A stretch of DNA of 64,000 bases from Muriicola jejuensis. GTDB taxonomy: Bacteria; Bacteroidota; Bacteroidia; Flavobacteriales; Flavobacteriaceae. Shown here piece after piece: positions 1 through 64,000 of this stretch. The stretch covers positions 1,724,651 to 1,788,650 of the forward strand of contig NZ_JAABOP010000001.1 of assembly GCF_010671595.1 (NCBI RefSeq). Direction: 5' to 3'. The notes below the pieces were generated by a model, which worked only from the letters and a program-made list of their open reading frames with translations, was not told the origin of the DNA and did no database searches. A program made the translations under genes and the position numbers. Within the stretch, counting starts at the first letter, position 1; each line of letters starts with the position of its first letter.

Positions 1-1
1 G

Positions 2-1567
2 GAAAGAAGAACCCTCATTTATACGCTGATAGTGACCTGTGTACTCCTGAGCTATCATTGCCGGCAGACCCCGAAACCCGAACCAGCGACTGCTAAAGAG
101 ATCGGGTTATACGAAGAACCCTTTCGTCCTCAGTACCATTTCAGTCCGCCTGAGAAATGGATGAACGATCCCAATGGGCTGGTGTATCACCAGGGGATCT
201 ATCACCTGTTCTATCAGTACTATCCGGAGGATATCGTATGGGGCCCCATGCATTGGGGGCACGCCACAAGTACCGACCTGCTTCACTGGGAGAACAAGCC
301 CATCGCCCTCTATCCGGATAAGAACGGTCTGATCTTTTCGGGAAGTGCGGTGGTGGATACGGAGAACACATCGGGCCTGGGTACGAAGGACAACCCTCCC
401 CTGGTAGCCGTGTTCACTTACCACGATATGGAGAAAGAAAAAGCGGGAGGCAATGATTACCAGACCCAGGGGGTGGCTTACAGTCTTGACAACGGGGAGA
501 CCTTTACGGTCTATGAAGGCAACCCCGTATTGCTCAATTCCGAATTCAAGGATTTCAGGGACCCCAAAGTCTTTTGGGATGAGGCTATGGAACACTGGGT
601 AATGGCATTGGTGGCCGGAGATCACCTCAGGCTTTACCATTCGGACAACCTTCTCGAATGGACCTATATGAGTCGGTTTGGAGAAGACCAGGGAGCCCAC
701 GGCGGAGTATGGGAATGCCCGGATCTCTTCGAACTAAAGGTAGATGGCACCGATGAGAGGAAATGGGTGCTGCTGATCAGCATCAACCCTGGAGCTCCCA
801 ATGGGGGAAGCGGAACCCAATACTTTGTAGGGGATTTTGACGGGATCACTTTTACCTCTGACCAGCGGGAGGCGAAGTGGCTCGACAGGGGTACGGATAA
901 TTACGCCGGGGTGACCTACAACAATACACCAGGCGGTGAGAGGATCTTTATTGGTTGGATGAGCAACTGGGACTATGCCAGGGATACGCCTACCGAGGTG
1001 TGGCGCAGCGCCATGACCCTGCCCAGGACCCTGAGCCTGGCGAAATTCAACGGGGATTACACCCTGGTAAACTACCCGATCGGCAGGGTAGGGGAGCTGC
1101 TCACCAAAGAAAGCGATCTCGACCTGAAGATCGACGGTGGAGCCGAAGAAAAGATCGGTCTGGAAAGCGGTAGCCAGACCAGTTTATATTTTAAGACCGC
1201 TCTGGAAGACCTCACTTTTGTATTGAGGAACGACTCAGGGGAAGAGGTAGTCATGAAGCTCGACTCACAGGAAGGGCTCTTCAGCCTGGACCGATCCAGG
1301 AGCGGTATTGTGGACTTTCAGGAATCCTTTGGCAAAATACAGCAGATGCCGCTGAACCACCAAGAGGGGGATATCCTGGAATTCGACCTTTTTATCGACG
1401 CCTCTTCCATTGAGATCTTTATAAACAAGGGACAGTATGCCATGACGGCCCAGGTCTTCCCCACAGTACCGTACTCAGAATTCTCAATAGAGAACGGCAT
1501 GTCTGATCGGTTGGAGATCGATACCTTGGAAGTATTTACGGTTGCCGGTATTTGGAAAAATCCTTGA
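2..1567 (+). CDS. Glycoside hydrolase family 32 (levanase/fructan hydrolase), 5' end outside window
   Basis: Secreted beta-fructosidase that hydrolyses levan, inulin or sucrose-type fructans. Numbering from the GTG at base 32, the GH32 signatures are present: WMNDPNG at about residues 43-49 (Asp nucleophile), FSGSA near 102, FRDP near 175-178 (transition-state stabiliser) and WECPD near 227-231 (Glu acid/base). A C-terminal beta-sandwich follows. The reading frame stays open upstream to base 2 and spells a hydrophobic stretch ending in LSYHC, a lipobox, so the true start lies left of the window and the protein is probably a surface lipoprotein. The exact substrate cannot be read from sequence. 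Confidence 0.93.
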   Translation, partial: ERRTLIYTLIVTCVLLSYHCRQTPKPEPATAKEIGLYEEPFRPQYHFSPPEKWMNDPNGLVYHQGIYHLFYQYYPEDIVWGPMHWGHATSTDLLHWENKPIALYPDKNGLIFSGSAVVDTENTSGLGTKDNPPLVAVFTYHDMEKEKAGGNDYQTQGVAYSLDNGETFTVYEGNPVLLNSEFKDFRDPKVFWDEAMEHWVMALVAGDHLRLYHSDNLLEWTYMSRFGEDQGAHGGVWECPDLFELKVDGTDERKWVLLISINPGAPNGGSGTQYFVGDFDGITFTSDQREAKWLDRGTDNYAGVTYNNTPGGERIFIGWMSNWDYARDTPTEVWRSAMTLPRTLSLAKFNGDYTLVNYPIGRVGELLTKESDLDLKIDGGAEEKIGLESGSQTSLYFKTALEDLTFVLRNDSGEEVVMKLDSQEGLFSLDRSRSGIVDFQESFGKIQQMPLNHQEGDILEFDLFIDASSIEIFINKGQYAMTAQVFPTVPYSEFSIENGMSDRLEIDTLEVFTVAGIWKNP

Positions 1568-1584
1568 GGAGATCATGACGGGAT

Positions 1585-2163
1585 TTACAGGGTAAGAACG
1601 GGAGATTCCTCCCAGGTCATCATGGCGTTGATCAATTTAACATGAGAGAACCGACAGAGGTCTTCCAGTCGCAGGTCCTCTTCAACAATCACCTGATCGA
1701 GCAGCAGTTGATGTCTTCTCACACCTTTCAATAAAGGCTCAGCGGGTGTTATCCACCTGGTTCCGTCAAAAAAGACCAGATTCGCATAGGAGGCATCCGT
1801 AATCCGACCGTTTTGGCACATCATGATCTCATCGGTCCCGGATTGCTTTAAGAGCTCCTCTATCCAGTTTCTTTGGCCGTATTTGAAAGAATAGACACGA
1901 TCCCCAATATTCACAGGTGAGATAGAAACCACCCTTCTTTTTTTGTATTCTATAAATTCCGTGCGGACTAAACCCTGAGTTGAATAGGTCACCCGGCATT
2001 TGTAGATCCCTTTGCGCGCTCCTAAGGGGACATCAATGGAGTCCTTCAAATCAAAACTAGCACTTCCGTGGTGTTCCATCGTTCTATTCAACCTCATTTG
2101 ATGGAGATCGAGCAAGGGCATTTCCCCGTTTTGGACGCGTATGGATTCAATAAAATGGCACAT
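1585..2163 (-). CDS. pabC: Aminodeoxychorismate lyase-type class IV aminotransferase
   Basis: PLP enzyme that would release pyruvate from 4-amino-4-deoxychorismate to give p-aminobenzoate for folate synthesis. At 192 residues it is a compact class IV aminotransferase fold. The probable PLP lysine is K94 in FKYGQR, and the RITDASYANLVF and LLKGVRRHQLL stretches are typical of the family. Its start overlaps the end of pabB by 17 bases, indicating translational coupling. Family membership is clear; the lyase assignment rests mainly on the pabB neighbour, since branched-chain or D-amino-acid transaminases share the fold. Confidence 0.85.
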   Translation of the reverse strand: MCHFIESIRVQNGEMPLLDLHQMRLNRTMEHHGSASFDLKDSIDVPLGARKGIYKCRVTYSTQGLVRTEFIEYKKRRVVSISPVNIGDRVYSFKYGQRNWIEELLKQSGTDEIMMCQNGRITDASYANLVFFDGTRWITPAEPLLKGVRRHQLLLDQVIVEEDLRLEDLCRFSHVKLINAMMTWEESPVLTL

Positions 2164-3109
2164 ATACTTTGTCGATCATTTCCTGATATTCACTTTCCAG
2201 CACACTTTGGGCCGTAATCCCTCCACCACTTCTAAACTGCCCGTTTTTTTCCAAAAATCGAATGAGCACACAACTGTCCAAGGATTTCCCGTCGAAATAG
2301 AAAGCGACCCCGGTATAATATCCCCTCGGTTCAGCTTCGATGGACCGGATCAATTCCACCGTTTTTTGTTTAGGAGCCCCAGAGATGGATCCGGCAGGCA
2401 GAAGTGAATACAAGATATCTCCGAGATTGCTGGCGAAGTCCTGTGGCAGCTTAGCCCGTATTTCAGAACTCACCTGCCCGATCTTTTTACCCTGTACATT
2501 CAACACCTCGTAATACCGGTATTTGACCAGAGTGACTTCCCTGCCGACCCGACTCAGATCATTGCGCATGAGATCCACTATGGTAGCGTGTTCCGCTTCT
2601 TCCTTTCGATCGCTCATAATTCGGTGTTGAGCTTCGGGAAGATCGGCATTTATGGTGCCTTTCATGGGATAGGTGTAGAGGTAGTTTCCCTGAATTTTCA
2701 CAAAGGTTTCCGGACTGAAACTGACAAATTGATCCTCAATACAAACCGCGTATTTAGAATTGGCATTGGAAAATATGGTGCTGAGTTCCAGGTTGGTTTC
2801 TACATAGGTGGATGTGGTCAGGTTCAGCAGATAGCTGTTACCTTGCTTAAGAGCCCCTATGACCGCATCGAATTTCGTACGGTATTCTTCGAGTGAAACA
2901 GGGTTTTTGACAAAGTATGGTACTTCGGGAAGGGGTTGGCGAATACGGGATGAGTTGGTTTTACCGTTGAAGTTGTAGAGTACGTTTTGTGGGACCTGGG
3001 ACAGAGGCCATGCCAATGGCTTTTCCTGTTCAAAATCAATGATAAACAAAAAAGGTATTCCTCGTCTGCCCCAATCATTGATAGTATGTTGAATAGGTGT
3101 CTTTTCCAT
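2147..3109 (-). CDS. pabB: Aminodeoxychorismate synthase component I
   Basis: Chorismate-binding enzyme that aminates chorismate to aminodeoxychorismate, the first step of the p-aminobenzoate branch of folate synthesis. The C-terminal half carries the family motifs PAGSISGAPK, EAEPRGYYTG, SCVLIR and RSGGGI. The 320-residue length fits the short PabB form found in Bacteroidota rather than anthranilate synthase. It is the first gene of a two-gene operon with pabC, which it overlaps. No glutamine amidotransferase subunit (PabA) is encoded next to it. Confidence 0.92.
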   Translation of the reverse strand: MEKTPIQHTINDWGRRGIPFLFIIDFEQEKPLAWPLSQVPQNVLYNFNGKTNSSRIRQPLPEVPYFVKNPVSLEEYRTKFDAVIGALKQGNSYLLNLTTSTYVETNLELSTIFSNANSKYAVCIEDQFVSFSPETFVKIQGNYLYTYPMKGTINADLPEAQHRIMSDRKEEAEHATIVDLMRNDLSRVGREVTLVKYRYYEVLNVQGKKIGQVSSEIRAKLPQDFASNLGDILYSLLPAGSISGAPKQKTVELIRSIEAEPRGYYTGVAFYFDGKSLDSCVLIRFLEKNGQFRSGGGITAQSVLESEYQEMIDKVYVPFY

Positions 3110-3284
3110 TTCAGGCGAACAAAGAAAATAAATCGAACTAGAAAAGGGTGATTTTTAACATATCAACTTTCCGGGATGCCCCTTGTCAAAGATGGTGTGG
3201 ACTTGTATAGGGGAAACACCTGGGGGCCAAAAGAGATTGATCGACTTTTTTCATATCTTAAGGGCTCAATTAAAACCAACCACA

Positions 3285-3989
3285 ATGAAAAAACTAACTT
3301 TTGCCCTGGCATTCCTTATGTCGGTCACCCTCCTGGCCCAGGAGGGGTATTTTACCACTTACAACTTCACCGTGAAACCCGAACATGAAAGTGCCGTCCT
3401 GGGGCTGATCTCGGACTATTTTTCAACCCATAAGATCGAAGGCGTCACCGTTTCCCTCTGGGAAAATCATTTCAGGGATAGCGGAAATAATTTCACACAC
3501 GGGATCGTATTCTCCGGATCCCTGGATGCCATGGGGACGCAGTATTCCTCAGACGGGGGAGAAGAATGGATGTTATTCCTCACCCGGATGAACCAGCATA
3601 TAGAAGAAGGTTTTAGTGCAGCCATGGGGACCCTTCAGAGAAGTTGGGGCGATATGAGCGCCCAATACCCCGTCCAAAACTACTACATCGTACAGGTAGA
3701 CAATACCGATGCCTTCAGGAGCGCATACGAAAAGTATCATACTTCGGCCTTGCGGAAGGGGTGGATGAATATGTACGGAAGCTTTACTACCGGCATAGGG
3801 CCCGATGGGGGTTCACATTGGGCCATTACAGGATACAAAGACTTTAAAAGCGCCATGGGTGGATCCAATGCCGTTCTCACTGAGTCCGAAAGAACGGCCA
3901 GGGACAAAGCATGGAACACCTTCCGGGAGACCAATGGCGGGGCCAAAATGATCAGATCCGGAACCCGACTATTGCTGGGTCAATGGTAA
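3285..3989 (+). CDS. Secreted protein of unknown function
   Basis: 234-residue protein with a clear signal peptide (MKKLTFALAFLMSVTLLAQ). The start at 3285 was chosen because the signal peptide begins there, although the frame is open further upstream. The mature part has two similar-looking halves around FTHGIVFSGSLDAMG and SHWAITGYKDFKSAMGG, which may be a duplicated alpha/beta domain. I do not recognise the family. It stands alone between the divergent pabBC operon and a convergent gene. Confidence 0.75.
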   Translation: MKKLTFALAFLMSVTLLAQEGYFTTYNFTVKPEHESAVLGLISDYFSTHKIEGVTVSLWENHFRDSGNNFTHGIVFSGSLDAMGTQYSSDGGEEWMLFLTRMNQHIEEGFSAAMGTLQRSWGDMSAQYPVQNYYIVQVDNTDAFRSAYEKYHTSALRKGWMNMYGSFTTGIGPDGGSHWAITGYKDFKSAMGGSNAVLTESERTARDKAWNTFRETNGGAKMIRSGTRLLLGQW

Positions 3990-4043
3990 ACAGTTTCTTC
4001 AGAGGATAATTAATAAACGAAATATCCGCTTGGCTTTCGGTAC

Positions 4044-4586
4044 CTATCCTGCATGAGCATAGGCATCCCTTAACCAGTCCTTTAATTCCTGATCGATATC
4101 TTCGGGTTTTTCCAGCCTGACCCTATGGGTGCACATGGTGCCAAAAGGCCCGGAATTCTCAAGTCGGGTAGTGGTGGGATACCCCGGAAGTTTAAGCCCC
4201 AGGTCCAGTCTGCTTTTGGTAGCGGGACTGATCAGGGCGAACTGTTTTTTACGAACAAAGCTCACCGTGGTCTTCTTGGGGACCACATTAACATCCTCCC
4301 CCAGGGCAGAAACGAAGTTTTTTACTTTCTCAAATACCGGCAGGAGGTGTTCTTTTCCCTGGTATTGGCCTGCGACCAGGTTATCTGTAGGTGTGTCCTC
4401 CCCTTTAGACAGGTGGACGATGGTGTTTGCAAAGCCATGGGTGACCCCGTGTTCTTTTTTAAGGTAATTGACGGCCTCCGAATGTTTTGTGAACGATTTT
4501 GTCTTGAGAAGCTTAACCCATTCTTCAAGCGGTTTTCCCGTTTTGGAGGGCATATTTTCGATCATGCTCTGTAGGGCTTTATCCAT
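4044..4586 (-). CDS. DUF4287 and DUF5655 domain protein
   Basis: 180-residue soluble protein. Residues 1-60 match the DUF4287 pattern (KTGKPLEEW, HSEAVNYLKKEHGVTHGFAN). The C-terminal half matches DUF5655 (HLLPVFEKV, VSFVRKKQFALISPATKSRL, THRVRLEKPEDID), a domain often described as a predicted transport or nucleic-acid-associated fold. No catalytic motif is visible. It is a single-gene unit with no signal peptide, and its cellular role is unknown. Confidence 0.8.
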   Translation of the reverse strand: MDKALQSMIENMPSKTGKPLEEWVKLLKTKSFTKHSEAVNYLKKEHGVTHGFANTIVHLSKGEDTPTDNLVAGQYQGKEHLLPVFEKVKNFVSALGEDVNVVPKKTTVSFVRKKQFALISPATKSRLDLGLKLPGYPTTTRLENSGPFGTMCTHRVRLEKPEDIDQELKDWLRDAYAHAG

Positions 4587-4642
4587 CTTTTAAAGTTAAA
4601 GGGTTATGGAATGTGAAAGGAGACACAGGAATTCTTTCCAGA

Positions 4643-5512
4643 TCAGATTGGGGTGGCTCCGGACCCGAAGTGCTTGTCCATCGCTTTTTCCAGGGAGGTC
4701 CGGCTGATGATTTTTTTTGGGGTCTGATCGTGTTTTCCCTCATTCAGGAGGTCGAGGTTCTTGGACATGAATTCATAATAAAATGAAAAGATGATATCCT
4801 GCATTTTTTCCTTGCAGTCCATTTCCTTCCTTCCGGTGATGACCAGGGCGACGTAATGCTTTATAAAACCCTGAACGTAGATCTGATAGGGGCCATAAGG
4901 CAGGATAGACAAATGCTGATGCTGTCCCAGAGCGTGCTTTTGGATATGGTCGTTGATCACCCCGCAGATGACAGAGATCTTCGATTCGTCCACGATGTCG
5001 TTCTCCTGGAAAGAGGCCTTTAAATTTCCAGATTTTCGGTCGATCACCAGGGTTTGAACAATGACTGCGGATTTGAGCTGTTTCTCTGCCTTTTTTGTGG
5101 AAGAGGCCGACCTGAAGAGACCAGTAAAGTTCTTCCAGCCGCGGCTTAAATTCCTTGCCGGGGCCGACCTTCTGTCTCTTTTTTCCTTTTTTCTCTCAGC
5201 CTTTTCCTTTTCAAGTAAGGCTGAGGTAAGGGGTGCGAAGATGGCCGCCACAGTGGCCGGGTCCTTTTCTATTTCAGTTTTCAGCACTTGCAGTACCTGT
5301 CCTCTCAGGGATTCCTCACTCTCCTTTTTGACCTCCTCCATCTTGCGGCTCAGCTCGGCATCCAGCTTCCTGATCAGTTCATTTTGCTGCAGTTCCTGTT
5401 TCTCCATTCGGAGGATGCGCTCAGAAAGTTGTTCCAGGGCCTTGTGCTCCCCGGGGAGAAGGATGTCCCTGAGCAGTTCTAATTTGTCCTGATTTTTGGT
5501 GCTGGTGGCCAT
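4643..5512 (-). CDS. Coiled-coil protein with conserved C-terminal domain, unknown function
   Basis: 289 residues. About 20-100 form a long charged coiled coil rich in Glu and Lys, followed by a very basic linker (EKAERKKEKRDRR). A C-terminal globular domain of about 130 residues starts around KSAVIVQTLVIDRKSGNL and may have a roadblock/LC7-like or profilin-like alpha/beta fold. It is encoded 10 bases after the small coiled-coil gene at 5523-5885, so the two probably form an operon and may act as a complex. No enzymatic motif was seen. Confidence 0.7.
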   Translation of the reverse strand: MATSTKNQDKLELLRDILLPGEHKALEQLSERILRMEKQELQQNELIRKLDAELSRKMEEVKKESEESLRGQVLQVLKTEIEKDPATVAAIFAPLTSALLEKEKAERKKEKRDRRSAPARNLSRGWKNFTGLFRSASSTKKAEKQLKSAVIVQTLVIDRKSGNLKASFQENDIVDESKISVICGVINDHIQKHALGQHQHLSILPYGPYQIYVQGFIKHYVALVITGRKEMDCKEKMQDIIFSFYYEFMSKNLDLLNEGKHDQTPKKIISRTSLEKAMDKHFGSGATPI

Positions 5513-5522
5513 GGGTTCCGGT

Positions 5523-5885
5523 CTAGGAGTTCTTTACCTTTTTGCCGAGTTCAATGAGGAGGTCGCCCAGGCTTTGGGCGTCTAACTGTTCTTTTTCCAG
5601 GGATTCGAAGCGATCCTCGATCTTGTCTTCCAGTTCCGTGATCCGGATATTGACATCTGTAGACACATCGTTGATGGCCATTCTAAGGTCCGTGCGAACG
5701 GCCTCTATGAGTTCCTCCAGTTGTTTTTTCTTGCTGATGATGTCCTTTTTCAGGAGTTCGAACTCCGACTCATAGGCCTGGATGTTCTCTCCGAAGATCA
5801 GGTTTTTGATGAGCTCTATTTTGGAGGCGGTCTCCAGATCGGTTTTTCGGGTGTTGTGGAGGGTAAAATTTTCTTCGTTGGTCAT
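5523..5885 (-). CDS. Small coiled-coil protein
   Basis: 120 residues (128 if translation begins at the in-frame ATG at 5909). Residues 30-100 are a nearly continuous coiled coil (SEFELLKKDIISKKKQLEEL, RITELEDKIEDRFESLEKEQ). It is the first gene of a pair with the 289-residue coiled-coil protein just downstream, and heteromeric coiled-coil pairing is a reasonable inference. Function unknown. The start choice is uncertain because neither ATG has a strong ribosome binding site, as is usual in Bacteroidota. Confidence 0.6.
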   Translation of the reverse strand: MTNEENFTLHNTRKTDLETASKIELIKNLIFGENIQAYESEFELLKKDIISKKKQLEELIEAVRTDLRMAINDVSTDVNIRITELEDKIEDRFESLEKEQLDAQSLGDLLIELGKKVKNS

Positions 5886-6031
5886 GCGGTCTTCATATTT
5901 GAAAAGCAATAGGCTTTAAAAAGTAAAACAGGTCATTTTCACTATACACTCAAATATAGAAAATTTAAGAAGACCTTGCCAGAGCTCAGGGGAATACATA
6001 TTTTTAGTTATCAACTCCTTGTTATAATTCT

Positions 6032-6310
6032 ATGGTCAAAGGTTTAGGGATCATGCTCCTGGTCTTTCTGGTCGTCGCCGTCCTGGGATGGTTGGCCACC
6101 AAAATGGGGAATGTCCCAGAGGAAAAAATGGTAAAGATCAGAAAGTATTTCTTTTCCTTTTACGGGTTGTTCCTGATCGTACAGGGCTCCTTGCACCTTT
6201 GGGAAGACAAAGGGATCGGTGCGATGGCAATAAATATCCCCCTCGGTATCGTCATTGCCTGGGCAGCCATGTCCGGGAAGATGAATCCACCAACCAAAAA
6301 GACCTCCTGA
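6032..6310 (+). CDS. Small inner-membrane protein
   Basis: 92 residues with three hydrophobic segments: residues 5-23, about 40-55 and about 66-80. Short charged loops separate them (NVPEEKMVKIRK) and the tail is Lys-rich. No known family was recognised. It is monocistronic, ends nine bases before the convergent HTH gene, and is oriented opposite to its neighbours. Confidence 0.65.
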   Translation: MVKGLGIMLLVFLVVAVLGWLATKMGNVPEEKMVKIRKYFFSFYGLFLIVQGSLHLWEDKGIGAMAINIPLGIVIAWAAMSGKMNPPTKKTS

Positions 6311-6318
6311 TACCCCAG

Positions 6319-6513
6319 TCAAACTTCCAGGCTGAAGAGATCCTCTACGCTGCACTTAAAGATCCTGGCCAGTTTTAATCCCAGCTCAAGGGAGGGGAAG
6401 TACTTGTTGTTCTCTATGGCGTTGATGGTCTGTCGGGAAACATCCAGCCGGTTCGCCAGATCTTCCTGAGTCATATCGTGAGTAACCCTGTGTATTTTGA
6501 TAGTATTTTTCAT
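6319..6513 (-). CDS. XRE-family HTH transcriptional regulator
   Basis: 64-residue single-domain Cro/CI-type repressor: the helix-turn-helix is TQEDLANRLDVSRQTINAIE and the EDLF tail is typical of the YgzD/YozG-like small regulators. It sits 2 bases after the membrane-protein gene at 6516-6971. This recurring pairing in Bacteria and Archaea usually has the regulator controlling its own operon. The AT-rich palindromes at 7008-7060 are the likely binding region. Confidence 0.88.
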   Translation of the reverse strand: MKNTIKIHRVTHDMTQEDLANRLDVSRQTINAIENNKYFPSLELGLKLARIFKCSVEDLFSLEV

Positions 6514-6515
6514 AA

Positions 6516-6971
6516 TCAGGAAGCGTAGTGTTTGTGGAGGGAATAGCGCAGCCTCAGGTTGAAGAAGAGGATGATCGTAAAGAGGTTAAACACCAGGATG
6601 TGGAAATAGGACAGGCCAAAGATCAGCAGGGTCGCCAGGATCATGATGGCGTAATTGACGTACAATGACCAGATCAGGGAGTCGAGGCGTAGTTTGGAGA
6701 TGAGTTCGTCTTCGACCTTCTCCCTGCTGAAGCTGTGGATGATCCCGGCCACGATGATGATGATCGTGAGCAACTCATCCAGGATGCCGTTATGTATCCA
6801 GATGCCATTCGGACGCAGAAAATCGTCTGTGCCAAACAGGTCGGGTACAGGCACCACCAGCAGGTCGTCAAACTGATCGGTGAACCACAGGTAAGAACCG
6901 ATAATGAGGGAGAGGTAGAAGATCCACCCGGAGATGGTTTTGAACCGGTTGGGAAAGAGATAATTTTTCAT
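6516..6971 (-). CDS. Integral membrane protein paired with HTH regulator
   Basis: 151 residues counted from the ATG at 6969-6971, chosen over an upstream in-frame ATG because the preceding residues look untranslated. It has four hydrophobic segments in two hairpins separated by a polar loop (HSFSREKVEDELISKLRLDS). It is the first gene of the two-gene unit with the XRE regulator. The RLDSLIW and NYAIMILATLLIFG stretches resemble proteins in other HTH-membrane modules. No transport or enzymatic motif; function unknown. Confidence 0.7.
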   Translation of the reverse strand: MKNYLFPNRFKTISGWIFYLSLIIGSYLWFTDQFDDLLVVPVPDLFGTDDFLRPNGIWIHNGILDELLTIIIIVAGIIHSFSREKVEDELISKLRLDSLIWSLYVNYAIMILATLLIFGLSYFHILVFNLFTIILFFNLRLRYSLHKHYAS

Positions 6972-7004
6972 GTTATACAAGATTAGATTTATCAAAAGTA
7001 TAAA

Positions 7005-7066
7005 AAACATTACATAATGTAAAATATATTATACATAAAGTAAAAAATAATGTATAAAAGAGAGTT
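7005..7066. promoter_or_regulatory. AT-rich palindromic operator candidate
   Basis: Upstream of the membrane protein/HTH unit lie several overlapping short palindromes of the form TTACATAATGTAA, followed by related half sites (TATACATAAAGTA and ATAATGTATAA). The arrangement suits binding by a small XRE dimer and would cover the promoter. This is inference from symmetry and position only. Confidence 0.4.
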
Positions 7067-7105
7067 AACTGAAACCGGAATCAATAACTTTATTGGAGGG
7101 AAGAA

Positions 7106-8062
7106 TTAATCAAGGGAGCGAAAGAATTCCCATATTTCATCGCAGGCGTTTATTTCCCGACTGGTATGGCCAATGATCCTTTTTCCCAGATACTGCCTTC
7201 CGCCTGGCCAGGTATGCCCACCACCCTTGATATCGTATACTTTCAGGTCTCCTCCTGACCGGCATCCCTCAAAATTTCGAATAGACACAGAAGTGCCATC
7301 CCATCGCATGCGGTCAGTGAGATGTTCAGGAGGGAGTTCTTCATGACAGCCGTTTTTTTCCTTCCAGAATTTTACAAAATCTTCATGGGAGAGAATACTC
7401 CCTCTGCTTTTGCCGAATAGCTTGATCTCGCCTCCCTCGTAGGGAACAATAGGATCATCGGTGCCGTTCATCACAAGAACGCCAACCGGCTGAGAAGGGT
7501 TACATTCTCCATAGTAACCCTCGGATAGGGTTGCGGTAAGAATAGCGCCTCCACGGAACAGGTCGGCCCGGTCACAGAGCAATCGAGTACTCATGAATCC
7601 ACCGTTAGACATTCCTGTCGTAAAGATCCTATTCGTATCGATGGGGTATTCTTTTTTCAGGCGTTCAATGATGGCCGTGATAAAACCCACATCATCAACC
7701 CCGATGTTTTCGGGTTTTAAGTGTTCTTTCCTGCCGTCATTCCAGTTTTTTGCGATAGCATCCGGATAGACCGCGATAAAACCATCTCGGTCTGCCAATT
7801 CATTGAACCTCCCATAGGTGAGCCTAACCGTGCCTTTCCCGGTGCCACCCCCACCGTGAAGATGAAACAACACGGGAAGAGCACCTCCCATTTTGGCCTC
7901 AGGGGGTAGGTGTATCCAGTATGTACGTTCCCGGTTTTGCCAGGTCAGGCTATGGCGGATGATATCCCTGCCTTCGCCCATAGTACTGGAAACCAAGAGA
8001 GTTCCCATACTGCCAAAGGCAGCCAGGATGAGAAATTTTGCAAAGGAAAATTTATATAACAT
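7106..8062 (-). CDS. LpqC/PHB-depolymerase-like secreted esterase
   Basis: Alpha/beta-hydrolase of the poly(3-hydroxybutyrate) depolymerase/feruloyl esterase group (COG3509). It has an N-terminal signal peptide, the oxyanion region HLHGGGGTGKG near 68-78, nucleophile Ser152 in TGMSNGGF, an acid-loop candidate NGTDDPIVPYEGG, and a catalytic His candidate in GGGHTWPGG. The 318-residue length is normal for the family. It probably cleaves ester side chains from plant or algal polysaccharides or short polyesters; the substrate cannot be fixed. Monocistronic. Confidence 0.87.
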   Translation of the reverse strand: MLYKFSFAKFLILAAFGSMGTLLVSSTMGEGRDIIRHSLTWQNRERTYWIHLPPEAKMGGALPVLFHLHGGGGTGKGTVRLTYGRFNELADRDGFIAVYPDAIAKNWNDGRKEHLKPENIGVDDVGFITAIIERLKKEYPIDTNRIFTTGMSNGGFMSTRLLCDRADLFRGGAILTATLSEGYYGECNPSQPVGVLVMNGTDDPIVPYEGGEIKLFGKSRGSILSHEDFVKFWKEKNGCHEELPPEHLTDRMRWDGTSVSIRNFEGCRSGGDLKVYDIKGGGHTWPGGRQYLGKRIIGHTSREINACDEIWEFFRSLD

Positions 8063-8141
8063 CCCTTAACATCTTACAAATCCCATGCCATAGGAAGCTA
8101 TTTTCCAGAACCATTTGGGGCTGTATATTGGCAGAGGAGTC

Positions 8142-8882
8142 TCAACTAACTTCAATCGCATTTTCTTGTTCTTCCTTATCTTCCTGTATCTGCCTCGCCT
8201 TGGAAACAGCGGAGGAAACGAGTCCGGCCGGTACGGTCACCACCCCCACACCTATGATCAGGACAAAAAAGGTGAAGATCTTTCCTCCCAGGGTGATGGG
8301 ATACACATCTCCGTATCCCACAGTGGTTAGGGTAACGATGGCCCACCACAGGCTGTGAAAGATGGAGGAGAATACCTCGGGCTGGGCTTCATACTCAAAA
8401 AAATAGATCCCGCAGGAGGTGAGATAGGTAAAGATCCCTGTGATGATCAAAAAGAGCACGATCTCCTCTTTCACCAGTTTGGCTGCGATATGTATGCGCT
8501 GCATCGCCCGGTTGTACCGGATCAGTTTCAGGGCGCGGAAGATCCTGAAAATGCGGAATGCCCTCAAAGCCCTGAGATCGAAAGCTTTGGTGAGGTAGAA
8601 AGGAAGGATGGCGAACAGGTCGATCATCCCATAAAAACTGAAGATATACTTCCAGGGGTTCCTCGCTATAAAGATGCGAAGGAGATACTCTGCCGTAAAG
8701 ACAATAACACAGAATACCTCAAAGGAATATAGAGTTTCCAGCATTACCGGATCATTGTTGGGCAGGGTCTCCACCGCAAAGCCGATCAGGGAGGCAATGA
8801 TCAGGAATTGAATGCTGTAGTCAAAAATCTTTCCCTGGCGGGTCGAATTGTCGTCGATCAGGAGGCGCAGTTTTTCTTTCAT
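8142..8882 (-). CDS. Voltage-gated-type potassium channel
   Basis: 246-residue six-helix ion channel of the Kv superfamily, numbered from the ATG at 8880-8882 (an upstream in-frame ATG at 8933 is less likely). Segment S4 shows the arginine ladder RALRAFRIFRIFRALK. The pore loop carries the potassium selectivity filter TVGYGD, followed by S6 with GVVTVPAGLVSS. The C-terminus is short and acidic, with no RCK domain. It is expected to form homotetramers in the inner membrane. Monocistronic. Confidence 0.92.
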   Translation of the reverse strand: MKEKLRLLIDDNSTRQGKIFDYSIQFLIIASLIGFAVETLPNNDPVMLETLYSFEVFCVIVFTAEYLLRIFIARNPWKYIFSFYGMIDLFAILPFYLTKAFDLRALRAFRIFRIFRALKLIRYNRAMQRIHIAAKLVKEEIVLFLIITGIFTYLTSCGIYFFEYEAQPEVFSSIFHSLWWAIVTLTTVGYGDVYPITLGGKIFTFFVLIIGVGVVTVPAGLVSSAVSKARQIQEDKEEQENAIEVS

Positions 8883-9247
8883 GGCCGTCTTTCTTTTGAG
8901 GATTATAGGACCTAAAATAAAACTAAAAACCATTGGAAGTCAAAAGGCCCTCAATCGATATCTGTTTGGCCCGATCCTTTGGGCTCTCAGATCCTAATTG
9001 GAATTGTAGAAAGTACTGGGAAAAATGTACCGTCACCTGTTTATGCGGAGTCCCAAATGATCGGTCCATACATCCTATTGCTCTTTGTCGGCTTTCTGAT
9101 CTCTCTCCAATCGGCTTCCGATACCTGCACCCAGAGCGAGGAATAGGATTCTTGCTTGTTCTGCCCACAGGAGCTACAGAGCAGGGAGGTGGTTATGAGG
9201 CATAGTGATTTTCCCGTCTCTGATTTGAGTATTGTTTTTCGATGAAT
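8883..9247. other. Intergenic region without recognisable gene
   Basis: About 365 bases between the channel gene and the broken VOC gene. Reading frames here have no family signature, and those that exist use unlikely codons. I see no repeat, RNA gene or clear terminator in it. Confidence 0.5.
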
Positions 9248-9590
9248 TTACCTATCAGACCAGACTGCGAGTTCGTTGCCGGCGGGGTCCAGGAAATGGA
9301 ACCTCCTCCCTCCGGGGAAGTTGAATATATCCTTTGAGATCTTTCCACCTGCCTTGATCACCTCGGTGTGGACAGACTCCATGTCCCCATGGTAAAGGAC
9401 CACCAGCGCTCCATTGACCACTGGTCCTTTTTGTCTTTCGAATCCCCCGGCTATGCCGCTTTCGGAAAAGGAGACATAGTCAGGACCGTAATCGGTAAAG
9501 GCCCAGCCAAAGACCCGGCTGTAAAAGTTCTTGATCTTTTCCAGGTCCTGAGCCTTGAATTCAATGTAGTCGATGTGGTTGTTTTTTCAT
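9248..9590 (-). pseudogene. VOC (glyoxalase/bleomycin resistance) family gene, start out of frame
   Basis: The minus strand encodes a complete-looking VOC domain of about 112 residues (starts NHIDYIEF, includes FYSRVFGWAF and FHFLDPAGNELAVW, ends at TAA 9248-9250). The obvious start ATG at 9588-9590 is followed by six A residues and then runs out of frame; with five A the reading would be continuous (MKNNHIDYIEF). No other in-frame start exists near the N-terminus. This is either a one-base insertion in a homopolymer that disrupts the gene or a sequencing error. VOC proteins bind a metal and small substrates; the substrate is not predictable. Confidence 0.7.
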
Positions 9591-9639
9591 GATAAATAAG
9601 TCTTCAATTGGCTTTGTGATCGATTTTATTTAGTCCTGT

Positions 9640-11712
9640 TTACTGATGATCCCGGCCAATGTGTTCGTTCCATATTGCTGTTTTTAATACCGTGCCATTT
9701 TCCCTGATAGCCCTTCGATAATCATAGTAGAAACTATCAGCATCACTTGAGAACTTGAGTTGTGTTTCCAGGGCGATGGTCCGGTTGGGCAACCGGATGA
9801 CCACGTCGTAGCCCGCTTCTACAGAAGTATTTGCCGGATCGAGATCTGAGGTGCGGTGAGTGATGGATTCATGATTCTCGTAGACCCCCCAGGGAAAGGC
9901 TTCCTCCCATTGGTTGATCGCGATCACACTTCGGATACGTGTAATAGAGTCATATGCTACCCGGCTCACCTCGGCAAACCCGGATGAGGTTCCGGACGAC
10001 AGTCTCTTGAATTCCGGGAGTTCCGGATCAGGAGAGATCTCTTCCCATGCATAGCCATCTTTTGCTCCTTCAGGCATCAACGGCAGCAGCAGGCGGCTCC
10101 CTTCCGTGCCCCCGGTCAAGACCAGATTACGACCTAAGGAAGGGGTAGGCCAGAACATCGGCCATTGTGCATTGCTGATCGCTATTCTCAGCCTGTGACC
10201 CGGCTGAAAATTCCAGGTGGTCCAATGCAGGTCGATTTCCATACAATAGACCTCCCCAACCGGACTTGGCCCCGGTGATGAGGCGGAGACCCGATGGGTG
10301 CTGTTGAAGGCACCGCCGGTGACCAGGGTACTCCTTCCGTCAGGGGCCACGTCATTGAGTCGAACGACCCAATTGACATGATCCGTTTCTGATTGCACAC
10401 ATAGCTTCAGCCTTGGGTAGCCGGTGATCGAAATTTCCTCAGATACCTCCAGGTCGTATACCAGGCATTTCTTGTCAAAAGCAGCCTGGTCTGGCGGCCA
10501 GTCGCCCCACCACATCACGGGTCCACCCCCTTCTATTCCATCTGAGGCAAGGCTTTGCAAGGTGTCACCGCGAATGTCCCCGGGCATTTGTTCGCTGAGT
10601 CGGGATCCCTCAGAGACGAGTCTGAGTTCCAGGGAGTCCCTTTTAAATTGATCCCATGAATCCACGACCTTCCATTTTCCGGGGATGTTCCCAAGCTCGG
10701 TTCCTGGAATATGATAGTCCCGTTGATAAAAAATAAGTTCCGGGTACTCTTTTTGTCGCTGATCCCGGGTAGGTGGTAGCATCCAGATATTTAGCCAGTC
10801 TACCACCTCTTTTCTCCACTCCACGGCAGGAGGGGGATCCGCCGTATGCGGCCAGGTATGGTTAAAGGGCCCGATGATGGCCCTTTTCGGGCCATGGGTT
10901 TGGTTGAAGAACCTTTCTACCAGATCCCGGTACCCATCATACAGACCGGCGATCAGGAAGGTGGGCATGGTAAAGCCGTCGTAGTTCCCATCGAGGGAAG
11001 CCCGGTTCCAGAATGGGCCGTCGCCTTGCTGCTTTTTATATTTCAGGAACCAGGGATCGGAAAGGAATCTGTCGTGAAAGTAAGCTGAATCCAGTTCAAA
11101 ATCAGGTGAGGCTGGAAAGGCATTATCCATATCCCTTCCGATCTCATAGGCGTCTACGTGCAGTATGCCATCCATATAGTGTACATCGTCCTCATACAGG
11201 TCGTCTGTAGACATAAGAGATACGATGGTCTTCAGTCCCGGTGGTTTTCTCATAGCCAGCTGAAGGGCATTAAAGCCACCCCAGGAGATACCAAAGACTG
11301 CCACATTCCCATTGGAGAAATCGGATCCTGAAAGATAGCGGATCACCTCCTCACCGTCATCGAGCTCCTGTTCACTGTATTCATAAGGCACGATTTCGCC
11401 ATCACTTCTGCCAGTCCCCCTGATATCTACCCGGGCTACGAGATATCCGCGCTGTACAAAATAGTTGAACACCCCATAGCGGGAGGCCCGTTGCTCGTCT
11501 TTCCTGTAGGGTAGGTATTCCAGAATGATCGGGTAGCGAAGGGAAGGATCGTAATCAGGGGGGAGGTAAAGGTCAGCTGCCAGTTTTACACCGTCCGGCA
11601 TTTCAATAAAGAGTTCGCGAATGGCAGGTACCTCTCTTTCCTGATCCGGACCGCAACTCATGAACAGGAGCGCAAGTAAAAGGATAAAAGGAAAACTTTT
11701 TCTATAATACAT
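9640..11712 (-). CDS. CocE/NonD (X-Pro dipeptidyl-peptidase, S15) family hydrolase, lipoprotein
   Basis: 690-residue secreted serine hydrolase. Residues 1-20 are a lipoprotein signal (LLALLFMSC). The N-terminal alpha/beta-hydrolase domain has Ser143 in GISWGG as nucleophile, preceded by DIRGTGRSDGE. The C-terminal jelly-roll typical of X-Pro dipeptidyl-peptidases spans about residues 400-560 (VMWWGDWPPDQ, ISNAQWPMFWPTP). An additional tail of about 100 residues after position 580 (RVAYDSITRIRSVIAINQWE) exceeds the usual S15 length. Likely an acylamino/ester hydrolase or peptidase at the outer membrane; substrate unknown. A putative lipoprotein gene lies upstream in the same orientation, 35 bases away. 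Confidence 0.88.
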   Translation of the reverse strand: MYYRKSFPFILLLALLFMSCGPDQEREVPAIRELFIEMPDGVKLAADLYLPPDYDPSLRYPIILEYLPYRKDEQRASRYGVFNYFVQRGYLVARVDIRGTGRSDGEIVPYEYSEQELDDGEEVIRYLSGSDFSNGNVAVFGISWGGFNALQLAMRKPPGLKTIVSLMSTDDLYEDDVHYMDGILHVDAYEIGRDMDNAFPASPDFELDSAYFHDRFLSDPWFLKYKKQQGDGPFWNRASLDGNYDGFTMPTFLIAGLYDGYRDLVERFFNQTHGPKRAIIGPFNHTWPHTADPPPAVEWRKEVVDWLNIWMLPPTRDQRQKEYPELIFYQRDYHIPGTELGNIPGKWKVVDSWDQFKRDSLELRLVSEGSRLSEQMPGDIRGDTLQSLASDGIEGGGPVMWWGDWPPDQAAFDKKCLVYDLEVSEEISITGYPRLKLCVQSETDHVNWVVRLNDVAPDGRSTLVTGGAFNSTHRVSASSPGPSPVGEVYCMEIDLHWTTWNFQPGHRLRIAISNAQWPMFWPTPSLGRNLVLTGGTEGSRLLLPLMPEGAKDGYAWEEISPDPELPEFKRLSSGTSSGFAEVSRVAYDSITRIRSVIAINQWEEAFPWGVYENHESITHRTSDLDPANTSVEAGYDVVIRLPNRTIALETQLKFSSDADSFYYDYRRAIRENGTVLKTAIWNEHIGRDHQ

Positions 11713-11747
11713 GATGTTATCCCTTCATTTGAGGTCGTATGATCCCA

Positions 11748-12242
11748 TTATTCCACAGCAGATTTAAATTCAAAGGGAATTTCCATTTCCAAATTTGAGA
11801 CCGAAGCCATAAATCCGCCTTCTTTCTTCCGATAGCTGATCTTCTTGGGAAAATCCATCGAAGGGTTTTCACAGGTAAAGGTGGTGTCTGACTGTGAGGT
11901 CATCCGGAATTTCACGGGCTCCTTTTCACCCGGAGAAACGATCACTAATACCCACTCCTCGAGCTCTTTTTCGAGGCTCATGGTTTCCTGCCAAATAGTA
12001 TCCCCCGCTTTGAGGGTAAAACCAAGGCCCTGGTATCCAGGTCCAGGGCCGTTATCCCAGAATTCATAGGTAGCCAGGCCTTCCTCTTCGTTAGAGCGCA
12101 CCCATTTTCCGAGCAGCCAGTCAAACTTACCCTTTTCCTTAGATTCCTGCTCGTGAACCTCACCATTAACAGGGCTTTCTTTCCGAACCTGATTGCAGGA
12201 CAGGACAAAAAAAGCCAGGAGCATGAGCAGCATTTTCCTCAT
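11748..12242 (-). CDS. DUF6265-like lipoprotein
   Basis: 164 residues with a lipoprotein signal (LAFFVLSCNQ). The FDWLLGKWVRSNEEEGLATYEFW pattern, with GDTIWQETMSLE and VKFRMTSQSDTTFTCENP further on, matches the DUF6265 group of about 150 residues, probably a lipocalin-like beta barrel with unknown ligand. The family-level call is moderately certain. It is probably cotranscribed with the S15-type hydrolase downstream. Confidence 0.72.
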   Translation of the reverse strand: MRKMLLMLLAFFVLSCNQVRKESPVNGEVHEQESKEKGKFDWLLGKWVRSNEEEGLATYEFWDNGPGPGYQGLGFTLKAGDTIWQETMSLEKELEEWVLVIVSPGEKEPVKFRMTSQSDTTFTCENPSMDFPKKISYRKKEGGFMASVSNLEMEIPFEFKSAVE

Positions 12243-12375
12243 GGCAGATCATTCTTTTTGATCACCTGACAGGCGATCGTTGGATTATCAATCAAAAGCT
12301 CCGAAAGAAACAAGGTCATCATAATAGTTCATTTTTAAGTTCTTTAGCTATTTGGTCATTTAGGATCAGGTCTAT

Positions 12376-12534
12376 TTAATCATCCTCTTTTTTTCTGTTC
12401 ATACGGCTTCCCAATCCTGCACCAAACGCCAGACCAATGGCGATCCATACCCCGATATTATCCAGTGCCACCCCTATGGCAGTCCCTATGGCGATCCCTA
12501 TGGCCATTCCTTTCCCGAGGTTCCTTTTATCCAT
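12376..12534 (-). CDS. Small glycine-zipper membrane protein
   Basis: 52-residue protein starting MDKRNLGKGM. Two hydrophobic segments are rich in Gly and Ala at four-residue spacing (MAIGIAIGTAIGVAL and WIAIGLAFGAGLG), followed by a charged tail RKKEDD. This is a glycine-zipper pattern found in small membrane proteins of Bacteroidota. Function unknown. Codon pattern and the charged ends support a real gene despite its size. Confidence 0.62.
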   Translation of the reverse strand: MDKRNLGKGMAIGIAIGTAIGVALDNIGVWIAIGLAFGAGLGSRMNRKKEDD

Positions 12535-12571
12535 TTCCTGTTTTTGTTTTCATGTAGCTTAGAAGTAAGAT

Positions 12572-13024
12572 TCAATCCCAAACAAACCGCCAGGTCCCAT
12601 CTTCCTGTCTCTTCCAGACCGTATGGAATACACCGGTTCGCTCCACGCGATTTCCTGTGGAGTCGGCCATGGAAAATATGAACTTCCCATAGGTGTATCC
12701 CAGATCACCTGAAGAGGAAACATCCGTAAAATCCGGTTTCCATTCCAGGCTCATGTTGCTGTCTGCCGGTGCCTGGGTATTGAGGTATTCGGTAATGGCC
12801 TTTATTCCCACTACGAGGGAATCATTGCGCATCAGTACGGCATCTTCGGCGGCAAAGGACAGGAATGCCTCCCGGATCCCTTCTTCTGCTGCCATTTGGG
12901 CAAAGCGTTTTTCGGTCTCGATGATCTCCTGTTTCCATTGATCAGTAGACCCTTGTTGTGTTTTTTCACCACAGGATGCAAAAATAAAAAGTAACAGGAG
13001 GTAGGTTGGGAATTTTATATTCAT
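12572..13024 (-). CDS. DUF4440/SnoaL-like NTF2-fold lipoprotein
   Basis: 150 residues with a lipoprotein signal (LLFIFASCGEK). The NTF2-like pattern of a cone-shaped fold follows: ETEKRFAQMAAEEGIREAFLSF, AVLMRNDSLVVG, and the terminal TVWKRQEDGTWRFVWD typical of DUF4440. Proteins of this class bind small ligands or act as isomerases, but most are uncharacterised. No catalytic dyad can be assigned. Monocistronic. Confidence 0.8.
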   Translation of the reverse strand: MNIKFPTYLLLLFIFASCGEKTQQGSTDQWKQEIIETEKRFAQMAAEEGIREAFLSFAAEDAVLMRNDSLVVGIKAITEYLNTQAPADSNMSLEWKPDFTDVSSSGDLGYTYGKFIFSMADSTGNRVERTGVFHTVWKRQEDGTWRFVWD

Positions 13025-13386
13025 GGTTAAAGCCTTACTAGTTGAAATCAGGGCATCGAACTGAAAATAAAAGATAAGGAATTAGGCGCTATATCCTGGT
13101 TCAATGGCATTAAAAAATGATCTGACTTCCAGGCACATATAAAGTAGTGTCTGACTTGTATTTCCTGATGAGCACTCTGATGAATAAACTGATCAGGCCC
13201 TATGGCCTCACCTTGGGTATGCGTTTGATCAACTCCGCGTTTTGTCAGTTTTGCACACTAATAGACATTACCAGGGGTCCTTTTAGCGCCATCCCTTGGA
13301 ATGAATATGGGGAAAGTAATTCGGTGTCCGAAGGGGGAAATATGAACCTGCAAGTGAACATAAACAGCAGAGTTATCGCAGTCAGA
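13025..13386. other. Intergenic region without recognisable gene
   Basis: About 360 bases between two minus-strand genes. A plus-strand open frame starting at 13147 runs into the antisense of the next gene and has no family signature, so I do not accept it. No repeats or RNA features seen. Confidence 0.5.
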
Positions 13387-13848
13387 TCACAACGTGGATT
13401 GCAGAATACTTCTCTTTACCATTTCCGGTTCATTTGTGCCTATCCTGTACTTTTTTCCATTTTTCAGGCTGATCTCAATGGCATGCGATCCCCGGACCGA
13501 GTAGATCCACATGCGCGGCCAGAACCATTTTCGGATGCCATGGCCATAATACCAGGGATTCCTTACGATCTGTACTGAGGAGATCTCACCAAGAACCAAT
13601 TTCTTCCTGAATAGGCCGAACATCATTCGGATCTGCAAAAAGTGCTCGTCTATCAATATCCTAAGAGAAACGAAGGAAAACAGGAATCCCACCGTGATGA
13701 CCATGAGGGAGGTGATCAGGAAGTTTGGACCCGAGTTATAGGAAGGAGGTTCTGCAAGGGCCGAGAGGTATACCCGGATAAAGAAAATCCCCGCTGACAG
13801 GGTCAGCAAAAGAGCGAGATAATTATACTGTGTAGATGCGTAACGCAT
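13387..13848 (-). CDS. Membrane protein with bacterial PH-like domain
   Basis: 153 residues. Two transmembrane segments near residues 9-30 and 43-63 (YLALLLTLSAGIFFIRVYL, FLITSLMVITVGFLFSFVSL) precede a beta-rich PH-like domain (LVLGEISSVQIVRNPWYYGH, SHAIEISLKNGKKYRIGTNE). This layout is typical of small bacterial PH-domain proteins of unknown function. Domain call is by pattern only. Confidence 0.68.
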   Translation of the reverse strand: MRYASTQYNYLALLLTLSAGIFFIRVYLSALAEPPSYNSGPNFLITSLMVITVGFLFSFVSLRILIDEHFLQIRMMFGLFRKKLVLGEISSVQIVRNPWYYGHGIRKWFWPRMWIYSVRGSHAIEISLKNGKKYRIGTNEPEMVKRSILQSTL

Positions 13849-14002
13849 ACAACAAAGCTATGCATTTTAGGGCAACTAGATCCCTGTTATTCCCTGTACA
13901 GCAGCGGTTTAAAGGGATATCCCTATAAACCGCAACTGGATAGGAGACTGTAGAAAAGCCGGCCAAAAGCAGACCTGGACTGAAGATGGAACTTGAGTCG
14001 GT

Positions 14003-14212
14003 CTATTTTTCTTTTACTGCACAGGTGCTAATGCCAAAAGGGGCATAGAGAGGGCAAAAACTGACAAAGCTCGTCAGCAGGAAAACACCCGCAAGAATGA
14101 TGAGAACCAGCCCTAAGGTTCCTGAAATAGTTCCTGTGTAATAGAGAACGCCGATGATAACAGCAATGATGATCCTTATGATCCTGTCTGCTGATCCCAT
14201 ATTTTTTTTCAT
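14003..14212 (-). CDS. DUF2892 small membrane protein
   Basis: 69 residues with two transmembrane helices. The family pattern NMGSADRIIRIIIAVIIG, then LGLVLIILAGVFLLTSFVSF, then CPLYAPFGIST with a conserved Cys, is diagnostic of DUF2892 (the YgaP C-terminal-type domain). It lies just downstream of the Crp/Fnr regulator gene in the same orientation. The conserved Cys and genomic habit of the family suggest a link to sulfur or redox stress; that is inference. Confidence 0.88.
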   Translation of the reverse strand: MKKNMGSADRIIRIIIAVIIGVLYYTGTISGTLGLVLIILAGVFLLTSFVSFCPLYAPFGISTCAVKEK

Positions 14213-14289
14213 CGCATTGTATTTTTAAGGTTGTTGCACTATTGCCCTACAAAGATTTACAATGTGAATGACCTGTGCAGTGACCGTGG

Positions 14290-14916
14290 TCACCACTCGT
14301 CAATGATCCGAATGCCGTCTGGCTCCTGTACCACTTTTCCATCGACCTCCAGCTTTTTAAGTACCCTGGTCACAACCTCCCGGGCCGTACCCAGCTCGTT
14401 GGCGATCTGACTGTGGCTCATCCTGACGGCATCTCCCTGGGTGAGCTCCATCTTTCGTTTCAGGTGGTCGTACAGCCTTTTGTCCATTTTATCGAGAAGG
14501 AGATGGCTGATCGTATCCAGGAGTTCCGTATACCTCAGGTTGAACTGATGGTAGAACAGGGTATTGAATTCGGGGTAGTTTTTAAGCCAGTTGGGCAAAT
14601 ACCGGACAGGGATGAGCAATATCCTGGAATCCTCTTCCGTAACGGCAAATACCTTGCTGGGAGTGTTTTGCAGGGAGGCATAAAAGGTCATGACACAGCT
14701 TTGTGCAGGTTCGATGTAGTAGAGCAGGAGCTCCCGATCCTCAAAACGCGAATAGACCTTTACCAGCCCTTCCACTACGATAGGCAACACCTTGACGTAT
14801 TGTTCTTCCCGCAGGATCTCGGTGCCTGCAGGGATCTCCTTAAGGTCGGATCCCTTTATGATTTCATCGATCAATTCCCCGCTTAAGAACGAAAGCAGAT
14901 TTTTGTCAAATTCCAT
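14290..14916 (-). CDS. Crp/Fnr-family transcriptional regulator
   Basis: 208 residues. The N-terminal cyclic-nucleotide-binding-type beta barrel covers about residues 20-125 (ILREEQYVKVLPIVVEGLVKV), then a dimer helix (FNLRYTELLDTISHLLLDKM) and a C-terminal winged helix with recognition region MSHSQIANELGTAREVVTRV. There is no FNR-type Cys cluster at the N-terminus, so it is not an iron-sulfur oxygen sensor by sequence. It may control the adjacent DUF2892 gene. Confidence 0.9.
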   Translation of the reverse strand: MEFDKNLLSFLSGELIDEIIKGSDLKEIPAGTEILREEQYVKVLPIVVEGLVKVYSRFEDRELLLYYIEPAQSCVMTFYASLQNTPSKVFAVTEEDSRILLIPVRYLPNWLKNYPEFNTLFYHQFNLRYTELLDTISHLLLDKMDKRLYDHLKRKMELTQGDAVRMSHSQIANELGTAREVVTRVLKKLEVDGKVVQEPDGIRIIDEW

Positions 14917-14928
14917 TTATTATATCAT

Positions 14929-15075
14929 TTACGACTCCATATTCAGGTCCTTATCCATTCTCTCGACGTTAATCCGGTCCAAAAGGATTTCAACAAAAAT
15001 CCATTTCGAACAAAATCTGAGATGCTGATCCAGATCTTCGCCCATACGATGGGGATTCCTGTTTTCTTTCTTCAT
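14929..15075 (-). CDS. Small hypothetical protein
   Basis: 48-residue open frame starting MKKENRNPHRMGEDL and ending 13 bases before the Crp/Fnr gene on the same strand. It is charged, with one short hydrophobic patch (WIFVEILL). The start ATG is good and codons look normal, but there is no family support. It could be a leader or a spurious frame. Confidence 0.35.
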   Translation of the reverse strand: MKKENRNPHRMGEDLDQHLRFCSKWIFVEILLDRINVERMDKDLNMES

Positions 15076-15130
15076 CGTGGTTGTTTATTGCAGGTCTTTA
15101 ATTTCTCTATTTTCCATTTCGCTGCCAGGT

Positions 15131-15652
15131 CTATTCATCTGGATTCCAATCCTTGCGCCGGAGAGCATACAACAGTTCATCCTGCAGTTCATCACCTTTG
15201 AGGATAGTACCTTCGAACCGGGCTTCCAGTACAAAGCCGTTTTTCTCCAAGACCCTTTGGGAGGGCATATTGGAGCCGAAGGGCCTTGCGAAGATGCGGT
15301 CAATATCCAGGTTTTTGAAGGTAAATTCAACCACCTGTCCGATTGCCCGGGTAATGATCCCTTTCCCCCAGAAATCCTCCGCCAGCCAGTACCCCAGTTC
15401 GGCATTCTTTCGGAAGATATCTCCCAGGGGGTGGATGCCGATCCCGCCTACGGCCTGTCCGTCGACCTCAATGGCAAAGATGTGATTCGGGCCTTCACCC
15501 GTGGCATATGCTATGAACTCCCTTCCTGTTTTTTTGGTGTACGGATATGGGAATTGATCCGTCAGATTCCTGGCAATTTTCCAGTTGTTAGCGTACATGA
15601 CCAGGTCCTCAAGATCTGAAATGCGCCAGGATCGGAGTTTTACTTCAATCAT
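15131..15652 (-). CDS. GNAT acetyltransferase, RimJ/RimL type
   Basis: 173-residue GNAT enzyme transferring acetyl from acetyl-CoA to an amine, often a protein N-terminus or antibiotic. Markers are LRSWRISDLEDLVMYANN at the N-terminus, GGIGIHPLGDIFRKNAELGYWL (strands 3-4), the pyrophosphate-binding turn near AEDFWGKGIITRA, and NMPSQRVLEKNGFVLEA at the C-terminus. Monocistronic and close to full family length. Acceptor unknown. Confidence 0.9.
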   Translation of the reverse strand: MIEVKLRSWRISDLEDLVMYANNWKIARNLTDQFPYPYTKKTGREFIAYATGEGPNHIFAIEVDGQAVGGIGIHPLGDIFRKNAELGYWLAEDFWGKGIITRAIGQVVEFTFKNLDIDRIFARPFGSNMPSQRVLEKNGFVLEARFEGTILKGDELQDELLYALRRKDWNPDE

Positions 15653-15804
15653 GTTAGAATGATAAATTCGATCTTATGAGAAATAGCTATCCCTGTCCAC
15701 CAAAGTACTGAGGGAGTACATGTTTTATATCTAAGACAGGATATTAGAATTCATCCTGGTTCACAAAAAGACAGTGCCGCCGACAGATGAAGGCCATCTA
15801 AAAT

Positions 15805-16212
15805 TCACGCTCCGGCATCCGCCAGTTTTTTGGTATCCACGAATTGCTGAAAAGCGATGATCTTTCCCTGATCGTCCAGGGTCCATAAGTGTGCTACCTG
15901 AGCATTATAGCCTTTTCCAGTGGCTTTTACCTTGGCGTCGTACCTCAGGGTAGCCAGGACCTTGTGGTCATCCATCCCGTGGAGTGCAATATCCTTGAGT
16001 CCAAAGAACTCGTGTCTTTCACCCAGGCGGGCAAATACCCCTTGTAGAACGGCATCTGGCCCAATATAGGGGTTGCCGTCGGCCAGGGAATTGCTTTCGG
16101 CTTCCCTCCATTCGATCTTAGGGTGCATGGCACCCAGGACGGTAGGCATGTCGCCGGTTGAAAAAGCTTTGTAGACAGAGTCGATGATCCGGATGTTTTG
16201 TGCTGTGGTCAT
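15805..16212 (-). CDS. SnoaL-like NTF2-fold protein
   Basis: 135 residues, cytoplasmic (no signal). Pattern IIDSVYKAFSTGDMPTVLGA, HPKIEWREAES, NPYIGPDAVLQG and FQQFVDTKKLADA is typical of SnoaL/ketosteroid-isomerase-like proteins. Members are small-molecule binding proteins or isomerases; the catalytic Asp pair cannot be assigned confidently. It is adjacent to another NTF2-fold gene in the same orientation. Confidence 0.83.
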   Translation of the reverse strand: MTTAQNIRIIDSVYKAFSTGDMPTVLGAMHPKIEWREAESNSLADGNPYIGPDAVLQGVFARLGERHEFFGLKDIALHGMDDHKVLATLRYDAKVKATGKGYNAQVAHLWTLDDQGKIIAFQQFVDTKKLADAGA

Positions 16213-16292
16213 AGGGTTGGTTTTAATCGGTTTGAAAATTTACTGAAAAGGTAGCTAAAATGATCGGAATTAAATACTCCAAAAGGCAACCT

Positions 16293-16769
16293 TTACTTAC
16301 CGGCAAGTTGTCTCTGGTATTCCTCGGCATCATAGGTGCCGACCGACGTCTGTACCAGTCCCTCCTCGTTCATGGTCCACTCCTCGAACCCACTGAAGTC
16401 CACCCGGTTTCCATTGCCGCCCGGCCCACTGTAAGTGCCTTTGAAGGTCCAGTAATACCGGTATTTCCCATCTGCCACGGTCAGGCTGTCCATGGTCAGG
16501 TGCATGTCAGGAAAGGCCTCCATATAGGACTGGGCGGTTTCGGCCAGTTGTTTCCTTCCCACAGCCGGTGTTCCTTTATTGACAGTGAGCGTGCCGTCCT
16601 CTGCATAAAAGGAAGCCATGTTTTCAGGCACCTTGCTGTTCCACGCCTCGGTATATTCCTGGCCGAATTCGACCATTTTATCGTAGTCTGATCTCTCGGT
16701 CTTACATCCCATTATGGCCAGCATTATCACGAACACAATTCCGGTAACCAGTAAGGCAGCTTTCTTCAT
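16293..16769 (-). CDS. DUF4440/SnoaL-like lipoprotein
   Basis: 158 residues with lipoprotein signal IMLAIMGCKTE. The NTF2-like fold is shown by EAWNSKVPENMASFYAEDGTL, GRKQLAETAQSYMEAFPD, and YYWTFKGTYSGPGGNG. It is the second NTF2-fold protein within 1 kb, but the sequences differ enough that a recent duplication is unlikely. Ligand unknown. Confidence 0.8.
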   Translation of the reverse strand: MKKAALLVTGIVFVIMLAIMGCKTERSDYDKMVEFGQEYTEAWNSKVPENMASFYAEDGTLTVNKGTPAVGRKQLAETAQSYMEAFPDMHLTMDSLTVADGKYRYYWTFKGTYSGPGGNGNRVDFSGFEEWTMNEEGLVQTSVGTYDAEEYQRQLAGK

Positions 16770-16886
16770 ATTCCTTTATTTTGGTTGATTCGTTTAAATC
16801 TAATGGTAATACTTTTAAGCAAGATAGGAATTATGTCCAGTCCTTGGATAGTCATAAGTTTCAGCTTTGGTTTGCCGGTGATCTAT

Positions 16887-17282
16887 TTACAAGTACTCAA
16901 CCAATTGGATGTTATTACCACAGGTGTCATTCAACACGGCGAATTTTACATTACCCATTTTCGTGGGTTTCACACTGAAATCTACCCCGAGCTTGGTCAG
17001 CCTCTCGTATTCCGCATCCACACTGTCCACGTCAAATTGTGTATAGGGATATCCGGCTTCCAATAAGGCGTCCTGGTATACCCTACAGGGTTCAAAATGA
17101 TTAGGCCCGGGTTCCAGCAGGAGTTCGGGTCCGTCTTCCCAGTCCTTGGAAACCAGGGTCAGCCATCTGTTTCCACCTCCTAAAGGCTCATCCTTCTTTA
17201 CTAAAAATCCTAGTTTCTCTGTGTAAAATTTCATGGCCTTTTCCTGGTCGCGTACGGGAATGCTGATGATTGTAACTTTCAT
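16887..17282 (-). CDS. VOC family (glyoxalase-like) protein
   Basis: 131 residues with the paired beta-alpha-beta modules of the vicinal oxygen chelate fold: VTIISIPVRDQEKAMKFYTE KLGF at the N-terminus and KFAVLNDTCGNNIQLVEYL at the C-terminus. This resembles the PhnB/lactoylglutathione-lyase-like subgroup with a predicted metal site from paired His/Glu positions. Substrate unknown. A second VOC gene at 9248-9590 is broken. Confidence 0.88.
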   Translation of the reverse strand: MKVTIISIPVRDQEKAMKFYTEKLGFLVKKDEPLGGGNRWLTLVSKDWEDGPELLLEPGPNHFEPCRVYQDALLEAGYPYTQFDVDSVDAEYERLTKLGVDFSVKPTKMGNVKFAVLNDTCGNNIQLVEYL

Positions 17283-17394
17283 GGTTGGTTGTTTTTCTGT
17301 GTAGCCGGAGTTCCGGCAACCGCGTTTTTTTCAACCTTAAGATAACAAATAATCCAGACCTGTGCAGGCGGTCGCCAGGACGATTTCAAGTAGT

Positions 17395-17598
17395 TTAGTC
17401 GCTGAATTCCAGGATATCTCCGGGCTGACAGTCGAGTGCCTCACAGATGGCCTCCAGCGTACTAAAACGTATGGCTCTGGCTTTGCCCGTTTTCAGGTTC
17501 GATAAATTGGAAAGGGTGATTCCAACTTTTTCTGACAGCTCGTTGAGCGACATTTTTCGTTTTGCCATCATGACGTCCAGGTTCACGGTGATTGGCAT
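17395..17598 (-). CDS. YozG-like XRE HTH regulator
   Basis: 67-residue HTH protein (MSLNELSEKVGITLSNLSNL, EAICEALDCQPGDILEF). The CQPGDILE ending is characteristic of the small YozG group, which is regularly encoded beside a DUF2975 membrane protein, as here (3 bases after the stop of the upstream gene). The pair is likely autoregulated through the upstream palindrome at 18182-18196. Confidence 0.9.
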   Translation of the reverse strand: MPITVNLDVMMAKRKMSLNELSEKVGITLSNLSNLKTGKARAIRFSTLEAICEALDCQPGDILEFSD

Positions 17599-17601
17599 CT
17601 C

Positions 17602-18138
17602 TTATACGGTTAAGTCGTTTTCCATCTGAAGTTCCATCCCTTTTTTAAAGATAAAGGCGATCAGATACAGGATAGATGCCATCAGAATATAGGCCTGACT
17701 GTCTACCCAGAACTGACCTAGCTTGTCAAGCTCATATCCGTACCACTCGAGGTTTCTGGATGTCTGCCGGGCGATATGGCTGATCAGTCCAATGGATAGG
17801 ACATAATAGGAGATCCTTGTGATCTGTTTTGATACGTAGCTGTTAAATGGCCTGGTGAGATCTACTTTCTGAATGAGTCTTACCACGATGTAGAACAAAT
17901 GGGCCTTAAGTATAGCCACGAAGAGCACAAATGCATACATCCCAAAGAATACCCACAGGTTCTGTTCTTGCAATGCCCTGAGATCTAATTTTTGGTAAAG
18001 ACTCCCGACGAGTTCCGGGTTTATGAGCCCGAAAATGAAGTTGATGATCAATCCTCCTGCATCAATGCAGAGGCCGATAAAAATGATCCAGGACACGATT
18101 TTCAGCCCGGTAAAGATGAGATTGGTGGTGTTGGACAT
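17602..18138 (-). CDS. DUF2975 membrane protein
   Basis: 178 residues with four transmembrane helices near 12-35, 61-85, 105-130 and 147-167. The LYQKLDLRALQEQNLWVF loop and the ILYLIAFIFKKGMELQMEND C-terminus match DUF2975, the usual partner of YozG-like HTH proteins. Function unknown; the pair is widespread in Firmicutes and Bacteroidota. Confidence 0.85.
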   Translation of the reverse strand: MSNTTNLIFTGLKIVSWIIFIGLCIDAGGLIINFIFGLINPELVGSLYQKLDLRALQEQNLWVFFGMYAFVLFVAILKAHLFYIVVRLIQKVDLTRPFNSYVSKQITRISYYVLSIGLISHIARQTSRNLEWYGYELDKLGQFWVDSQAYILMASILYLIAFIFKKGMELQMENDLTV

Positions 18139-18181
18139 GATGTTGATTGTTAAATTGATATGCCAAATATCAGCAAAAATA

Positions 18182-18196
18182 TATTGATAAACAATA
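18182..18196. promoter_or_regulatory. Candidate operator of the DUF2975-HTH pair
   Basis: Palindrome TATTG-N5-CAATA in the AT-rich stretch upstream of the DUF2975 gene, with further ATTGATA half sites on both sides. Position and symmetry fit binding by the encoded small HTH dimer. Inference only. Confidence 0.35.
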
Positions 18197-18259
18197 AAAA
18201 TATATTTAAAAACAAAATTAATTGATAAATCGCTACTATTGGGTTGAGATTCGGGTTTT

Positions 18260-18769
18260 CTACATTCCCAGTATCCTAAGGCGAGCCTGAATGGACGGGA
18301 TATTCTCCTTCTTTAATGCCACTGCCGTCTTTTTAAGATCTCTCTGGAGCTCAGTATCTTGTTTTGCCAGATCAAAAAGGGACTGGATGGAATGTACCCT
18401 TACGATCCTGCTTTCCCTTTTGTCCTTTGCCCATTTTGTCAATTCCTTCCACACCCTTTGTAACTCATCATTTGTCAGCTTGAGGCGGGATACCATGGAA
18501 GACAAATGCCATTTGAATTCCTTATCCCTGGCCGTGTCTATGAAGTGGAGTATATCTTCCTTGTGGCCGAATAAGAATCGAGGATTTTGTGTCGTTAATT
18601 TCTCCAGGGCATCTGCCGTGCGCATCACGATGAGTCTGTCTTTTGAGTACAGAAATTTAAACAATTCGTCAAAGTCCGATTGTGTTCTTACCAGGGGCAA
18701 TAGCTCTTCCACTTTTGCGATCGACCTAAGATCCCCACCTGTCAGATATGTGATCAAATCCTTAGACAT
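18260..18769 (-). CDS. HEAT-like helical repeat protein
   Basis: 169 residues, all-helical and without signal or membrane segments. Repeats about 35-40 residues apart (LFKFLYSKDRLIVMRTADALEKLT, HSIQSLFDLAKQDTELQRDLKKT) suggest HEAT/armadillo-type units. Such proteins are generally scaffolds. No nearby partner is evident. Function unknown. Confidence 0.65.
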   Translation of the reverse strand: MSKDLITYLTGGDLRSIAKVEELLPLVRTQSDFDELFKFLYSKDRLIVMRTADALEKLTTQNPRFLFGHKEDILHFIDTARDKEFKWHLSSMVSRLKLTNDELQRVWKELTKWAKDKRESRIVRVHSIQSLFDLAKQDTELQRDLKKTAVALKKENIPSIQARLRILGM

Positions 18770-18910
18770 AAAGCCGGATCCCTTCTTAAAATGTGCATTT
18801 TCAGCTTGTATATGGTCTTTGGTATGTCCGGCACGTTCGCTACCCGTGTCTCCACTCTAATGTCCGGTTTCCAGAACCTTGTTTAATCTCCAAAAAGATA
18901 ATACAAAAGC

Positions 18911-19348
18911 TCAAGACTTGGAAAGGGAAGTGTACTGTACGCTGGTGGTAAAAGGAGTTTTATCCGGCGATAGATTTAGGTCGGCAAGTACTCTTTTCAA
19001 CTTCTTCAGGCAATCCGGATCGATGATCTGGGTATCAATTTTCATTTTGCTTTTATCGGTGAGCAGGATGTAATCGCCTGCATATTTTTTAATCCTGGTA
19101 ACGTCGGGCAGGTGGATCTGTTTGCCGAAAGGATAATTCTTTTTAATTAGATCCTCAACGATGTTCAGATATTGATTCTGTAGTTCGAAAAGATAAAGTG
19201 CTAAATAGAGAAAAGCCAGCACCAGAGGGTAGTAGTCGAGCCAGAAATCAAAGTGATCAAAGCCCCATTTTAAAACACCCAAAACCAACCATATAAGGCC
19301 AAGAATAAGATTCACCCGAAGTCTTTTTTTGGTGTATTTTATTTTCAT
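18911..19348 (-). CDS. Small membrane protein with PH-like C-terminal domain
   Basis: 145 residues. Two hydrophobic segments near 14-26 and 40-53 are followed by a beta-rich domain (IHLPDVTRIKKYAGDYILLT, KMKIDTQIIDPDCLKKLKRV) resembling small PH-like membrane proteins. The upstream spacer (18800-18900) contains a faint resemblance to the family-B attC core, so it may be the oldest, most decayed cassette, but I cannot prove this. Confidence 0.6.
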   Translation of the reverse strand: MKIKYTKKRLRVNLILGLIWLVLGVLKWGFDHFDFWLDYYPLVLAFLYLALYLFELQNQYLNIVEDLIKKNYPFGKQIHLPDVTRIKKYAGDYILLTDKSKMKIDTQIIDPDCLKKLKRVLADLNLSPDKTPFTTSVQYTSLSKS

Positions 19349-19430
19349 ACGAAATCTATTTGCTTAAGGTACCGCTCATGCCTGCCTCTCTTTCCGTGTG
19401 TGATGACCTGGTAAACCTTTCCTGTTTTAA

Positions 19431-19490
19431 CTAAGATAGGGAATATGCCCAGATCTTTGAATAAGTCCGGGTGTAAGCACCTTCAGAAAT
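19431..19490 (-). repeat. attC-like site 1, decayed remnant (family C)
   Basis: Contains the family-C core (TTTTAACTAAGATAGG followed by GAATATGC and CAGA) but the outer arms and GTT ends are no longer recognisable. It is the leftmost convincing trace of the cassette array. Confidence 0.45.
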
Positions 19491-19500
19491 CGAATAGAAC

Positions 19501-20067
19501 TTAATCTGCTGCCTTTGCAGGCATGGAGGACCGATCTCTGAACTGCGAATTAACCCCATCAAAAATGTGGAACATTTTTAATCGGAAGTAATACGAGTTG
19601 AGGTCCTCATCCGACATATTTTCCATCAGTGATACATACCCCAACTTCGGGTTTCCCATATTCCCGGCAGAATCTGTTGGATTAGACAGGGTTCGCCATT
19701 TGGGATCCTTTTCCTTTAAGGATTCGATCATCCTATTCTCACACTGAAATATGGCTAATTTGGTTTCGTTATCCACTTTAAAAAAGGGGTCGTATTCCGT
19801 GAAAGACTGAACCGTAATACGGAAATCTTTATCCGAGGATATTTTTTGCAGCACCTCCAGATAGCTCTTGCCGGTAGTGTCTTTCAGGATACCTTTTTTG
19901 ACCAATTCCTTCTCATAGTCATCGATGATGGACTTCATGTCATATCCTGCCTCCTGATAGGTTTTATCGTAGCATTCTACTATAATCTCATCAAGTTCAG
20001 AAGATCGCTTTTGACACGAGTTGGTTAAGAGCAGGAGTAAGCAGAGAGATAGGATGGTTTTTTTCAT
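19501..20067 (-). CDS. Hypothetical lipoprotein (array paralog A)
   Basis: 188 residues from the ATG at 20065-20067, chosen because a lipoprotein signal (LLLLLTNSCQK) starts there. The mature part is helical. It is related to the protein at 21859-22440: DYEKELVKKGILKDTTGKSY here aligns with EFEDALIRSSIIPDNSFKSY there. Family unknown to me. It lies between decayed attC-like remnants and is probably an old cassette. Confidence 0.68.
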   Translation of the reverse strand: MKKTILSLCLLLLLTNSCQKRSSELDEIIVECYDKTYQEAGYDMKSIIDDYEKELVKKGILKDTTGKSYLEVLQKISSDKDFRITVQSFTEYDPFFKVDNETKLAIFQCENRMIESLKEKDPKWRTLSNPTDSAGNMGNPKLGYVSLMENMSDEDLNSYYFRLKMFHIFDGVNSQFRDRSSMPAKAAD

Positions 20068-20124
20068 ATGATGTCTCATGGTCTGATATTGCCTGTAACA
20101 GACGGGCAAGGAGTTAGGGTCCAA

Positions 20125-20214
20125 TAAGCTTATCTGACAATAGTTTGATTACTAATATAGGAAATAAGAGCAGACCTCGGAGAGCGATGCGTGACAAGCA
20201 TTATCATGCTTGCG
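20125..20214 (-). repeat. attC-like site 2, decayed (family C)
   Basis: Core TACTAATATAGGAAATAAGA with CAGACCTCGGAGAGCGATG is recognisably family C. The right end reads ATCATGCTT-GCGTTATTC where intact sites would read GTTGTGCTT-CGTTATTC, matching the 5' end GTTGTGCTT of the cassette it belongs to. Confidence 0.55.
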
Positions 20215-20982
20215 TTATTCTTTTAAATCTTGCTCAATGAGTTCTAAAATCATCTTTGAATCCTCTATCAATACCTGGGTGTCAGCAATATTGGTTCTTA
20301 AATAGAGCAATTTCTCGGTGATTAAACTTTCAAAGCGCCTATCATTTAGCAGTCCTTTAAAGTCACTGGGAAAGGGACTATGGATCTTATTTTCTTCGGC
20401 TAAATTATTTTGTGACAAACTATATAGAAAATCTGCGGATGAAACATAAGTTCTATATAAAGGATTGAGTTCTTGTGTCACTAAGTCCTGAACAACTCTT
20501 TGCTCTTCTAACATTTCCTCCATTTTATCTGGCCACTCAATCAGTTTAAACTTAAGGGAATCGTTTGAAATGGTGTTGATCTTTCCTGAGCTGTAGAGCA
20601 TATCGATCACGCTAAACTCTTCATTAACCGCATACCAAATAAACAGGTCTAGCTTATAGCTGAACATTTCCGAGTTGGATACTTCCTTGTCTTCTGAAGC
20701 GATAATTTCAAGTAGTCTTTTAATGCTTTCAATGTTTTTTCTCCTTCCGTCATTTTTATCTTCAAGTTCTTCTAATTTCCTTTCGAAGGATATCTTTAAA
20801 TTAGTGAGAAGAACTCGTTCTTCTGAATCTAGCTTTACCTTTTCATTCCAATTGTTAATTTGAAGGGCGATCAATATCCCAATAACTACAAGCGTAATTT
20901 CACCAATCGCATATTTTAGGTACTTTCCAGTTTTTCCCTCCGAAAGCAAGTTCTGTCGGATTTTTCTAAAGAATTTTATCAT
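20215..20982 (-). CDS. DUF6090 family membrane protein (paralog 1)
   Basis: 255 residues from the ATG at 20980-20982. The N-terminus MIKFFRKIRQNLLSEGKTGK, followed by a single transmembrane helix (ITLVVIGILIALQINNWNE), is the hallmark of DUF6090; the rest is a helical, probably periplasmic domain. Two other copies with near-identical N-termini occur at 53940 and 60346, each in its own cassette. Function unknown. Cassette 5' end GTTGTGCTTC; 3' end decayed. Confidence 0.85.
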   Translation of the reverse strand: MIKFFRKIRQNLLSEGKTGKYLKYAIGEITLVVIGILIALQINNWNEKVKLDSEERVLLTNLKISFERKLEELEDKNDGRRKNIESIKRLLEIIASEDKEVSNSEMFSYKLDLFIWYAVNEEFSVIDMLYSSGKINTISNDSLKFKLIEWPDKMEEMLEEQRVVQDLVTQELNPLYRTYVSSADFLYSLSQNNLAEENKIHSPFPSDFKGLLNDRRFESLITEKLLYLRTNIADTQVLIEDSKMILELIEQDLKE

Positions 20983-21009
20983 TGATAAGCGGTTTGTCAA
21001 AATGAAGCA

Positions 21010-21155
21010 CAACGGTTCCGATATGTCCCGTATGCCTGCTTTTAGGCTGGGCGCCTTGATGGACAGACCATACCAGAGATGATCAATATACCCTAATGTA
21101 GGAAAATTTCCAAGGTCCTTGCCGGCGATGGATTAGAGCTGATGCGGGCATGCGA
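21010..21155 (-). repeat. attC-like site 3 (family A, right end decayed)
   Basis: Left arm CAACGGTTCCGATATG is intact and the family-A core CCCTAATGTAGGAAAATTTC and GCCGGCGATGG are present. The right GTTGTT end is lost. Includes a copy of the GGGCGCC element. Confidence 0.7.
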
Positions 21156-21184
21156 TTATTAATACCCCCCCCATGTCAAATCCT

Positions 21185-21688
21185 TTATTTTTTGGGTGAA
21201 GGATTGTAGGCCCAACATTCCATCTCCACGCGTGCACCGAGTGCAAGACCACCTACACCCATTGCCGAGCGCGTAGGGTACCGGCCTGCCTCGAAATAAT
21301 CTGCGTAAACTTCATTGAAATCTTGCCATTCCGACATGTCAGCAAGCATTACCGTGCATTTAAATACGTCTTCTAAGCCTAGTCCGTGCCCTGCTAGTGT
21401 AGCTTTGATCCGTTTGAACATCTGTTGGGTTTCGGGTACTATTCCGCCCGGCACTACGCCCATACCATTATCTGTAACGCCGATCTCCCCTGAAAGATAG
21501 AGTATGTCTCCCACTTGTACTGTGCTTGAGAAAGGATATGGAAGTTCAGATGGGGTAAAAACCGGAGCCTGTTTCTCCCTAACAAGGTCATTCATTGTTT
21601 TTTGATCATTGTTTTTCTCCTTCTGTCCTGGATTACAACTCATCAAGAAAAGCAATGTCAGCAAGGGTAACTTCTTTAAATCTCTCAT
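21185..21688 (-). CDS. RidA/YjgF/UK114 family lipoprotein
   Basis: 167 residues: a lipoprotein signal (LLFLMSCNPGQ) followed by a full RidA domain (PYPFSSTVQVGDILYLSGEI, VVPGGIVPETQQMFKRIKAT, FKCTVMLADMSEWQDFNEVY, GARVEMECWAYNP). Cytosolic RidA deaminates reactive enamines or imines; a secreted copy may have a different role. The catalytic Arg usual near the C-terminus is present as ARVEME. It sits between attC-like sites 3 and 4. Confidence 0.9.
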   Translation of the reverse strand: MRDLKKLPLLTLLFLMSCNPGQKEKNNDQKTMNDLVREKQAPVFTPSELPYPFSSTVQVGDILYLSGEIGVTDNGMGVVPGGIVPETQQMFKRIKATLAGHGLGLEDVFKCTVMLADMSEWQDFNEVYADYFEAGRYPTRSAMGVGGLALGARVEMECWAYNPSPKK

Positions 21689-21713
21689 GATTATAGCACT
21701 AGGATAATGTATG

Positions 21714-21848
21714 TTACAGCTCCATCTATGGTATGGTGTCTTAATTTGCAGATCACCTCAGGAATAATAAGGACTAATGTAGGAAAATTTAGCACGCCCT
21801 GGCCGGCGATGAGCCTTTCCGCCTTTGGTGGAGTTATAGCCGTTGTTA
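21714..21848 (-). repeat. attC-like site 4 (family A)
   Basis: Core GGACTAATGTAGGAAAATTT and GGCCGGCGATGAGCC, right arm GGAGTTATAGCCGTTGTTAG intact, left arm reduced to TTACAGCTCC. Right end GTTAGACAAC fits the canonical GTTRRRY core. Confidence 0.78.
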
Positions 21849-21858
21849 GACAACGTAT

Positions 21859-22440
21859 TTACTCTCCTTTAGGTTTATCCACATAGATATGGATGATACT
21901 GTCCGTATTGGGATCCAGGAACTTGCAAATCTTCGATTTAATTAATGGAAATTCAAAGTCAAGGGCATCATAAACCTCCAGGTATAATCCAGCGACCCTT
22001 GAACGACTAAGCAGTTGGCCATCATCGATAAGTTCAGAGACTTTTAGATTAAGCCTAAAACTCTTTGAGGTGTCAATGTTCAAGTATTTCGTTGCGATCA
22101 TGATACCCTCAGACGATAGCATTACTGATTCTAATACGAACCCCATTTTTTCAAGGGTGCCATCAGGATCAAACGCCGTTTCCAACTTAAATTCATAGCC
22201 CTTCTCTATTTCATGTAAAAGCTGTACATAGCTTTTAAAAGAATTGTCCGGTATGATACTACTCCTAATCAATGCATCCTCAAATTCTGAAATAGCCTCC
22301 TTTAGTGTAGTATAATAATCAGGACCCCCTGCAGACAGCAACCGATCCATTTCATATTCATAGGTGTTTGAGGTCATTTGGCAAATTGACTTTGTCGTCA
22401 AAAGAATGCAACAGATTCCTAAAAAACAGACTCTCTTCAT
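21859..22440 (-). CDS. Hypothetical secreted protein (array paralog B)
   Basis: 193 residues from the ATG at 22438-22440, beginning with a signal peptide (MKRVCFLGICCILLTTKSIC). It is a distant paralog of the lipoprotein at 19501-20067, sharing the pattern FE-ALI--I--D---KSYVQLL-EI. The cassette's ends agree: 5' TTAGGCAAC and 3' TTAGACAAC, one transition apart, although the leading G at the 5' side is mutated. Function unknown. Confidence 0.68.
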   Translation of the reverse strand: MKRVCFLGICCILLTTKSICQMTSNTYEYEMDRLLSAGGPDYYTTLKEAISEFEDALIRSSIIPDNSFKSYVQLLHEIEKGYEFKLETAFDPDGTLEKMGFVLESVMLSSEGIMIATKYLNIDTSKSFRLNLKVSELIDDGQLLSRSRVAGLYLEVYDALDFEFPLIKSKICKFLDPNTDSIIHIYVDKPKGE

Positions 22441-22448
22441 AGGTTGCC

Positions 22449-22610
22449 TAAGGGTTCCGACCTTACGTGACGGTTCACCTGCCGCAAGCATGGCAGGTTG
22501 GTCTGGTGCCTTACTAGCAGGACCAAACTTGGAATAATTAATAAACCCTAATGTAGGAAAATTTATCTAGCTCCGTGGGCTATCGGCAATACCTACGGTA
22601 ATCGCTTTTC
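22449..22610 (-). repeat. attC-like site 5 (family A, decayed right end)
   Basis: Left arm TAAGGGTTCCGACC, CGGTTCACCTGC element, and core AATAAACCCTAATGTAGGAA are present; the right arm is scrambled around 22580-22610. Confidence 0.6.
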
Positions 22611-22660
22611 TCACTGAGATTGATGCACATGCTTTTTGAACATATTAATCATATTCATAA

Positions 22661-24721
22661 TCAGTTTGATACGGCGTCAATCGGAAAGTAGTTCTTTTTC
22701 ATAATATCCGTATAACGTGGGTCATTTCTGTAAGGATCAATTGCAGTACTCCCATTGATCTCCATTAGACTGTGGTTCTTAAAATCAAGTTTGGCATAAT
22801 TTGAGATCTTATTCAAATAATGAAACAAGGAATCGGTCTCGTTTAAATGGGCAAAACAGAGTGCTTTTGAATGATCCATAAGGGTGAATCCGGGCCTGTT
22901 AAAGACTTCGTAGGTCGTTTTCGAATCGCCTTTTTTTGAAAACAACCATGCTTTATTCGAATAATAAACTATAGGATTAATTGGTTTTATTTGCTCCAGA
23001 TATTGATAGGCCCTTTCGAAATCGTACTGGAAAGCATAATAATTATGGAGCATTACTATTTTTTGTATTGGATGCAGTAAATCCATCAACGCATCATCGC
23101 TTAATATCTTATCAGCTTCCTCGAACTGCTTCCGATAATACAAGGTATTTAGCTTATCCACAATATAACCTGGGTTTGTAGAATCAATGTCAAATACTTG
23201 TTTAGAATAGTGAAGGCTCTTAGTTCGATCTAACAGAATACCCCTGTACAATCTACTCAATGCTTGAAGTAGAGAAAGATTATCAGGATCGTTCTTTAAG
23301 GCTCTTTCATAGGAATAAATTAGTTCTCTCAGGTCTTTTTTGATGGCACTGTTCAATAAGCCTTCGGCCTCAATAATTTCCTCTGGTTTTAATATAAATC
23401 TGATTTTTTCTAAATAGATTTTTGCTTCCTCAGTCTGATCATATGTTAAAAGCGCCATAAACCTCGTCTGATTCAAAGGTCTTGAAAGCGGATCCAGCTT
23501 ATAGGCTGCCGTTATATGCTCTAATAGTTTTTGTGCATCCGGGTCGGGTCTTTCCCGCCAATAAAGAGCAAAATGATGATGTGCTGTTGCATCGTTTGGG
23601 TTAATGTCAATCGCCTTTTCAAAATTTATCTTTGCCCTTTGCCAATCCCCGTCTCTAATAAGCAGCATAGCTCTAACACTATAAGGTCTGGAAATATTCG
23701 GATTGATCTCTAAGGCTTTATTAATATATAAATTGGCCTGTTTAGCAGACTCCTCTTTGCTCAAATCGCCATAAATATGAAGAAGCATATAGACATTGGC
23801 AATTTCGGCATAACCCTCTGCAAACAATGGATCTAATTTTATCGCTTCTTTGTACAACTCGATACTGTTTTCGAGGTTTTCTCGAGTTCTGTTATCTGCT
23901 ATGCTCCGCCCCTTAGCAAAGAGTTCCGACGCCAAAATATTGGTGGTTGTTTCTGTATTTAATGCCTTTTCTTCTTCAGGAGAAATGAATATCCTAAGTT
24001 GTTTTACTATTTTTTGTGAGACCTCTTGCTGGATCCTAAAGGCATCTGATAAATCTTCATTGTAGTTGTCCGCCCAAAGATGTTCATCGTTGGCTTTTAG
24101 AAGCTGAGCAGTAATTAGCACTTGGTTGTTCTGTTTGCGAACACTGCCTTCCACAATGTACTCAACATCAAGTTCTTTGGCTATTTCAGGTATGGATTTG
24201 CCGGAGTTCTTGAATTGCATAACCGATGTTCGTGAGATTACACGTAATCCTCTTACTTTTGATAGATGTGTTAATATGTCTTCTGTAACACCCATACTAA
24301 ACCATTCATTTTTTTGGTCATCACTTAAGTTTGTAAATGGAAGTACAGCAATAGATAATTTATCAGCAGAAACTGACGTAAAAACACCAGGTTTGATCCA
24401 AATTAAAGCGATAGTTGCCAACAGGGCAGCCATGATGACAATATTTAAGATCCTGTTACCTTTTGAACTCTTTGTCTCATTAACTAAATTCTTGGTCCTT
24501 ATAATTCCGGAGGGTGTAATTTGGTAATGCCATGAAAAGAACATCCAAAGGGGTAATCCTAAAACGAGGGTAATAGTGATGAGTTGTAAAACCCAAAGGG
24601 GTGCATTCCAAATGGGGAGTACAGTTGAAAATACTTGTAGGACAAGCCAGGCAATGACCAGATAAGCCACCGTTTCCTTGAGTACATTCCTTCTCTTTAG
24701 CTCTTTGATTAATTTGTTCAT
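22661..24721 (-). CDS. TolB-like N-domain and TPR protein
   Basis: 686 residues. Two N-terminal transmembrane segments (AYLVIAWLVLQVF, LITITLVLGLPLWMFFSWHY) are followed by a third near 95-110. A TolB/FlgO-like domain spans about residues 120-245 (SIAVLPFTNLSDDQKNEWFS, ISRTSVMQFKNSGKSIPEIA, LDVEYIVEGSVRKQNNQVLI). At least eight TPR units follow (ELFAKGRSIADN, PLFAEGYAEIANVYMLLHIY). This is the architecture usually attached to CadC or cyclase regulators and probably serves as a membrane sensor or scaffold. The gene at 43415 has the same TolB-TPR part behind a cyclase domain. Confidence 0.85.
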   Translation of the reverse strand: MNKLIKELKRRNVLKETVAYLVIAWLVLQVFSTVLPIWNAPLWVLQLITITLVLGLPLWMFFSWHYQITPSGIIRTKNLVNETKSSKGNRILNIVIMAALLATIALIWIKPGVFTSVSADKLSIAVLPFTNLSDDQKNEWFSMGVTEDILTHLSKVRGLRVISRTSVMQFKNSGKSIPEIAKELDVEYIVEGSVRKQNNQVLITAQLLKANDEHLWADNYNEDLSDAFRIQQEVSQKIVKQLRIFISPEEEKALNTETTTNILASELFAKGRSIADNRTRENLENSIELYKEAIKLDPLFAEGYAEIANVYMLLHIYGDLSKEESAKQANLYINKALEINPNISRPYSVRAMLLIRDGDWQRAKINFEKAIDINPNDATAHHHFALYWRERPDPDAQKLLEHITAAYKLDPLSRPLNQTRFMALLTYDQTEEAKIYLEKIRFILKPEEIIEAEGLLNSAIKKDLRELIYSYERALKNDPDNLSLLQALSRLYRGILLDRTKSLHYSKQVFDIDSTNPGYIVDKLNTLYYRKQFEEADKILSDDALMDLLHPIQKIVMLHNYYAFQYDFERAYQYLEQIKPINPIVYYSNKAWLFSKKGDSKTTYEVFNRPGFTLMDHSKALCFAHLNETDSLFHYLNKISNYAKLDFKNHSLMEINGSTAIDPYRNDPRYTDIMKKNYFPIDAVSN

Positions 24722-24835
24722 ATGCAGTACAACCCCCTTAAGTTAGCACATTTCAATCATAATGCTATTAAATTTAGAAAAGAGTAAATAAATGGCTTTC
24801 ATTTAAAATCGGATGTCTATTTTACTGCTGCCAAC

Positions 24836-24953
24836 TGTTACGGTTATGACCCAATGCCGGTGTGCATAGGCACCGGAAACTAGATTTTGGTATTAACTAA
24901 GATAGGAAATATGCGCTGTCCTGGGAGAGTGAGGTTTTATGGGCGTTGTTAAT
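24836..24953 (-). repeat. attC-like site 6 (family C)
   Basis: Left arm TTACGGTTATGACCC, core TATTAACTAAGATAGGAAAT, right arm TTTTATGGGCGTTGTTAATA. The region between the TolB/TPR gene and the next gene (24722-25141) otherwise contains only this site and the terminator at 25084-25120. Confidence 0.68.
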
Positions 24954-25083
24954 ATACATTAGACGTAGTAATTACATCAAATTCTATGATCCAATCAGAT
25001 GATTACGATGTTGATCTAATGAGTCGCATTTTGCCGAAAGGAGTTCGCTTGAAATATGTTCATAGGTAAAAAAGCCGTGACAT

Positions 25084-25120
25084 AAAAAAATCATCCCAGG
25101 CAACTAGTGCCTGGAATGAC
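25084..25120 (-). terminator. Rho-independent terminator
   Basis: On the coding (minus) strand a hairpin with stem CCAGGCA / TGCCTGG (extended by ATGA-type pairs) and loop CTAGT is followed by a run of seven T. It sits about 20 bases after the stop of the gene at 25142. One of very few classic terminators in the array. Confidence 0.8.
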
Positions 25121-25141
25121 CTTTAGATGCAGTACGCTAAT

Positions 25142-25669
25142 TTAATAGGTGATCGTTCCCTCGCCGCTCATGATAAATGTCCCACTAGATGGGGAGTCTT
25201 CGAAGACGATAACAGTTTCGATGAATACACCCGTGGCATTTTCAAACCGTCCGCTTCCCCCGTCGAAGTTCAATGTTTCTACAAAAACGGTAGGATTGGC
25301 ACCAATAAATTCAATTGAACTATGATAGCCTCTCAATTCGTCACCATTCGCTGCTGTGATCGTGATGGATCTAATACCAAGGTCACCTGGATTCTCAGAA
25401 CACCATTCCTCTAACATGGTACTCCGTCCAAGATGTGTTATAGTTCCTTCGCCAATAGCATTTAGGGCCAAGGCTGCGCATGATTCACCATCACCTGGAA
25501 AAAAGCTGTAAGTGCCTTCAATTTTCTTTATTTTAAAAGGACGTTCTACCGCCGCTTTTAATTTGACCTCCTGATTCATCAAATCAAGATCGTCATTGCT
25601 CATTGAATCACTTGTGCAGGCAAACAGAGTTGCCGCCAATAAGGATAAAATTACAAATCGATTTTTCAT
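25142..25669 (-). CDS. Hypothetical lipoprotein
   Basis: 175 residues with lipoprotein signal (LLAATLFACTSDS). The mature domain is beta-rich (YSFFPGDGESCAALALNAIG, EGTITHLGRSTMLEEWC, EFIGANPTVFVETLNFDGGS) and ends in SGTFIMSGEGTITY, resembling secreted beta-barrel proteins described only as hypothetical in Bacteroidota. Followed by a terminator. No exact enzymatic motif. Confidence 0.75.
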   Translation of the reverse strand: MKNRFVILSLLAATLFACTSDSMSNDDLDLMNQEVKLKAAVERPFKIKKIEGTYSFFPGDGESCAALALNAIGEGTITHLGRSTMLEEWCSENPGDLGIRSITITAANGDELRGYHSSIEFIGANPTVFVETLNFDGGSGRFENATGVFIETVIVFEDSPSSGTFIMSGEGTITY

Positions 25670-25987
25670 AATTAATTGGTTTAGGTTGGTAATTATTGTG
25701 TTTGCTTTTAATCTTTGATTTCCTGTTTGAAGCAGGAAATACTATTTCCAAAAAGCTATAAAAATAGATTTGTGAAAAATTGCAGGTGATTGATAAAAAA
25801 GAATTGAGGGGAATAATCTTCTTAAAGTACGATTTAAATCACACATAAACAAATACTTAGACCGGGAATAAAAATTGTAGAGCCCTGCGGGTAAGACTAT
25901 GATGACTGTAAAACTCCTTACTCGTATTACAACATATATGTCAGATGGTAAACGCGGTCAGAAAGATACTTCTCTATTTAATAAACG

Positions 25988-26052
25988 GTGCTTTTCCTGC
26001 CTGCCGACAGGTTTACATGCCTTAGGTATGCAGGGCCGGAACCGTCGTTACC
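25988..26052 (+). repeat. attC-like half element in inverted orientation
   Basis: Reads on the plus strand CCTGCC-GACAGG-TTTACATGCCTTAGGTATGC-AGGGCCGGAACCGTCGTTACC, i.e. the reverse complement of the left half of intact sites. The corresponding right half is not visible next to it. Probably the trace of a hairpin or cassette inversion. Confidence 0.7.
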
Positions 26053-26060
26053 AAGCGTTT

Positions 26061-26262
26061 TTAATCTGCTTTCATCAATCCATCTGCATTCTCTTTTACC
26101 AATAGGACAATTAGTGATTGGAATTCTTTTACAAAGTTCTCGCAATAAAACTATTCTGCTATCTTGATTGCCGGGGGAATTTCTTTATAACCTTCTACGA
26201 ATGAATTCCATCTCTTGTCCCAGTCCAAACTTGTAAAAAAGCAGCTATGGATTATAGCTCTT
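26061..26262 (-). pseudogene. Decayed cassette gene fragment
   Basis: A minus-strand frame reads WDKRWNSFVEGYKEIPPAIK, then an in-frame TAG, then NFVKEFQSLIVLLVKENADG to TAA at 26061-26063. It is followed by the AAAAACG box and GGTAAC next to the inverted half site, as expected at a cassette 3' end. No start codon or family recognised. Confidence 0.3.
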
Positions 26263-26564
26263 TGTTAGCCACATTCTTTACTTTACTTCGTACGTGATTT
26301 CAGCATTTTCAAGTTATTCTTAAAAAGTATTCTATGCAGGAATAATCGGGGTTATTTAAGACTCCTTTATGTTCAGATGCAGGAAAGAAACGGCATTTAC
26401 TTATCTTTGTCGCTGGCAAAGAATTGACACTCATCTTCTTTGCTTTCTCATGTGAAGTGTTCACTTCTTTTCATGCAATCACGGTAACACGCAATTTTAG
26501 CTTTGACCACTTGCATTCAATATAGTACCAATAAGTGCTATCAACTTGATTTAACTCTAATCAA

Positions 26565-27931
26565 ATGAGAACAATATTATTTTTATTGATTCTGGGGTTT
26601 TTTTCCTTACATCCTCCTGCAATCAGTCAAACATTGGTTGATAATAACAATCTTCCCAATAAACTCGGGGTGTTTATCGATGGCTGTGAAGAGTGGGATG
26701 GAGGCTGTGATCTGGATTATATCAGAACGGAAATTACGGCCGTTGACTTCTACCGGGATAATCAAAAGGCCGATGTCTTTCTGCTGATTAACAGAAACAG
26801 ATCTGGGGGAGGGGAAAACAATATCAACTGATTTTTATTGGTCAGCAAAACCTACATGCGGGGAGAAGAGACACCCTCTATGTAGATAACAAACAGACCG
26901 ACACCGACTTTGAAGTGCGGGCAAAACTAACCCGGTTTATCAAATTAGGGTTAGCTCCGTACGTTGCGAAAACCAAAGCCGGAGAGGATATCGAAATCAA
27001 TATGAAGACTGACTCTGGCATTCGTGAAGATTCCATACAGGAAAGCGTCGATCCCTGGAATTACTGGGTTTTCAATGTGGGGAGTGACGCCAACATTGAA
27101 TTAGAGGAATTGAGCAGTGAAATCAATATTGGCGGAAACATCAACATTGACCGTATCACGGATGAATGGAAAATATCCCTATCCGGGAGAATAGATGAAA
27201 GGCTTAGAAGAACGATTCAAAAAGTACCAAGAGTTGATGAGAATGGCGATCCGGTTCTCGATGGAGACGGCAACCAGATCATCGATGAAGTCAGGAATAA
27301 TTTTGATGTATCAGAATTTGGATTCAGTCATCAGCTTGTGAAGTCTATCTCCCCCCAATGGTCTTATGGATATGATATTGCAGGACGTCAGAATACCCGA
27401 CTTAATTATCAGTTTCAGATCAGTTTCAGACCAGCTGTTGAGTACAATTTTTTTCCGGAATCCGTGCAGAATTCCAGATTTCTAAGAGTGAACTATGGGA
27501 TTGAACTCAGGAATAATCGATATGTCGAAGAAACGATTAACGATGTTCTTAAAGAGACCAGGGTTCTCCATAGTTTGAGAGCCAGCCTGGGGCTAAATAG
27601 ACGTTGGGGAAACCTGGAGGTGGGATATCGTGTTAGAAATTATCTGGATGATTTTAGCTTTTGGTCCACAGGTTTGAATATCAGAGCAGAAGTCCGTATC
27701 ACTGGGAATTTTTCTTTTTATGTAAGGGCAGAAGCCAACTACGTAAAGGACCAGATTTATCTGGCAGCAGGAGACTTCACCGAACAGGATATTTTGAGCG
27801 GGAGGGTAACCTTACCCTCAGCTTATAACATCGATACCAGATTTGGGTTTAATTATCGGTTTGGTTCTAATCTCAATAACTTCGTCAATCGAAGATTTTT
27901 TGGAAGGGCCAATTTTGTTGGGAATGATTAA
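26565..27931 (+). pseudogene. Outer-membrane beta-barrel-type protein, frameshifted
   Basis: Two adjacent frames belong to one protein. The first (26565-26831) has a signal peptide and FIDGCEEWDGGCDLDYIRTE, and stops after RSGGGENNIN. The second frame continues as QLIFIGQQNLHAGRRDTL through 27931. Adding one base to the GGGG run near 26811-26814 would join them (SGGGGKQYQLIF). The complete product, about 455 residues, matches a family of Bacteroidota proteins with a DxDYIRTE motif and C-terminal barrel-like strands. Either a true frameshift or a sequencing error. It is on the strand opposite to the array and its stop lies inside a truncated attC. Confidence 0.72.
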
Positions 27932-28014
27932 TAAACTCTAATGTAGAATAATTTCCCACGCTCTGGCCGGCGATGGGCCTGTCTGCCGGCAGGCAGGCTA
28001 TAGCCGTTGTTGTG
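27925..28014 (-). repeat. attC-like site 7 (family A, left half missing)
   Basis: Contains ATTAATAAACTCTAATGTAG, GGCCGGCGATGGGCC, the GCCGGCAGGCAGG palindrome and right arm CTATAGCCGTTGTTGTGC, but no left arm: the plus-strand barrel gene ends where the left half should be. Confidence 0.8.
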
Positions 28015-28015
28015 C

Positions 28016-28495
28016 TTAGGGGTTATTTTTTTCTGCCCTGTAATTTTGGCCTGTTTTGAAACCACAATATGCCAATAATACAAGAAGCCCTGTTTGTAGA
28101 ATAAACATAATTTTCGATAAGATGCTCAAAGCATCTCCAACGGGATTCTTATCCTCCTTGAATTCGGCATTACTTGATGGGTTACTGAAAAAATCCAAAA
28201 TACCAATTGTCTTTCCAAGAACGATTATGAACAATATCGTGGCAATGATGAGTATTACATTGGCCGTATAGTTCTTAAAATTCCGTTTTATAGTTCGGAA
28301 AAGATAGACAATGAAAAAAGTGAATACACCTAGTAGAGGAACCATCTGAATATTCGCAATAACAAAATATGTATCATAAATATTGATATCGAAAGTGGTG
28401 TCAGTTTTAAAGGCGTCAGGTCCCAAAAGAACTAGTGTTAATACTAGCACAATTCCAAAAGTTCCTATTAACCAAAAAATTTCTTTTCTAATCAA
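28016..28495 (-). CDS. Small integral membrane protein (cassette)
   Basis: 159 residues with four hydrophobic segments (WLIGTFGIVLVLTLVLLG, VPLLGVFTFFIVYLF, NVILIIATILFIIVLGKTIG, IMFILQTGLLVLLAYCGF) and a short polar loop. Family unknown. Its cassette ends match over nine bases: 5' GTTGTGCTT and 3' copy GTTGTGCTT, an unusually clear case. Confidence 0.78.
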   Translation of the reverse strand: MIRKEIFWLIGTFGIVLVLTLVLLGPDAFKTDTTFDINIYDTYFVIANIQMVPLLGVFTFFIVYLFRTIKRNFKNYTANVILIIATILFIIVLGKTIGILDFFSNPSSNAEFKEDKNPVGDALSILSKIMFILQTGLLVLLAYCGFKTGQNYRAEKNNP

Positions 28496-28530
28496 TTTTA
28501 AAAGTCAATTCGGTTTTTTATAATGAAGCA

Positions 28531-28686
28531 CAACGACCGGTGTTTATGACGGCTGTGATTTTCGAAGTAAGTTCTTGTCTATGTAGCCGAACAAATTATA
28601 AAAACTAACTTCAAATTAGTTTGTGACTCTCTGGGTCTTGTTCTCACTTTATTTGCATCCTTCATCTTTGCCCCCCGACAGTTGCC
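28531..28686 (-). repeat. attC-like site 8 (atypical long)
   Basis: Left arm CAACGACCGGTGTTTATGAC; right end near CCCGACAGTTGCC. The GTTGCCA at the right matches the 5' end GTTGCCA of the amidohydrolase cassette. Internal sequence unlike families A to C, weak arms. Confidence 0.45.
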
Positions 28687-28721
28687 AACTTGTTCCTTTT
28701 AATCAGTCATGGCTAAAACGT

Positions 28722-30146
28722 TTAATCAAGTCCGAGTTTACCTTTCACCGACTCAAATATTTTGCCTGAACTGAAACCTACCCCATTTTTAAATACAATT
28801 TCCATGTTCCTGATATTAGAAACATCTTTTGATAGATCGCCATTTATGAGAATTAGATCTGCTTTTTTACCGACTTCAACACTTCCCGTTTCCTCAGCAA
28901 CTCCAAGATAATTGGCACCATTGAGTGTCGACAATTTTATTGCTTCTTCAATATTAAATCCACCTTCGATCAGCAATTCAATCAACCGTTGATTAGAATA
29001 ACCAGCAATTGTCCTTCCGGCTCCGGTCGGGTCTGTTCCAACTACAACTTTACCGCCCATTGTGTGGAATCGCCTTATTCTCCTCATATCATTTTTAAAG
29101 CCCTTATATTCCAGGGAATCGTATTTTGAATTGGCATACTGGTCGTATATGCCTTTTATTTGCTCCAGTAAAAACGGGGCCATGGCCACATCACCGCCTC
29201 CAGGTACAATCTCCCTCTCATTGAAAGGTTCAAATACGTTTGGAGTGTAGGTGATTGTAACATTCTTTTTAATCAGGTGCTCCATTAAATTCTTCAACTC
29301 CGGGTCGTTGTCATTCAGATTCAATAAGGATTGGGCAATTTTACCGTTGTCGCACTCATTCTCTTTTTTATCAGGTATAAAATCAGAGGATGCGGCAAAC
29401 CCGTGTTCAAGGTTATCAATACCAAGATCGGCTGCTTCCCGATAGGTAATAGAGCATAAATGTCCGGTCACTTTCATGTTTCTTGAATGAGCGGCTTTGA
29501 TGATCCTTTCCAAATCGTCCTTGGTGATATTATTGTAGGCCTTTACCGAAGTGACCCCCTTATCTGCCCAATAATTTATCCAGTTTTCAATGCTTTCATC
29601 TCCGTAGAGCGATTGTAACTGTGGGATAAAACCTTGTCGTTCTATGTGAGGTGTGGATACGTCAATATTGGGACCCACCATTTTTCCCTGATTAATAAGA
29701 TTTTTGATATTCAAATCGGTATTTGCTTCAATACTACCCGCAGTTCTCATGGTTGTCACGCCTCCTGCCAAGTACATTTTCGGGAAAGTATTAGTCATGT
29801 GAACTGCCTTATAAGCTCCTTCAAAAGGTTTGGCATAGAATAAGTGTTCATGCAGCATAACAAGACCCGGAATTACGGCTTTACCACTGCCATCAATCAC
29901 TTTTGCGGTAGGCGGAATATTAATCTTCCCCGAATCGCCTATAGCGGTTATGTGGTCTCCGGTAATAACAATGTCTTGATTTGTTCTAACCGGTCCACCT
30001 GTTCCGTCTATCAGAGTTATATTTCTTAGTGCAATAACCGGTTCTTGGATTTCTATGTATTTAGTTACTTCTTCGGAAAACGGCTGTCCGCACACTACAC
30101 ATAACGGCAACAGTAAAATAAAGAGAAGAGTAATGATTTTTTTCAT
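28722..30146 (-). CDS. Secreted amidohydrolase, imidazolonepropionase-like
   Basis: 474 residues with signal peptide (LLPLCVVCGQ). Amidohydrolase superfamily TIM barrel: metal-binding HEHLFY near residue 98, candidate metal ligands at HLCSITYREA and NLEHGFAAS, and GTDPTG near 360. Ends with LSKDVSNIRNMEIVFKNG, the C-terminal composite strand. Secreted members include prolidase-like and penicillin-type amide hydrolases; substrate unknown. Its cassette is long, with about 110 bases between the start codon and the 5' boundary (GTTGCCAGTC), enough for a promoter. Confidence 0.88.
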   Translation of the reverse strand: MKKIITLLFILLLPLCVVCGQPFSEEVTKYIEIQEPVIALRNITLIDGTGGPVRTNQDIVITGDHITAIGDSGKINIPPTAKVIDGSGKAVIPGLVMLHEHLFYAKPFEGAYKAVHMTNTFPKMYLAGGVTTMRTAGSIEANTDLNIKNLINQGKMVGPNIDVSTPHIERQGFIPQLQSLYGDESIENWINYWADKGVTSVKAYNNITKDDLERIIKAAHSRNMKVTGHLCSITYREAADLGIDNLEHGFAASSDFIPDKKENECDNGKIAQSLLNLNDNDPELKNLMEHLIKKNVTITYTPNVFEPFNEREIVPGGGDVAMAPFLLEQIKGIYDQYANSKYDSLEYKGFKNDMRRIRRFHTMGGKVVVGTDPTGAGRTIAGYSNQRLIELLIEGGFNIEEAIKLSTLNGANYLGVAEETGSVEVGKKADLILINGDLSKDVSNIRNMEIVFKNGVGFSSGKIFESVKGKLGLD

Positions 30147-30257
30147 AATTGGTTTATTTCAGTCTATCAGTTGTCTGTTAACATAATAGTGTCCAAGTCA
30201 TGATCAGTAAGATGTCACCTGTCAATTGTGAACTAACCTAGTCTCACCTCTGACTGG

Positions 30258-30415
30258 CAACGCGCTTGGCTAAGGTTTGTTGCTTGAGTGCGCCGCGCCG
30301 GCCTCTGGCGGGCAGGCCCCGGCGAACCAGATTGTTTTAACTAAGATAGGAAATAAGCACAGACCTCGAAGAGCAATCATGCTGTTCGCCTTTGGTGCAA
30401 GTATAGGTGTTGTTG
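30258..30415 (-). repeat. attC-like site 9 (family C)
   Basis: Left arm CAACGCGCTTGGCT, a GC-rich GCGGGCAGGCCCC middle, core TTTTAACTAAGATAGGAAAT, right arm GTATAGGTGTTGTTGGCAGT. The gap 30147-30425 is fully explained by this site plus a leader. Confidence 0.78.
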
Positions 30416-30425
30416 GCAGTTGTTA

Positions 30426-30863
30426 TCATTTTTTCTTTACATACTTGAAGTCCTTTTTCCCATCCTGAATTTCAATCTTGGTGATATTTCCCAGCGGGAT
30501 TGCTTTAGCCATCCCAAGGAATCTGGAGCGGTGACCATATAGGGTATCATTTTGAACTACAAATCTATCGAAGTAGAAGATGGTTCTTTTTCCATCTTCA
30601 GTGGTTATCCTCGATTCGATTGAAGGACTGTTTTTTACTTTTACAGGATTCCCGCTCTTATCAATACAACTTATTTGATCAATTGGATTTGCAAGATACT
30701 CTGCAATATCACCTGCTGGCCCCCGAGTCCTTACCATGATCAATGATGTTGAATCAATCTCGGAAAACTGACCTCTGAAAGATTCAATAGGTATGAAGTA
30801 AGTCTGACAACTGCAAATGATTGAACAAAGGGTAATTGCCAGGATTTTCGATTTCAAGTTCAC
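30426..30863 (-). CDS. Hypothetical lipoprotein-like cassette protein
   Basis: 145 residues from a GTG at 30861-30863. An ATG at 30905 is in frame but lies inside the neighbouring attC site, so I reject it. The protein begins VNLKSKILAITLCSIICSCQ, a lipoprotein signal. The mature domain is beta-rich (TEDGKRTIFYFDRFVVQN, LGMAKAIPLGNITKIEIQDG), reminiscent of small proteins that carry a WRXR-type repeat. Cassette ends agree over ten bases (GTTGGCAGTT at both sides). Confidence 0.72.
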   Translation of the reverse strand: MNLKSKILAITLCSIICSCQTYFIPIESFRGQFSEIDSTSLIMVRTRGPAGDIAEYLANPIDQISCIDKSGNPVKVKNSPSIESRITTEDGKRTIFYFDRFVVQNDTLYGHRSRFLGMAKAIPLGNITKIEIQDGKKDFKYVKKK

Positions 30864-30885
30864 ACGTATTTTTTTTAATAACTGC

Positions 30886-31034
30886 CAACGGTACCGGCCC
30901 TGCATACCTTCGGCATGTATACCTGCCCGCAGGCAGGGCGCCTTGAGTCGCCAGCCTTCCGTCTTGTTTTTGATAGTCCCTAAAATAGCAAATAAACCCG
31001 GACCTCATAGGGCAATTAACCATAGCCATTGTTG
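30886..31034 (-). repeat. attC-like site 10 (family B)
   Basis: Left arm CAACGGTACCGGCCCTGCAT, TACCTTCGGCATG element, core AGTCCCTAAAATAGCAAATA, right arm CATAGCCATTGTTGC. Confidence 0.85.
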
Positions 31035-31042
31035 CACATAGC

Positions 31043-31966
31043 TTATTTTCTTTTTTCAAAATATACGACCCTTTTATCTAGGTTATAAATAATGTTGAAA
31101 TCAAGTAAAAGTCTTTGTCCAATTAAGCCATCTGCCAAACTGTTATCACGTTTATTTATCGGATCAACCTCAAACATCACCGGAACATTTCTCCATTTAT
31201 TACCGCCAAATGATACAGATTTAACCTTGCTACTTATGTTAGACGTAATTGTTGAATCTGCTCCAAATCCTTTTTTAAAATGCTGTTTTTTATTCCCATT
31301 GATTAATTGATGTTCTTTAACTGTTTTGTTATGAAATGACAAGAAATTGTCGGCACCTGTATCAATCTCGAAATTCAGAGAGATTTGTTCATCTCTATTT
31401 CTCGGAATTACATCTACCATTATACCAAATAAGTTGGATTCCAAGGTGGTTAGTTTTACGGGGTCACTATTTCCTTTGTATGTGTACGAAAGAGGATCAT
31501 AAAAAATAATTTCTCCTCTGTCAATATTCGTTTCTGTAATGAACTTTTTGAGTAGGTCATAGCCAATGACACCATCGACATTTGTATTTAAATACTCGCT
31601 CAAATGATTTAAATCCATCAAGATTAAATCAATGTTGTTTAACTTAATTTTTCGACCGATTTTCAGGATGTTTGATGTGGATTCCTTGGACAATAAAGTC
31701 TTTCCTGAAGTCGCGATTTTGGATTCTGCATTTATATTTAATGCAAGCTGTTTTGCCACTTTAGTTTCGACAACTGTTATGCCTGCCCCTGAATCAAAAA
31801 GAAAATTCAGAGGATTTTCATTATCATTAATCGTCACTTCCAGGAAAATTAAATTTTCTACAAGGTGGATTGGAACAGATTCGATTATGTTCTGTGATGT
31901 GACTTGAAATGAGGCAAAAATTGATAAGAATACTATAGAGTATTTGGTCATTTTCAAAGTATGCAT
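31043..31966 (-). CDS. Retropepsin-like aspartic protease
   Basis: 307 residues. Two aspartyl protease half-site motifs, LFDSGAGITV (about residue 57) and EIDTGADNF (about residue 203), imply a fused two-lobe, retropepsin-type fold as in the PerP/DDI1-like group. A signal peptide (SIVFLSIFASFQVTSQ) predicts export. It probably cleaves or processes periplasmic or surface proteins; target unknown. The first ATG overlaps the cassette junction (GTTATGCAT); MTKYS, five codons later, is an alternative start. Confidence 0.85.
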   Translation of the reverse strand: MHTLKMTKYSIVFLSIFASFQVTSQNIIESVPIHLVENLIFLEVTINDNENPLNFLFDSGAGITVVETKVAKQLALNINAESKIATSGKTLLSKESTSNILKIGRKIKLNNIDLILMDLNHLSEYLNTNVDGVIGYDLLKKFITETNIDRGEIIFYDPLSYTYKGNSDPVKLTTLESNLFGIMVDVIPRNRDEQISLNFEIDTGADNFLSFHNKTVKEHQLINGNKKQHFKKGFGADSTITSNISSKVKSVSFGGNKWRNVPVMFEVDPINKRDNSLADGLIGQRLLLDFNIIYNLDKRVVYFEKRK

Positions 31967-32122
31967 AACGGTTCCGGCCCTGCATACCTAAGGCATGTAA
32001 ACCTGCTTCAGGCAGGTATGACACGGCTCTCGAGTGCCTAGGCCCCAGCGATCCAGATTTGTTTTATCTAAGATAGGAAATAAGCGCAGACCTTTCATAG
32101 GGATGGGCTAAAGTCCTTGTTG
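31966..32122 (-). repeat. attC-like site 11 (family C)
   Basis: Left arm TAACGGTTCCGGCCCTGCAT, element TACCTAAGGCATGTAAACC, core TTTTATCTAAGATAGGAAAT, right arm AAAGTCCTTGTTGTGC. Confidence 0.85.
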
Positions 32123-32133
32123 TGCGTTCGGGA

Positions 32134-33069
32134 TTATTCCCCTGAAGTTTTCACTCCAATCTCGTCAAAAAAATCCCATATTTCATCATAGATGAAAGTT
32201 CGTTCTTCGGCACTAAAATTGCCATGTCCTTTACCTTCAATTTTGACCAGCTTATTTTTTATTCCAAACTCTTTGCACAATTCATGGAGTTTTTCAGATC
32301 CTTCAATGGGGACAAAAGGATCCTGAGTGCCCTGGACAGAAATAATAGGAGGACTATTTTGGCCTAGATAAGTAATCGGGGACAGAGACTTTGAAGCTAT
32401 TTCAAAATTATCTTCAGGATCTAGCCATGGATGACCCCTAAATTCCTGGAACATTAGATTTGAAGATCCGTTCCAATTAATTATGGCACTTACTTTGTAA
32501 TCATTTTCAACTACATATTTATTGCCACATAAAGAATCATTCTTTTCTAAAAGACCGGTCATCAAAGCAAGGTGAGCACCGGCAGATTCTCCTGCGGCTA
32601 CAATATTATTGGTATCAAAATAGTACTCGTCTGCATTTTCATAGATCCATTCTAACGCTTTTCTCGCATCCACTACGGCAGCAGGTGCTTTTGCAACATC
32701 GGCTAATCGATAATTAATATTTACAATGGCCCATTTTCGAGCCGCGTATGGCATTAAATCAATTGTTGATGCAGCCTTATCTCCAGCCATCCAACCTCCT
32801 CCATGCATAAACAATAAAACTGGTCTTTTCTTTCCTTCATATTTGTACCATGGGTCTTTTCCAAGATAAATGCGTGGAGCAATGACATCTAATTTTATTT
32901 CAAAATCATCTACAATGTGATAAGTGATGTCAGGTATGATACTAGCACTTAAATTGAGGTTGACAATTGGGTCAATTTTAATTTCTTCTTTCATTTTATT
33001 AGAGCATGAAAAATTACATATACCGGTTATGAAAACAAGAATTGTATAAAATGAGTACTTGTTTTTCAT
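32134..33069 (-). CDS. Alpha/beta-hydrolase (lipase/esterase, BD-FAE type), lipoprotein
   Basis: 311 residues from the ATG at 33067-33069. A lipoprotein signal (GICNFSCSN) is followed by an esterase fold: HGGGWMAGDKA oxyanion motif, nucleophile Ser in GESAGAH, acid loop TQDPFVPIEGSE and catalytic His in GHGNF. Resembles the carboxylesterase group that removes acetyl or feruloyl groups from polysaccharides. Single-gene cassette. The 5' (GTTGTATGTC) and 3' (GTTGTGCGTT) ends share GTTGT--GT. Confidence 0.87.
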   Translation of the reverse strand: MKNKYSFYTILVFITGICNFSCSNKMKEEIKIDPIVNLNLSASIIPDITYHIVDDFEIKLDVIAPRIYLGKDPWYKYEGKKRPVLLFMHGGGWMAGDKAASTIDLMPYAARKWAIVNINYRLADVAKAPAAVVDARKALEWIYENADEYYFDTNNIVAAGESAGAHLALMTGLLEKNDSLCGNKYVVENDYKVSAIINWNGSSNLMFQEFRGHPWLDPEDNFEIASKSLSPITYLGQNSPPIISVQGTQDPFVPIEGSEKLHELCKEFGIKNKLVKIEGKGHGNFSAEERTFIYDEIWDFFDEIGVKTSGE

Positions 33070-33111
33070 GAATATAATTCTCAGTAGGTAGTTGTTATTA
33101 ATGATGACATA

Positions 33112-33200
33112 CAACGCCTAAGGATCATCAGTAAGTTGGCCTGAGTCGCGTAGACCTTTCAAATATCTAAAAAGTATTGGATAATACCGGCCATTGCAAA
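33112..33200 (-). repeat. attC-like site 12 (short, weak)
   Basis: Left arm CAACGCCTAAGG, GCGTAGACC in the middle, right arm ATACCGGCCATTGC. Boundaries approximate. Confidence 0.5.
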
Positions 33201-33262
33201 TAGCTCAGTTAGCTCATGGGTGATAGTGTTTATTGGAAGTTTTTACAGCATTCGAGATCGAT

Positions 33263-34162
33263 TCAGGCATGGGATAATACAGGAAACATCCAGTGTTTAT
33301 TTGTGAATAAGTCATACGTATCCTTCAGCATAAAAAGTGTGTCTGTGCCCTTTAATAAATGCTTTTCAAATCCCGACTCGTCCAAAGGTGTAAATCCCAA
33401 TGCTACTTGAGTAATGCTTTCATCAGCCATGGCCTGGATTACGTCATTGATGTCTAGAGGTTTTATTGAGAACACATCATCCAGGTATAAGGTGTTACCT
33501 TCAAAGTGTGCGATGGTTATTGCATTGAGCTCTTCTACATAAAAAACGCTATTTCTCTTATATGACTTACAGTAAAACATGATCAGTGAGGCGTTGTTTC
33601 TCATAGATATCTGTGATATCGGAACCGACTCTTTAACCATTTTCGTTAGGAATGCCAGATCTGTCTGATCTTCCATGTTCAGTTTCTTCCAGGATGTAGA
33701 AGTGCTTTGTGTGTCTATTTTTTTTGAGTGTTGATATTCCTCTACGATCTGGAAATTAAACTTTGGATAGAAATCAAGGACTGTATCATTTGCAAAGAGA
33801 TAGATAAAATCAGCATGGTCTTTCCATTCGTTCATTACTCGTTCCATGATGAACCTGTTAAGTCCTCTATGACGGTATTTTTCGTCTGTCATAACCGTCC
33901 CAATCTGAATACCTACTTTTCGCTCATTTTCGAAATCAAATTCAATTCTATTTATGGAAACATTAGAGATTACCTGGTCGCGATGCAACAGCGAATATGG
34001 GATATAATAATCCCCCCAAAACCCCTCTCGGTACCAGTCTTCCAGGGTGAATCCAAAGGTGACCTCAGTTAATTGATTGAAGCTTCTTCTGAGGTTGTGG
34101 TCGTGTTTATAGTCTTTGGTAAAGCCAAATCGAATGTCACACAGTTCAACGTATTCCATCAT
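33263..34162 (-). CDS. GNAT acetyltransferase (cassette, partner of kinase-like gene)
   Basis: 299 residues. N-terminal GNAT domain with the CoA motif around TVMTDEKYRHRGLNRFIMER and the strand DFIYLFANDTVLDFYPKFNF; the C-terminal part is a second domain reminiscent of Eis-type proteins (SMRNNASLIMFYCKSYKRNS). Its start overlaps the stop of the P-loop gene upstream, so the two form a translationally coupled operon within one cassette. Acceptor unknown. Confidence 0.83.
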   Translation of the reverse strand: MMEYVELCDIRFGFTKDYKHDHNLRRSFNQLTEVTFGFTLEDWYREGFWGDYYIPYSLLHRDQVISNVSINRIEFDFENERKVGIQIGTVMTDEKYRHRGLNRFIMERVMNEWKDHADFIYLFANDTVLDFYPKFNFQIVEEYQHSKKIDTQSTSTSWKKLNMEDQTDLAFLTKMVKESVPISQISMRNNASLIMFYCKSYKRNSVFYVEELNAITIAHFEGNTLYLDDVFSIKPLDINDVIQAMADESITQVALGFTPLDESGFEKHLLKGTDTLFMLKDTYDLFTNKHWMFPVLSHA

Positions 34163-34719
34163 TTTTCTTTTAGCAAGTATTCCATTGCCTGATCCAAAGC
34201 TTTTGTAAATTTTTTTGACGTATCAAAATACCTTAGTCCGTACTGACCACACGTTTTTTCAATTCGTTTACTGTATTCCACCATGTTGCGAATATGGTCT
34301 TCGACATACTGCTCTGGTTCTTTCGTCAGCCAGTCTTTTTTATCACGATGGTATTCATATACCTCTTTTACTTTTTGCTGAACACTAACGTGTGCATAGC
34401 CTAAGAAGCATACTCTAATCAGACTCGGATATTTTTTTAGGAAATCAATGATTAATTCGGGAAGTACAGCTTCACCTTCAATGACTATGTCGGATTCAGA
34501 CCATATGATACTTTCAAGCATCGCCTTCAAATAATCCCAGAGTCTTTCAGCAATTTCATCGGGCCATAATTTGTCATGGATGCCATATTCAGGAATGCCA
34601 TTGGTAAACCCCATCACCAGCCAGTCAATCGATAGATAGGGAATTCCTTGCTTTTGCATGAATTTTTGAGCTAGTATGCTTTTTCCCGATCTCGAAGTCC
34701 CACTGATGATGTAGATCAT
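34159..34719 (-). CDS. P-loop nucleotide kinase-like protein
   Basis: 186 residues. Walker A GTSRSGKS at residues 7-14, a Walker-B-like hydrophobic strand DIVIEGEAVLP, and a downstream Arg-rich lid region (EYHRDKKDWLTKEP). This resembles AAA/zeta-toxin or adenylate-kinase-like kinases that phosphorylate small molecules. Encoded immediately before, and overlapping, a GNAT gene; a kinase plus acetyltransferase cassette suggests modification of the same class of small molecule, possibly an antibiotic, but that is inference. Confidence 0.78.
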   Translation of the reverse strand: MIYIISGTSRSGKSILAQKFMQKQGIPYLSIDWLVMGFTNGIPEYGIHDKLWPDEIAERLWDYLKAMLESIIWSESDIVIEGEAVLPELIIDFLKKYPSLIRVCFLGYAHVSVQQKVKEVYEYHRDKKDWLTKEPEQYVEDHIRNMVEYSKRIEKTCGQYGLRYFDTSKKFTKALDQAMEYLLKEK

Positions 34720-34782
34720 TTTATTTTTCCTTTAAGCTTCGTCTATATGCCAGGGGTGACTTTTGTTAGGTGAATTTCATCT

Positions 34783-34998
34783 ATCGGTTCCGGCCCTGCA
34801 TACCTAAGGCATGTAAACCTGCCGGCAGGTGGTTATGGCTCGGGTGCCCGTCGACAAGAGGGATACCTCGATGTCCGGACCTTTCCATTATTGATTAATT
34901 ATCTCTAAAGTAGGAAAATTTCCCAAGTCCTGGCCGGCGATGGGCCTGCATACCTAAGGCATGTAAACCTGCCGGTAGGCAGGTTATAGGCGTTGTTG
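34783..34998 (-). repeat. attC-like site 13 (family A, enlarged)
   Basis: About 215 bases: left arm ATCGGTTCCGGCCCTGCAT, two copies of the ACCTAAGGCATGTAAACCTGCC module, core ATCTCTAAAGTAGGAAAATT, right arm TTATAGGCGTTGTTG. The left AAC is mutated to ATC. Confidence 0.82.
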
Positions 34999-35007
34999 TG
35001 CACAGTT

Positions 35008-35508
35008 TTATTTCCTTCCTCTTACAAATAATCTAAAGGCAAAGAAAAAGGGTAATCCAAAAAAAATATAAGGAAGAACAGAATAAAACATTTTAACCGA
35101 ATCATTCAAAAGACTATTCGGAACCGTTACAGACCCCAGAATTAAGCCAACTGATGTGAAAGCTACCAATAGACTCAGAATTCTCAACATTAGGGATGCA
35201 TTTGAATATTGAGATCTGGCGTTTTCCATGGTAATTTTAACCGGATAGTTTAATATCCATGGGCGATTCGCAAGCTTGAATAAAAAGTATGAGATTACAC
35301 TAAAGATAATAGGAATGACCCACAAAACATCCTTGTTCGCTAACCCATTTTCCTTTGTTGGCCAATTAAAAAAAATTGAGACTTGCTCTGGTATTTGCTT
35401 GTAGTTGAATACAAGTAGAAGAGCAGATCCCAGGAGTAAAGTGTAAGCAGAGATCACTATTGTCTTTGTAAACAATGTCCTTTCTTGTTCGATTATAGGA
35501 CGCTCCAT
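35008..35508 (-). CDS. DUF1648-like membrane protein
   Basis: 166 residues with four or five transmembrane helices. The first loop (YKQIPEQVSIFFNWPTKENG) has the DUF1648 pattern LP--V--HFN--G. DUF1648 proteins are small membrane proteins including SdpI-like immunity proteins, but no immunity partner is present. Single-gene cassette whose ends share GTTGTGCA on both sides. Confidence 0.75.
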   Translation of the reverse strand: MERPIIEQERTLFTKTIVISAYTLLLGSALLLVFNYKQIPEQVSIFFNWPTKENGLANKDVLWVIPIIFSVISYFLFKLANRPWILNYPVKITMENARSQYSNASLMLRILSLLVAFTSVGLILGSVTVPNSLLNDSVKMFYSVLPYIFFGLPFFFAFRLFVRGRK

Positions 35509-35521
35509 ATAAAATTATGCA

Positions 35522-35668
35522 CAACGGTTCCGGCCCTGCACCTTCGGCATGTAAACCTGCCAGAGACAGGGCGCCTTGAGGCGCCAGCCTTTCCGGTTTT
35601 GTTTTTTATCAGACCTAAAATAGAAAAAAAACCAAATCCAGGCAGGCGCAAAACTATAGCCGTTGTTC
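35522..35668 (-). repeat. attC-like site 14 (family B)
   Basis: Left arm CAACGGTTCCGGCCCTGCAC, module TTCGGCATGTAAACCTGCC, core ATCAGACCTAAAATAGAAAA, right arm ACTATAGCCGTTGTTC. Confidence 0.87.
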
Positions 35669-35677
35669 TATGACTTT

Positions 35678-35881
35678 TCACGGTTGTGCCCTTCTTTTGA
35701 GGATTCTATAAATTGGATAGCTGAGAAGAATCAGACCTCCCGTAATTTTTGCTTTATCGTTCAGAATGAAAGTAGTGACTTGCCAACCATAGTCTTTAGA
35801 GAATTCTAAGCCATAGTAGAGGAAGAGAATGACCATGGCAAGTACAAAAAGAATAAATGCCGCTTTAAGGTTTTTTCTATT
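35678..35881 (-). CDS. Small two-helix membrane protein
   Basis: 67 residues from ATG at 35879-35881. Two transmembrane helices (AAFILFVLAMVILFLYYGLE, AKITGGLILLSYPIYRILKR), a typical small cassette product. The in-frame ATG further upstream is not needed. Function unknown. Cassette ends do not match beyond GTT, so one attC may have been exchanged. Confidence 0.62.
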   Translation of the reverse strand, partial: NRKNLKAAFILFVLAMVILFLYYGLEFSKDYGWQVTTFILNDKAKITGGLILLSYPIYRILKRRAQP

Positions 35882-35910
35882 CATAAATCTCCAAAAAAAT
35901 AAATGGTACA

Positions 35911-35958
35911 TAACGGTCTCGTATAACCGTCAGTTTTAATTTCGGTTATACGTTGTTG
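35911..35958 (-). repeat. attC-like site 15 (compact, 48 bp)
   Basis: TAACGGTCTCGTATAACCG ... CGGTTATACGTTGTTGG: nine-base perfect arms GTATAACCG / CGGTTATAC around a short loop. Preserves the left spacer GGTCTC and right GTT. Confidence 0.85.
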
Positions 35959-36362
35959 GCAAAAATATTTGCATTTAAAATGTTTCGTATTTTATTCTCA
36001 TCATCAACTCCAATATTCTCTAAATTGAAATTAAATTCAGAACCATTCTTTCTTAGAATATGCAAACGATTATTTTCAATTTTATAAGATTTAATATCTC
36101 CAAAGTTGATATTCCTTGGCCAGAAGGAATTCAATTTGATAATTAATCCCATTCTATTCCAGCCTACATAATTCTTAAAAAAGAATTGCTTGCTCATTAG
36201 AAAAATAAAAAATCCAAAACCGATAATTCCAGAAACCGATTGAAGCACAGAACCACGGTTGTTGAAAGCTGAGTAAATGTAAATACCAAGGAATATGATC
36301 ATTGGAATAGCCAACACTTTTTTTGACCGGCTATCCATTTTATCAAAGTATATTCTTTTCAT
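35946..36362 (-). CDS. Membrane protein with PH-like domain (cassette, gene 2)
   Basis: 138 residues: two transmembrane segments, then a beta-rich domain (WNRMGLIIKLNSFWPRNINF, ENNRLHILRKNGSEFNFNLE). The C-terminal residues FANNV and the stop are encoded by the attC site, a common feature of cassettes. It starts where the stop of the 60-residue gene at 36363 ends, so the two share a cassette. Function unknown. Confidence 0.75.
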   Translation of the reverse strand: MKRIYFDKMDSRSKKVLAIPMIIFLGIYIYSAFNNRGSVLQSVSGIIGFGFFIFLMSKQFFFKNYVGWNRMGLIIKLNSFWPRNINFGDIKSYKIENNRLHILRKNGSEFNFNLENIGVDDENKIRNILNANIFANNV

Positions 36363-36545
36363 TTACGTAATTGATTTAATTAGTCTGTAACCATAGAAAA
36401 CGCCAATTAAGGACATAATTCCACAAATCCAGTATTCACCTTTTGAAAAGTAACTTATTCCTCCGATTATTCCGAAAGCAGCCCATAATAGGTTTGCTAT
36501 GATTTCACCTTGGTGTGATTTATTCTCTTTATCTCGATCATTCAT
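36363..36545 (-). CDS. Small membrane protein (cassette, gene 1)
   Basis: 60 residues, charged N-terminus then two hydrophobic helices (IIANLLWAAFGIIGGISYFS, ICGIMSLIGVFYGYRLIKSI). Directly followed by the 138-residue membrane protein. Cassette ends: 5' GTTGGTAATAATAT and 3' GTTGGCAAAAATAT, 12 of 14 identical. Confidence 0.65.
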   Translation of the reverse strand: MNDRDKENKSHQGEIIANLLWAAFGIIGGISYFSKGEYWICGIMSLIGVFYGYRLIKSIT

Positions 36546-36553
36546 ATTATTAC

Positions 36554-36620
36554 CAACGGTTATGTTTGCCTGCCTGCCGCAGGTAGGGCGCCTGGAGCCG
36601 ATGAACCATAGGCGTTGTTG
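36554..36620 (-). repeat. attC-like site 16 (short, 67 bp)
   Basis: Left arm CAACGGTTATG, TTTGCCTGCC and GGGCGCC elements, right arm AACCATAGGCGTTGTTG. Confidence 0.85.
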
Positions 36621-36632
36621 AACTACGTTTTA

Positions 36633-37406
36633 CTAATTACCTGTTTCACAGTAGATATAAAGCATATCATCGACTGAGTTATCACCCAGCTCCTTAGCCT
36701 TTCTAAGATCTTCACATGCACTTTTTGTTTCTTTTCTTGAAGGTGTTAGGTTCCCCTTTGAAGTCAGGAGATTTATTTTGGCCACTCCTCGATTAGCATA
36801 AGCCTGATATGCTTTGGGGTAATCTTTTATTATTCTAGAATAATCGTTAATTGCCAGTTCTAAGTTATCTGTTAGGCTATATGCAGAGGCACGAAGAAAG
36901 ATTACTTCAGCATCTGACGGATTCGAATTAAGAAATTGATCGCAAAATGCAATAGTTGATTCCGGATTTCCTTGTTGATAGTTAATAAGAGCCAGCCAAT
37001 AAAGAGAGTTTTCACTCATTTTTTTATCACTGCCCTTGGCCATTACATATTTGAAATCCAATGTTGCCTCTTCGTAGCGTTGAGCTTGAAAGAATGCCAG
37101 GCCTCTATCTACAAAAGAGGCCATGTCTGTACTGTCAATACGGATGGCTTCGGTAAAATCTGCAATCGCTTTATCATATTCTTTCATTTTTGAATAAGTA
37201 AGTCCTCGGTTAATGAGGCCTCTTTTTATTATTCGAGGCTCATCTGTAGCTTCAATAAAGCGTGTGTATAGTGGTATTGCTTTTTCGAATTTATTTGCGT
37301 TGTAATAGGAATTGCCTTGCTGATAAAGGCTCATTAGCTCATCAGATTGCGCAGAACAAATAGAAACAAAGAATATTGCGATAAAAACAATTGGGTAAGA
37401 TCTCAT
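36633..37406 (-). CDS. Secreted tetratricopeptide repeat protein
   Basis: 257 residues with signal peptide (IVFIAIFFVSICSAQ). Six TPR-like units: NKFEKAIPLYTRFIEATDEP, MKEYDKAIADFTEAIRIDST, QRYEEATLDFKYVMAKG, QQGNPESTIAFCDQFLNSNP and others, then a short Cys-containing tail (SACEDLRKAKELGD). A protein-interaction scaffold in the periplasm. Cassette ends are partly conserved (ATTGTACTGC versus GTTGAACTAC). Confidence 0.88.
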   Translation of the reverse strand: MRSYPIVFIAIFFVSICSAQSDELMSLYQQGNSYYNANKFEKAIPLYTRFIEATDEPRIIKRGLINRGLTYSKMKEYDKAIADFTEAIRIDSTDMASFVDRGLAFFQAQRYEEATLDFKYVMAKGSDKKMSENSLYWLALINYQQGNPESTIAFCDQFLNSNPSDAEVIFLRASAYSLTDNLELAINDYSRIIKDYPKAYQAYANRGVAKINLLTSKGNLTPSRKETKSACEDLRKAKELGDNSVDDMLYIYCETGN

Positions 37407-37420
37407 ATTAAAATGCAGTA

Positions 37421-37568
37421 CAATGGTTCCGGCCCTTCATACCTAAGGCATGTAAACCTGCCGGCAGGCAAGGCGCCCGGAGGCGCCAGTTATGCGTCTT
37501 GTTTTGTTATTCCCTAAAATAGTGAATAATCCCAGACCTAAGGAGGCTGTGAACCATAGGCGTTGTTG
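37421..37568 (-). repeat. attC-like site 17 (family B)
   Basis: Left arm CAATGGTTCCGGCCCTTCAT, module TACCTAAGGCATGTAAACC, palindrome GCCGGCAGGCAAGGCGCC, core TCCCTAAAATAGTGAATAAT, right arm CATAGGCGTTGTTGG. Confidence 0.9.
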
Positions 37569-37578
37569 GCTTACGTTT

Positions 37579-37728
37579 TTATTCAGTTACCTCCTGTTGT
37601 GCTCTGCCTTTTTCAAATCCATCTTTAAAACCTCTTTTAAAATCATCCCATTCATAGATCAAAACAATCAAAAACATAGTTAATGCTCCAAATAGGAAGA
37701 ATTTTATGTCTCTTTTCGAAATTTTCAT
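37579..37728 (-). CDS. Small single-helix membrane protein (cassette)
   Basis: 49 residues, starts MKISKRDIKFFLFGALTMFL with one transmembrane helix and an amphipathic charged tail (EWDDFKRGFKDGFEKG). Neither end resembles attC sequence. Cassette ends GTTGGTATAC and GTTGGCTTAC agree except for two bases. The GxxxGF-rich tail suggests membrane-associated helices. Confidence 0.7.
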   Translation of the reverse strand: MKISKRDIKFFLFGALTMFLIVLIYEWDDFKRGFKDGFEKGRAQQEVTE

Positions 37729-37782
37729 ACTCTTAAATATCTAATTAAAATATTAAATGAATGAAGTAATTTAAATGTATAC

Positions 37783-37918
37783 CAACGATTCCAGCTATGG
37801 TTTGCCTGTCTGCCTCGGGCAGGGCGCCTGGAGGGGCCAGCCTTCCGTCTTGTTTGTTAATTCCTAAAATAACGAATAATCCCAGACCTTTGAGGGCGAT
37901 GAGCCTTAGCCATTGTTA
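37783..37918 (-). repeat. attC-like site 18 (family B)
   Basis: Left arm CAACGATTCCAGCTATGG, GCCTCGGGCAGGGCGCC, core TTCCTAAAATAACGAATAAT, right arm CCTTAGCCATTGTTACC. Confidence 0.88.
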
Positions 37919-37930
37919 CCTGCTGTGTTT

Positions 37931-38647
37931 TCATATTTTAATTGCTTTTCCGATTATTGGAATTATACATTTTATTTTTTGAGTTTTTGCTCTTAGTCTT
38001 TCTTCAAACTGTTTAAAATCTTGTCCAAGGTTATGGATAGGAATAACAGTTTTTGGATTGATTGACAAGGTGGTTTCTACCGCTTCGTTAATGTTCATTG
38101 TAAATTTCCCACCCATTGGAACAAACGCAATGTCAATATCTTCAAGGGATTCCATTTCGGTTAGGAAGTCAGTATCTCCCAAATGGTAGAATTTCAATCC
38201 ATCTATGGTAAGAATAAATCCTACTCCCTGTCCTTTTTTATGTTGCTTTCTCGTTGATGTTCCGTGTTCAGTATTATATGCGTGAACAATGCTCAGTTTG
38301 ATATTGTGTTCAATTTCAATCTCCTGTTTCGGTTCTATAATTGTGAATTTGCTACCTAGCTCTTTTAGGCAACTTTTTGGCGCAAAAATTCGTGTGCTTT
38401 GATTTGCTAGTCGATTTGTTGTTTCTTTTTTACAATGGTCTTTATGGTGATGTGTGATAAATATGAAATCTGCTTTTTCAAGTCCATTAGGCAATCCATC
38501 AATTGGATCTGGCCATTTTGAAAACTCAGTTTTGTCAGAATATTTAGAGAAATATGTTCTCAAATAGGCTGGGTCGAAATAGACTATTCTCTTGTTAATT
38601 CGCAGCCGTATCCAAGAATTTGGGAACCAAGTAATATCTGTTGCCAA
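37931..38647 (-). CDS. MBL-fold metallo-hydrolase (UlaG-like)
   Basis: 238 residues, no signal. Metal-binding pattern ITHHHKDHC at residues 65-72, second site VHAYNTEHG, then YHLGDTDF (bridging Asp) and PIHNLGQ near the end. This is the L-ascorbate-6-phosphate lactonase/RNase J-like subgroup of beta-lactamase folds with N-terminal FPNSWIRL. Substrate unknown. Cassette 3' end reads GTTACCTGC; the 5' end contains TTACCTGC three bases further in. Confidence 0.88.
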   Translation of the reverse strand: MATDITWFPNSWIRLRINKRIVYFDPAYLRTYFSKYSDKTEFSKWPDPIDGLPNGLEKADFIFITHHHKDHCKKETTNRLANQSTRIFAPKSCLKELGSKFTIIEPKQEIEIEHNIKLSIVHAYNTEHGTSTRKQHKKGQGVGFILTIDGLKFYHLGDTDFLTEMESLEDIDIAFVPMGGKFTMNINEAVETTLSINPKTVIPIHNLGQDFKQFEERLRAKTQKIKCIIPIIGKAIKI

Positions 38648-38707
38648 TTCTCATTCCATTTTAGTTTAAACTCAGCAAGATTAAGTTGCTCTTCGCATTG
38701 CAGGTAA

Positions 38708-38836
38708 TAACGGTTCCGGCTATGGTTTGCCTGCCTGCCGGCAGGCAGGGCGCCAGCCTTCCGTATTATTTTTATTAATCCCTAAAATAGCAAATTATCC
38801 CAGACCCCGGAGGGCGATAAACCATAGCCGTTGTTG
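38708..38836 (-). repeat. attC-like site 19 (family B)
   Basis: Left arm TAACGGTTCCGGCTATGG, palindrome CCTGCCTGCCGGCAGGCAGG, core ATCCCTAAAATAGCAAATTA, right arm CATAGCCGTTGTTGTAC. Confidence 0.9.
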
Positions 38837-38846
38837 TACAACGTAT

Positions 38847-39407
38847 TTATTCTGATATACTCACGAGACTTTTCCCATAATAAAGAGTAGCTAGTGCGAT
38901 AGCAAAGCAAGGAAAAAGTAGGCTGCCAAAACCGACAATAAATCCGTGGAGAACCATGACCAAAATAAAATACAGCAGAAAGCCTACTCCGTACTTTAAA
39001 GTTCTCTCCAGATTATTCATGCTTTTGGTTTGATAGACGATGAAAATTGGAATCAGAAAACTCAAAAGAACTGCAGCGAATTTACTGTTAAGATTGGCGT
39101 TGGAATCTAACGTTAGATATCCGAAAATACCCATCAAGACAAAGTTTAGAATTAGCAGAAAAAAACCTTCTGCAACGAGATCTCCGATAGATCTCTTTTT
39201 GGTCATGGCTAGGTGTTCTGCTATTGAGTCTAGTTCGATGCCCAGTTCTCCCGCAAGAGAACGGACTGTATTCAAGCGAGGCTTGTTCTTGCCATTCTCG
39301 ATCCTTTGAATAGTACGCAAATTGATATTCGTACGGTCTGCGAGTTCTTCCTGCGTTAAACCTTTATGTTGACGGGCTTCTTTGAGTAAGTTTCCTAAAT
39401 TTTCCAA
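38847..39407 (-). CDS. XRE HTH regulator with C-terminal membrane domain
   Basis: 186 residues: Cro/CI-type HTH at residues 8-62 (LTQEELADRTNINLRTIQRI, ENGKNKPRLNTVRSLAGELG), then three or four transmembrane helices (GFFLLILNFVLMGIFGYLTL, FAAVLLSFLIPIFIVYQTKS, YGVGFLLYFILVMVLHGFIV). Membrane-tethered regulators of this layout probably sense membrane state. Single cassette; ends share GTT-TACAA. Confidence 0.85.
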   Translation of the reverse strand: MENLGNLLKEARQHKGLTQEELADRTNINLRTIQRIENGKNKPRLNTVRSLAGELGIELDSIAEHLAMTKKRSIGDLVAEGFFLLILNFVLMGIFGYLTLDSNANLNSKFAAVLLSFLIPIFIVYQTKSMNNLERTLKYGVGFLLYFILVMVLHGFIVGFGSLLFPCFAIALATLYYGKSLVSISE

Positions 39408-39520
39408 TACACGGTGTTTCTCCCAAATTTAAGAAGTATGACCAGAAATGATAGCGGCTCTGACACGACATTATCACGACAATTTGAAATGTCGCCTGGG
39501 TGTAACTGTGAATATTTGTA

Positions 39521-39697
39521 AAACGGTTCCGGCCCTGCATACCTAAGGCATGTAAACCTGCCGCAGTCAGGTATGGTTTGGCGCCTCAATGGACGGACCA
39601 TTCCAGTTTTAATTAATAAACCCGAAAGTCGGAATTTTTCCCAAGCCCTGGCCGGCGATGAGCCTGTCCGCCTCAGGCGGAGCTATAGCCCTTGTTA
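39521..39697 (-). repeat. attC-like site 20 (family A)
   Basis: Left arm AAACGGTTCCGGCCCTGCAT, module TACCTAAGGCATGTAAACC, core AATAAACCCGAAAGTCGGAA, right arm GAGCTATAGCCCTTGTTAGG with the canonical core GTTAGGC. Confidence 0.88.
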
Positions 39698-40006
39698 GGC
39701 GACATTTTTATTTTCAAACCTTGGAATTTCTTCAAAGTCATCTTTTTTCTCGTCCCTTTCCTTTTCGATGTCATAATCATCTTGAAGTCCAAGCCAGAAC
39801 TTTGCAGAATTCCCAAAATATTTACTTAGCCGAAGTGCTGTATCTGCAGTGATTCGGCGATTTCCTTTAATTATTTCTGATATCCTTGTTTGTGGAATCT
39901 TCAGATCTTTCGAAAGTCGGTATGCTGATATTTCCAAAGGTTCCAGAAATTCGAATTGTAGAACTTCACCAGGATGTACATTTGCTAACTTTTCCATATC
40001 GGTCAT
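39695..40006 (-). CDS. higA: HigA-type antitoxin
   Basis: 103 residues. Typical HigA/VapI opening VHPGEVLQFEFLEPLEISAY, an XRE HTH (SKDLKIPQTRISEIIKGNRR), and FWLGLQDDYDIE, followed by a charged C-terminal tail (EKERDEKKDDFEE). It neutralises the adjacent toxin and autorepresses the operon, as is usual in the family. Its stop overlaps the attC boundary by a few bases. Encoded 2 bases after the toxin gene; toxin-first order is characteristic of higBA. Confidence 0.93.
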   Translation of the reverse strand: MTDMEKLANVHPGEVLQFEFLEPLEISAYRLSKDLKIPQTRISEIIKGNRRITADTALRLSKYFGNSAKFWLGLQDDYDIEKERDEKKDDFEEIPRFENKNVA

Positions 40007-40008
40007 TT

Positions 40009-40290
40009 TTAATGATAATCAACAATTTCCACTTCGCTTGCGTTTCCTTTGTGCCATTTGAAAATTATCCGCCATTGGTTGTTTATTCTGATACTGTAAA
40101 AGCCCTTAAGATTTCCACTCAGTTTTTCGAGTCGATTTGAAGGTGGAATTCTCAGGTCTGCGATATCTTGTGAATTGTTCAACATCCTTAATTTCCTTCT
40201 ACCTACGTTCTGAATCTCAATGGGCATTTTTTTGACTCGGAAACCATTCCAAATCTGTTCGGTCTGTTTTGAGCCAAAAGAAATGATCAT
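40009..40290 (-). CDS. higB: HigB-type toxin, RelE/ParE superfamily
   Basis: 93 residues from the ATG at 40288-40290 (a GTG two codons upstream is possible). Family pattern EQIWNGF, RRKLRMLNNSQDIADLRIPP, LEKLSGNLKGFYSIRINNQW RIIF, DYH is typical of ribosome-dependent mRNA endonucleases of the plasmid-maintenance killer type. With higA it forms a stand-alone cassette, with its own leader of about 85 bases. Cassette ends are GTTAGGCAACATT and GTTAGGCGACATT. Confidence 0.93.
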   Translation of the reverse strand: MIISFGSKQTEQIWNGFRVKKMPIEIQNVGRRKLRMLNNSQDIADLRIPPSNRLEKLSGNLKGFYSIRINNQWRIIFKWHKGNASEVEIVDYH

Positions 40291-40375
40291 AGTCACGTAT
40301 TACGTTACTAACGTTAAAGGTAAGTATTTATTTCGGTTTACGAAAGAATGCTGGAAAATGTTGCCTAACGGTTGG

Positions 40376-40492
40376 GCTATGATTTCGTTGCGGACATTTC
40401 CAACGGAAATTGTCCGGGAGAAATCGGACCGTGTTAATGGTTAATAGGTTTAAATTTAGTGATAAAGCTGCAATGAATTATAGCCGGTGTTA
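40376..40492 (-). repeat. attC-like site 21 (unique type)
   Basis: Left arm TAACGGTTGGGCTATGATTT, hairpin TCCAACGGAAATTGTCC in the middle, right arm AATTATAGCCGGTGTTAGTG. Unlike families A to C, so probably imported with its cassette. Confidence 0.85.
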
Positions 40493-40511
40493 GTGGCAGT
40501 AGTTTTAAATT

Positions 40512-41039
40512 TTATTTAATTCGGAACATACGGAATCGCTTCAGTACTATGGTACTCAATATAGAATACAAGGTTCCGAAAGCCATACATACGAAAATGT
40601 AGATAAAGCCTCTGATAGCTGGGTTTAATTTTGTCACGGCTATTGAATCTATAATGTCTTCTTTAGATAATTCGGAGCTATTTGAGGCAAGCTCCTGGTT
40701 ATAATACTCGACTACTTGAGAAGAAAGGTCTGGAACAATATAATTGTTAAGGATTATAATATAGATTGTATATAATGCCCCACTCAAGAGTCCGGCTAAT
40801 AGGCCAATTTTCACTGTTCTACGCAATGCAAAAGAGGAAGGGTCAAGTTTTCTAAATCGGTACACGGCAAAAAATACAGACAAGGCAAATATTGTCCAAT
40901 ATACATAGTTTAGTGTTTGTTCGTTTCGAACAATCATACCTGTTTTATATCGTATGATGCCAATGCTTATCACCACTATGCCTAAGGTTGCGCCTAGCAC
41001 CATTCCAATTTTAATTGGGAGATTTTTGTATGGTATCAT
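40512..41039 (-). CDS. DUF4199 membrane protein
   Basis: 175 residues with four transmembrane helices (KIGMVLGATLGIVVISIGII, NYVYWTIFALSVFFAVYRFR, VKIGLLAGLLSGALYTIYII, IRGFIYIFVCMAFGTLYSIL) and a polar loop between TM3 and TM4 (YYNQELASNSSELSKEDIID). Matches the Bacteroidota DUF4199 family; function unknown. Cassette ends are identical over ten bases (GTTAGTGGCA). Confidence 0.83.
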   Translation of the reverse strand: MIPYKNLPIKIGMVLGATLGIVVISIGIIRYKTGMIVRNEQTLNYVYWTIFALSVFFAVYRFRKLDPSSFALRRTVKIGLLAGLLSGALYTIYIIILNNYIVPDLSSQVVEYYNQELASNSSELSKEDIIDSIAVTKLNPAIRGFIYIFVCMAFGTLYSILSTIVLKRFRMFRIK

Positions 41040-41167
41040 GAAATGAATATTTTCTGATAAGACGAGAGTCAGGCTTAATTTGTAACAAAGTGTATAAAGG
41101 TATCTATTTGATGCCCTTCAAGTATCAAAAATCAAGCTTTGGCATAGCAGTGTGGGACCATTGCCAC

Positions 41168-41306
41168 TAACGGTTCCGGCTATGGCCCGACGCCTCGATG
41201 GACGGACCATTCCAGTTTTAATTAATAAACCCTAAAGTCGGAAAATTTCCCAAGCCTTGGCCGGCGATGGGCCTGCCTGCCGGCAGGCAGGCTATAGCCG
41301 TTGTTG
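41168..41306 (-). repeat. attC-like site 22 (family A)
   Basis: Left arm TAACGGTTCCGGCTATGG, core AATAAACCCTAAAGTCGGAA, GGCCGGCGATGGGCC, palindrome CTGCCTGCCGGCAGGCAG, right arm GGCTATAGCCGTTGTTGC. Confidence 0.92.
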
Positions 41307-41321
41307 CGCTTTGTACTTCAA

Positions 41322-41858
41322 TCACATAATTAATGACAAAAATCCTGCAATACTTAGAAGTATGATTATGCAGGCTAAAAGGATCGAAATAATTGTAAAC
41401 ACTCTTTTTGGTTTTTTGTACCAATAAAATAAAAGGAATGACAACAGAAAGGATTGAATAACCAACTCCGGAAGAAACAATAATTGTTTGCTTATGGGAA
41501 TTGTTGTATAAATCATTCCGTCTATAGAACCAATCGCAGGTCCGAATGTGGCCAGAATAGACAATCCGATAAAAAGCATCCAAAGTTTTAACCATCCACG
41601 TTCCTGATTCAGGAATATTGTTCTAAATGGCCAAAGTACCGCAGCAAAGATGGCACCTCTAAAAATTTGTAAACCAGGACCTAAAGCGACCCACGGTGAA
41701 TTTATGGGCTTCATGAATGTTACAAGATTTTCAGAGGAGAAAACACTTCCATAATCAAAGGCATTCATTGTTATTATTCCAACAATAAAATAGGTGATGA
41801 CATGTAGGGCGGTTATCCGCAACAAAAAAATGCCGAAAGTATCATTTTTTGTATTCAT
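41322..41858 (-). CDS. Integral membrane protein (cassette)
   Basis: 178 residues with five or six predicted transmembrane segments, including a YIFWxK-type C-terminus. Not related by pattern to other cassette proteins; no motif recognised. Cassette ends GTTATGCTTTATAC and GTTGCGCTTTGTAC differ only by three transitions. Confidence 0.75.
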   Translation of the reverse strand: MNTKNDTFGIFLLRITALHVITYFIVGIITMNAFDYGSVFSSENLVTFMKPINSPWVALGPGLQIFRGAIFAAVLWPFRTIFLNQERGWLKLWMLFIGLSILATFGPAIGSIDGMIYTTIPISKQLLFLPELVIQSFLLSFLLFYWYKKPKRVFTIISILLACIIILLSIAGFLSLIM

Positions 41859-41893
41859 GAGGTTTGTCGATTATTATCGGTCGGTATAAAGCA

Positions 41894-42032
41894 TAACGGT
41901 CCTGGCTATGGTCCTGCGCCTCACTGCGCAGACCTCTCCGGGAATGATTAATAAACTCTAATGTAGGGAAATTTACCAAGCCTTTGACGGCGATGAGCCG
42001 TTCTACCTGAGGCGGAGCTATAGCCGTTGTTG
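41894..42032 (-). repeat. attC-like site 23 (family A)
   Basis: Left arm TAACGGTCCTGGCTATGG, core AATAAACTCTAATGTAGGGA, ACGGCGATGAGCC, right arm GGAGCTATAGCCGTTGTTGG. Confidence 0.9.
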
Positions 42033-42101
42033 GCATTTCATTTTTTATTCCGATATTCTGGCAACTCTGATACTCTACCAATAAATTATACGAAAATTCA
42101 A

Positions 42102-42644
42102 TTATGCATCGTCTTTGTTTAAATTTTCGGACTCTTGTTTTCGCAGGGTTCTCCAGATTGGTCGAAGTAACAGACGGGAAAACATATAACAAACTAAACC
42201 AAGTGAATAGATCAAGGAAATATAAAATGGCCCGAATTCTCTTTTGAACACTATATTAAAAGCATTAAGAAAATTTATTGCTATAATTAGAAACCCAACT
42301 ACGAATAATAAATAGATTATTATTTTATTGAAAGATTTATACGTCTTGAAATTCTTGAGTCGAGTTGCAATGTCAATAGAGAAATAAGCATAGATAATAC
42401 ACGTCATACCGCTACTAATCGCCCATACTGTTGATTCATTTATGTCGAAATTCATCAGCAATAAGGGTAAAGTTGAATAAAAAGCGCTCATTAGTCCAGT
42501 ATTTACCACAACAGCTAATCCCACCGCATCTCCTCTCCTAATTATTTCCCCTTTTTTAAACTGAAATGTACCGATAATACCTGCAAAACCCGCAACGGCA
42601 ATGGCAACTTGTATAAGTGTTAGTAGTTGGTCAGCGTTTTCCAT
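42102..42644 (-). CDS. Integral membrane protein (cassette)
   Basis: 180 residues with five predicted transmembrane helices (LLTLIQVAIAVAGFAGIIGT, AVGLAVVVNTGLMSAFYSTL, WAISSGMTCIIYAYFSIDIA, IIIYLLFVVGFLIIAINFLN, FGPFYISLIYSLGLVCYMFS). Similar hypothetical proteins are common in environmental bacteria. Cassette 3' end GTTGGCATT; 5' end ATTGGCATT, where the conserved G is mutated. Confidence 0.76.
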   Translation of the reverse strand: MENADQLLTLIQVAIAVAGFAGIIGTFQFKKGEIIRRGDAVGLAVVVNTGLMSAFYSTLPLLLMNFDINESTVWAISSGMTCIIYAYFSIDIATRLKNFKTYKSFNKIIIYLLFVVGFLIIAINFLNAFNIVFKREFGPFYISLIYSLGLVCYMFSRLLLRPIWRTLRKQESENLNKDDA

Positions 42645-42717
42645 TAAATTAGTTGCTTCACTTTATATTTCTTTTCAATAAGAATTCTGTCCCTATTCTA
42701 GTGACTATAATGAATGC

Positions 42718-42866
42718 CAATGGTCTCGGCCCTGCATACCTAAGGCATGTAAACCTGCCGGCAGGCAGGGCGCCTGCAGGCACCGACCTTCGGTATTGTT
42801 TTTGTTAATCCCTAAAATAGCAAATAAACCCAGACTTCTGAGTGCGAAAAACCCAAGGTGTTGTTG
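42718..42866 (-). repeat. attC-like site 24 (family B)
   Basis: Left arm CAATGGTCTCGGCCCTGCAT, module TACCTAAGGCATGTAAACC, GCCGGCAGGCAGGGCGCC, core ATCCCTAAAATAGCAAATAA, right arm CCCAAGGTGTTGTTG. Confidence 0.9.
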
Positions 42867-42874
42867 TAATGGGT

Positions 42875-43258
42875 TTACTTTATACGATTATATTTTCTTC
42901 GATAATAAAATAATGAAAGACTATCTGGGTCATGATCTCTCAGGATCATTTGCTTTTCGGTTAACAACTCTACAACATAATACCTAGATCCCATTCTCAA
43001 AATAGAGTCAATTAGTTTATACACAAATTCTTGTTCGCCTAATGCCTCCCATCCTGTTAGATCAGAGTTTAATTGAATAATCATCCCATTACACGAAAAT
43101 TCAAACTCTTGATCCGTAAAAATGTCCCTGCCAGTCGTCGTGTCGTCTTCAAGATCTTCATGATAACATTGCCATTTACCAACTAGCTTTTCGTTGCCTG
43201 TCTGAGTAGTTAACCAAGAAACTAAAATTACAATTACAAGAGAGATCAACATCCTCAT
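42875..43258 (-). CDS. Lipocalin-like secreted protein (cassette)
   Basis: 127 residues from the ATG at 43256-43258, with a signal-like N-terminus (MLISLVIVILVSWLTTQTG). GNEKLVGKWQCYHEDLED followed by FEFSCNGMIIQLNSDLTG and beta strands resembles the lipocalin-like group of Bacteroidota. Ligand unknown. Ends share GTTGTAAT over eight bases. Confidence 0.74.
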   Translation of the reverse strand: MRMLISLVIVILVSWLTTQTGNEKLVGKWQCYHEDLEDDTTTGRDIFTDQEFEFSCNGMIIQLNSDLTGWEALGEQEFVYKLIDSILRMGSRYYVVELLTEKQMILRDHDPDSLSLFYYRRKYNRIK

Positions 43259-43272
43259 AGAAAAATGGATTA

Positions 43273-43400
43273 CAACGGTTTTGTCCCTGCATACCTGCGG
43301 CATGTAAATCTACCGTCATGTAAAAAATAGTAAAGTGCCAGATGGCAGGTATAATTACCTGACTTATTTTACAGGTATGAACATTCATAAGGGATCAAAT
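43273..43400 (-). repeat. attC-like site 25 (incomplete)
   Basis: Left arm CAACGGTTTTGTCCCTGCAT with module TACCTGCGGCATGTAAATC. A second internal hairpin (GGCAGGTATAATTACCTG) follows; the right end toward 43415 has no clear GTTG. Confidence 0.6.
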
Positions 43401-43414
43401 ACTTTCGGCAGAAT

Positions 43415-45484
43415 TTATATTCCGGGGGATTGGATCTTCGTAAGTATTTCCTGAAATCTTGGTTCATTTTGCAGTGTTTTGAATTTTGGTATCAAACTTA
43501 AAAAAACTGCAAAACCAAAGTCGGAATTAGAGACCCCCTGTTCAAGATAATCCAAAGCTCTGTTCTTTTCGTTTCTTTCTAAAAGGATATCAGCGATAAA
43601 TAGATTTAGATGAGGTTCTCCGGATGAACTTCTGTCCAGTAATTCCTGCAAATACTTATCGGCATTTTCCTTATCTCCCATCTTAAAATAAGTGTTTGAT
43701 AAAGAAGCTACATTCCATCTGGCAGCTAAAGGTGAATTATCATAGGCTTTGGTGAGATATTTAAGGGCCTCCTCATATTGCTCATTGTAGTAAAGACTCC
43801 ACCCTAAGAAAGTGTTGAAAAAGGGAATATCGGCTTTAGCGACACTTAAGCCATAATAGAATTTAGCCCGCAGATAATCTCCCTCCTTCATTGCGATATT
43901 TCCCAGATCCCAATCATATAGGACATGGCCCGGATCTATGTCTTTCGCCTGTTCTGCGATTTCTTTGGCTCTGTCCAATTCACGGGAGGCGATAAATGCA
44001 GAAACAGCCGTGCATATGCAATAATTGGTGGGAATTCGCGGCCAGGAACTGATCCTGAACGCGCGTTCAACATCTTCTTTTGCGTTTTCTATTTTATTCT
44101 GGGAATAGAGTTTCAAATTTGCCCGTACCAGAAAAATATCTGACCCTTCGGGATCATTTTCAAGCGCTTTTTCGATATAAGGCATGGCCAGTGCCACAGA
44201 CTCAGATGTACTCCTTTTAATCCCAGGTACAAAGTCTGCAGAAGCACCAGCCGTATATCTCCAGGCTAATAGTGTATGGGCTTGTGAAAAATTCTGATCT
44301 AATTTGATCGCTTCCTCCAAAAATCTCGTTCCATTTTCCAAACCCTCAGGACTTAATTTATTGATCTCCGATTTTGCCTGCAGATATAACCTAAACGCCT
44401 CTCCATTTTTTGTGCTTGGATTTTCCAGATCACTCTTTTCTGCAGAAGTCAATTCTATATTGAGATTCTCTGCTACTTTCCGCGCTACAGATAGTTGGAT
44501 CATTTGAGCGTTGCTCATTTCTTCATTGAGGGTATTATTCCATATCCGCTCTTTCGTGAAAGGGTCTATCAACTCTAGAGAAAGCCTGATCCGTTTATCT
44601 TCTTCGAATAAGCGATAACTACCCGCAATCAAATATTTTACCCCCAGTTCTTCTGCAATTTCTCTTTGTGGCATTGTCTGGTTCTTATATTGGTAAGTAG
44701 AAGTGAAAGCCGAAACCGTTATCGAACTGATCTTTGCCAACTCATCAATAATCTCCTGGGTTACCCCATCGGAGAAATATTCGAATTCATCCGTGTTGTT
44801 CAAATTGATCAGAGGCAGTACGGCAATTGAGTTTTCTTTAGCTGTAGCTTCATTTCCTGTTAAATAATTGAAGAGGAAAAAAGTTGTGATCAGAATGGCC
44901 AGTACTCCTGCGAACTTCAATAATCTTTTTGGCTTACGACTTTGCTCTTTGAATTTTCCCACCATTTTGGACCTTTCGGGAACGGAGAGGCCTTTATTCT
45001 CTAAGGCGAAAACCTCTAATGGCTCATTGACATTCTTGAATTCAAAAGAACCAAGGGATTTGAGGCTGAACTCATTTTTGTTTTTGATCTGGTCCCTGAT
45101 GGAACCGGAGATAAGTACAGAATTCGGAATTCCCATAGATTCGATCCGGGAAGCGATATTGACTCCATCACCAAATACATTATTCTCTGTAAATACAACT
45201 TCTCCCAGGTGCATCCCTATCCGGATGGGAAGATTATTTTCCCGAAATTCAACCTGTAAAGAAATGGCACATTGAACACCCAGGGTAGTACTGTCAAATG
45301 ACAGGATACAGGCATCACCGTAGTACTGCACTATATGCCCTTCAAATTTTGCTACATGATTTCCGAGTATTTTTTTAAAGATCTGAAGCAATTCCAAGGC
45401 TCTTGCTTCATCCTCTTGCATCATCGCAGTGTAGCCGGCGATGTCGGCCAGGAGGATCGTATTTAATTTTCGTGTTTCTTTCAT
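43415..45484 (-). CDS. Adenylate/guanylate cyclase with TolB-like and TPR domains
   Basis: 689 residues. Class III cyclase domain at about 7-160 (ILLADIAGYTAMMQ with metal Asp, QYYGDACILSF second metal Asp, GVNIASRIESMGIPNSVLIS), a transmembrane helix near 190-208 (GVLAILITTFFLFNYLT), a TolB/FlgO-like domain (SIAVLPLINLNNTDEFEYFS, IAEELGVKYLIAGSYRLFEE), and TPRs to the C-terminus. Substrate-specifying residues cannot be assigned safely. It shares the TolB-TPR part with the protein at 22661, but only this one has the cyclase domain. Confidence 0.9.
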   Translation of the reverse strand: MKETRKLNTILLADIAGYTAMMQEDEARALELLQIFKKILGNHVAKFEGHIVQYYGDACILSFDSTTLGVQCAISLQVEFRENNLPIRIGMHLGEVVFTENNVFGDGVNIASRIESMGIPNSVLISGSIRDQIKNKNEFSLKSLGSFEFKNVNEPLEVFALENKGLSVPERSKMVGKFKEQSRKPKRLLKFAGVLAILITTFFLFNYLTGNEATAKENSIAVLPLINLNNTDEFEYFSDGVTQEIIDELAKISSITVSAFTSTYQYKNQTMPQREIAEELGVKYLIAGSYRLFEEDKRIRLSLELIDPFTKERIWNNTLNEEMSNAQMIQLSVARKVAENLNIELTSAEKSDLENPSTKNGEAFRLYLQAKSEINKLSPEGLENGTRFLEEAIKLDQNFSQAHTLLAWRYTAGASADFVPGIKRSTSESVALAMPYIEKALENDPEGSDIFLVRANLKLYSQNKIENAKEDVERAFRISSWPRIPTNYCICTAVSAFIASRELDRAKEIAEQAKDIDPGHVLYDWDLGNIAMKEGDYLRAKFYYGLSVAKADIPFFNTFLGWSLYYNEQYEEALKYLTKAYDNSPLAARWNVASLSNTYFKMGDKENADKYLQELLDRSSSGEPHLNLFIADILLERNEKNRALDYLEQGVSNSDFGFAVFLSLIPKFKTLQNEPRFQEILTKIQSPGI

Positions 45485-45520
45485 CTTATCATCTTGAGAT
45501 AAAATGCCTTATAGAAATGT

Positions 45521-45636
45521 TACAATTCCATCAACTGTCTACGCTTCGGGCATACCGCTCCAGGCACTAACAGGTCTTTAGTAATGTACGAAAATATTAC
45601 CAAGCCTTGGCCGGCGATGAAACATAGCCGTTTTTG
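45521..45636 (-). repeat. attC-like site 26 (family A, decayed left arm)
   Basis: CAGGTCTTTAGTAATGTACG and GGCCGGCGATGAAACATAGC, right end GCCGTTTTTGTAAAAC. The left arm is barely recognisable as ACAATTCC. The right core G is changed to T. Confidence 0.6.
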
Positions 45637-45646
45637 TAAAACGTTT

Positions 45647-46108
45647 TCAAGAAGTCTCACGTACTAAGTTCAAAATAAATTCCTTCGACACACGAGCGTT
45701 CATTTTATGATACATCCGTTTTCTTTTCCGACTATTTTGATCTTTTGGTTTTAGCGTAGTTCTAATTACTAGAAAGTATTGAGTAGATTCCTTAGTAAGA
45801 GTGAAATTCCAGGATTCAATAGTTGATTGAAATTCATCTCCGAATTTATTTTTGAATCTCGAGTTATCTATAACATTTAGAATGTTATAGAGTGAAAGAG
45901 AATCAGCGTTAACACGAATTATCTTTTCATTCGAGTTTTCTAGGTGAATATATCCATCCTCAGAATTTACTTCTGTGATCAAATGCGCTGGCCATTTATG
46001 CCGCCAGGCATGGGATACACCAAGATCTCGATAGACGGAAACCAATTTTTCATTCCAATTAACTTCCTTACCGAGCCATCTATCCCAAAAGTTAATGAGT
46101 TTATTCAA
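45647..46108 (-). CDS. Hypothetical soluble protein (cassette)
   Basis: 153 residues, no signal. NFWDRWLGKEVNWNEKLVSV, then DGYIHLENSNEKIIRVNADS and SWNFTLTKESTQYFLVIRTT, and a very basic region KPKDQNSRKRKRMYHKMNAR. The basic stretch suggests nucleic-acid binding. No family recognised. Cassette ends share TTGTAAAAC: 5' GTTGTAAAAC, 3' TTTGTAAAAC with a G to T change. Confidence 0.68.
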   Translation of the reverse strand: MNKLINFWDRWLGKEVNWNEKLVSVYRDLGVSHAWRHKWPAHLITEVNSEDGYIHLENSNEKIIRVNADSLSLYNILNVIDNSRFKNKFGDEFQSTIESWNFTLTKESTQYFLVIRTTLKPKDQNSRKRKRMYHKMNARVSKEFILNLVRETS

Positions 46109-46116
46109 ATGTTTTA

Positions 46117-46240
46117 CAACGGTTTTGGCTATTTTCTCGGCGGGATTATCCCATGCGAAACTATGAGTCTTTTATGTTTTATCTAAATGTAGGAATTTCT
46201 GACGAGGAATAATTAAACCGCTGAATTATAGCCGTTGTTG
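46117..46240 (-). repeat. attC-like site 27 (family A variant)
   Basis: Left arm CAACGGTTTTGGCTATTTTC, core TTTTATCTAAATGTAGGAAT, right arm GAATTATAGCCGTTGTTG. Confidence 0.8.
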
Positions 46241-46261
46241 TGGTTAGTTATTTCGAATCGG

Positions 46262-46768
46262 TCAATTATTTTTAAGCATTTCCAATTTATTTCCTCCTAC
46301 GTATAACCATACTGCGCCTTCTTTTACGTAGTAATCGCTAAAACGCCATATCTCTTTAAATTTTTCACCCTTTTTTATTTCGTAATTCTCCTCTTTATAG
46401 TCTTCTCCTGTATATTCTATCTCTTCATAAATTTCGTAATGAGCAACAGCAAGATTTTCCTGATTAAAAAATTGAATTGCTTTTCTTTTTACATCAAGTT
46501 TCAAGATCTTAATATCTTTCTTAGAAGAATCCCAAAATTCACGCAAATTATTTATCGTTAAGAATTCATCACTATCAGATATCCATCTCATAAAATCTGG
46601 ATGACAAAGTTCACTATGACCTTTAAAATCATTATCCTTCCAAGTTGAATTTCTTTTCTCGACAATAGTCCATATTACTTCCTCTAGTTCCCTTATTGAG
46701 TCTTGAGAAAAAAGTACGCTACCACAACCTATTACCAAAATAAGAAGTAAAGTCAATTTCAGTTTCAT
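46262..46768 (-). CDS. DUF4440/NTF2-like secreted protein
   Basis: 168 residues with signal peptide (LLLILVIGCGSVLFSQ). The NTF2 fold appears as IWTIVEKRNSTWKDNDFKGH, HPDFMRWISDSDEFLTINNL REFW, and KFKEIWRFSDYYVKEGAVWL at the C-terminus, typical of DUF4440. Ligand unknown. Ends match over ten bases (GTTGTGGTTA). Confidence 0.82.
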   Translation of the reverse strand: MKLKLTLLLILVIGCGSVLFSQDSIRELEEVIWTIVEKRNSTWKDNDFKGHSELCHPDFMRWISDSDEFLTINNLREFWDSSKKDIKILKLDVKRKAIQFFNQENLAVAHYEIYEEIEYTGEDYKEENYEIKKGEKFKEIWRFSDYYVKEGAVWLYVGGNKLEMLKNN

Positions 46769-46787
46769 TGTTTGTAATTATTAACCA

Positions 46788-46928
46788 CAACGGTCTCGTA
46801 TAACCGTCAGTTACGGGTTAAAATGCGTTAATTTTCGGTTTAGCACAGACGTTAGCAATTCCAAGTGGATACGGACCTAGTCGTCCAGATAGCTATCGGG
46901 ACGCCGTAAATTCGGTTATACATTGTTG
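46788..46928 (-). repeat. attC-like site 28 (long unique type)
   Basis: Left arm CAACGGTCTCGTATAACCG, right arm CGGTTATACATTGTTGG: nine-base perfect arms GTATAACCG / CGGTTATAC, the same as site 15, but with a middle of about 100 bases. Confidence 0.85.
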
Positions 46929-46931
46929 GTA

Positions 46932-47486
46932 TTAGTTTTTTATCACACTTTGATGGTCGTAGCTAAATACTCTTTTCAATTTCCAATTGTTGTTTTCTAA
47001 TATCCACAAATGAATGAACTTTGCATTAGTCGTTAATTCGGTTGGTTTGGCATCCACGACTTTAAAAAATTGATGATGGCCTGTTTCAATAGCTCCATAT
47101 AGGTTTTCATTTTCATAGAGGGGGAACACTTCCATTTCCTCAATTACAAGTTTTCTGAAAGTCTGTTTGCCTATCCAACTTAAATCTTCAATCATGATTT
47201 CGGAAGCCAATTCATCACTGGTATTTAACAGTGGTCCACCTTTATCATGATAAAACTCAAAGTCCTTACTAATTAAATTTCTTCCTAATAGGGTATCACA
47301 TTGGTTATAGGCAATATCAAAGAATAAGCTGTCCATGGATTTAATAGTATGGAGTATGTTGTCAGTTTCGTTTTTATTAGAACTGAGCTCAGCGTATTCC
47401 GAACTTTTAGCATTATTTTTTTTCGAAATGTCGTTTTGACATCCCAATAGCAACAGAGAGAAAAAACATTTTATCAAAAGCTTCAT
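46932..47486 (-). CDS. DUF4440/SnoaL-like lipoprotein
   Basis: 184 residues from the ATG at 47484-47486. The frame runs further upstream but only through the attC repeat, which I reject as coding. Lipoprotein signal FFSLLLLGCQND. NTF2-like features IKSMDSLFFDIAYNQCDTLL, FEFYHDKGGPLLN and HLWILENNNWKLKRVFSYDH. The cassette ends GTTGGCATTA and GTTGGTATTA differ by one transition. Confidence 0.8.
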   Translation of the reverse strand: MKLLIKCFFSLLLLGCQNDISKKNNAKSSEYAELSSNKNETDNILHTIKSMDSLFFDIAYNQCDTLLGRNLISKDFEFYHDKGGPLLNTSDELASEIMIEDLSWIGKQTFRKLVIEEMEVFPLYENENLYGAIETGHHQFFKVVDAKPTELTTNAKFIHLWILENNNWKLKRVFSYDHQSVIKN

Positions 47487-47501
47487 TTCTAGAATTAATG
47501 C

Positions 47502-47635
47502 CAACGGTTCCGGCCCTGTATACTTAAGGTATGAAACGGCGCTCGAGTGCCTAGGCCTCAGCGAACCAGATTTGTTTAAACTAAGATAGGAAATAAGTGC
47601 AGACCTCTGAGGGCGAAGAACCATAGCCGTTGTTA
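47502..47635 (-). repeat. attC-like site 29 (family C)
   Basis: Left arm CAACGGTTCCGGCCCTGTAT, core TTTAAACTAAGATAGGAAAT, right arm ACCATAGCCGTTGTTACC. Confidence 0.88.
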
Positions 47636-48487
47636 CCTGCCGTTATACAGATCTATGAATTGATCTAGTAACAAATTCGTTTTGGACCCATCTATATTCG
47701 TGTATTCCAAACGCACAAACCCATACGTTTCATTGAAATACGCCCTAAGATGAGTATCCCCTATTCTACTGTTTGCGGAACCATCAATCACAAAACATTC
47801 TAATTTTCCAAATGGTGTTTCAATGTCTTTAAGGTCAGTTATCTCATAATCATATTTATTCTCAATTGTACCTGACCATAGCTTCCAACGGCCATCTGCC
47901 CAATGATCACCGATCTTCAAAGACCACTGCCATTTTGTGCCAATTTCATAGGGAGCTTTGATGAATGGAAAAGGATTTAACTCCAATATCTCAAAGTAGA
48001 GATCCCTAGGCGGGTGCATCCATACATTGGCTTCATTCTCAATAACCCCGGATGCACTGCTAATTGAGCCCATATAATTATTCTGGGTTGGATACGAATA
48101 ACCTATGATGGTTTGACTGTAATCTGGAATGTGCTTATCAAATCCTTGCAGTCCTTTTTTAACTGAGATAATAACTTTTTGGATAGTGTTATTATCAACT
48201 TCGGTCTCTGGAACAAAATGCCAATAGGAAAGACTATCCATGTATGTGAAGAAGTTCCTTTGATTATCCTTGTCTAAGTGCTCGAACTTGTAATGAAAAG
48301 AAACGCCTTCCCTAAAAATGAGATTGTTTCTGGTGAACTTGTTTTCATCGGTTACTGTGGAGTCAAATTTTTCAATGATGATTCCGTTGTCATCCACCAA
48401 TGTGTATTCTGCTTTAGATTTTAAGTTTGTCTGTGCGGAGCACAGGGAAGTAAAGCCTAAAAGAAACAAAATGAGGGAGCGAGTCAT
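47633..48487 (-). CDS. Secreted hypothetical protein (cassette)
   Basis: 284 residues from the ATG at 48485-48487. The frame extends upstream into the attC, where it would encode CLPAGRPIAGQG, a translation of the repeat that I regard as artefact. Signal peptide LILFLLGFTSLCSAQ. Beta-rich mature domain (FHYKFEHLDKDNQRNFFTY, WQWSLKIGDHWADGRWKLWS, LECFVIDGSANSRIGDTHL). Family unknown. Cassette ends are near matches (GTTCCCTGC, GTTACCTGC). Confidence 0.75.
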   Translation of the reverse strand: MTRSLILFLLGFTSLCSAQTNLKSKAEYTLVDDNGIIIEKFDSTVTDENKFTRNNLIFREGVSFHYKFEHLDKDNQRNFFTYMDSLSYWHFVPETEVDNNTIQKVIISVKKGLQGFDKHIPDYSQTIIGYSYPTQNNYMGSISSASGVIENEANVWMHPPRDLYFEILELNPFPFIKAPYEIGTKWQWSLKIGDHWADGRWKLWSGTIENKYDYEITDLKDIETPFGKLECFVIDGSANSRIGDTHLRAYFNETYGFVRLEYTNIDGSKTNLLLDQFIDLYNGR

Positions 48488-48506
48488 TAATTGTGAAAAT
48501 AGCAGG

Positions 48507-48646
48507 GAACGGTTCCGGCTATGACCCGACGCCTCGAAGGACAGACCAACCCCGGCTTGATTAATAAACCCTAATGTAGGAAAATTTCCCAAGCCCTGGC
48601 CGGCGATGGGCCTGCCTGCCGGCAGGCAGGCCCATCGCCGTTGTTG
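48507..48646 (-). repeat. attC-like site 30 (family A)
   Basis: Left arm GAACGGTTCCGGCTATGACC, core AATAAACCCTAATGTAGGAA, GGCCGGCGATGGGCC, palindrome CCTGCCTGCCGGCAGGCAGG, right arm GCCCATCGCCGTTGTTGC. Confidence 0.92.
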
Positions 48647-48676
48647 CGAACAGTATTTAGTACTATTCACTATCTC

Positions 48677-49549
48677 TTATTCTTCAACTTGGATAATACC
48701 CATTTCTCCGGTTTTCATCATTTTTTTGAACTGGTCAAAAGGCCCCCAAAAACTCCGACTTATTTTGCCTTCTTCAATTTCTTTATTTATCAGTGGTCGA
48801 AAATAATTCCACACATAATTATCCTCATCGTGAACCCCCCTTTGATGCCATAGAATTATCCAAGCTCTTTCCTGCCATCCGTATTCTTTAGTAATCTCCA
48901 TGAGTCTGGCAACGTTCAAGGAGTCCACTTTGCGCATTATTTCATTTTGTAATCTCTGATATTCTTTATTAGGCTTAGGGAAAAGCAGATCACGATACTT
49001 CTTTGCTGCTACAGAGTCATTATCTTTCCTCGCTTCTTGTAACCCTTTCATTGCGTTTTCAATATCTTCTTCAGTTCGTCCACTGATATAGTCATCTATT
49101 TTCCGTACAAATTGATCTCTTGCTGTCAACTCCTCAATTTCCAAATAGATATCAATATTCTCAATGGTCGAGAAGTATTGTTGCCTTAATGAGTTATAGT
49201 CCGAAATGATTTTATTGTAGAAATCTGCATTTTGAATATCACTAAAACCCTTGTATTTTCTCAAATACTTCATTTGCGCTCCACCCTGAGATACTCCTTT
49301 TCTGATCCAAATATCTGCCAGATCATTTTTGTCCAGCTTCAAAGCGCAATCCGCTAAATCAAAAAATGGTGTACTATTATCCGGAATCAAGATATCTAAG
49401 GCACTTTTGTATTTGTTAATTGCTTGGTCATAATTACCCTCTCTCTTCAGTTTGTTTGCTTCTGATATCAATGCATCGTATTGGTCATATTTCGTTTGAC
49501 CAAATCCTACAAATGGAACTAATAATAAAAGTAAGAGTGTTCTTTTCAT
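48677..49549 (-). CDS. TPR-containing secreted protein (cassette)
   Basis: 290 residues with a signal peptide (LLLLLLVPFVGFG). Residues 20-60 form TPR-like helices (ALISEANKLKREGNYDQAIN, KYKSALDILIPDN, FFDLADCALKLDKNDLADIW), followed by a predominantly helical C-terminal domain with WQERAWIILWHQRGVHDEDN near the end. Function unknown. Cassette ends GTTGCAAACA and GTTGCGAACA. Confidence 0.78.
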   Translation of the reverse strand: MKRTLLLLLLVPFVGFGQTKYDQYDALISEANKLKREGNYDQAINKYKSALDILIPDNSTPFFDLADCALKLDKNDLADIWIRKGVSQGGAQMKYLRKYKGFSDIQNADFYNKIISDYNSLRQQYFSTIENIDIYLEIEELTARDQFVRKIDDYISGRTEEDIENAMKGLQEARKDNDSVAAKKYRDLLFPKPNKEYQRLQNEIMRKVDSLNVARLMEITKEYGWQERAWIILWHQRGVHDEDNYVWNYFRPLINKEIEEGKISRSFWGPFDQFKKMMKTGEMGIIQVEE

Positions 49550-49557
49550 ATTGTTTG

Positions 49558-49603
49558 CAACGGTTTGGCTAAACTGCGTTTTAATGCAGTTTAGGTGTTG
49601 TTG
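49558..49603 (-). repeat. attC-like site 31 (compact, 46 bp)
   Basis: CAACGGTTTGG-CTAAACTGC-GTTTTAAT-GCAGTTTAG-GTGTTGTTG: a nine-base perfect stem CTAAACTGC / GCAGTTTAG. The smallest complete site and a good model for the minimal structure. Confidence 0.9.
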
Positions 49604-49613
49604 TAGATTGTTT

Positions 49614-50729
49614 TTATACTCTCACTAATTTTAGTAATGGCTCAAAAGCATATAGAGCAGGTCTTCTTCCGGATGCTTCTTCTAGAGTTCTAATAAGTTC
49701 TTTTTCCAGTAACATTCTAGTGAATCTTGCTGCAGTAGGTCCAGGAATTCCGCTCTTTGATGTAAATCGATTATTTCTAAATATTGGGTTTGTAAAAATA
49801 TAGTCTAGAGCATTAACGCTCCATTTAGAAGACAAAGTATCAGAAAAGATATGCTTCATTTCTTCATATAGGTTCTTAATATTTTCGGCTATTTCCAGAT
49901 TTCTAATTGCTTGTTTTTCAACAGCGTTTAAAAAGAAAACACACCATTTTTCCCAATCATTATTTTCTGAAACATTCCTCATTGTGTCAATATATTCGTC
50001 TTTATTTTCTTCCATATACCCACTTATATAAAAATGAGGTTCTGAAATTGTTTTCGTAGACCAAAGTAGTAGGGTAATGAGCATTCTTCCTATTCTTCCA
50101 TTACCATCTTGAAAAGGGTGTAGTGCTTCAAACTCTAAGTGCATCAAAGCTGTCTTAATTAATATTGGATCATCGCTATTATTTATATATTCAAATAGTT
50201 TTTCCAACCCATCATTTAGCTTTTCAGGACTTATAGGGACAAATAAAACTTTCTGTTTTATTTTATCAGCTAGGTAATTCTGTTCAATTTTAAATTGACC
50301 AGGGGATTTCTGTGCTCCTCTTCCAAATGAAAGTAATTGTTGGTGTATCGTCTTTACTAAATGTTGTGATAGAGGATACCCATCGTTCATCGCTTTCTGA
50401 GCATTTATTAAAGCTCTTTGATATAAAATCGTTTCAAAAATCTCAGACCTCACATTCTTAGCTTCCTCTGTATCATTTTCACTATCAGCTTCGAACTTGA
50501 GTATTTCATCCATTGTACTAATGGTGCCTTCCATTCTTGATGAAATTACTGCCTCTTGATTTCTTAACGGAGCTAGCAAGATTTCACTATTGTGCATGTT
50601 CTTTAGCATTTGGTCGTATCTAGCTAAGGCATCTGTAGCTTTGATCAGTGGGTTTACTATTTGACCAAAATCAAGTTTTGAAGGAGGAAATTTTTCGTAA
50701 TGATATTGTACTGCATTATCAAAATCCAT
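49614..50729 (-). CDS. Fic family protein, class II
   Basis: 371 residues. Fic-N domain with autoinhibitory motif SSRMEG (residues 63-68, [S/T]xxxE[G/N]), core motif HPFQDGNGRIGR (204-215, complete HxFx[D/E]GNGRxxR) and a C-terminal winged helix (NRFTSKSGIPGPTAARFTRM). The active-site pattern predicts AMPylation or related nucleotide transfer, held inactive by the N-terminal helix. The cassette has an unusually long leader (50730-50981) and ends matching over ten bases (GTTGTAGATT). A lone Fic in an array may act in defence or stress; not shown. Confidence 0.95.
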   Translation of the reverse strand: MDFDNAVQYHYEKFPPSKLDFGQIVNPLIKATDALARYDQMLKNMHNSEILLAPLRNQEAVISSRMEGTISTMDEILKFEADSENDTEEAKNVRSEIFETILYQRALINAQKAMNDGYPLSQHLVKTIHQQLLSFGRGAQKSPGQFKIEQNYLADKIKQKVLFVPISPEKLNDGLEKLFEYINNSDDPILIKTALMHLEFEALHPFQDGNGRIGRMLITLLLWSTKTISEPHFYISGYMEENKDEYIDTMRNVSENNDWEKWCVFFLNAVEKQAIRNLEIAENIKNLYEEMKHIFSDTLSSKWSVNALDYIFTNPIFRNNRFTSKSGIPGPTAARFTRMLLEKELIRTLEEASGRRPALYAFEPLLKLVRV

Positions 50730-50981
50730 AATTCATCTATTTAATTTGATGTAAAAATAGTAATATATGTGATTAACAAATCAATTAGAGCATCAAAATA
50801 TGGAAAATGCGAATGTCAAGATGTTTTGAAGTACACGGGTGCACATTAAAACTATTTGTGAATCATATTTTTTATAAAGTGATAGACAAAGGTGTTTGGT
50901 GTGAATAAATGTTTGTCAAGGAGTGTTGATTATCAATTTTGCTCAATTCTAATAATCAACGTATTATTTTGAAATAATCTA
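50730..50981. promoter_or_regulatory. Long leader of the fic cassette
   Basis: 250 AT-rich bases between the attC boundary and the fic start, longer than leaders of most other cassettes (10-60). It contains no other gene and is likely to hold the promoter; no sequence-level motif could be assigned. Confidence 0.5.
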
Positions 50982-51031
50982 CAACGGTTCCGGCTATGGC
51001 TCCGCCTCAGGCGGAGCTATAGCCGTTGTTG
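50982..51031 (-). repeat. attC-like site 32 (compact, 50 bp)
   Basis: CAACGGTTCCGGCTATGGC-TCCGCCTCAGGCGGA-GCTATAGCCGTTGTTG: the paired boxes CGGCTATgGC / GCTATAGCCG and the hairpin TCCGCCTCAGGCGGA leave only the GGTTC versus TT spacer unpaired. It is the clearest attC fold in the window. Confidence 0.95.
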
Positions 51032-51042
51032 GCATTTCATTT

Positions 51043-52143
51043 TTATTCAATTGTTTTCATCAATTTAGGAGCTAATCCGGTAATGTTAGCGGTCAATTTA
51101 CCAAGAGCGGATATATTTGATAGGATTATTATACCATTTTTAGTTCTGGTGTTCAATATCATCGAAGACGTATACCCGCCTGTACCTCCGTTATGCCAGT
51201 CCCAAACTTCACCTGAATCCATGGTGATAATGCCCCACGCCAACCCCGTTGAATAATTGTCATCTACTTTGAAATGCTTAGCCCTGGTCAGTTTCAATTC
51301 TTCGTTCTTATCATCGAACTGGGCAAGGACAAATTTTGAAAGATTATCTACATTGGATAATATGCCTCCGGCGCCGATATGGGTGGCCATGTCCCAATTC
51401 GGTACTTTATCACCACTATCATTGAGTCCCTTTATCAGTATTTCCTGCACTTGATCACGAATTGTGGTTGAGTTGGACATTTGGTATTTGGAGAATATCC
51501 TGGTCCTTAGTAAATCTTCATAAGAGGTATTATCAATCTGCTCCAATAGATAACCGAGTAGACCGAAACCCAGATTGGAATAAGCGGACTTTGTTCCCGG
51601 TTCGTTGTTAAGTTGTAGCTTTTCGGTAAGATATAGTCTCAATTCTTCTTCTCCGTAGTCCTTATACGGATTTTCCAAACTTAGATCAGGAGAGCTCAGG
51701 CTAATGGGCACCCTGGGCAGCCCTGATGTATGGGTAGCCAACTGCTTGAAAGAAATTTCGACGTTGTCCTTCAGTGAAAAGTTAAGGTACTTGTTAATGT
51801 TATCGTCGAGTCCTATTTTTTTGTCCAATATGAAATTGGCAAGTAACGTGGCGGTGAAAACTTTTGAAAGGGAGCCTATTTCGAAAACGCTACCTGAATT
51901 TTCAATGGACAGAATCGCATCTTTTTCTTTTTTGAACCCACAATAATTTACGTTTCCATTCTCAATTAATGCTATTGATAACTGTGCTTGATTCGGGAGT
52001 ACGTCAAAACAATCAGAAATCAATTGTAGTTGCTTTTCCGTAAGATGGGTTTTCTCTGTCCCTATCCTGACTGATGCATCCATTTGTCCATATCCGTCGT
52101 GAAAGACTAACGTTAAGAATGTTATCCAAAGATAGTTTCTCAT
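51043..52143 (-). CDS. Serine hydrolase, class C beta-lactamase-like
   Basis: 366 residues with signal peptide. SLSK at 91-94 (SxxK nucleophile), YSN at about 188-190, and HNGGTGG near 328 (HxG instead of KTG). This is the S12/AmpC-like group that includes D-alanyl-D-alanine peptidases, esterases and true beta-lactamases; the His in the last motif favours an esterase or peptidase over AmpC. Ends match over nine bases (GTTGGCATT). Confidence 0.9.
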   Translation of the reverse strand: MRNYLWITFLTLVFHDGYGQMDASVRIGTEKTHLTEKQLQLISDCFDVLPNQAQLSIALIENGNVNYCGFKKEKDAILSIENSGSVFEIGSLSKVFTATLLANFILDKKIGLDDNINKYLNFSLKDNVEISFKQLATHTSGLPRVPISLSSPDLSLENPYKDYGEEELRLYLTEKLQLNNEPGTKSAYSNLGFGLLGYLLEQIDNTSYEDLLRTRIFSKYQMSNSTTIRDQVQEILIKGLNDSGDKVPNWDMATHIGAGGILSNVDNLSKFVLAQFDDKNEELKLTRAKHFKVDDNYSTGLAWGIITMDSGEVWDWHNGGTGGYTSSMILNTRTKNGIIILSNISALGKLTANITGLAPKLMKTIE

Positions 52144-52163
52144 CTATTTTTTTTAATGAATGC

Positions 52164-52211
52164 CAACGGTTTGTATATGAGCCGTTTTAATGGCATATAT
52201 ATATGTTGTTG
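52164..52211 (-). repeat. attC-like site 33 (compact, 48 bp)
   Basis: CAACGGTTTGTATATGAGCC ... GGCATATATATATGTTGTTG: arms ATATGAGCC / GGCATATAT around the loop GTTTTAATG. Confidence 0.85.
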
Positions 52212-52218
52212 TGCATCG

Positions 52219-53376
52219 TTATTCATTCTTAATTCGTCTTAGTTCTCTTTGAGCTGAGACATTCTTCGGGTCTAGTTCAATACTTTTTTCTAATGCCTCT
52301 ATGGCATCTTGTTTTCTTTCAAGAAGCAACAGAACTTTTCCATAATATTCATAAGCCGATGAACTATTTGGGTATAACTCCGTACTCAGCTGGAGTACTT
52401 TTTCAGCTTTGCTTAATTCATCATTTTTCATCAAGGCATATCCCTGACGGATAGAATATGTATCAGTGATTCGCGAATTGTATTCTTCAGATTTTAATGA
52501 GATTAATTGTTCCATTGAATTGTTTAATGCTCTTTCCAAAATTCCGGCTACCTCAATAGAATCAGATAAGGTTAAGCAATACGCTTTTACAATGGCATTA
52601 ATAACTAATCCAGGATTATCAAGAAAGATGTAATGGCCACTTCCATTTGCAATTATTCCTGTTCGATTAGTTTGAGTATCAACAAAGTCTTGATGCGTTT
52701 GCAATAATAATTCCCATTCCTTGTCAGTATGATGGCGTTGAATTGGTGATACCAAGTCTATGGCTGGAATGGAACTAGGGTATTCAGTGTTCCACATTAA
52801 GCGTACAGTATTGGCGAAGTTGATCCCTAAATAATATTGACCTAGATGAATATCCTTTAATTGATGAACGGAATTATCTTGTTCTGCTTTAACAAGTATT
52901 TCTTCTGTGTATTGATTGGCTAAGTTGGCATCGACTCTAACATTAAAAAGAACCTTATCTGGATTTCTTGAAGAGAATAGAGTAGTATAAAATCCACCAT
53001 AGGAATGAGAAACAAGAATCAGATTGTCAAAATATCCGATTTTTTCTAAAGCAAGTTCCAATTCAATTACACCATTAAGGATTCCAAATTGATCGTCCTT
53101 TTTGTGATTAGGATTTAACTCACTTTTTCCAAATCCAGATCTATCATAAGAAATTACAGTAGCTCCTGTAATTTCGTGAACTGTTAAACCCATTCCTTCC
53201 CAAACAGAACCATCATCTCCTGCTCCAGATTCGAAAAGAATGACATTGTCATTGCCTTTTAAAATACTAAAATGCATTTTATATCCACCAATATCAACTA
53301 ATGTATCGAGAACAGCATCTTGAGCATTTACTTTAATAAATGATAAAAAACAAAGTATATAAATTAGATTTTTCAT
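52219..53376 (-). CDS. Alpha/beta hydrolase fused to TPR repeats
   Basis: 385 residues with signal peptide (LIYILCFLSFIKVNAQ). Hydrolase domain: GAGDDGSVWEGM, YDRSGFGKSE (about 78-87), nucleophile Ser125 in SHSYGG, and His in GSGHYIFLD. After about residue 310 come TPRs (QGYALMKNDELSKAEKVLQL STELYP, YYGKVLLLLERKQDAIEALE KSIELDP). Such fusions are seen in Bacteroidota; the target is unknown. Ends match over nine bases (GTTGTGCAT). Confidence 0.88.
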   Translation of the reverse strand: MKNLIYILCFLSFIKVNAQDAVLDTLVDIGGYKMHFSILKGNDNVILFESGAGDDGSVWEGMGLTVHEITGATVISYDRSGFGKSELNPNHKKDDQFGILNGVIELELALEKIGYFDNLILVSHSYGGFYTTLFSSRNPDKVLFNVRVDANLANQYTEEILVKAEQDNSVHQLKDIHLGQYYLGINFANTVRLMWNTEYPSSIPAIDLVSPIQRHHTDKEWELLLQTHQDFVDTQTNRTGIIANGSGHYIFLDNPGLVINAIVKAYCLTLSDSIEVAGILERALNNSMEQLISLKSEEYNSRITDTYSIRQGYALMKNDELSKAEKVLQLSTELYPNSSSAYEYYGKVLLLLERKQDAIEALEKSIELDPKNVSAQRELRRIKNE

Positions 53377-53393
53377 CTGGTCTTAATTATGCA

Positions 53394-53512
53394 CAACGGT
53401 TCCGGCTATGGCCCGGCGCCTCGATTGACAGACCAACCCCGGATTGATTAATAAACTCTAAAGTAGGAAAATTTCCCAAGCCTTTGTTGGCGATGGGTTA
53501 TAGCCTTTTTTA
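53394..53512 (-). repeat. attC-like site 34 (family A)
   Basis: Left arm CAACGGTTCCGGCTATGGCC, core AATAAACTCTAAAGTAGGAA, TTGGCGATGGG, right arm TTATAGCC followed by TTTTTTAG, a mutated version of GTTGTTAG. Confidence 0.82.
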
Positions 53513-53523
53513 GTGGTAGGTTG

Positions 53524-53802
53524 TTATATAATTTTATATTTTTCAGGCTTTTTACCTGTGCGCTTAATGATTCTTCTAGCCTCCAGATCAAGTTTAACAG
53601 TTTCGCCATACCACTGTACACCTCCATCAAAATTGTCTTTAACGCGTGAGTACAATTCTTCCATAAGCTCAGTATGGGTCAGTTCAGATTCGGCCAAGAT
53701 AGAAAGTATATTATCCTTAATTATTTCATACTTCTTGAGCGAAATTCGCTTATTAGTTTTTCCTTCAATTGGATGAAGTGTTTGTATATATTCATCTTTC
53801 AT
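53524..53802 (-). CDS. DUF6958-like small helix-turn-helix protein
   Basis: 92 residues. IQTLHPIEGKTNKRISLKKY EIIKDNILSILAESE, LTHTELMEELYSRVK, WYGETVKLDLEARRIIKRTG: a winged-helix-like protein matching the pattern of DUF6958. No known ligand. Cassette ends (GTTAGCGGT and TTTAGTGGT) agree apart from one transition and the mutated G. Confidence 0.8.
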   Translation of the reverse strand: MKDEYIQTLHPIEGKTNKRISLKKYEIIKDNILSILAESELTHTELMEELYSRVKDNFDGGVQWYGETVKLDLEARRIIKRTGKKPEKYKII

Positions 53803-53831
53803 CTTACTAAAGAAGTTTTAACAATGACCGC

Positions 53832-53931
53832 TAACGGTTTGTACATAAAACGTAGCGCTTGTCTGCTGATAGTCAGGTTTGCACGAACCTCCCGGAAAGT
53901 CCTTACTGGCTATGTTTTAAGCACGTTGTTA
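53832..53931 (-). repeat. attC-like site 35 (unique type)
   Basis: TAACGGTTTGTACATAAAAC at the left, CCTCCCGGAAAGTCC in the middle, GTTTTAAGCACGTTGTTA at the right. Different from families A to C. Confidence 0.8.
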
Positions 53932-53939
53932 GCCTTTCG

Positions 53940-55028
53940 TTATTTTAATTCTGAAAGCGCTTTTATAGCATACTCGTTGTCTGGATTTAACTCCAATGAT
54001 TTTTGATACGCTTTTTTGGCATTTTCTTTATCTCCTAACTCTAGCAAACATTCACCATAGCTGTCATATGTATTCCATGCATCCGGATACAATTCTGTAT
54101 TGAGTTTAAACAGTTTTAGCGCCTCATTATATTTCTTATCTTCCATTAATTTATAACCCAAAATATTGATTATCTCTTCAGAAATTTCATAAACAGGAGC
54201 ATCTTTATCTTGCTGTTTAATTATTTCAACCACCTCGTCAATCGATTTATCAGAATTTATAAGTCGCTCTAGTTTTAAAGGCAGCTCTAAATCTACACGA
54301 ATCAGGTCTATAATATAATTGGTCCTATTTAAAAATTCGGTTGTTAAATTAATATATCGATTAATCAGCTGTTTCTCTCTAATAAGTAGGTTCTGGAACC
54401 TGGTGTCATTTAATAAACCAATGTAGTCTGAGGACTTGGCATTCGAAGATGCTTCAGGATATTCCTTTTTTATACTAGAATAATCCAGAAGGGAAACATA
54501 GGAATCCACCAGCGGCTGGTGCTTCTCCTCTAGCATAAGTCTAAACTGTTCAACAAGGGCCAGATTGGCGTCCAAATCGAAAGGATAATCAATAAGCAAT
54601 TTTTTTATGTCATTATTTTGAATTATTCCTAATTGATCTGAGTACAAAAGTGAATTAAGTGTTCCGTTCACTAATTTTGGAAACCAAACGGGTACGGCGA
54701 TTATATCATCTTTTATTTGTTGGTCGAACTCATCGGAATTTCTTCCTATATATTTTAACTTCCTGTCCAATGAGGGAATAACAGCAGAATATAGGCTCAA
54801 TGAGGCCTGAAGATTATTTGAATTGGTCTCAAAATCTTTCAATAAGCTTGATAGAATAACCCTTTCCTTAGCGATAGATTTTGTTTTTTCATTCCAATTA
54901 TTGACTTGCAGTGCCAAAAGAATACCTATCATCACCAGGACAATTTCACCAAGGGCGTATGCCAGGTATTTGGAGGTTTTATTTTCCAACATTAGGTTTT
55001 GTCTGATTTTTCTAAAGAATTTTATCAT
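53940..55028 (-). CDS. DUF6090 membrane protein with C-terminal TPR (paralog 2)
   Basis: 362 residues from the ATG at 55026-55028 (upstream in-frame ATGs not used). The N-terminus MIKFFRKIRQNLMLENKTSK and LVMIGILLALQVNNWNEKTK is the DUF6090 signature. After a helical domain, the last 80 residues are TPR units (EDKKYNEALKLFKLNTELYP, LGDKENAKKAYQKSLELNPD). The TPR extension is absent from the paralogs at 20215 and 60346. Ends match over nine bases (GTTAGCCTT). Confidence 0.88.
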   Translation of the reverse strand: MIKFFRKIRQNLMLENKTSKYLAYALGEIVLVMIGILLALQVNNWNEKTKSIAKERVILSSLLKDFETNSNNLQASLSLYSAVIPSLDRKLKYIGRNSDEFDQQIKDDIIAVPVWFPKLVNGTLNSLLYSDQLGIIQNNDIKKLLIDYPFDLDANLALVEQFRLMLEEKHQPLVDSYVSLLDYSSIKKEYPEASSNAKSSDYIGLLNDTRFQNLLIREKQLINRYINLTTEFLNRTNYIIDLIRVDLELPLKLERLINSDKSIDEVVEIIKQQDKDAPVYEISEEIINILGYKLMEDKKYNEALKLFKLNTELYPDAWNTYDSYGECLLELGDKENAKKAYQKSLELNPDNEYAIKALSELK

Positions 55029-55086
55029 TGGTTGATGATTGTTCATAGTACCTGCCACGTAGCTTAAGTGAAGTAGTAATGAAGGC

Positions 55087-55237
55087 TAACGGTCTCGGCC
55101 CTGCATACCTAAGGCATGTAAACCTGCCGGCAGGCAGGGCGCCTGGAGGCGTCGGCCTTTCGTTTAATTTTTGTTAATCCCTACAAAATAGCAAATAATC
55201 CCAGACCTCTGAGGGCGAAGAACCATAACCGTTGTTG
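55087..55237 (-). repeat. attC-like site 36 (family B)
   Basis: Left arm TAACGGTCTCGGCCCTGCAT, module TACCTAAGGCATGTAAACC, GCCGGCAGGCAGGGCGCC, core CCCTACAAAATAGCAAATAA, right arm AACCATAACCGTTGTTG. Confidence 0.9.
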
Positions 55238-55252
55238 TTACACGTTTTTATC

Positions 55253-56008
55253 CTAATGATGCGTTTCCTTTCCATATTTATTCAAAGCATTTTCAAGTTT
55301 CAAAATTGGCACTCGCAATGTTCCATCACTCAAATCTTGCTTTTCATAAATATCCAAATTGTGAATGTCATAAGGTTTATTTTTCAGGTCGAGCATAATA
55401 ACATCAAATGAAAATGCGGTTTCGGTTTTTGCTACAAACCAATGGACATTGTCTTTTTCGTCCGAAATGGATGAGTTATCTCCAATTTTAGCGATTTTAT
55501 CAATAGTCGGCTTTATTATTAGGTTTTCATCTTCTTGCCTTATTTTCTCATAGTGTCGCAAGTGCATTTCGCCATTTAAAATTAAATGGGCAGAAGCCAT
55601 ATTACTATGTCCGTGAGGAATAATTGCTCGGTCTTTTTTCATTCCGAAAACCTTTTTTACAAACACAGTTTTTTCAGGAAGTCCTGCAAGTTTTGGAAAC
55701 TTGACAGGTTTAGTATTTACTCCAAGTTCTGGGTATTGAAAGCCTTTGATCAGATTTTCAAAATCTATAAACTTCAAAATTTCGGTTAAATTAATATTGC
55801 CATATAGTTTCGAAATTTGTTCTTGCCATTGAGTTGTAGTAATTGATGCTGACTTTAAATCAGAACAAAATTCATGAAGTCTAATTGCCCAATGGTCTGT
55901 AATTGGTTTAATGCTATTTCCAAAAGCATTGAACGCAAAAAGAGAGTCAATCAAAGCATAATTCGCTACAGTTGCTAAAAGAGCTTTATTAATTTCTCTT
56001 CGGTTCAT
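55253..56008 (-). CDS. Cupin-like protein (cassette)
   Basis: 251 residues starting MNRREINKALLATVANYALI, an export-like N-terminus. A cupin-type barrel is suggested by IIPHGHSNMASAHLILNGEM (metal-binding His-x-His region) and a second set near NVHWFVAKTETAFSFDVIML. Cupin sub-family not identified. Cassette ends GTTGTAACAC and GTTGTTACAC, nine of ten. Confidence 0.72.
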   Translation of the reverse strand: MNRREINKALLATVANYALIDSLFAFNAFGNSIKPITDHWAIRLHEFCSDLKSASITTTQWQEQISKLYGNINLTEILKFIDFENLIKGFQYPELGVNTKPVKFPKLAGLPEKTVFVKKVFGMKKDRAIIPHGHSNMASAHLILNGEMHLRHYEKIRQEDENLIIKPTIDKIAKIGDNSSISDEKDNVHWFVAKTETAFSFDVIMLDLKNKPYDIHNLDIYEKQDLSDGTLRVPILKLENALNKYGKETHH

Positions 56009-56028
56009 TGATTTTCTTAAATGTGTTA

Positions 56029-56154
56029 CAACGGTCTAGTGTATGAGTAGTGACGGACTTTTACTCACGAACCTTTGGCTTTTGCCCTGACCTGTTTTTT
56101 ATCTCGATGCTTTAGTTTTAACACTTAAGCTGTGATTAGTTATACACAGTGTTG
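56029..56154 (-). repeat. attC-like site 37 (unique type)
   Basis: Left CAACGGTCTAGTGTATGAG, right TTAGTTATACACAGTGTTGG: arms AGTGTATGA / TATACACAG-like. The middle has no relation to families A to C. Confidence 0.78.
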
Positions 56155-56168
56155 GCATTTCGTTATTT

Positions 56169-57434
56169 CTATTTAGATAAATAACCTAAGCGTTCTCCCA
56201 TTAATAGGTGTTTGTATGAATATCCATCATCTTGTTTTGGCGCGTCTAAAGTGAAGGTGACCCCCTCTTGAAAGATCATAATGAAGTCTGAGCCACCAAA
56301 GGCAAAATGGCCCAGCATATCGCCCTTAGACACTTCTGTTCCGGGAGTAATGTTTTCTTCAAAGTTCACAGATCCAACAACGCCCATCCCTATTGGCAAT
56401 AATGCAACAAGGCCGTATTCCGGAGTTTCAACAATTACACATCCTCTTGTTTCAATGGATTGCCAACCTGTTTTGGCGGCTGGGTTAAAGGCATATCTCT
56501 TGTTTTCTTCATCCCACCAGAGTTGTCCACCGGTTGGGTTTATACCTTCTATAATTCTTGACTCTTTTATAGTACCGCTTACAGGAAAGTGATATCTATG
56601 ATAATCATTCACGTTTAGAAAAGAATGGGTAAAGGTGCCATAGGCGAATGCTTCTTTGTATTGACTCTCCTCACCAATAAGTCTTGATATGGATTTAAGA
56701 GTGGCTGACTTTACAGGAACACCATCGGGGTCTATCAAGTACGAATTTTCGTCAATGCCCCAGACTCCCATGGGCTGTGAATCTGCAAATGAAACGACTA
56801 CCGAATTATCATCAGGGCTCGCAATAGGTCTCATTTCCCGGGACTTGAGATATCTAGCAAAGAATTGGTTAAAGGTTTTCCAATTTGCAGGATCTTCGTA
56901 CCACCCCTCTTGCAGTCCGAAGGTTGGGTCGTTTAAAGCGAGTTGATAATTTTCTTCATTCCATGAATCCTCAGTATCGAGGTAGGAACCCCATGATTTA
57001 TTAAAGCGAATAAGCCATTTGGCGAAAGGTTCATAGTACTGCAGGGAGTTATTCACCAACCCTTTATTTTCCAGCTCTGGTAATGGTTGATCTATGAGGA
57101 AGTAGAAAGTGCAAAAGCCCTGAAAAATATGATCAAAAATCTCAGGATACACTTCCTTTTTAACCACTGCCCAAGGCATTCCTGTTTCTACCCAGCTTAC
57201 CAATTCATAGTATTCTTCAAGGCTCTGAGCAGGGTTTGTATTCCTGTCAGGATTTATTTCCTTGGCTTTCTGAATCGAAGATTCAAGCAAGGATTTTAGA
57301 TTCGGATCACTTTCCAATAGCGCTATCAACTCTTGGGTGGCCTTTCCGTATGTCATCTTTTCTTTCGGTGATGAGCAGGAGAACGATAGAAAGAAAACTA
57401 TAAGAGTGAGGAAAATGTATTGAGGTTCTTTCAT
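56169..57434 (-). CDS. Phosphatidylserine decarboxylase-like lipoprotein
   Basis: 421 residues with lipoprotein signal (LIVFFLSFSCSSP). The N-terminal part (LEEYYELVSWVETGMPWAVV, GFCTFYFLIDQPLPELEN) resembles the domain associated with phosphatidylserine decarboxylases. The C-terminal half has the PSD core (GTIKESRIIEG, NRGCVIVETPEYGLVALLPIG, GHFAFGGSDFIMIF), with GGS as the pyruvoyl-forming site equivalent instead of LGST. A secreted form cannot use the usual cytoplasmic pathway, so its true substrate is uncertain. Ends match over nine bases (GTTGGCATT). Confidence 0.85.
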   Translation of the reverse strand: MKEPQYIFLTLIVFFLSFSCSSPKEKMTYGKATQELIALLESDPNLKSLLESSIQKAKEINPDRNTNPAQSLEEYYELVSWVETGMPWAVVKKEVYPEIFDHIFQGFCTFYFLIDQPLPELENKGLVNNSLQYYEPFAKWLIRFNKSWGSYLDTEDSWNEENYQLALNDPTFGLQEGWYEDPANWKTFNQFFARYLKSREMRPIASPDDNSVVVSFADSQPMGVWGIDENSYLIDPDGVPVKSATLKSISRLIGEESQYKEAFAYGTFTHSFLNVNDYHRYHFPVSGTIKESRIIEGINPTGGQLWWDEENKRYAFNPAAKTGWQSIETRGCVIVETPEYGLVALLPIGMGVVGSVNFEENITPGTEVSKGDMLGHFAFGGSDFIMIFQEGVTFTLDAPKQDDGYSYKHLLMGERLGYLSK

Positions 57435-57488
57435 GAATAGAAAATTAGGTTGGTCAATTAAGGTTTTTTCGACCTAAGTGATGAATGC

Positions 57489-57555
57489 CAACGGTTCCGG
57501 CACTGCATACCTAAGGCATGTAAACCTGCCGGTAAGCAGGTTATAGCCGTTGTTG
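57489..57555 (-). repeat. attC-like site 38 (short, 67 bp)
   Basis: Left CAACGGTTCCGGCACTGCAT, module TACCTAAGGCATGTAAACC, right GGTTATAGCCGTTGTTGG. Confidence 0.9.
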
Positions 57556-57569
57556 GCAACAGTAAGTTG

Positions 57570-58718
57570 TTAATCATATTTCACTTCTTCTCCACATCCG
57601 ATAAATACTAGAGCATCAAAATGACTTAATATTTGTGTTTTGCTACTCTCTAAATTGAAAATAGATAAATCGTTAAATACTTTATTATTAAGTTCAGGGT
57701 TGTTCTTTATTATTTTTTTCGAATCTATAAAATAGTTTTTATTTACAGACGGGAGAGCAAATAGAATTGATTTGTCACTTTCTTCGGCTTTTGTAATTTT
57801 TTCTTTGGTTCTGGGTGCTAAATGGATTGAGCCTACAGCAATATGATAAGATGAATTAGGATTTAATTGCCTAAAATGATAACCCATGGTCTGTTCACGC
57901 ATTATTTTGTCATTTGATTTTGACATATGACCATTAGCAAGCCAAACAATGAATTTATTATGTGCATTGTGTTGAATTAAAAAATCAAGATTTTTAGCCA
58001 TTTGTTTATCACGGAGGGCTATTCTTTTCTTGTCGGAATAGATATCATTTAGGGTATATAGTGTTATTGCACTCTTAAAACTTTTTAAAATTTGGACCCA
58101 CAAAACATTGGAATAAATCAAATGGTCATTGAGAAGTTGATCAGTGTAATCAACTAAAAATTTTATCTCTTGTTTGGTGATAAGTCTCCTGCTGTTGTAT
58201 TGATTCCGGATAAGGGTTTTGGCAAGTCTTTCATAGTCTTCATTTAACCGACTATTACCTTTCCTAAGTTCTTGGTCTAATTTTTTGGTGAAATTTATGT
58301 AGGAATAATCACTGTATATTCTGTTGTCAAATCCCCAAATTGTCACCTCTTTTTTTTTAAGGAAATCGAAAAGCTCTTTACATTGGCTTGATTTGCTCCA
58401 CATTCGATATAAATTCTGTTTATCATGGTCAAATAATAAAGCGAAAAAGTCGCTTTCAAATGCAATGTCTTTATATCCATGCTCAATTACCAAATACTTG
58501 ACAAACTCGGCTTTAGCTAGAAAGTCAGAGCCGCTATAATGAACGGCTTCTCCTAGAAATACAGTTTCATTTTTACTGACATTATTGTTGATAATTTTCT
58601 TGACTTCTTCCGTTAACAATTTGTTTAATGAATTCAATTCAAAAATTCCTGCATCAATTTGGGAATTTGTGATCTGGTAAGAGAAAAATAATAAGAGTAG
58701 TAAAACTGTTTTTCCCAT
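57570..58718 (-). CDS. Erythromycin esterase-like protein
   Basis: 382 residues from ATG at 58716-58718, with signal peptide (LLLLLFFSYQITNSQ). Family motifs FLGEAVHYSGSDFLAKAEF VKYL (active-site Glu/His region) and EHGYKDIAFESDFFALLFD, then KFIVWLANGHMSKSND. These resemble the EreA/EreB-type superfamily, although most members are not resistance enzymes. Ends match over ten bases (GTTGGCAACA). Confidence 0.85.
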   Translation of the reverse strand: MGKTVLLLLLFFSYQITNSQIDAGIFELNSLNKLLTEEVKKIINNNVSKNETVFLGEAVHYSGSDFLAKAEFVKYLVIEHGYKDIAFESDFFALLFDHDKQNLYRMWSKSSQCKELFDFLKKKEVTIWGFDNRIYSDYSYINFTKKLDQELRKGNSRLNEDYERLAKTLIRNQYNSRRLITKQEIKFLVDYTDQLLNDHLIYSNVLWVQILKSFKSAITLYTLNDIYSDKKRIALRDKQMAKNLDFLIQHNAHNKFIVWLANGHMSKSNDKIMREQTMGYHFRQLNPNSSYHIAVGSIHLAPRTKEKITKAEESDKSILFALPSVNKNYFIDSKKIIKNNPELNNKVFNDLSIFNLESSKTQILSHFDALVFIGCGEEVKYD

Positions 58719-58727
58719 TATTGTTGC

Positions 58728-58854
58728 CAACGTATTTGTGTATGACTAGTTGCGTGGTTAAGCAATGAATTTAGCAAACAAATCACAGATAGAAAATTCC
58801 GCTGGAATTTTCGTAAGTCGGCAGTGACCTAGCAATTAATTATACACTTTGTTG
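58728..58854 (-). repeat. attC-like site 39 (unique type)
   Basis: Left CAACGTATTTGTGTATGAC, TAGTTGCG, internal hairpin AAAATTCCGCTGGAATTTT, right GCAATTAATTATACACTTTG and TTGG. Arms GTGTATGA-CTAGTTGC / GCAATTAATTATACAC. Confidence 0.82.
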
Positions 58855-58881
58855 GCAATAGTATTTATTCAATAACTATTA

Positions 58882-59529
58882 TTAATATTCACCAATTTCA
58901 TCTATTACAAATAATCTAGATGCTTCACCATCTTTTAGTTTGTATTCTATTTGGCGAGTACCTCCGGTTGGGTTATTATAAGTATCTCCATCCTTGTAAA
59001 CAGGAAACCTTCTTACTAAAGTGGTTTCTATAATTGTAAATTCATCGTGTCCCATATAGCCGCTGCCTGCCTCCTTATTTTCAGATATTTCGGGGAAGTA
59101 AATTTGACTTATCGACTTTCCATTATTTACTGAATAACCAATAACATCGCCATAGCTGCCGCTTCCTGCAGATATTGTATAAATCAATATTTCAGGAAAT
59201 CCATCTGAATTTAAATCTTCAATTTCTGCATTGGTAACTTGCCCTTCCAATTCAAGAGTAATTTTTTCATTATCTATTTCCAATCCTTTAGGTTCAATAG
59301 TTAATTGACTAATAGACCCTTCTCCAGTATTACTTACATCAAAGGTTATATTTTGTAAGGTCAATGTTTTTTGAAATATAATTTTTTGTTCATTTTGAAT
59401 AGGATTCTCAATACTTAAGACCTTATTATTTTCAATTTGTTCTTTATTGATTTTTCCCTGTTCGTTCTTACATGCAATAATAGTCAATGCTCCAACTAGA
59501 GCAATTGTGGTTGTTTTTAATTGTTTCAT
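58882..59529 (-). CDS. Hypothetical lipoprotein (cassette)
   Basis: 215 residues with lipoprotein signal (LTIIACKNE). Middle region EGQVTNAEIEDLNSDGFPEI LIYTISAGSGSYG looks like an FG-GAP/VCBS-like repeat strand (DLNSDGFPEIL), implying a calcium-binding loop. The rest is beta-rich and unassigned. Ends match over ten bases (GTTGGCAATA). Confidence 0.75.
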   Translation of the reverse strand: MKQLKTTTIALVGALTIIACKNEQGKINKEQIENNKVLSIENPIQNEQKIIFQKTLTLQNITFDVSNTGEGSISQLTIEPKGLEIDNEKITLELEGQVTNAEIEDLNSDGFPEILIYTISAGSGSYGDVIGYSVNNGKSISQIYFPEISENKEAGSGYMGHDEFTIIETTLVRRFPVYKDGDTYNNPTGGTRQIEYKLKDGEASRLFVIDEIGEY

Positions 59530-59545
59530 GTTTTTTAATTATTGC

Positions 59546-59673
59546 CAACGGTTCTCACCTATACGCAGGCAGGGATTTTAGCCACTGAACTTCCTACAAA
59601 GAACTGAACTTTAAATTTACCACTTACCTGTCCTACGCTGCATGAAACCCCTGCTTGCATATAGGTGATGTTT
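59546..59673 (-). repeat. attC-like site 40 (unique type)
   Basis: Left CAACGGTTCTCACCTATACG, right CCCTGCTTGCATATAGGTGA then TGTTTTGCC; arms TCACCTATACGCAGGCAGGG / CCCTGCTTGCATATAGGTGA pair over about 18 of 20 positions, the longest stem in the array. Confidence 0.85.
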
Positions 59674-59686
59674 TGCCTACCTGCTT

Positions 59687-60253
59687 TCATTTTTCAACGA
59701 TTATCATTCTATAATCAGTTTCAGATTTATGTCCGCTGTGCTTGTCTTCAAAAATGTACTTGAAGTCCTTGTCCATTAGTCGTTTTCGTTTTTTTTTAAA
59801 GTCAAGTGCCTTGTTGAGAATTTGAACTTTGTCGCCTGTATCCTGAATACAAACAACTACCAGACTTCCATTTCTTAAATCCGAAATGATTTTTTTGATC
59901 AGTCCAATTTCTTTTTCCTTGTCTTTCTTGGCGAAATGAAACATACTGTCCAAAATGATTATATCAAACTCGTCAAAACGGTCAAAAGCATAAATGTCAT
60001 CAACTTGTCCAACCAAATTCAAATTTTCAACTTGACCTATTTGGTTCATTTGGTCGATACCAACTTTTGAGTTGTCAATTCCTGTCACGGAATAGCCCAG
60101 TCGAGCTAATGCAATTGCGTCTCTTCCTTGTCCGCAACCTAAGTCAAGCAATTTTCCTTTATTGGGAAATTCATCAAAAAACTCAATCAATTCTGAATAT
60201 GGTTCTCCGAATAGGTTTTCTGTCTGATAATATTTGTCGTAGGTGACGGTCAT
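59687..60253 (-). CDS. Class I SAM-dependent methyltransferase
   Basis: 188 residues, no signal. SAM-binding motif LDLGCGQGRDAIALARLGYS (about 35-55), the motif II acidic end YSVTGIDNS, motif III FDIIILDSMFHFAKKD, and a further strand SLVVVCIQDTGDK. Similar to tellurite-resistance TehB-like and other small-molecule methyltransferases; acceptor unknown. Ends agree over the TGCCTA stretch (5' GTTATGCCTA, 3' GTTTTGCCTA). Confidence 0.88.
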   Translation of the reverse strand: MTVTYDKYYQTENLFGEPYSELIEFFDEFPNKGKLLDLGCGQGRDAIALARLGYSVTGIDNSKVGIDQMNQIGQVENLNLVGQVDDIYAFDRFDEFDIIILDSMFHFAKKDKEKEIGLIKKIISDLRNGSLVVVCIQDTGDKVQILNKALDFKKKRKRLMDKDFKYIFEDKHSGHKSETDYRMIIVEK

Positions 60254-60278
60254 TTTCGTCTTTTAGCATTAGGCATAA

Positions 60279-60337
60279 CAACTGTTCCGTATATGAAGCG
60301 TAGCGAGGTACGAGCTATGATTTCATATACATTGTTG
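60279..60337 (-). repeat. attC-like site 41 (compact, 59 bp)
   Basis: CAACTGTTCCGTATATGAAG ... GATTTCATATACATTGTTGT: arms GTATATGAA / TTTCATATAC around GCGTAGCGAGGTACGAGC. Confidence 0.88.
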
Positions 60338-60345
60338 TGCTATCG

Positions 60346-61086
60346 TTATTTGTTCAATTCAATTGATATAGAGTCGTTGATAATCTTACAATAATTCTGG
60401 AGTTCTTGTATTGCCTTTAAATTTGCTTTTAGTGCATTTTGAAAGAAAAGTGCATAAGTTTCATGGATTCGAAATTTATCAGATTTAGGATTTTTCAACC
60501 ATGACCAATCCTCATGCTCAAGATTACGATTTGCCCATAATCTATGCCATAATCGAATATCTATATTGTTATATGTCCAATCTTGAAATTTTTCATTGTC
60601 AATATTCAGTTTTTTTAATTCGACCTCAGTCTCCTGAAAGAAAGTAATGATTTTATTCTTGAGTTCTGAGTTTTTTATAATTATATCATTACCTGAGTTG
60701 AGTATATCGCTATAACTGCTCCTGTTTAAATGTAGAAAATTCATTGTGCCTCTTCCTATGTTATACTGGTCTAGCCTCTCTAACTTAACAGTCTTTGCAT
60801 TTAATACTGAATCAAGTATAAATTGGGATTGTGAATACCACATGCCATATTCGCGTTTAAGAGAATCCATATAAATTATATCTTGTTGTATTTCATGACG
60901 AAGTTTTGTCAAGAGTTGGATTCCATTCTTCTCTTTTTGTCTCTGTTCATTAAAATTGTTCAGATTTATGGCAATTAAAATACCTACGACAACTAGAAAA
61001 ATTTCTCCAATTGCATACTTGAAGTACTTTCCGGTCTTTCCTTCTAAAAGCAAGTTTTGTCTAATTTTTCTAAAGAATTTTATCAT
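60346..61086 (-). CDS. DUF6090 family membrane protein (paralog 3)
   Basis: 246 residues: MIKFFRKIRQNLLLEGKTGK start, one transmembrane helix (IFLVVVGILIAINLNNFNEQ) and a helical extracytoplasmic domain (QLLTKLRHEIQQDIIYMDSL). It closely resembles the paralog at 20215 in the N-terminal 40 residues but diverges after. Function unknown. Ends share GTTGTGCT. Confidence 0.86.
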   Translation of the reverse strand: MIKFFRKIRQNLLLEGKTGKYFKYAIGEIFLVVVGILIAINLNNFNEQRQKEKNGIQLLTKLRHEIQQDIIYMDSLKREYGMWYSQSQFILDSVLNAKTVKLERLDQYNIGRGTMNFLHLNRSSYSDILNSGNDIIIKNSELKNKIITFFQETEVELKKLNIDNEKFQDWTYNNIDIRLWHRLWANRNLEHEDWSWLKNPKSDKFRIHETYALFFQNALKANLKAIQELQNYCKIINDSISIELNK

Positions 61087-61116
61087 TGGTTATGGTTGGT
61101 TTCTCTTAATAAAGCA

Positions 61117-61255
61117 CAACGGTTCCGGCTATGGTTTGCCTGCCTGCCGGCAGGCAGGGAGCCTGGTGGCGCCAGCCTTCCGTTTAGTTTTTAGTAATCC
61201 CTAAAATACCAAATAATGCCAAACCCTGGAGGGCGATGAACCATAACAGTTGTTG
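61117..61255 (-). repeat. attC-like site 42 (family B)
   Basis: Left CAACGGTTCCGGCTATGG, palindrome GCCTGCCTGCCGGCAGGCAG, core CCCTAAAATACCAAATAATG, right CCATAACAGTTGTTGCC. Confidence 0.92.
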
Positions 61256-61286
61256 CCATTTCGTTGTTTTACATTCTCTGAGGGTA

Positions 61287-61829
61287 CTATTGATACAAAA
61301 CATACCTTGGGGGTTGGAGCCCATTCAATCTCAAAGAAACCAGCATTTGGCCTCTGTGATGTGTAATATGGTCAGCTAAAAGGAGCAATACTTGTCTTTT
61401 TGTTCTATCCGATCCGAAATAATCCAATCTGTCCTCAAGATTATCTATGTTATAGTTTTTAATAAACTCTATTGTGATTTTAAAAGTTCGATCAATTGTT
61501 TTAATCATTTCTTCTTTGGATTTGTTATCAGTTTTTAGCTCCGTATCGGTATTCCAATCTCTGGCTTCACGGCCACCCATTAATGTCTGACTATGCCAAT
61601 CCATTGCCCAACCTATGTGCATTAGATTTTCAGCAAAACTCAATGACTCAGGTGTTGCTTTAAATTCATATTTATTTTCAGGCATAGTTTCTGCAACAAG
61701 AATTAAATATTTGCGAGAATTTTCCAGTCGTTCTAAGTATTCATTTATGAAATTGCTCTCTTGCGCAAAAAGATGTGAGGGGAATGAACTAATGACTAAT
61801 ATTAATGCCAATAGGAAAATACGTTTCAT
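61287..61829 (-). CDS. DinB-family secreted protein
   Basis: 180 residues with signal peptide. Four-helix DinB fold with metal-binding His: HIGWAMDWH near residue 72 and DHITHHRGQMLVSLRLNGLQ near the end, which supply the three histidines of the family. Exported DinB proteins are unusual but occur in Bacteroidota. Cassette 3' end GTTGCCATT; the 5' end reads ATAGCCATT, so the core has decayed. Confidence 0.87.
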   Translation of the reverse strand: MKRIFLLALILVISSFPSHLFAQESNFINEYLERLENSRKYLILVAETMPENKYEFKATPESLSFAENLMHIGWAMDWHSQTLMGGREARDWNTDTELKTDNKSKEEMIKTIDRTFKITIEFIKNYNIDNLEDRLDYFGSDRTKRQVLLLLADHITHHRGQMLVSLRLNGLQPPRYVLYQ

Positions 61830-61881
61830 AGAGTAAGACTTCGTTTTTTAAAATAAATATTTGAAGGATTTTTGCAATGAA

Positions 61882-61938
61882 TGGCTATGTATATGAGTAA
61901 TAGCTGACCTCAGGAAGCTATTACTTATATACTTTGTT
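61882..61938 (-). repeat. attC-like site 43 (compact, 57 bp)
   Basis: Arms GTATATGAGTAATAGCT / AGCTATTACTTATATAC (16 of 17 pairs) around GACCTCAGGA; right core TTGTTGTGC. The left core has been lost. Confidence 0.82.
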
Positions 61939-63457
61939 GTGCAACGTATTTAAATTCATAATATCCTTTTGGTGCAGTTATAGGTCTTGTTTGAGTTTCT
62001 CCAGTATTCGCTTTTACTTCTATATAGTACTCTATTTCCATTCCTTCACTTCCCTCTATAAACTTAGCCTTCCAATGATTGGGGTTGTTATTCATGTCCA
62101 TTATTATTCTGTTCCAATTAGTTTGACCTTTTATCCTCCAGCTAAGAAATACTTCTTTAATAGACAAGCTTTCTTTTCCATAGTCAATAATAGTAGCATA
62201 AAGAATAGCTTTTTGGTTTATGTTAATTTCGGGGAAGACTTTTTTAACAGATATTAGTATTTTGTTTTCATCCCATATCGCTTTTGTTCGGCAATGGATG
62301 GCATCCTCATATAGCCAGCCAGTTTTTACACCTAATTCACCAAAACCTTCAAAATGGTATTTAGATTTAATTGGCTGCTCTTCCAATACATAATCGAATC
62401 CTTTGATAGTATATCCAGGCATTACCGACTCCCAAGTTTTTAACGCTATAGAATCTTCTTTAATACCAAACAACGGAACATATACTTTCTTATTAAGAAT
62501 AATCGAATTAGTATATGCTGAAAGATAAGCGGCTTCTCCATCCTCGTAATAAACACCGGTTTTAATCCTATGAATTGTATAAGGACGATTATAGACAGTC
62601 TTTAAATTCGATAGTTCGTTCTTAACAATATTGTCATATACATTATATAATTCATGGTCTACCGGTGGTTCAGCAACTAAAATAGTTTCTTCATCAATAA
62701 GCTTCATAAGGCAATCAATATGTTGGATGCCCATTTTATCAAAATTTGAAATGATATGATAATTTGAGAGTCCAAGGATAGAATCATTTAATCTAAAAAA
62801 CTCATCATCACTTACACCGTTATATCTATTTTCTGTCAGTAAAGCACACGTGGAAAATGCGGTGCCTAGACCATCAGTAATTACATTGCCTCCAGTATTT
62901 GCAAATGGAACATCAAGCACTTCAAGTCCAATTTCATTTCCAATAGTTACTATTGCTGTATCTACATGAATACTTTTATAAATTTTTCCAGTGCTACTAC
63001 TAATGTGAAATTCAAGTGAATCATTGCAAACCATATCTGTTGATGGGCATCCATATTTATACTGACCGTCAGTAATTTTAACTTCTCCTTTATTTGTAAA
63101 AACAGCACTTGGCCCCCAATCTCTAGGAGTGACTTCCCAATTCGTTTTTAGATTAATAAAAGTTATATTCCCAAGGTCTATATTCCATTTTTCAAACCAT
63201 TCTTTGGCTTCAATTTTCCCTTCTTGTCCATCTACATAAAGATAAATGTGCGTGTCCTTTGCAAATTCGATAATCAGGTCTTTAGAAATTACAGGTGGCC
63301 ATACGAACGTTACTCCTTTAACTGGTTCCCACTCAGCCGCCATTCTATTATTTTTAATTTGCAGATAATTCTTGCTTGCAAGTTTGCTTTCTAATTTCTC
63401 ATTTTGACAGGAAATTAGAAAAGAGAATAATGTGATTAAAATGCTAAATCTTATCAT
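61925..63457 (-). CDS. Peptidylarginine deiminase/agmatine deiminase-like lipoprotein
   Basis: 510 residues with a lipoprotein signal (LISCQNEK). GME-type deiminase fold as in Porphyromonas PAD: TPRDWGPSAVF (111-120), GGN (189-191), HIDCLMK (246-252, His and Asp of the active site) and the catalytic Cys389 in AIHCRTKA. Hydrolyses guanidino groups of peptidylarginine or agmatine. The extreme C-terminus (VAQQSI) and stop are encoded inside the attC site. Ends match perfectly over ten bases (GTTGTGCAAC). Confidence 0.9.
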   Translation of the reverse strand: MIRFSILITLFSFLISCQNEKLESKLASKNYLQIKNNRMAAEWEPVKGVTFVWPPVISKDLIIEFAKDTHIYLYVDGQEGKIEAKEWFEKWNIDLGNITFINLKTNWEVTPRDWGPSAVFTNKGEVKITDGQYKYGCPSTDMVCNDSLEFHISSSTGKIYKSIHVDTAIVTIGNEIGLEVLDVPFANTGGNVITDGLGTAFSTCALLTENRYNGVSDDEFFRLNDSILGLSNYHIISNFDKMGIQHIDCLMKLIDEETILVAEPPVDHELYNVYDNIVKNELSNLKTVYNRPYTIHRIKTGVYYEDGEAAYLSAYTNSIILNKKVYVPLFGIKEDSIALKTWESVMPGYTIKGFDYVLEEQPIKSKYHFEGFGELGVKTGWLYEDAIHCRTKAIWDENKILISVKKVFPEININQKAILYATIIDYGKESLSIKEVFLSWRIKGQTNWNRIIMDMNNNPNHWKAKFIEGSEGMEIEYYIEVKANTGETQTRPITAPKGYYEFKYVAQQSI

Positions 63458-63473
63458 AAGTTTTTATGTTGCA

Positions 63474-63592
63474 CAACGGTCTCGGCTATGACCAGGCGCC
63501 TCGATGGACAGACCTAACCGCTTTTAATTAATAAACTCTAAAGTAGGAAAAATTACCTATCCTTGGCCGGCGATGGGCTATAGCCGTTGTTA
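63474..63592 (-). repeat. attC-like site 44 (family A)
   Basis: Left CAACGGTCTCGGCTATGACC, core AATAAACTCTAAAGTAGGAA, GGCCGGCGATGGG, right GCTATAGCCGTTGTTACC. The last complete site before the right edge. Confidence 0.92.
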
Positions 63593-64000
63593 CCTGCTGG
63601 CTTTTGGGTTCTTTACTTTTAAAGCGCAAAGCACGATCCATAAGATAAATGTTGATTCCACTGTCCTTTGTAGTAGTCCAACGTAATCAGAATAGGTATA
63701 AGTAATTAAAACAACTACAAAGAAAAAACCAATTGAACCAAGGGCAAATGATTGCACCGAGAAGGAATTATATCCAATACTTCTTGCACCAAATCCAGTT
63801 AGTACTATGGATGACGGAACGATAATATAAGTTAACAACCCTGTTAAATTATGAATTAGTTGAGAAGTACTTGGGTTTATTAATTCTCTGTTACATCCGC
63901 TATCACATGGAAAAATTGAAACTACAATAGTTGCTACCCCATAAAATATTCCAATTCCATAGAAGCCTATTCTACTCCATTTGGAAGCTTTAAAATGGTG
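63590..64000 (-). CDS. DUF998-type membrane protein, 5' end beyond window
   Basis: At least 137 residues, continuing past the right edge. The frame carries the FPCDSGCNRE sequence typical of the DUF998 family (predicted sterol or fatty-acid related membrane proteins), with transmembrane helices IGFYGIGIFYGVATIVVSIF, LTYIIVPSSIVLTGFGA, SFALGSIGFFFVVVLITYTY and VESTFILWIVLCAL. An internal TTG start at 63838 would lose this conserved region. Cassette 3' end reads GTTACCTGC. Confidence 0.82.
   Translation of the reverse strand, partial: HHFKASKWSRIGFYGIGIFYGVATIVVSIFPCDSGCNRELINPSTSQLIHNLTGLLTYIIVPSSIVLTGFGARSIGYNSFSVQSFALGSIGFFFVVVLITYTYSDYVGLLQRTVESTFILWIVLCALKVKNPKASR

Follow-up and report, generated by a model that had tools for sequence, protein, structure and literature searches.

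In the accessible text of work on classical integrons, the I2 patch is termed a defining characteristic of the integrase IntI (PMC9668308) and is described both as needed for cassette capture and as the source of its single-strand activity (PMC7790495), and a survey retained only integrases with the patch (PMC2426708). The partner of the I2 helix is an extrahelical base (EHB); deletion of all three EHBs from a Vibrio site reduced bottom-strand recombination by only 6.2-fold in the part of that report available (PMC2727003), suggesting that EHBs are dispensable even to IntI. A literature search found no account of an integron with a patchless integrase in Flavobacteriaceae.

The window, i.e. 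the whole stretch of 64,000 nucleotides of Muriicola jejuensis DNA analyzed here, most probably contains much of an integron-type array, likely built by a patchless tyrosine recombinase encoded on a separate contig (C22) through predicted recombination of a folded bottom-strand attC-like site with double-stranded attI. The array (21715..64000, minus strand) is still running at window base 64000, the last base of its contig C11, and consists of unrelated, mostly minus-strand genes parted by ~35-39 attC-like sites of 44-215 bp across ~21-64 kb (Table 1). The original prediction, a Bacteroidota cassette array of integron type, is borne out by the site scan, the complementarity of cassette ends and cassette turnover, and the longest ORFs agree with its placement of nearly all genes on the minus strand, with 26565-27931 as the main exception. 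Its palindromes are present with the arms it described, but number ~35-39 rather than ~44, and their sizes begin at 44 rather than 46 bp. Likewise, the array does run to 64 kb, but good sites start only at ~21.7 kb; the predicted start at 19.4 kb takes in a segment, up to 21.7 kb, that has remnants only, and hence the left edge is not sharp.

A strict 9-bp palindrome scan, tried first, overlooked most window sites because their arms mismatch, and was replaced by iterated arm matrices combined with L''/L' pairing, at a threshold of 0.5 site per shuffled array. Between 18 and 64 kb this yielded 36 sites on the coding (minus) strand and 3 on the opposite one, against 1 and 1 for the initial 18 kb; at scores of at least 20 the counts are 35 versus 2. 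As a few calls fall within ORFs and are probably false, while five clear sites (starting at 59547, 53833, 52165, 49559 and 36555) are missing from the matrix list, we put the total at ~35-39. An Rfam scan of the window gave no match. An internal TA[CT]nTTAG motif occurs in 64/234 Muriicola-type sites, versus 1 on the reverse. The same sites occur on 7 further genome pieces, amounting altogether to 102 sites in 87 kb. With up to 3 mismatches allowed, one strand has 79 copies of the right arm and the other 15 (22 and 11 for a backward control). All 38 exact copies lie on the C11 array, C1, C2, C3, the left end of C22, C23, C24 and C26, with two 2-mismatch copies elsewhere, on C19 and on C11 beyond the window. 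Thus, the sites are not scattered genome-wide, the outcome that had been named as a refutation of the array.

Table 1. Positions in the window of attC-like sites, selected cassettes and the chromosomal flank
Feature	Position	Strand	Basis or remark
attC-like site	63475..63591	-	matrix scan
attC-like site	61880..61938	-	matrix scan
attC-like site	61118..61254	-	matrix scan
attC-like site	60280..60336	-	palindrome scan + matrix scan
attC-like site	59547..59672	-	palindrome scan; not in matrix list
attC-like site	58729..58853	-	matrix scan
attC-like site	57490..57554	-	matrix scan
attC-like site	56030..56153	-	matrix scan
attC-like site	55088..55236	-	matrix scan
attC-like site	53833..53930	-	by eye
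attC-like site	53395..53511	-	matrix scan
attC-like site, 46 bp	52165..52210	-	by eye
attC-like site, 48 bp, hairpin almost perfect	50983..51030	-	palindrome scan + matrix scan
attC-like site, 44 bp	49559..49602	-	by eye
attC-like site	48508..48645	-	matrix scan
attC-like site	47503..47634	-	matrix scan
attC-like site	46789..46927	-	palindrome scan + matrix scan
attC-like site	46118..46239	-	matrix scan
attC-like site	42719..42865	-	matrix scan
attC-like site	41895..42031	-	matrix scan
attC-like site	41169..41305	-	palindrome scan + matrix scan
attC-like site	40366..40491	-	matrix scan
attC-like site	39522..39696	-	matrix scan
attC-like site	38709..38835	-	palindrome scan + matrix scan
attC-like site	37784..37917	-	matrix scan
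attC-like site	37422..37567	-	matrix scan
attC-like site	36555..36619	-	by eye
attC-like site, 46 bp	35912..35957	-	palindrome scan + matrix scan
attC-like site	35523..35667	-	matrix scan
attC-like site, 215 bp	34783..34997	-	matrix scan
attC-like site	31967..32121	-	matrix scan
attC-like site	30887..31033	-	matrix scan
attC-like site, diverged	24833..24950	-	matrix scan
attC-like site, decayed right arm	21715..21847	-	matrix scan
Cassette gene, Fic protein	49614..50729	-	Fic, Fic_N domains; defence model SoFic, 5.1e-108
Cassette, toxin-antitoxin-like layout	39695..40296	-	HTH_3 protein 39695-40006 + small partner ORF 40009-40296
Chromosomal flank at the array's far end, outside array	96..17284		collinear with M. 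marianensis 2228699-2251757 apart from gaps

Each cassette begins with GTT-N7-AT and ends, ahead of its site, with AC-N7'-AAC, where N7' is complementary to its own N7. Across 193 cassettes from 30 loci this complementarity averages 6.24/7 versus 2.68 with the neighbor, and own exceeds next in 29 of the 30 loci. Similarly, the L arms of 333 sites form 2355 Watson-Crick pairs versus 2029 +/- 17 when arms are swapped within loci, with 0 of 2000 swaps as high. That the varying N7 pairs with its own other end suits structural recognition. For the genome's own array together with C22 (n=39) the values are 5.23/7 for own and 2.41 for next ends (permutation p ~1e-4), and the window has 9 exact circle pairs versus 2.6 in shuffles; this weaker signature suggests that much of the stretch is old. 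The cassette gain, loss and reordering that were to be sought in relatives are seen on comparison with M. marianensis: its array has 10 sites in ~9 kb, the two Muriicola arrays are unlike in size and order, and shared blocks are rearranged, one of them (39612-40373) matching at 90%. The first 17 kb of the window are syntenic between the two; the gene content of the array largely is not. Cassettes 88-94% identical are shared by genomes with distant integrases, and one site has a 97.6% match on a plasmid from a different order; a search of phage records with the common 123-bp site gave nothing at the sensitivity used. PADLOC on ten cassette proteins gave a single strong match (SoFic).

The window lacks an integrase gene, as was predicted, but the genome has one on C22, which comprises integrase, attI and cassettes and corresponds by synteny to the opposite side of the Muriicola marianensis array; C22 and the window are unjoined in the assembly and are connected by this synteny. 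The tyrosine recombinase gene (C22:4267-5211) is open and transcribed towards the cassettes, an attI with the conserved ...TATAACmA|GTT immediately follows its stop codon, and the C22 sites are near-identical to those of the array. The attI motif is found in 44/47 cases versus 12/1605 control windows, and in 30 of 49 rows the first-cassette start predicted from the N7 of the first site could be located, allowing up to 2/10 mismatches; in 27 of these 30 it hits this motif. The extra helical patch specific to IntI, which the original prediction expected, is absent: the region spans 37-38 residues in all 62 flavobacterial rows versus 79 in 33/33 IntI, and the alignment to 2a3v jumps 197->216 versus 182->244. 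The IntI model TIGR02249 scores 199.5 bits, below its cut-off of 265, whereas among NCBIfam models XerA_Arch scores highest (221.8, cut-off 220). The nearest solved relatives are archaeal XerA; an AlphaFold2 model (pTM 0.48), used for fold search only, recovered XerA first and then 2a3v. The sequences place this integrase in a family without the I2 patch that has the SPxD C-terminal tail in common with IntI. Most relatives have an N-terminal WSxT domain, for which Pfam has no name; we rejected the idea that it substitutes for I2, as it is missing from this genome and its nearest kin.

The family is present in 104/299 sampled Flavobacteriaceae genomes (E<=1e-60), in 80 of the 104 at 46% identity or more. 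With more than 1.2 kb downstream, 28/33 loci have sites; the other five gave none at the threshold of a matrix trained on one genome. L034 and L052 likewise have none despite kilobases downstream. Among the long loci, 18/20 have at least 1 site and 15/20 at least 4. In loci L027-L053 sites lie on the integrase strand in 17/27, and eight of the ten site-less ones are contigs ending <350 bases from the gene. The distant relatives L052 and L055-L063 show no row of sites (repeats in four, circle test in ten) and 0-6 circle pairs per locus, slightly over the top of 20 shuffles in L052 (6 vs 5), L056 (2 vs 1) and L063 (5 vs 4). In the 16 weaker-homologue loci scanned, clear arrays are confined to members of this integrase family (L183, 11 sites; L194, 8; L189, 5); no locus outside it had more than 3 sites (L180), three contigs ending <260 bases from the gene.

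This family may be a second integron lineage across Flavobacteriaceae, of pre-I2 or separate origin, which would recombine folded single-stranded cassettes without I2 or EHB and choose the strand through the stability of G.T wobbles, i.e. a living pre-I2 integron, though we would put this at somewhat short of even. A somewhat less likely alternative is a secondarily simplified integron, in which a classical IntI lost the patch and its sites then lost the extrahelical base. The shared SPxD tail would fit such a loss, as would the AAC-AA and uneven-spacer layout that its sites have in common with canonical Bacteroidota attC, and a joint clade of flavobacterial integrases and IntI is not rejected (p-AU 0.236). 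However, in the tree IntI forms one clade (100/99) and the flavobacterial group another (97/87 or 98/93) that is not nested within it, with the XerC/XerD-like genes of the genome in a separate clade. Moreover, no flavobacterial row exceeds 38 residues in the patch region, and Woesearchaeota/Nomurabacteria recombinases that lack the full patch (four have 37-39 residues there, L055 has 56) also carry the SPxD tail, which is matched by pattern in four and reads SPYD in the fifth.

Minimum-energy folding with one DNA parameter set predicts an extrahelical base on the R''-L'' arm in 6/186 flavobacterial sites versus 41/54 canonical attC picked likewise, and in 4/160 of a matrix-chosen set. A 1-nt bulge on the other arm is predicted in 33/186 and 1x1 loops in 53/160 flavobacterial sites; a simpler arm register test told nothing for canonical sites, of which 43/49 gave no register. 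The bottom strand is predicted to be the more stable in 155/161 (p 3e-27) and 181/186 sites, because A.C mismatches of the coding strand (390, versus 92 G.T; C.A after N7 in 177/199) become G.T wobbles on the other. The central spacer is uneven (2-3 vs 5-6 nt). Since N7 complementarity and a bottom-strand bias, albeit a weaker one, are found in canonical attC too, these marks by themselves cannot tell the systems apart. It is unlikely that the sites are instead recombined double-stranded, in the manner of Xer/dif, with the hairpin only a side effect of having two inverted core sites: the kinship with archaeal XerA and the view that I2 gives single-strand recombination (PMC7790495, in the text available) would agree with this, but a double-stranded reaction supplies no cause for the bottom-strand preference, and N7 varies between cassettes yet pairs with its own other end.

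The lack of an integrase in the window and the degenerate far end of the array might point to a CALIN, as originally suggested, or to a decaying classical integron that lost IntI. This is very improbable, as the syntenic other end on C22 carries an open, co-oriented recombinase gene with attI, cassettes and near-identical sites, and of the 86 sampled Bacteroidota genomes matching TIGR02249 not one belongs to Flavobacteriaceae. Nor is the array a classical superintegron, the other proposed label, since its integrase has no IntI patch and almost every folded site lacks the extrahelical base. Although intergenic palindromes are frequent in bacteria, ordinary dispersed repeats or terminators between chromosomal genes can safely be dismissed, given exact right arms on array pieces only, array genes largely non-syntenic unlike the first 17 kb, and the own-end complementarity of cassettes.

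Returning to a folded-cassette integron, we read the system as one that would run without I2-EHB contact. Without the I2 helix and its EHB partner the recombinase would need a different means of strand choice, for which G.T wobble pairs and the uneven central spacer are candidates. The cassette circle, or its displaced bottom strand, would fold, and the recombinase would join the R' box (G|TT) of the folded cassette to attI; a single strand exchange would insert the cassette and, in the manner of classical integrons, replication would then resolve the junction. The attI also contains a promoter-like TAnnTTTG (Pc) from which the first cassettes may be transcribed. Excision and integration are here deduced from sequence. 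If this is correct, integron recombination can proceed without the I2-EHB contact while array, attI, attC layout and bottom-strand bias are kept, offering a natural test of integron beginnings. It would also help account for such arrays escaping notice, and would mean that between a quarter and a third of the sampled Flavobacteriaceae genomes have a platform for gene shuffling, with cassettes crossing genera and sites reaching plasmids.

Among known systems, archaeal XerA and XerC/XerD are tyrosine recombinases of like build, but the XerD- and XerC-like copies of this genome are separate genes (L001, L003) of another clade that end without the SPxD tail. In the available text on an 'Integron-like' tyrosine recombinase subgroup (PMC8138268), patchless members are not tied to arrays, attI, attC or Flavobacteriaceae. 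In comparison with canonical IntI loci of other Bacteroidota, the flavobacterial integrase lacks the I2 patch and falls outside the IntI clade, and its sites fold nearly always without an extrahelical base and with greater bottom-strand stability through G.T wobbles. Classical integrases are divergent from their cassettes, unlike the co-oriented flavobacterial one; however, the integrons of Treponema, whose integrases are named intI, are an exception, the integrase being transcribed towards attI and the cassettes in the same direction, as far as the available text goes (PMC3607928). Shared with classical integrons are the attI beside the integrase, the one-way array with diverse cargo, the SPxD tail, an imperfect palindrome of R''-AA-L''...L'-spacer-R' layout after each cassette gene with its bottom-strand hairpin, cassette ends complementary over ~10 nt, and cassette gain, loss and reordering.

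We read the gene array of the window as part of an integron-type platform, in which a recombinase without the I2 helix insertion (patch) of IntI would insert cassettes by joining the folded bottom, i.e. non-coding, strand of the cassette site to attI. The array, attI, cassette structure and lack of the patch are established from sequence, the absence of the extrahelical base and the strand bias from predicted folds; the reaction, the strand used in it and the promoter are inferred. Contig C11, of which the window is 1724651-1788650, stops at window base 64000, and the genome as a whole (3.31 Mb) is in 26 contigs. A search with two arm matrices, iterated from the consensus of the original prediction and combined with L''-L' pairing, recovered 36 coding-strand attC-like sites in 18-64 kb of the window, as against 0.5 per shuffle; with further sites added and a few doubtful matches removed the total for the window comes to about 35-39. 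Exact right arms number 38 and, outside the window array, are confined to C1, C2, C3, C23, C24, C26 and the left end of C22; we interpret the small contigs and this end of C22 as fragments of that array, split at its repeats. All pieces together hold 102 sites (score at least 20) in 87,321 bases, piece ends perhaps overlapping slightly.

One of the four PF00589 genes of M. jejuensis, on C22, ends a row of seven sites and is transcribed toward them. A search of named genomes with its product yielded 41 loci; in 17 of 27 of these (L027-L053) sites lie on the integrase strand, and eight of the ten site-less loci are on contigs ending within 350 bases of the gene. The true blanks, without integrase-strand sites despite DNA beyond the gene, are L034 and L052. 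In the latter, which holds a Kapaibacterium relative of the integrase, a lone site of this type, accompanied by a circle pair that matches it, lies upstream of the gene and on the other strand, a position that recalls the canonical divergent layout. At least one integrase-strand site is present in 18 of 20 long-contig loci and at least four in 15, with an other-strand site in one. The attI motif, TATAAC-N1..4-GTT, was found between -40 and +260 of the stop in 44 of 47 distinct integrase genes passing our motif filter, versus 12 of 1605 windows used as controls; L112, among the three genes lacking it, is a different recombinase picked up by the filter. Of these 47 loci, 33 extend more than 1.2 kb downstream of the gene, and 28 of the 33 have sites. 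In 30 of 49 rows the first cassette's own site allowed its start to be predicted; the predicted start coincides exactly with this motif in 27 of them and, in the other three (L079, L109, L116), falls on an apparent earlier, undetected site. Directly upstream of the motif 30 of 44 loci have TAnnTT[TA]N, resembling the -7 element of Bacteroidota promoters. A directional TA[CT]nTTAG also stands at a nearly constant position within many M. jejuensis and Muriicola-type sites (64 of 234, versus one on the reverse strand), with a similar stretch in attI, and is perhaps a promoter. Most flavobacterial integrases (L030, L043 and others) have an additional N-terminal domain with a WSxT...WY motif, which gave no Pfam match in the two proteins tested; the Muriicola/Eudoraea branch (M. 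jejuensis, L027-L029) is without it.

The C22 integrase scores 199.5 against the integron model TIGR02249 (cut-off 265), the match falling in two stretches, and has 18 residues in place of 61 of the Vibrio integrase 2a3v. Across 103 aligned recombinases, the patch region is 37-38 residues long in every one of the 62 flavobacterial-group rows (one of them from Kapaibacterium) and 79 in all 33 canonical IntI. Trees were built with 29 and 16 of these 62 rows and with 33 and 14 IntI, the latter exclusively from Bacteroidota. IntI group together in a single clade (100/99) and the flavobacterial rows in a clade of their own (97/87, 98/93); Woesearchaeota/Nomurabacteria proteins join IntI with support of 100/96 in the larger tree but only 89/56 in the smaller. 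These sequence comparisons place the flavobacterial integrase outside IntI, a single clade of the two being not rejected (p-AU 0.236); I2 may have been absent from the start or may have been lost. Of 299 Flavobacteriaceae genomes, 104 have a match at E at most 1e-60. In 80 of them identity reaches at least 46%; some of the weaker matches may be other recombinases. Canonical IntI above cut-off are present in 84 of 296 Bacteroidota genomes, and none of the 86 genomes of this sample with any match to the integron model belongs to the Flavobacteriaceae. The flavobacterial site matrix gave just 0-2 matches at each of 20 canonical loci. Canonical IntI in other Bacteroidota families (L118-L167) is commoner than passages of the surveys suggest.

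On the coding strand a cassette starts with GTT-N7-AT and ends, directly ahead of its site, with AC-N7'-AAC, N7' being the reverse complement of its own N7 and not of that of the next cassette. For 39 cassettes of the M. jejuensis array, including three unusually long stretches, 5.23 of seven positions match the own start, 2.41 the next and 2.34 all others. For 193 cassettes from 30 loci, six being small M. jejuensis contigs and the rest other genomes (L115 left out as a copy of L027), the figures are 6.24, 2.68 and 2.69; only consecutive sites spaced 150-2000 bases apart were counted here, each scoring at least 20 and having AAC and GTT without mismatch. A cassette that is to be excised as a circle together with its own site needs such own-end complementarity. 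Canonical Bacteroidota loci show it too, and passages of PMC2727003 describe 9-11 consecutive complementary nucleotides in canonical integrons. Near attI of M. jejuensis one small membrane-protein cassette is present twice, likely a recent duplication.

On the R''-L'' arm of canonical attC individual bases remain unpaired; the first one primarily directs strand choice (passages of PMC2727003), and I2 docks these extrahelical bases (passage of PMC7790495). When sites are picked independently of the matrix, solely by their arms and by exact own-end complementarity, bottom-strand folding predicts a one-nucleotide bulge on this arm in 6 of 186 flavobacterial versus 41 of 54 canonical sites (Fisher 2.6e-28; by locus, 5 of 40 versus 13 of 17); for matrix-chosen flavobacterial sites the figure is 4 of 160. 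Bulges on the other arm (33 of 186 flavobacterial, 2 of 54 canonical) and 1x1 loops (53 of 160 matrix-chosen sites) indicate that the flavobacterial stems do contain irregularities. A fold-free register test found 84 of 154 flavobacterial sites symmetric; the R''-L'' arm had an additional base in one site and the opposite arm in 25. The test left 43 of 49 canonical sites unplaced and so gives no canonical comparison. Thus, both sides of the contact, patch and extrahelical base, appear to be absent together, as far as predicted folds tell for the latter. The missing base should not be overweighted, since deletion of all three from a Vibrio site lowered recombination only 6.2-fold, according to a passage of PMC2727003.

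The bottom hairpin is predicted to be the stabler in 155 of 161 flavobacterial sites (only those no longer than 170 nt and matching at 6/7 or more N7 positions; mean -27.5 versus -24.1 kcal/mol, p 3e-27), in 181 of 186 of the matrix-free set, and in 39 of 57 or 36 of 54 canonical sites in two sets. This bias arises from coding-strand A.C pairs, which become G.T on the bottom strand: imperfect L-arm pairs number 390 A.C, 92 G.T and 160 others, A.C being commoner in 42 of 54 loci and G.T in none. Selection on the transcript would produce the opposite. A C.A pair, i.e. G.T on the bottom strand, directly follows N7 in 177 of 199 sites, with no such fixed pair in canonical sites. The central spacer is uneven (2-3 versus 5-6 nt), as in canonical attC.

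All but one of 20 cassette proteins searched against Pfam gave a match at E at most 0.001, a few being below the Pfam cut-off: DUF6090, erythromycin-esterase-like, phosphatidylserine decarboxylase, Fic, beta-lactamase-fold hydrolase, cyclase with TPR, GNAT, methyltransferase, peptidyl-arginine-deiminase-like, amidohydrolase, alpha/beta hydrolases, HTH and TPR proteins. The Fic protein matches the SoFic defence model (5.1e-108).

In M. marianensis the equivalent flanks bracket a single array, which covers about 9 kb, has 10 sites and carries the integrase gene at its end; outside it the same 107 kb scan gave three more minus-strand and two plus-strand matches. The corresponding place in M. jejuensis spans at least 42 + 4 kb and probably also holds all the array pieces from the small contigs. 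Three blocks are common to both arrays in differing order, and a fourth has its match outside the M. marianensis array, which blurs the left edge of the window array. Cassette-sized stretches are common to genomes with distant integrases: L100 and L108, of two genera by their labels, are 93.7% identical over 873 bp, and L031, which has a 60% identical integrase, matches the M. jejuensis array at 88.6% over 712 bp. Many genera carry nearly the same 123-bp site, which is also present on plasmids of Flagellimonas marinaquae and of Persicobacter psychrovividus, a species of another order (16 places on one plasmid). On a Persicobacter (Cytophagales) plasmid a 24 kb stretch holds a one-way array of such sites, with 11 found by the matrix and 36 circle pairs, versus 2.6 pairs in shuffles. 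The mobilizable Flagellimonas plasmid has one site, which shares 95.9% identity with the common flavobacterial type, adjoining a dihydrofolate-reductase-family gene, with a Tn3 transposase, erm(F) and a xerA-type recombinase close by.

Coordinates of features in the Muriicola jejuensis array and related loci
Feature	Sequence	Position	Remark
Flanks matched in M. marianensis	window; C22	96-17284; 4242-11996	
Fourth block	window	21201-21577	72% identity
Blocks common to both Muriicola arrays	window	21.8, 26.3, 39.6 kb	83-90% identity
Site with TA[CT]nTTAG	window	38709-38835	example
Fic cassette	window	49614-50729	
Integrase gene	C22	4267-5211	
Doubled cassette	L005	1959-2300; 2904-3245	
Kapaibacterium site	L052	9301-9423	
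Persicobacter plasmid array	L168 (NZ_AP025294.1)	303357-327479	
Flagellimonas plasmid site	L169 (NZ_CP092416.1)	10816-10938	

Among the matches listed from the open-access literature (preprints and most subscription papers lying outside it) we recognised no description of Flavobacteriaceae integrons or of patchless integron integrases with arrays. The nearest hint, in a passage of PMC8138268, is that the patch insertion is incompletely conserved in an "integron-like" subgroup of tyrosine recombinases. Classical integrons are characterized by the I2 patch, the extrahelical base and the usual integrase orientation; the flavobacterial system departs from all three, the second on predicted folds, and hence we do not file it as a classical integron, though it would work like one.
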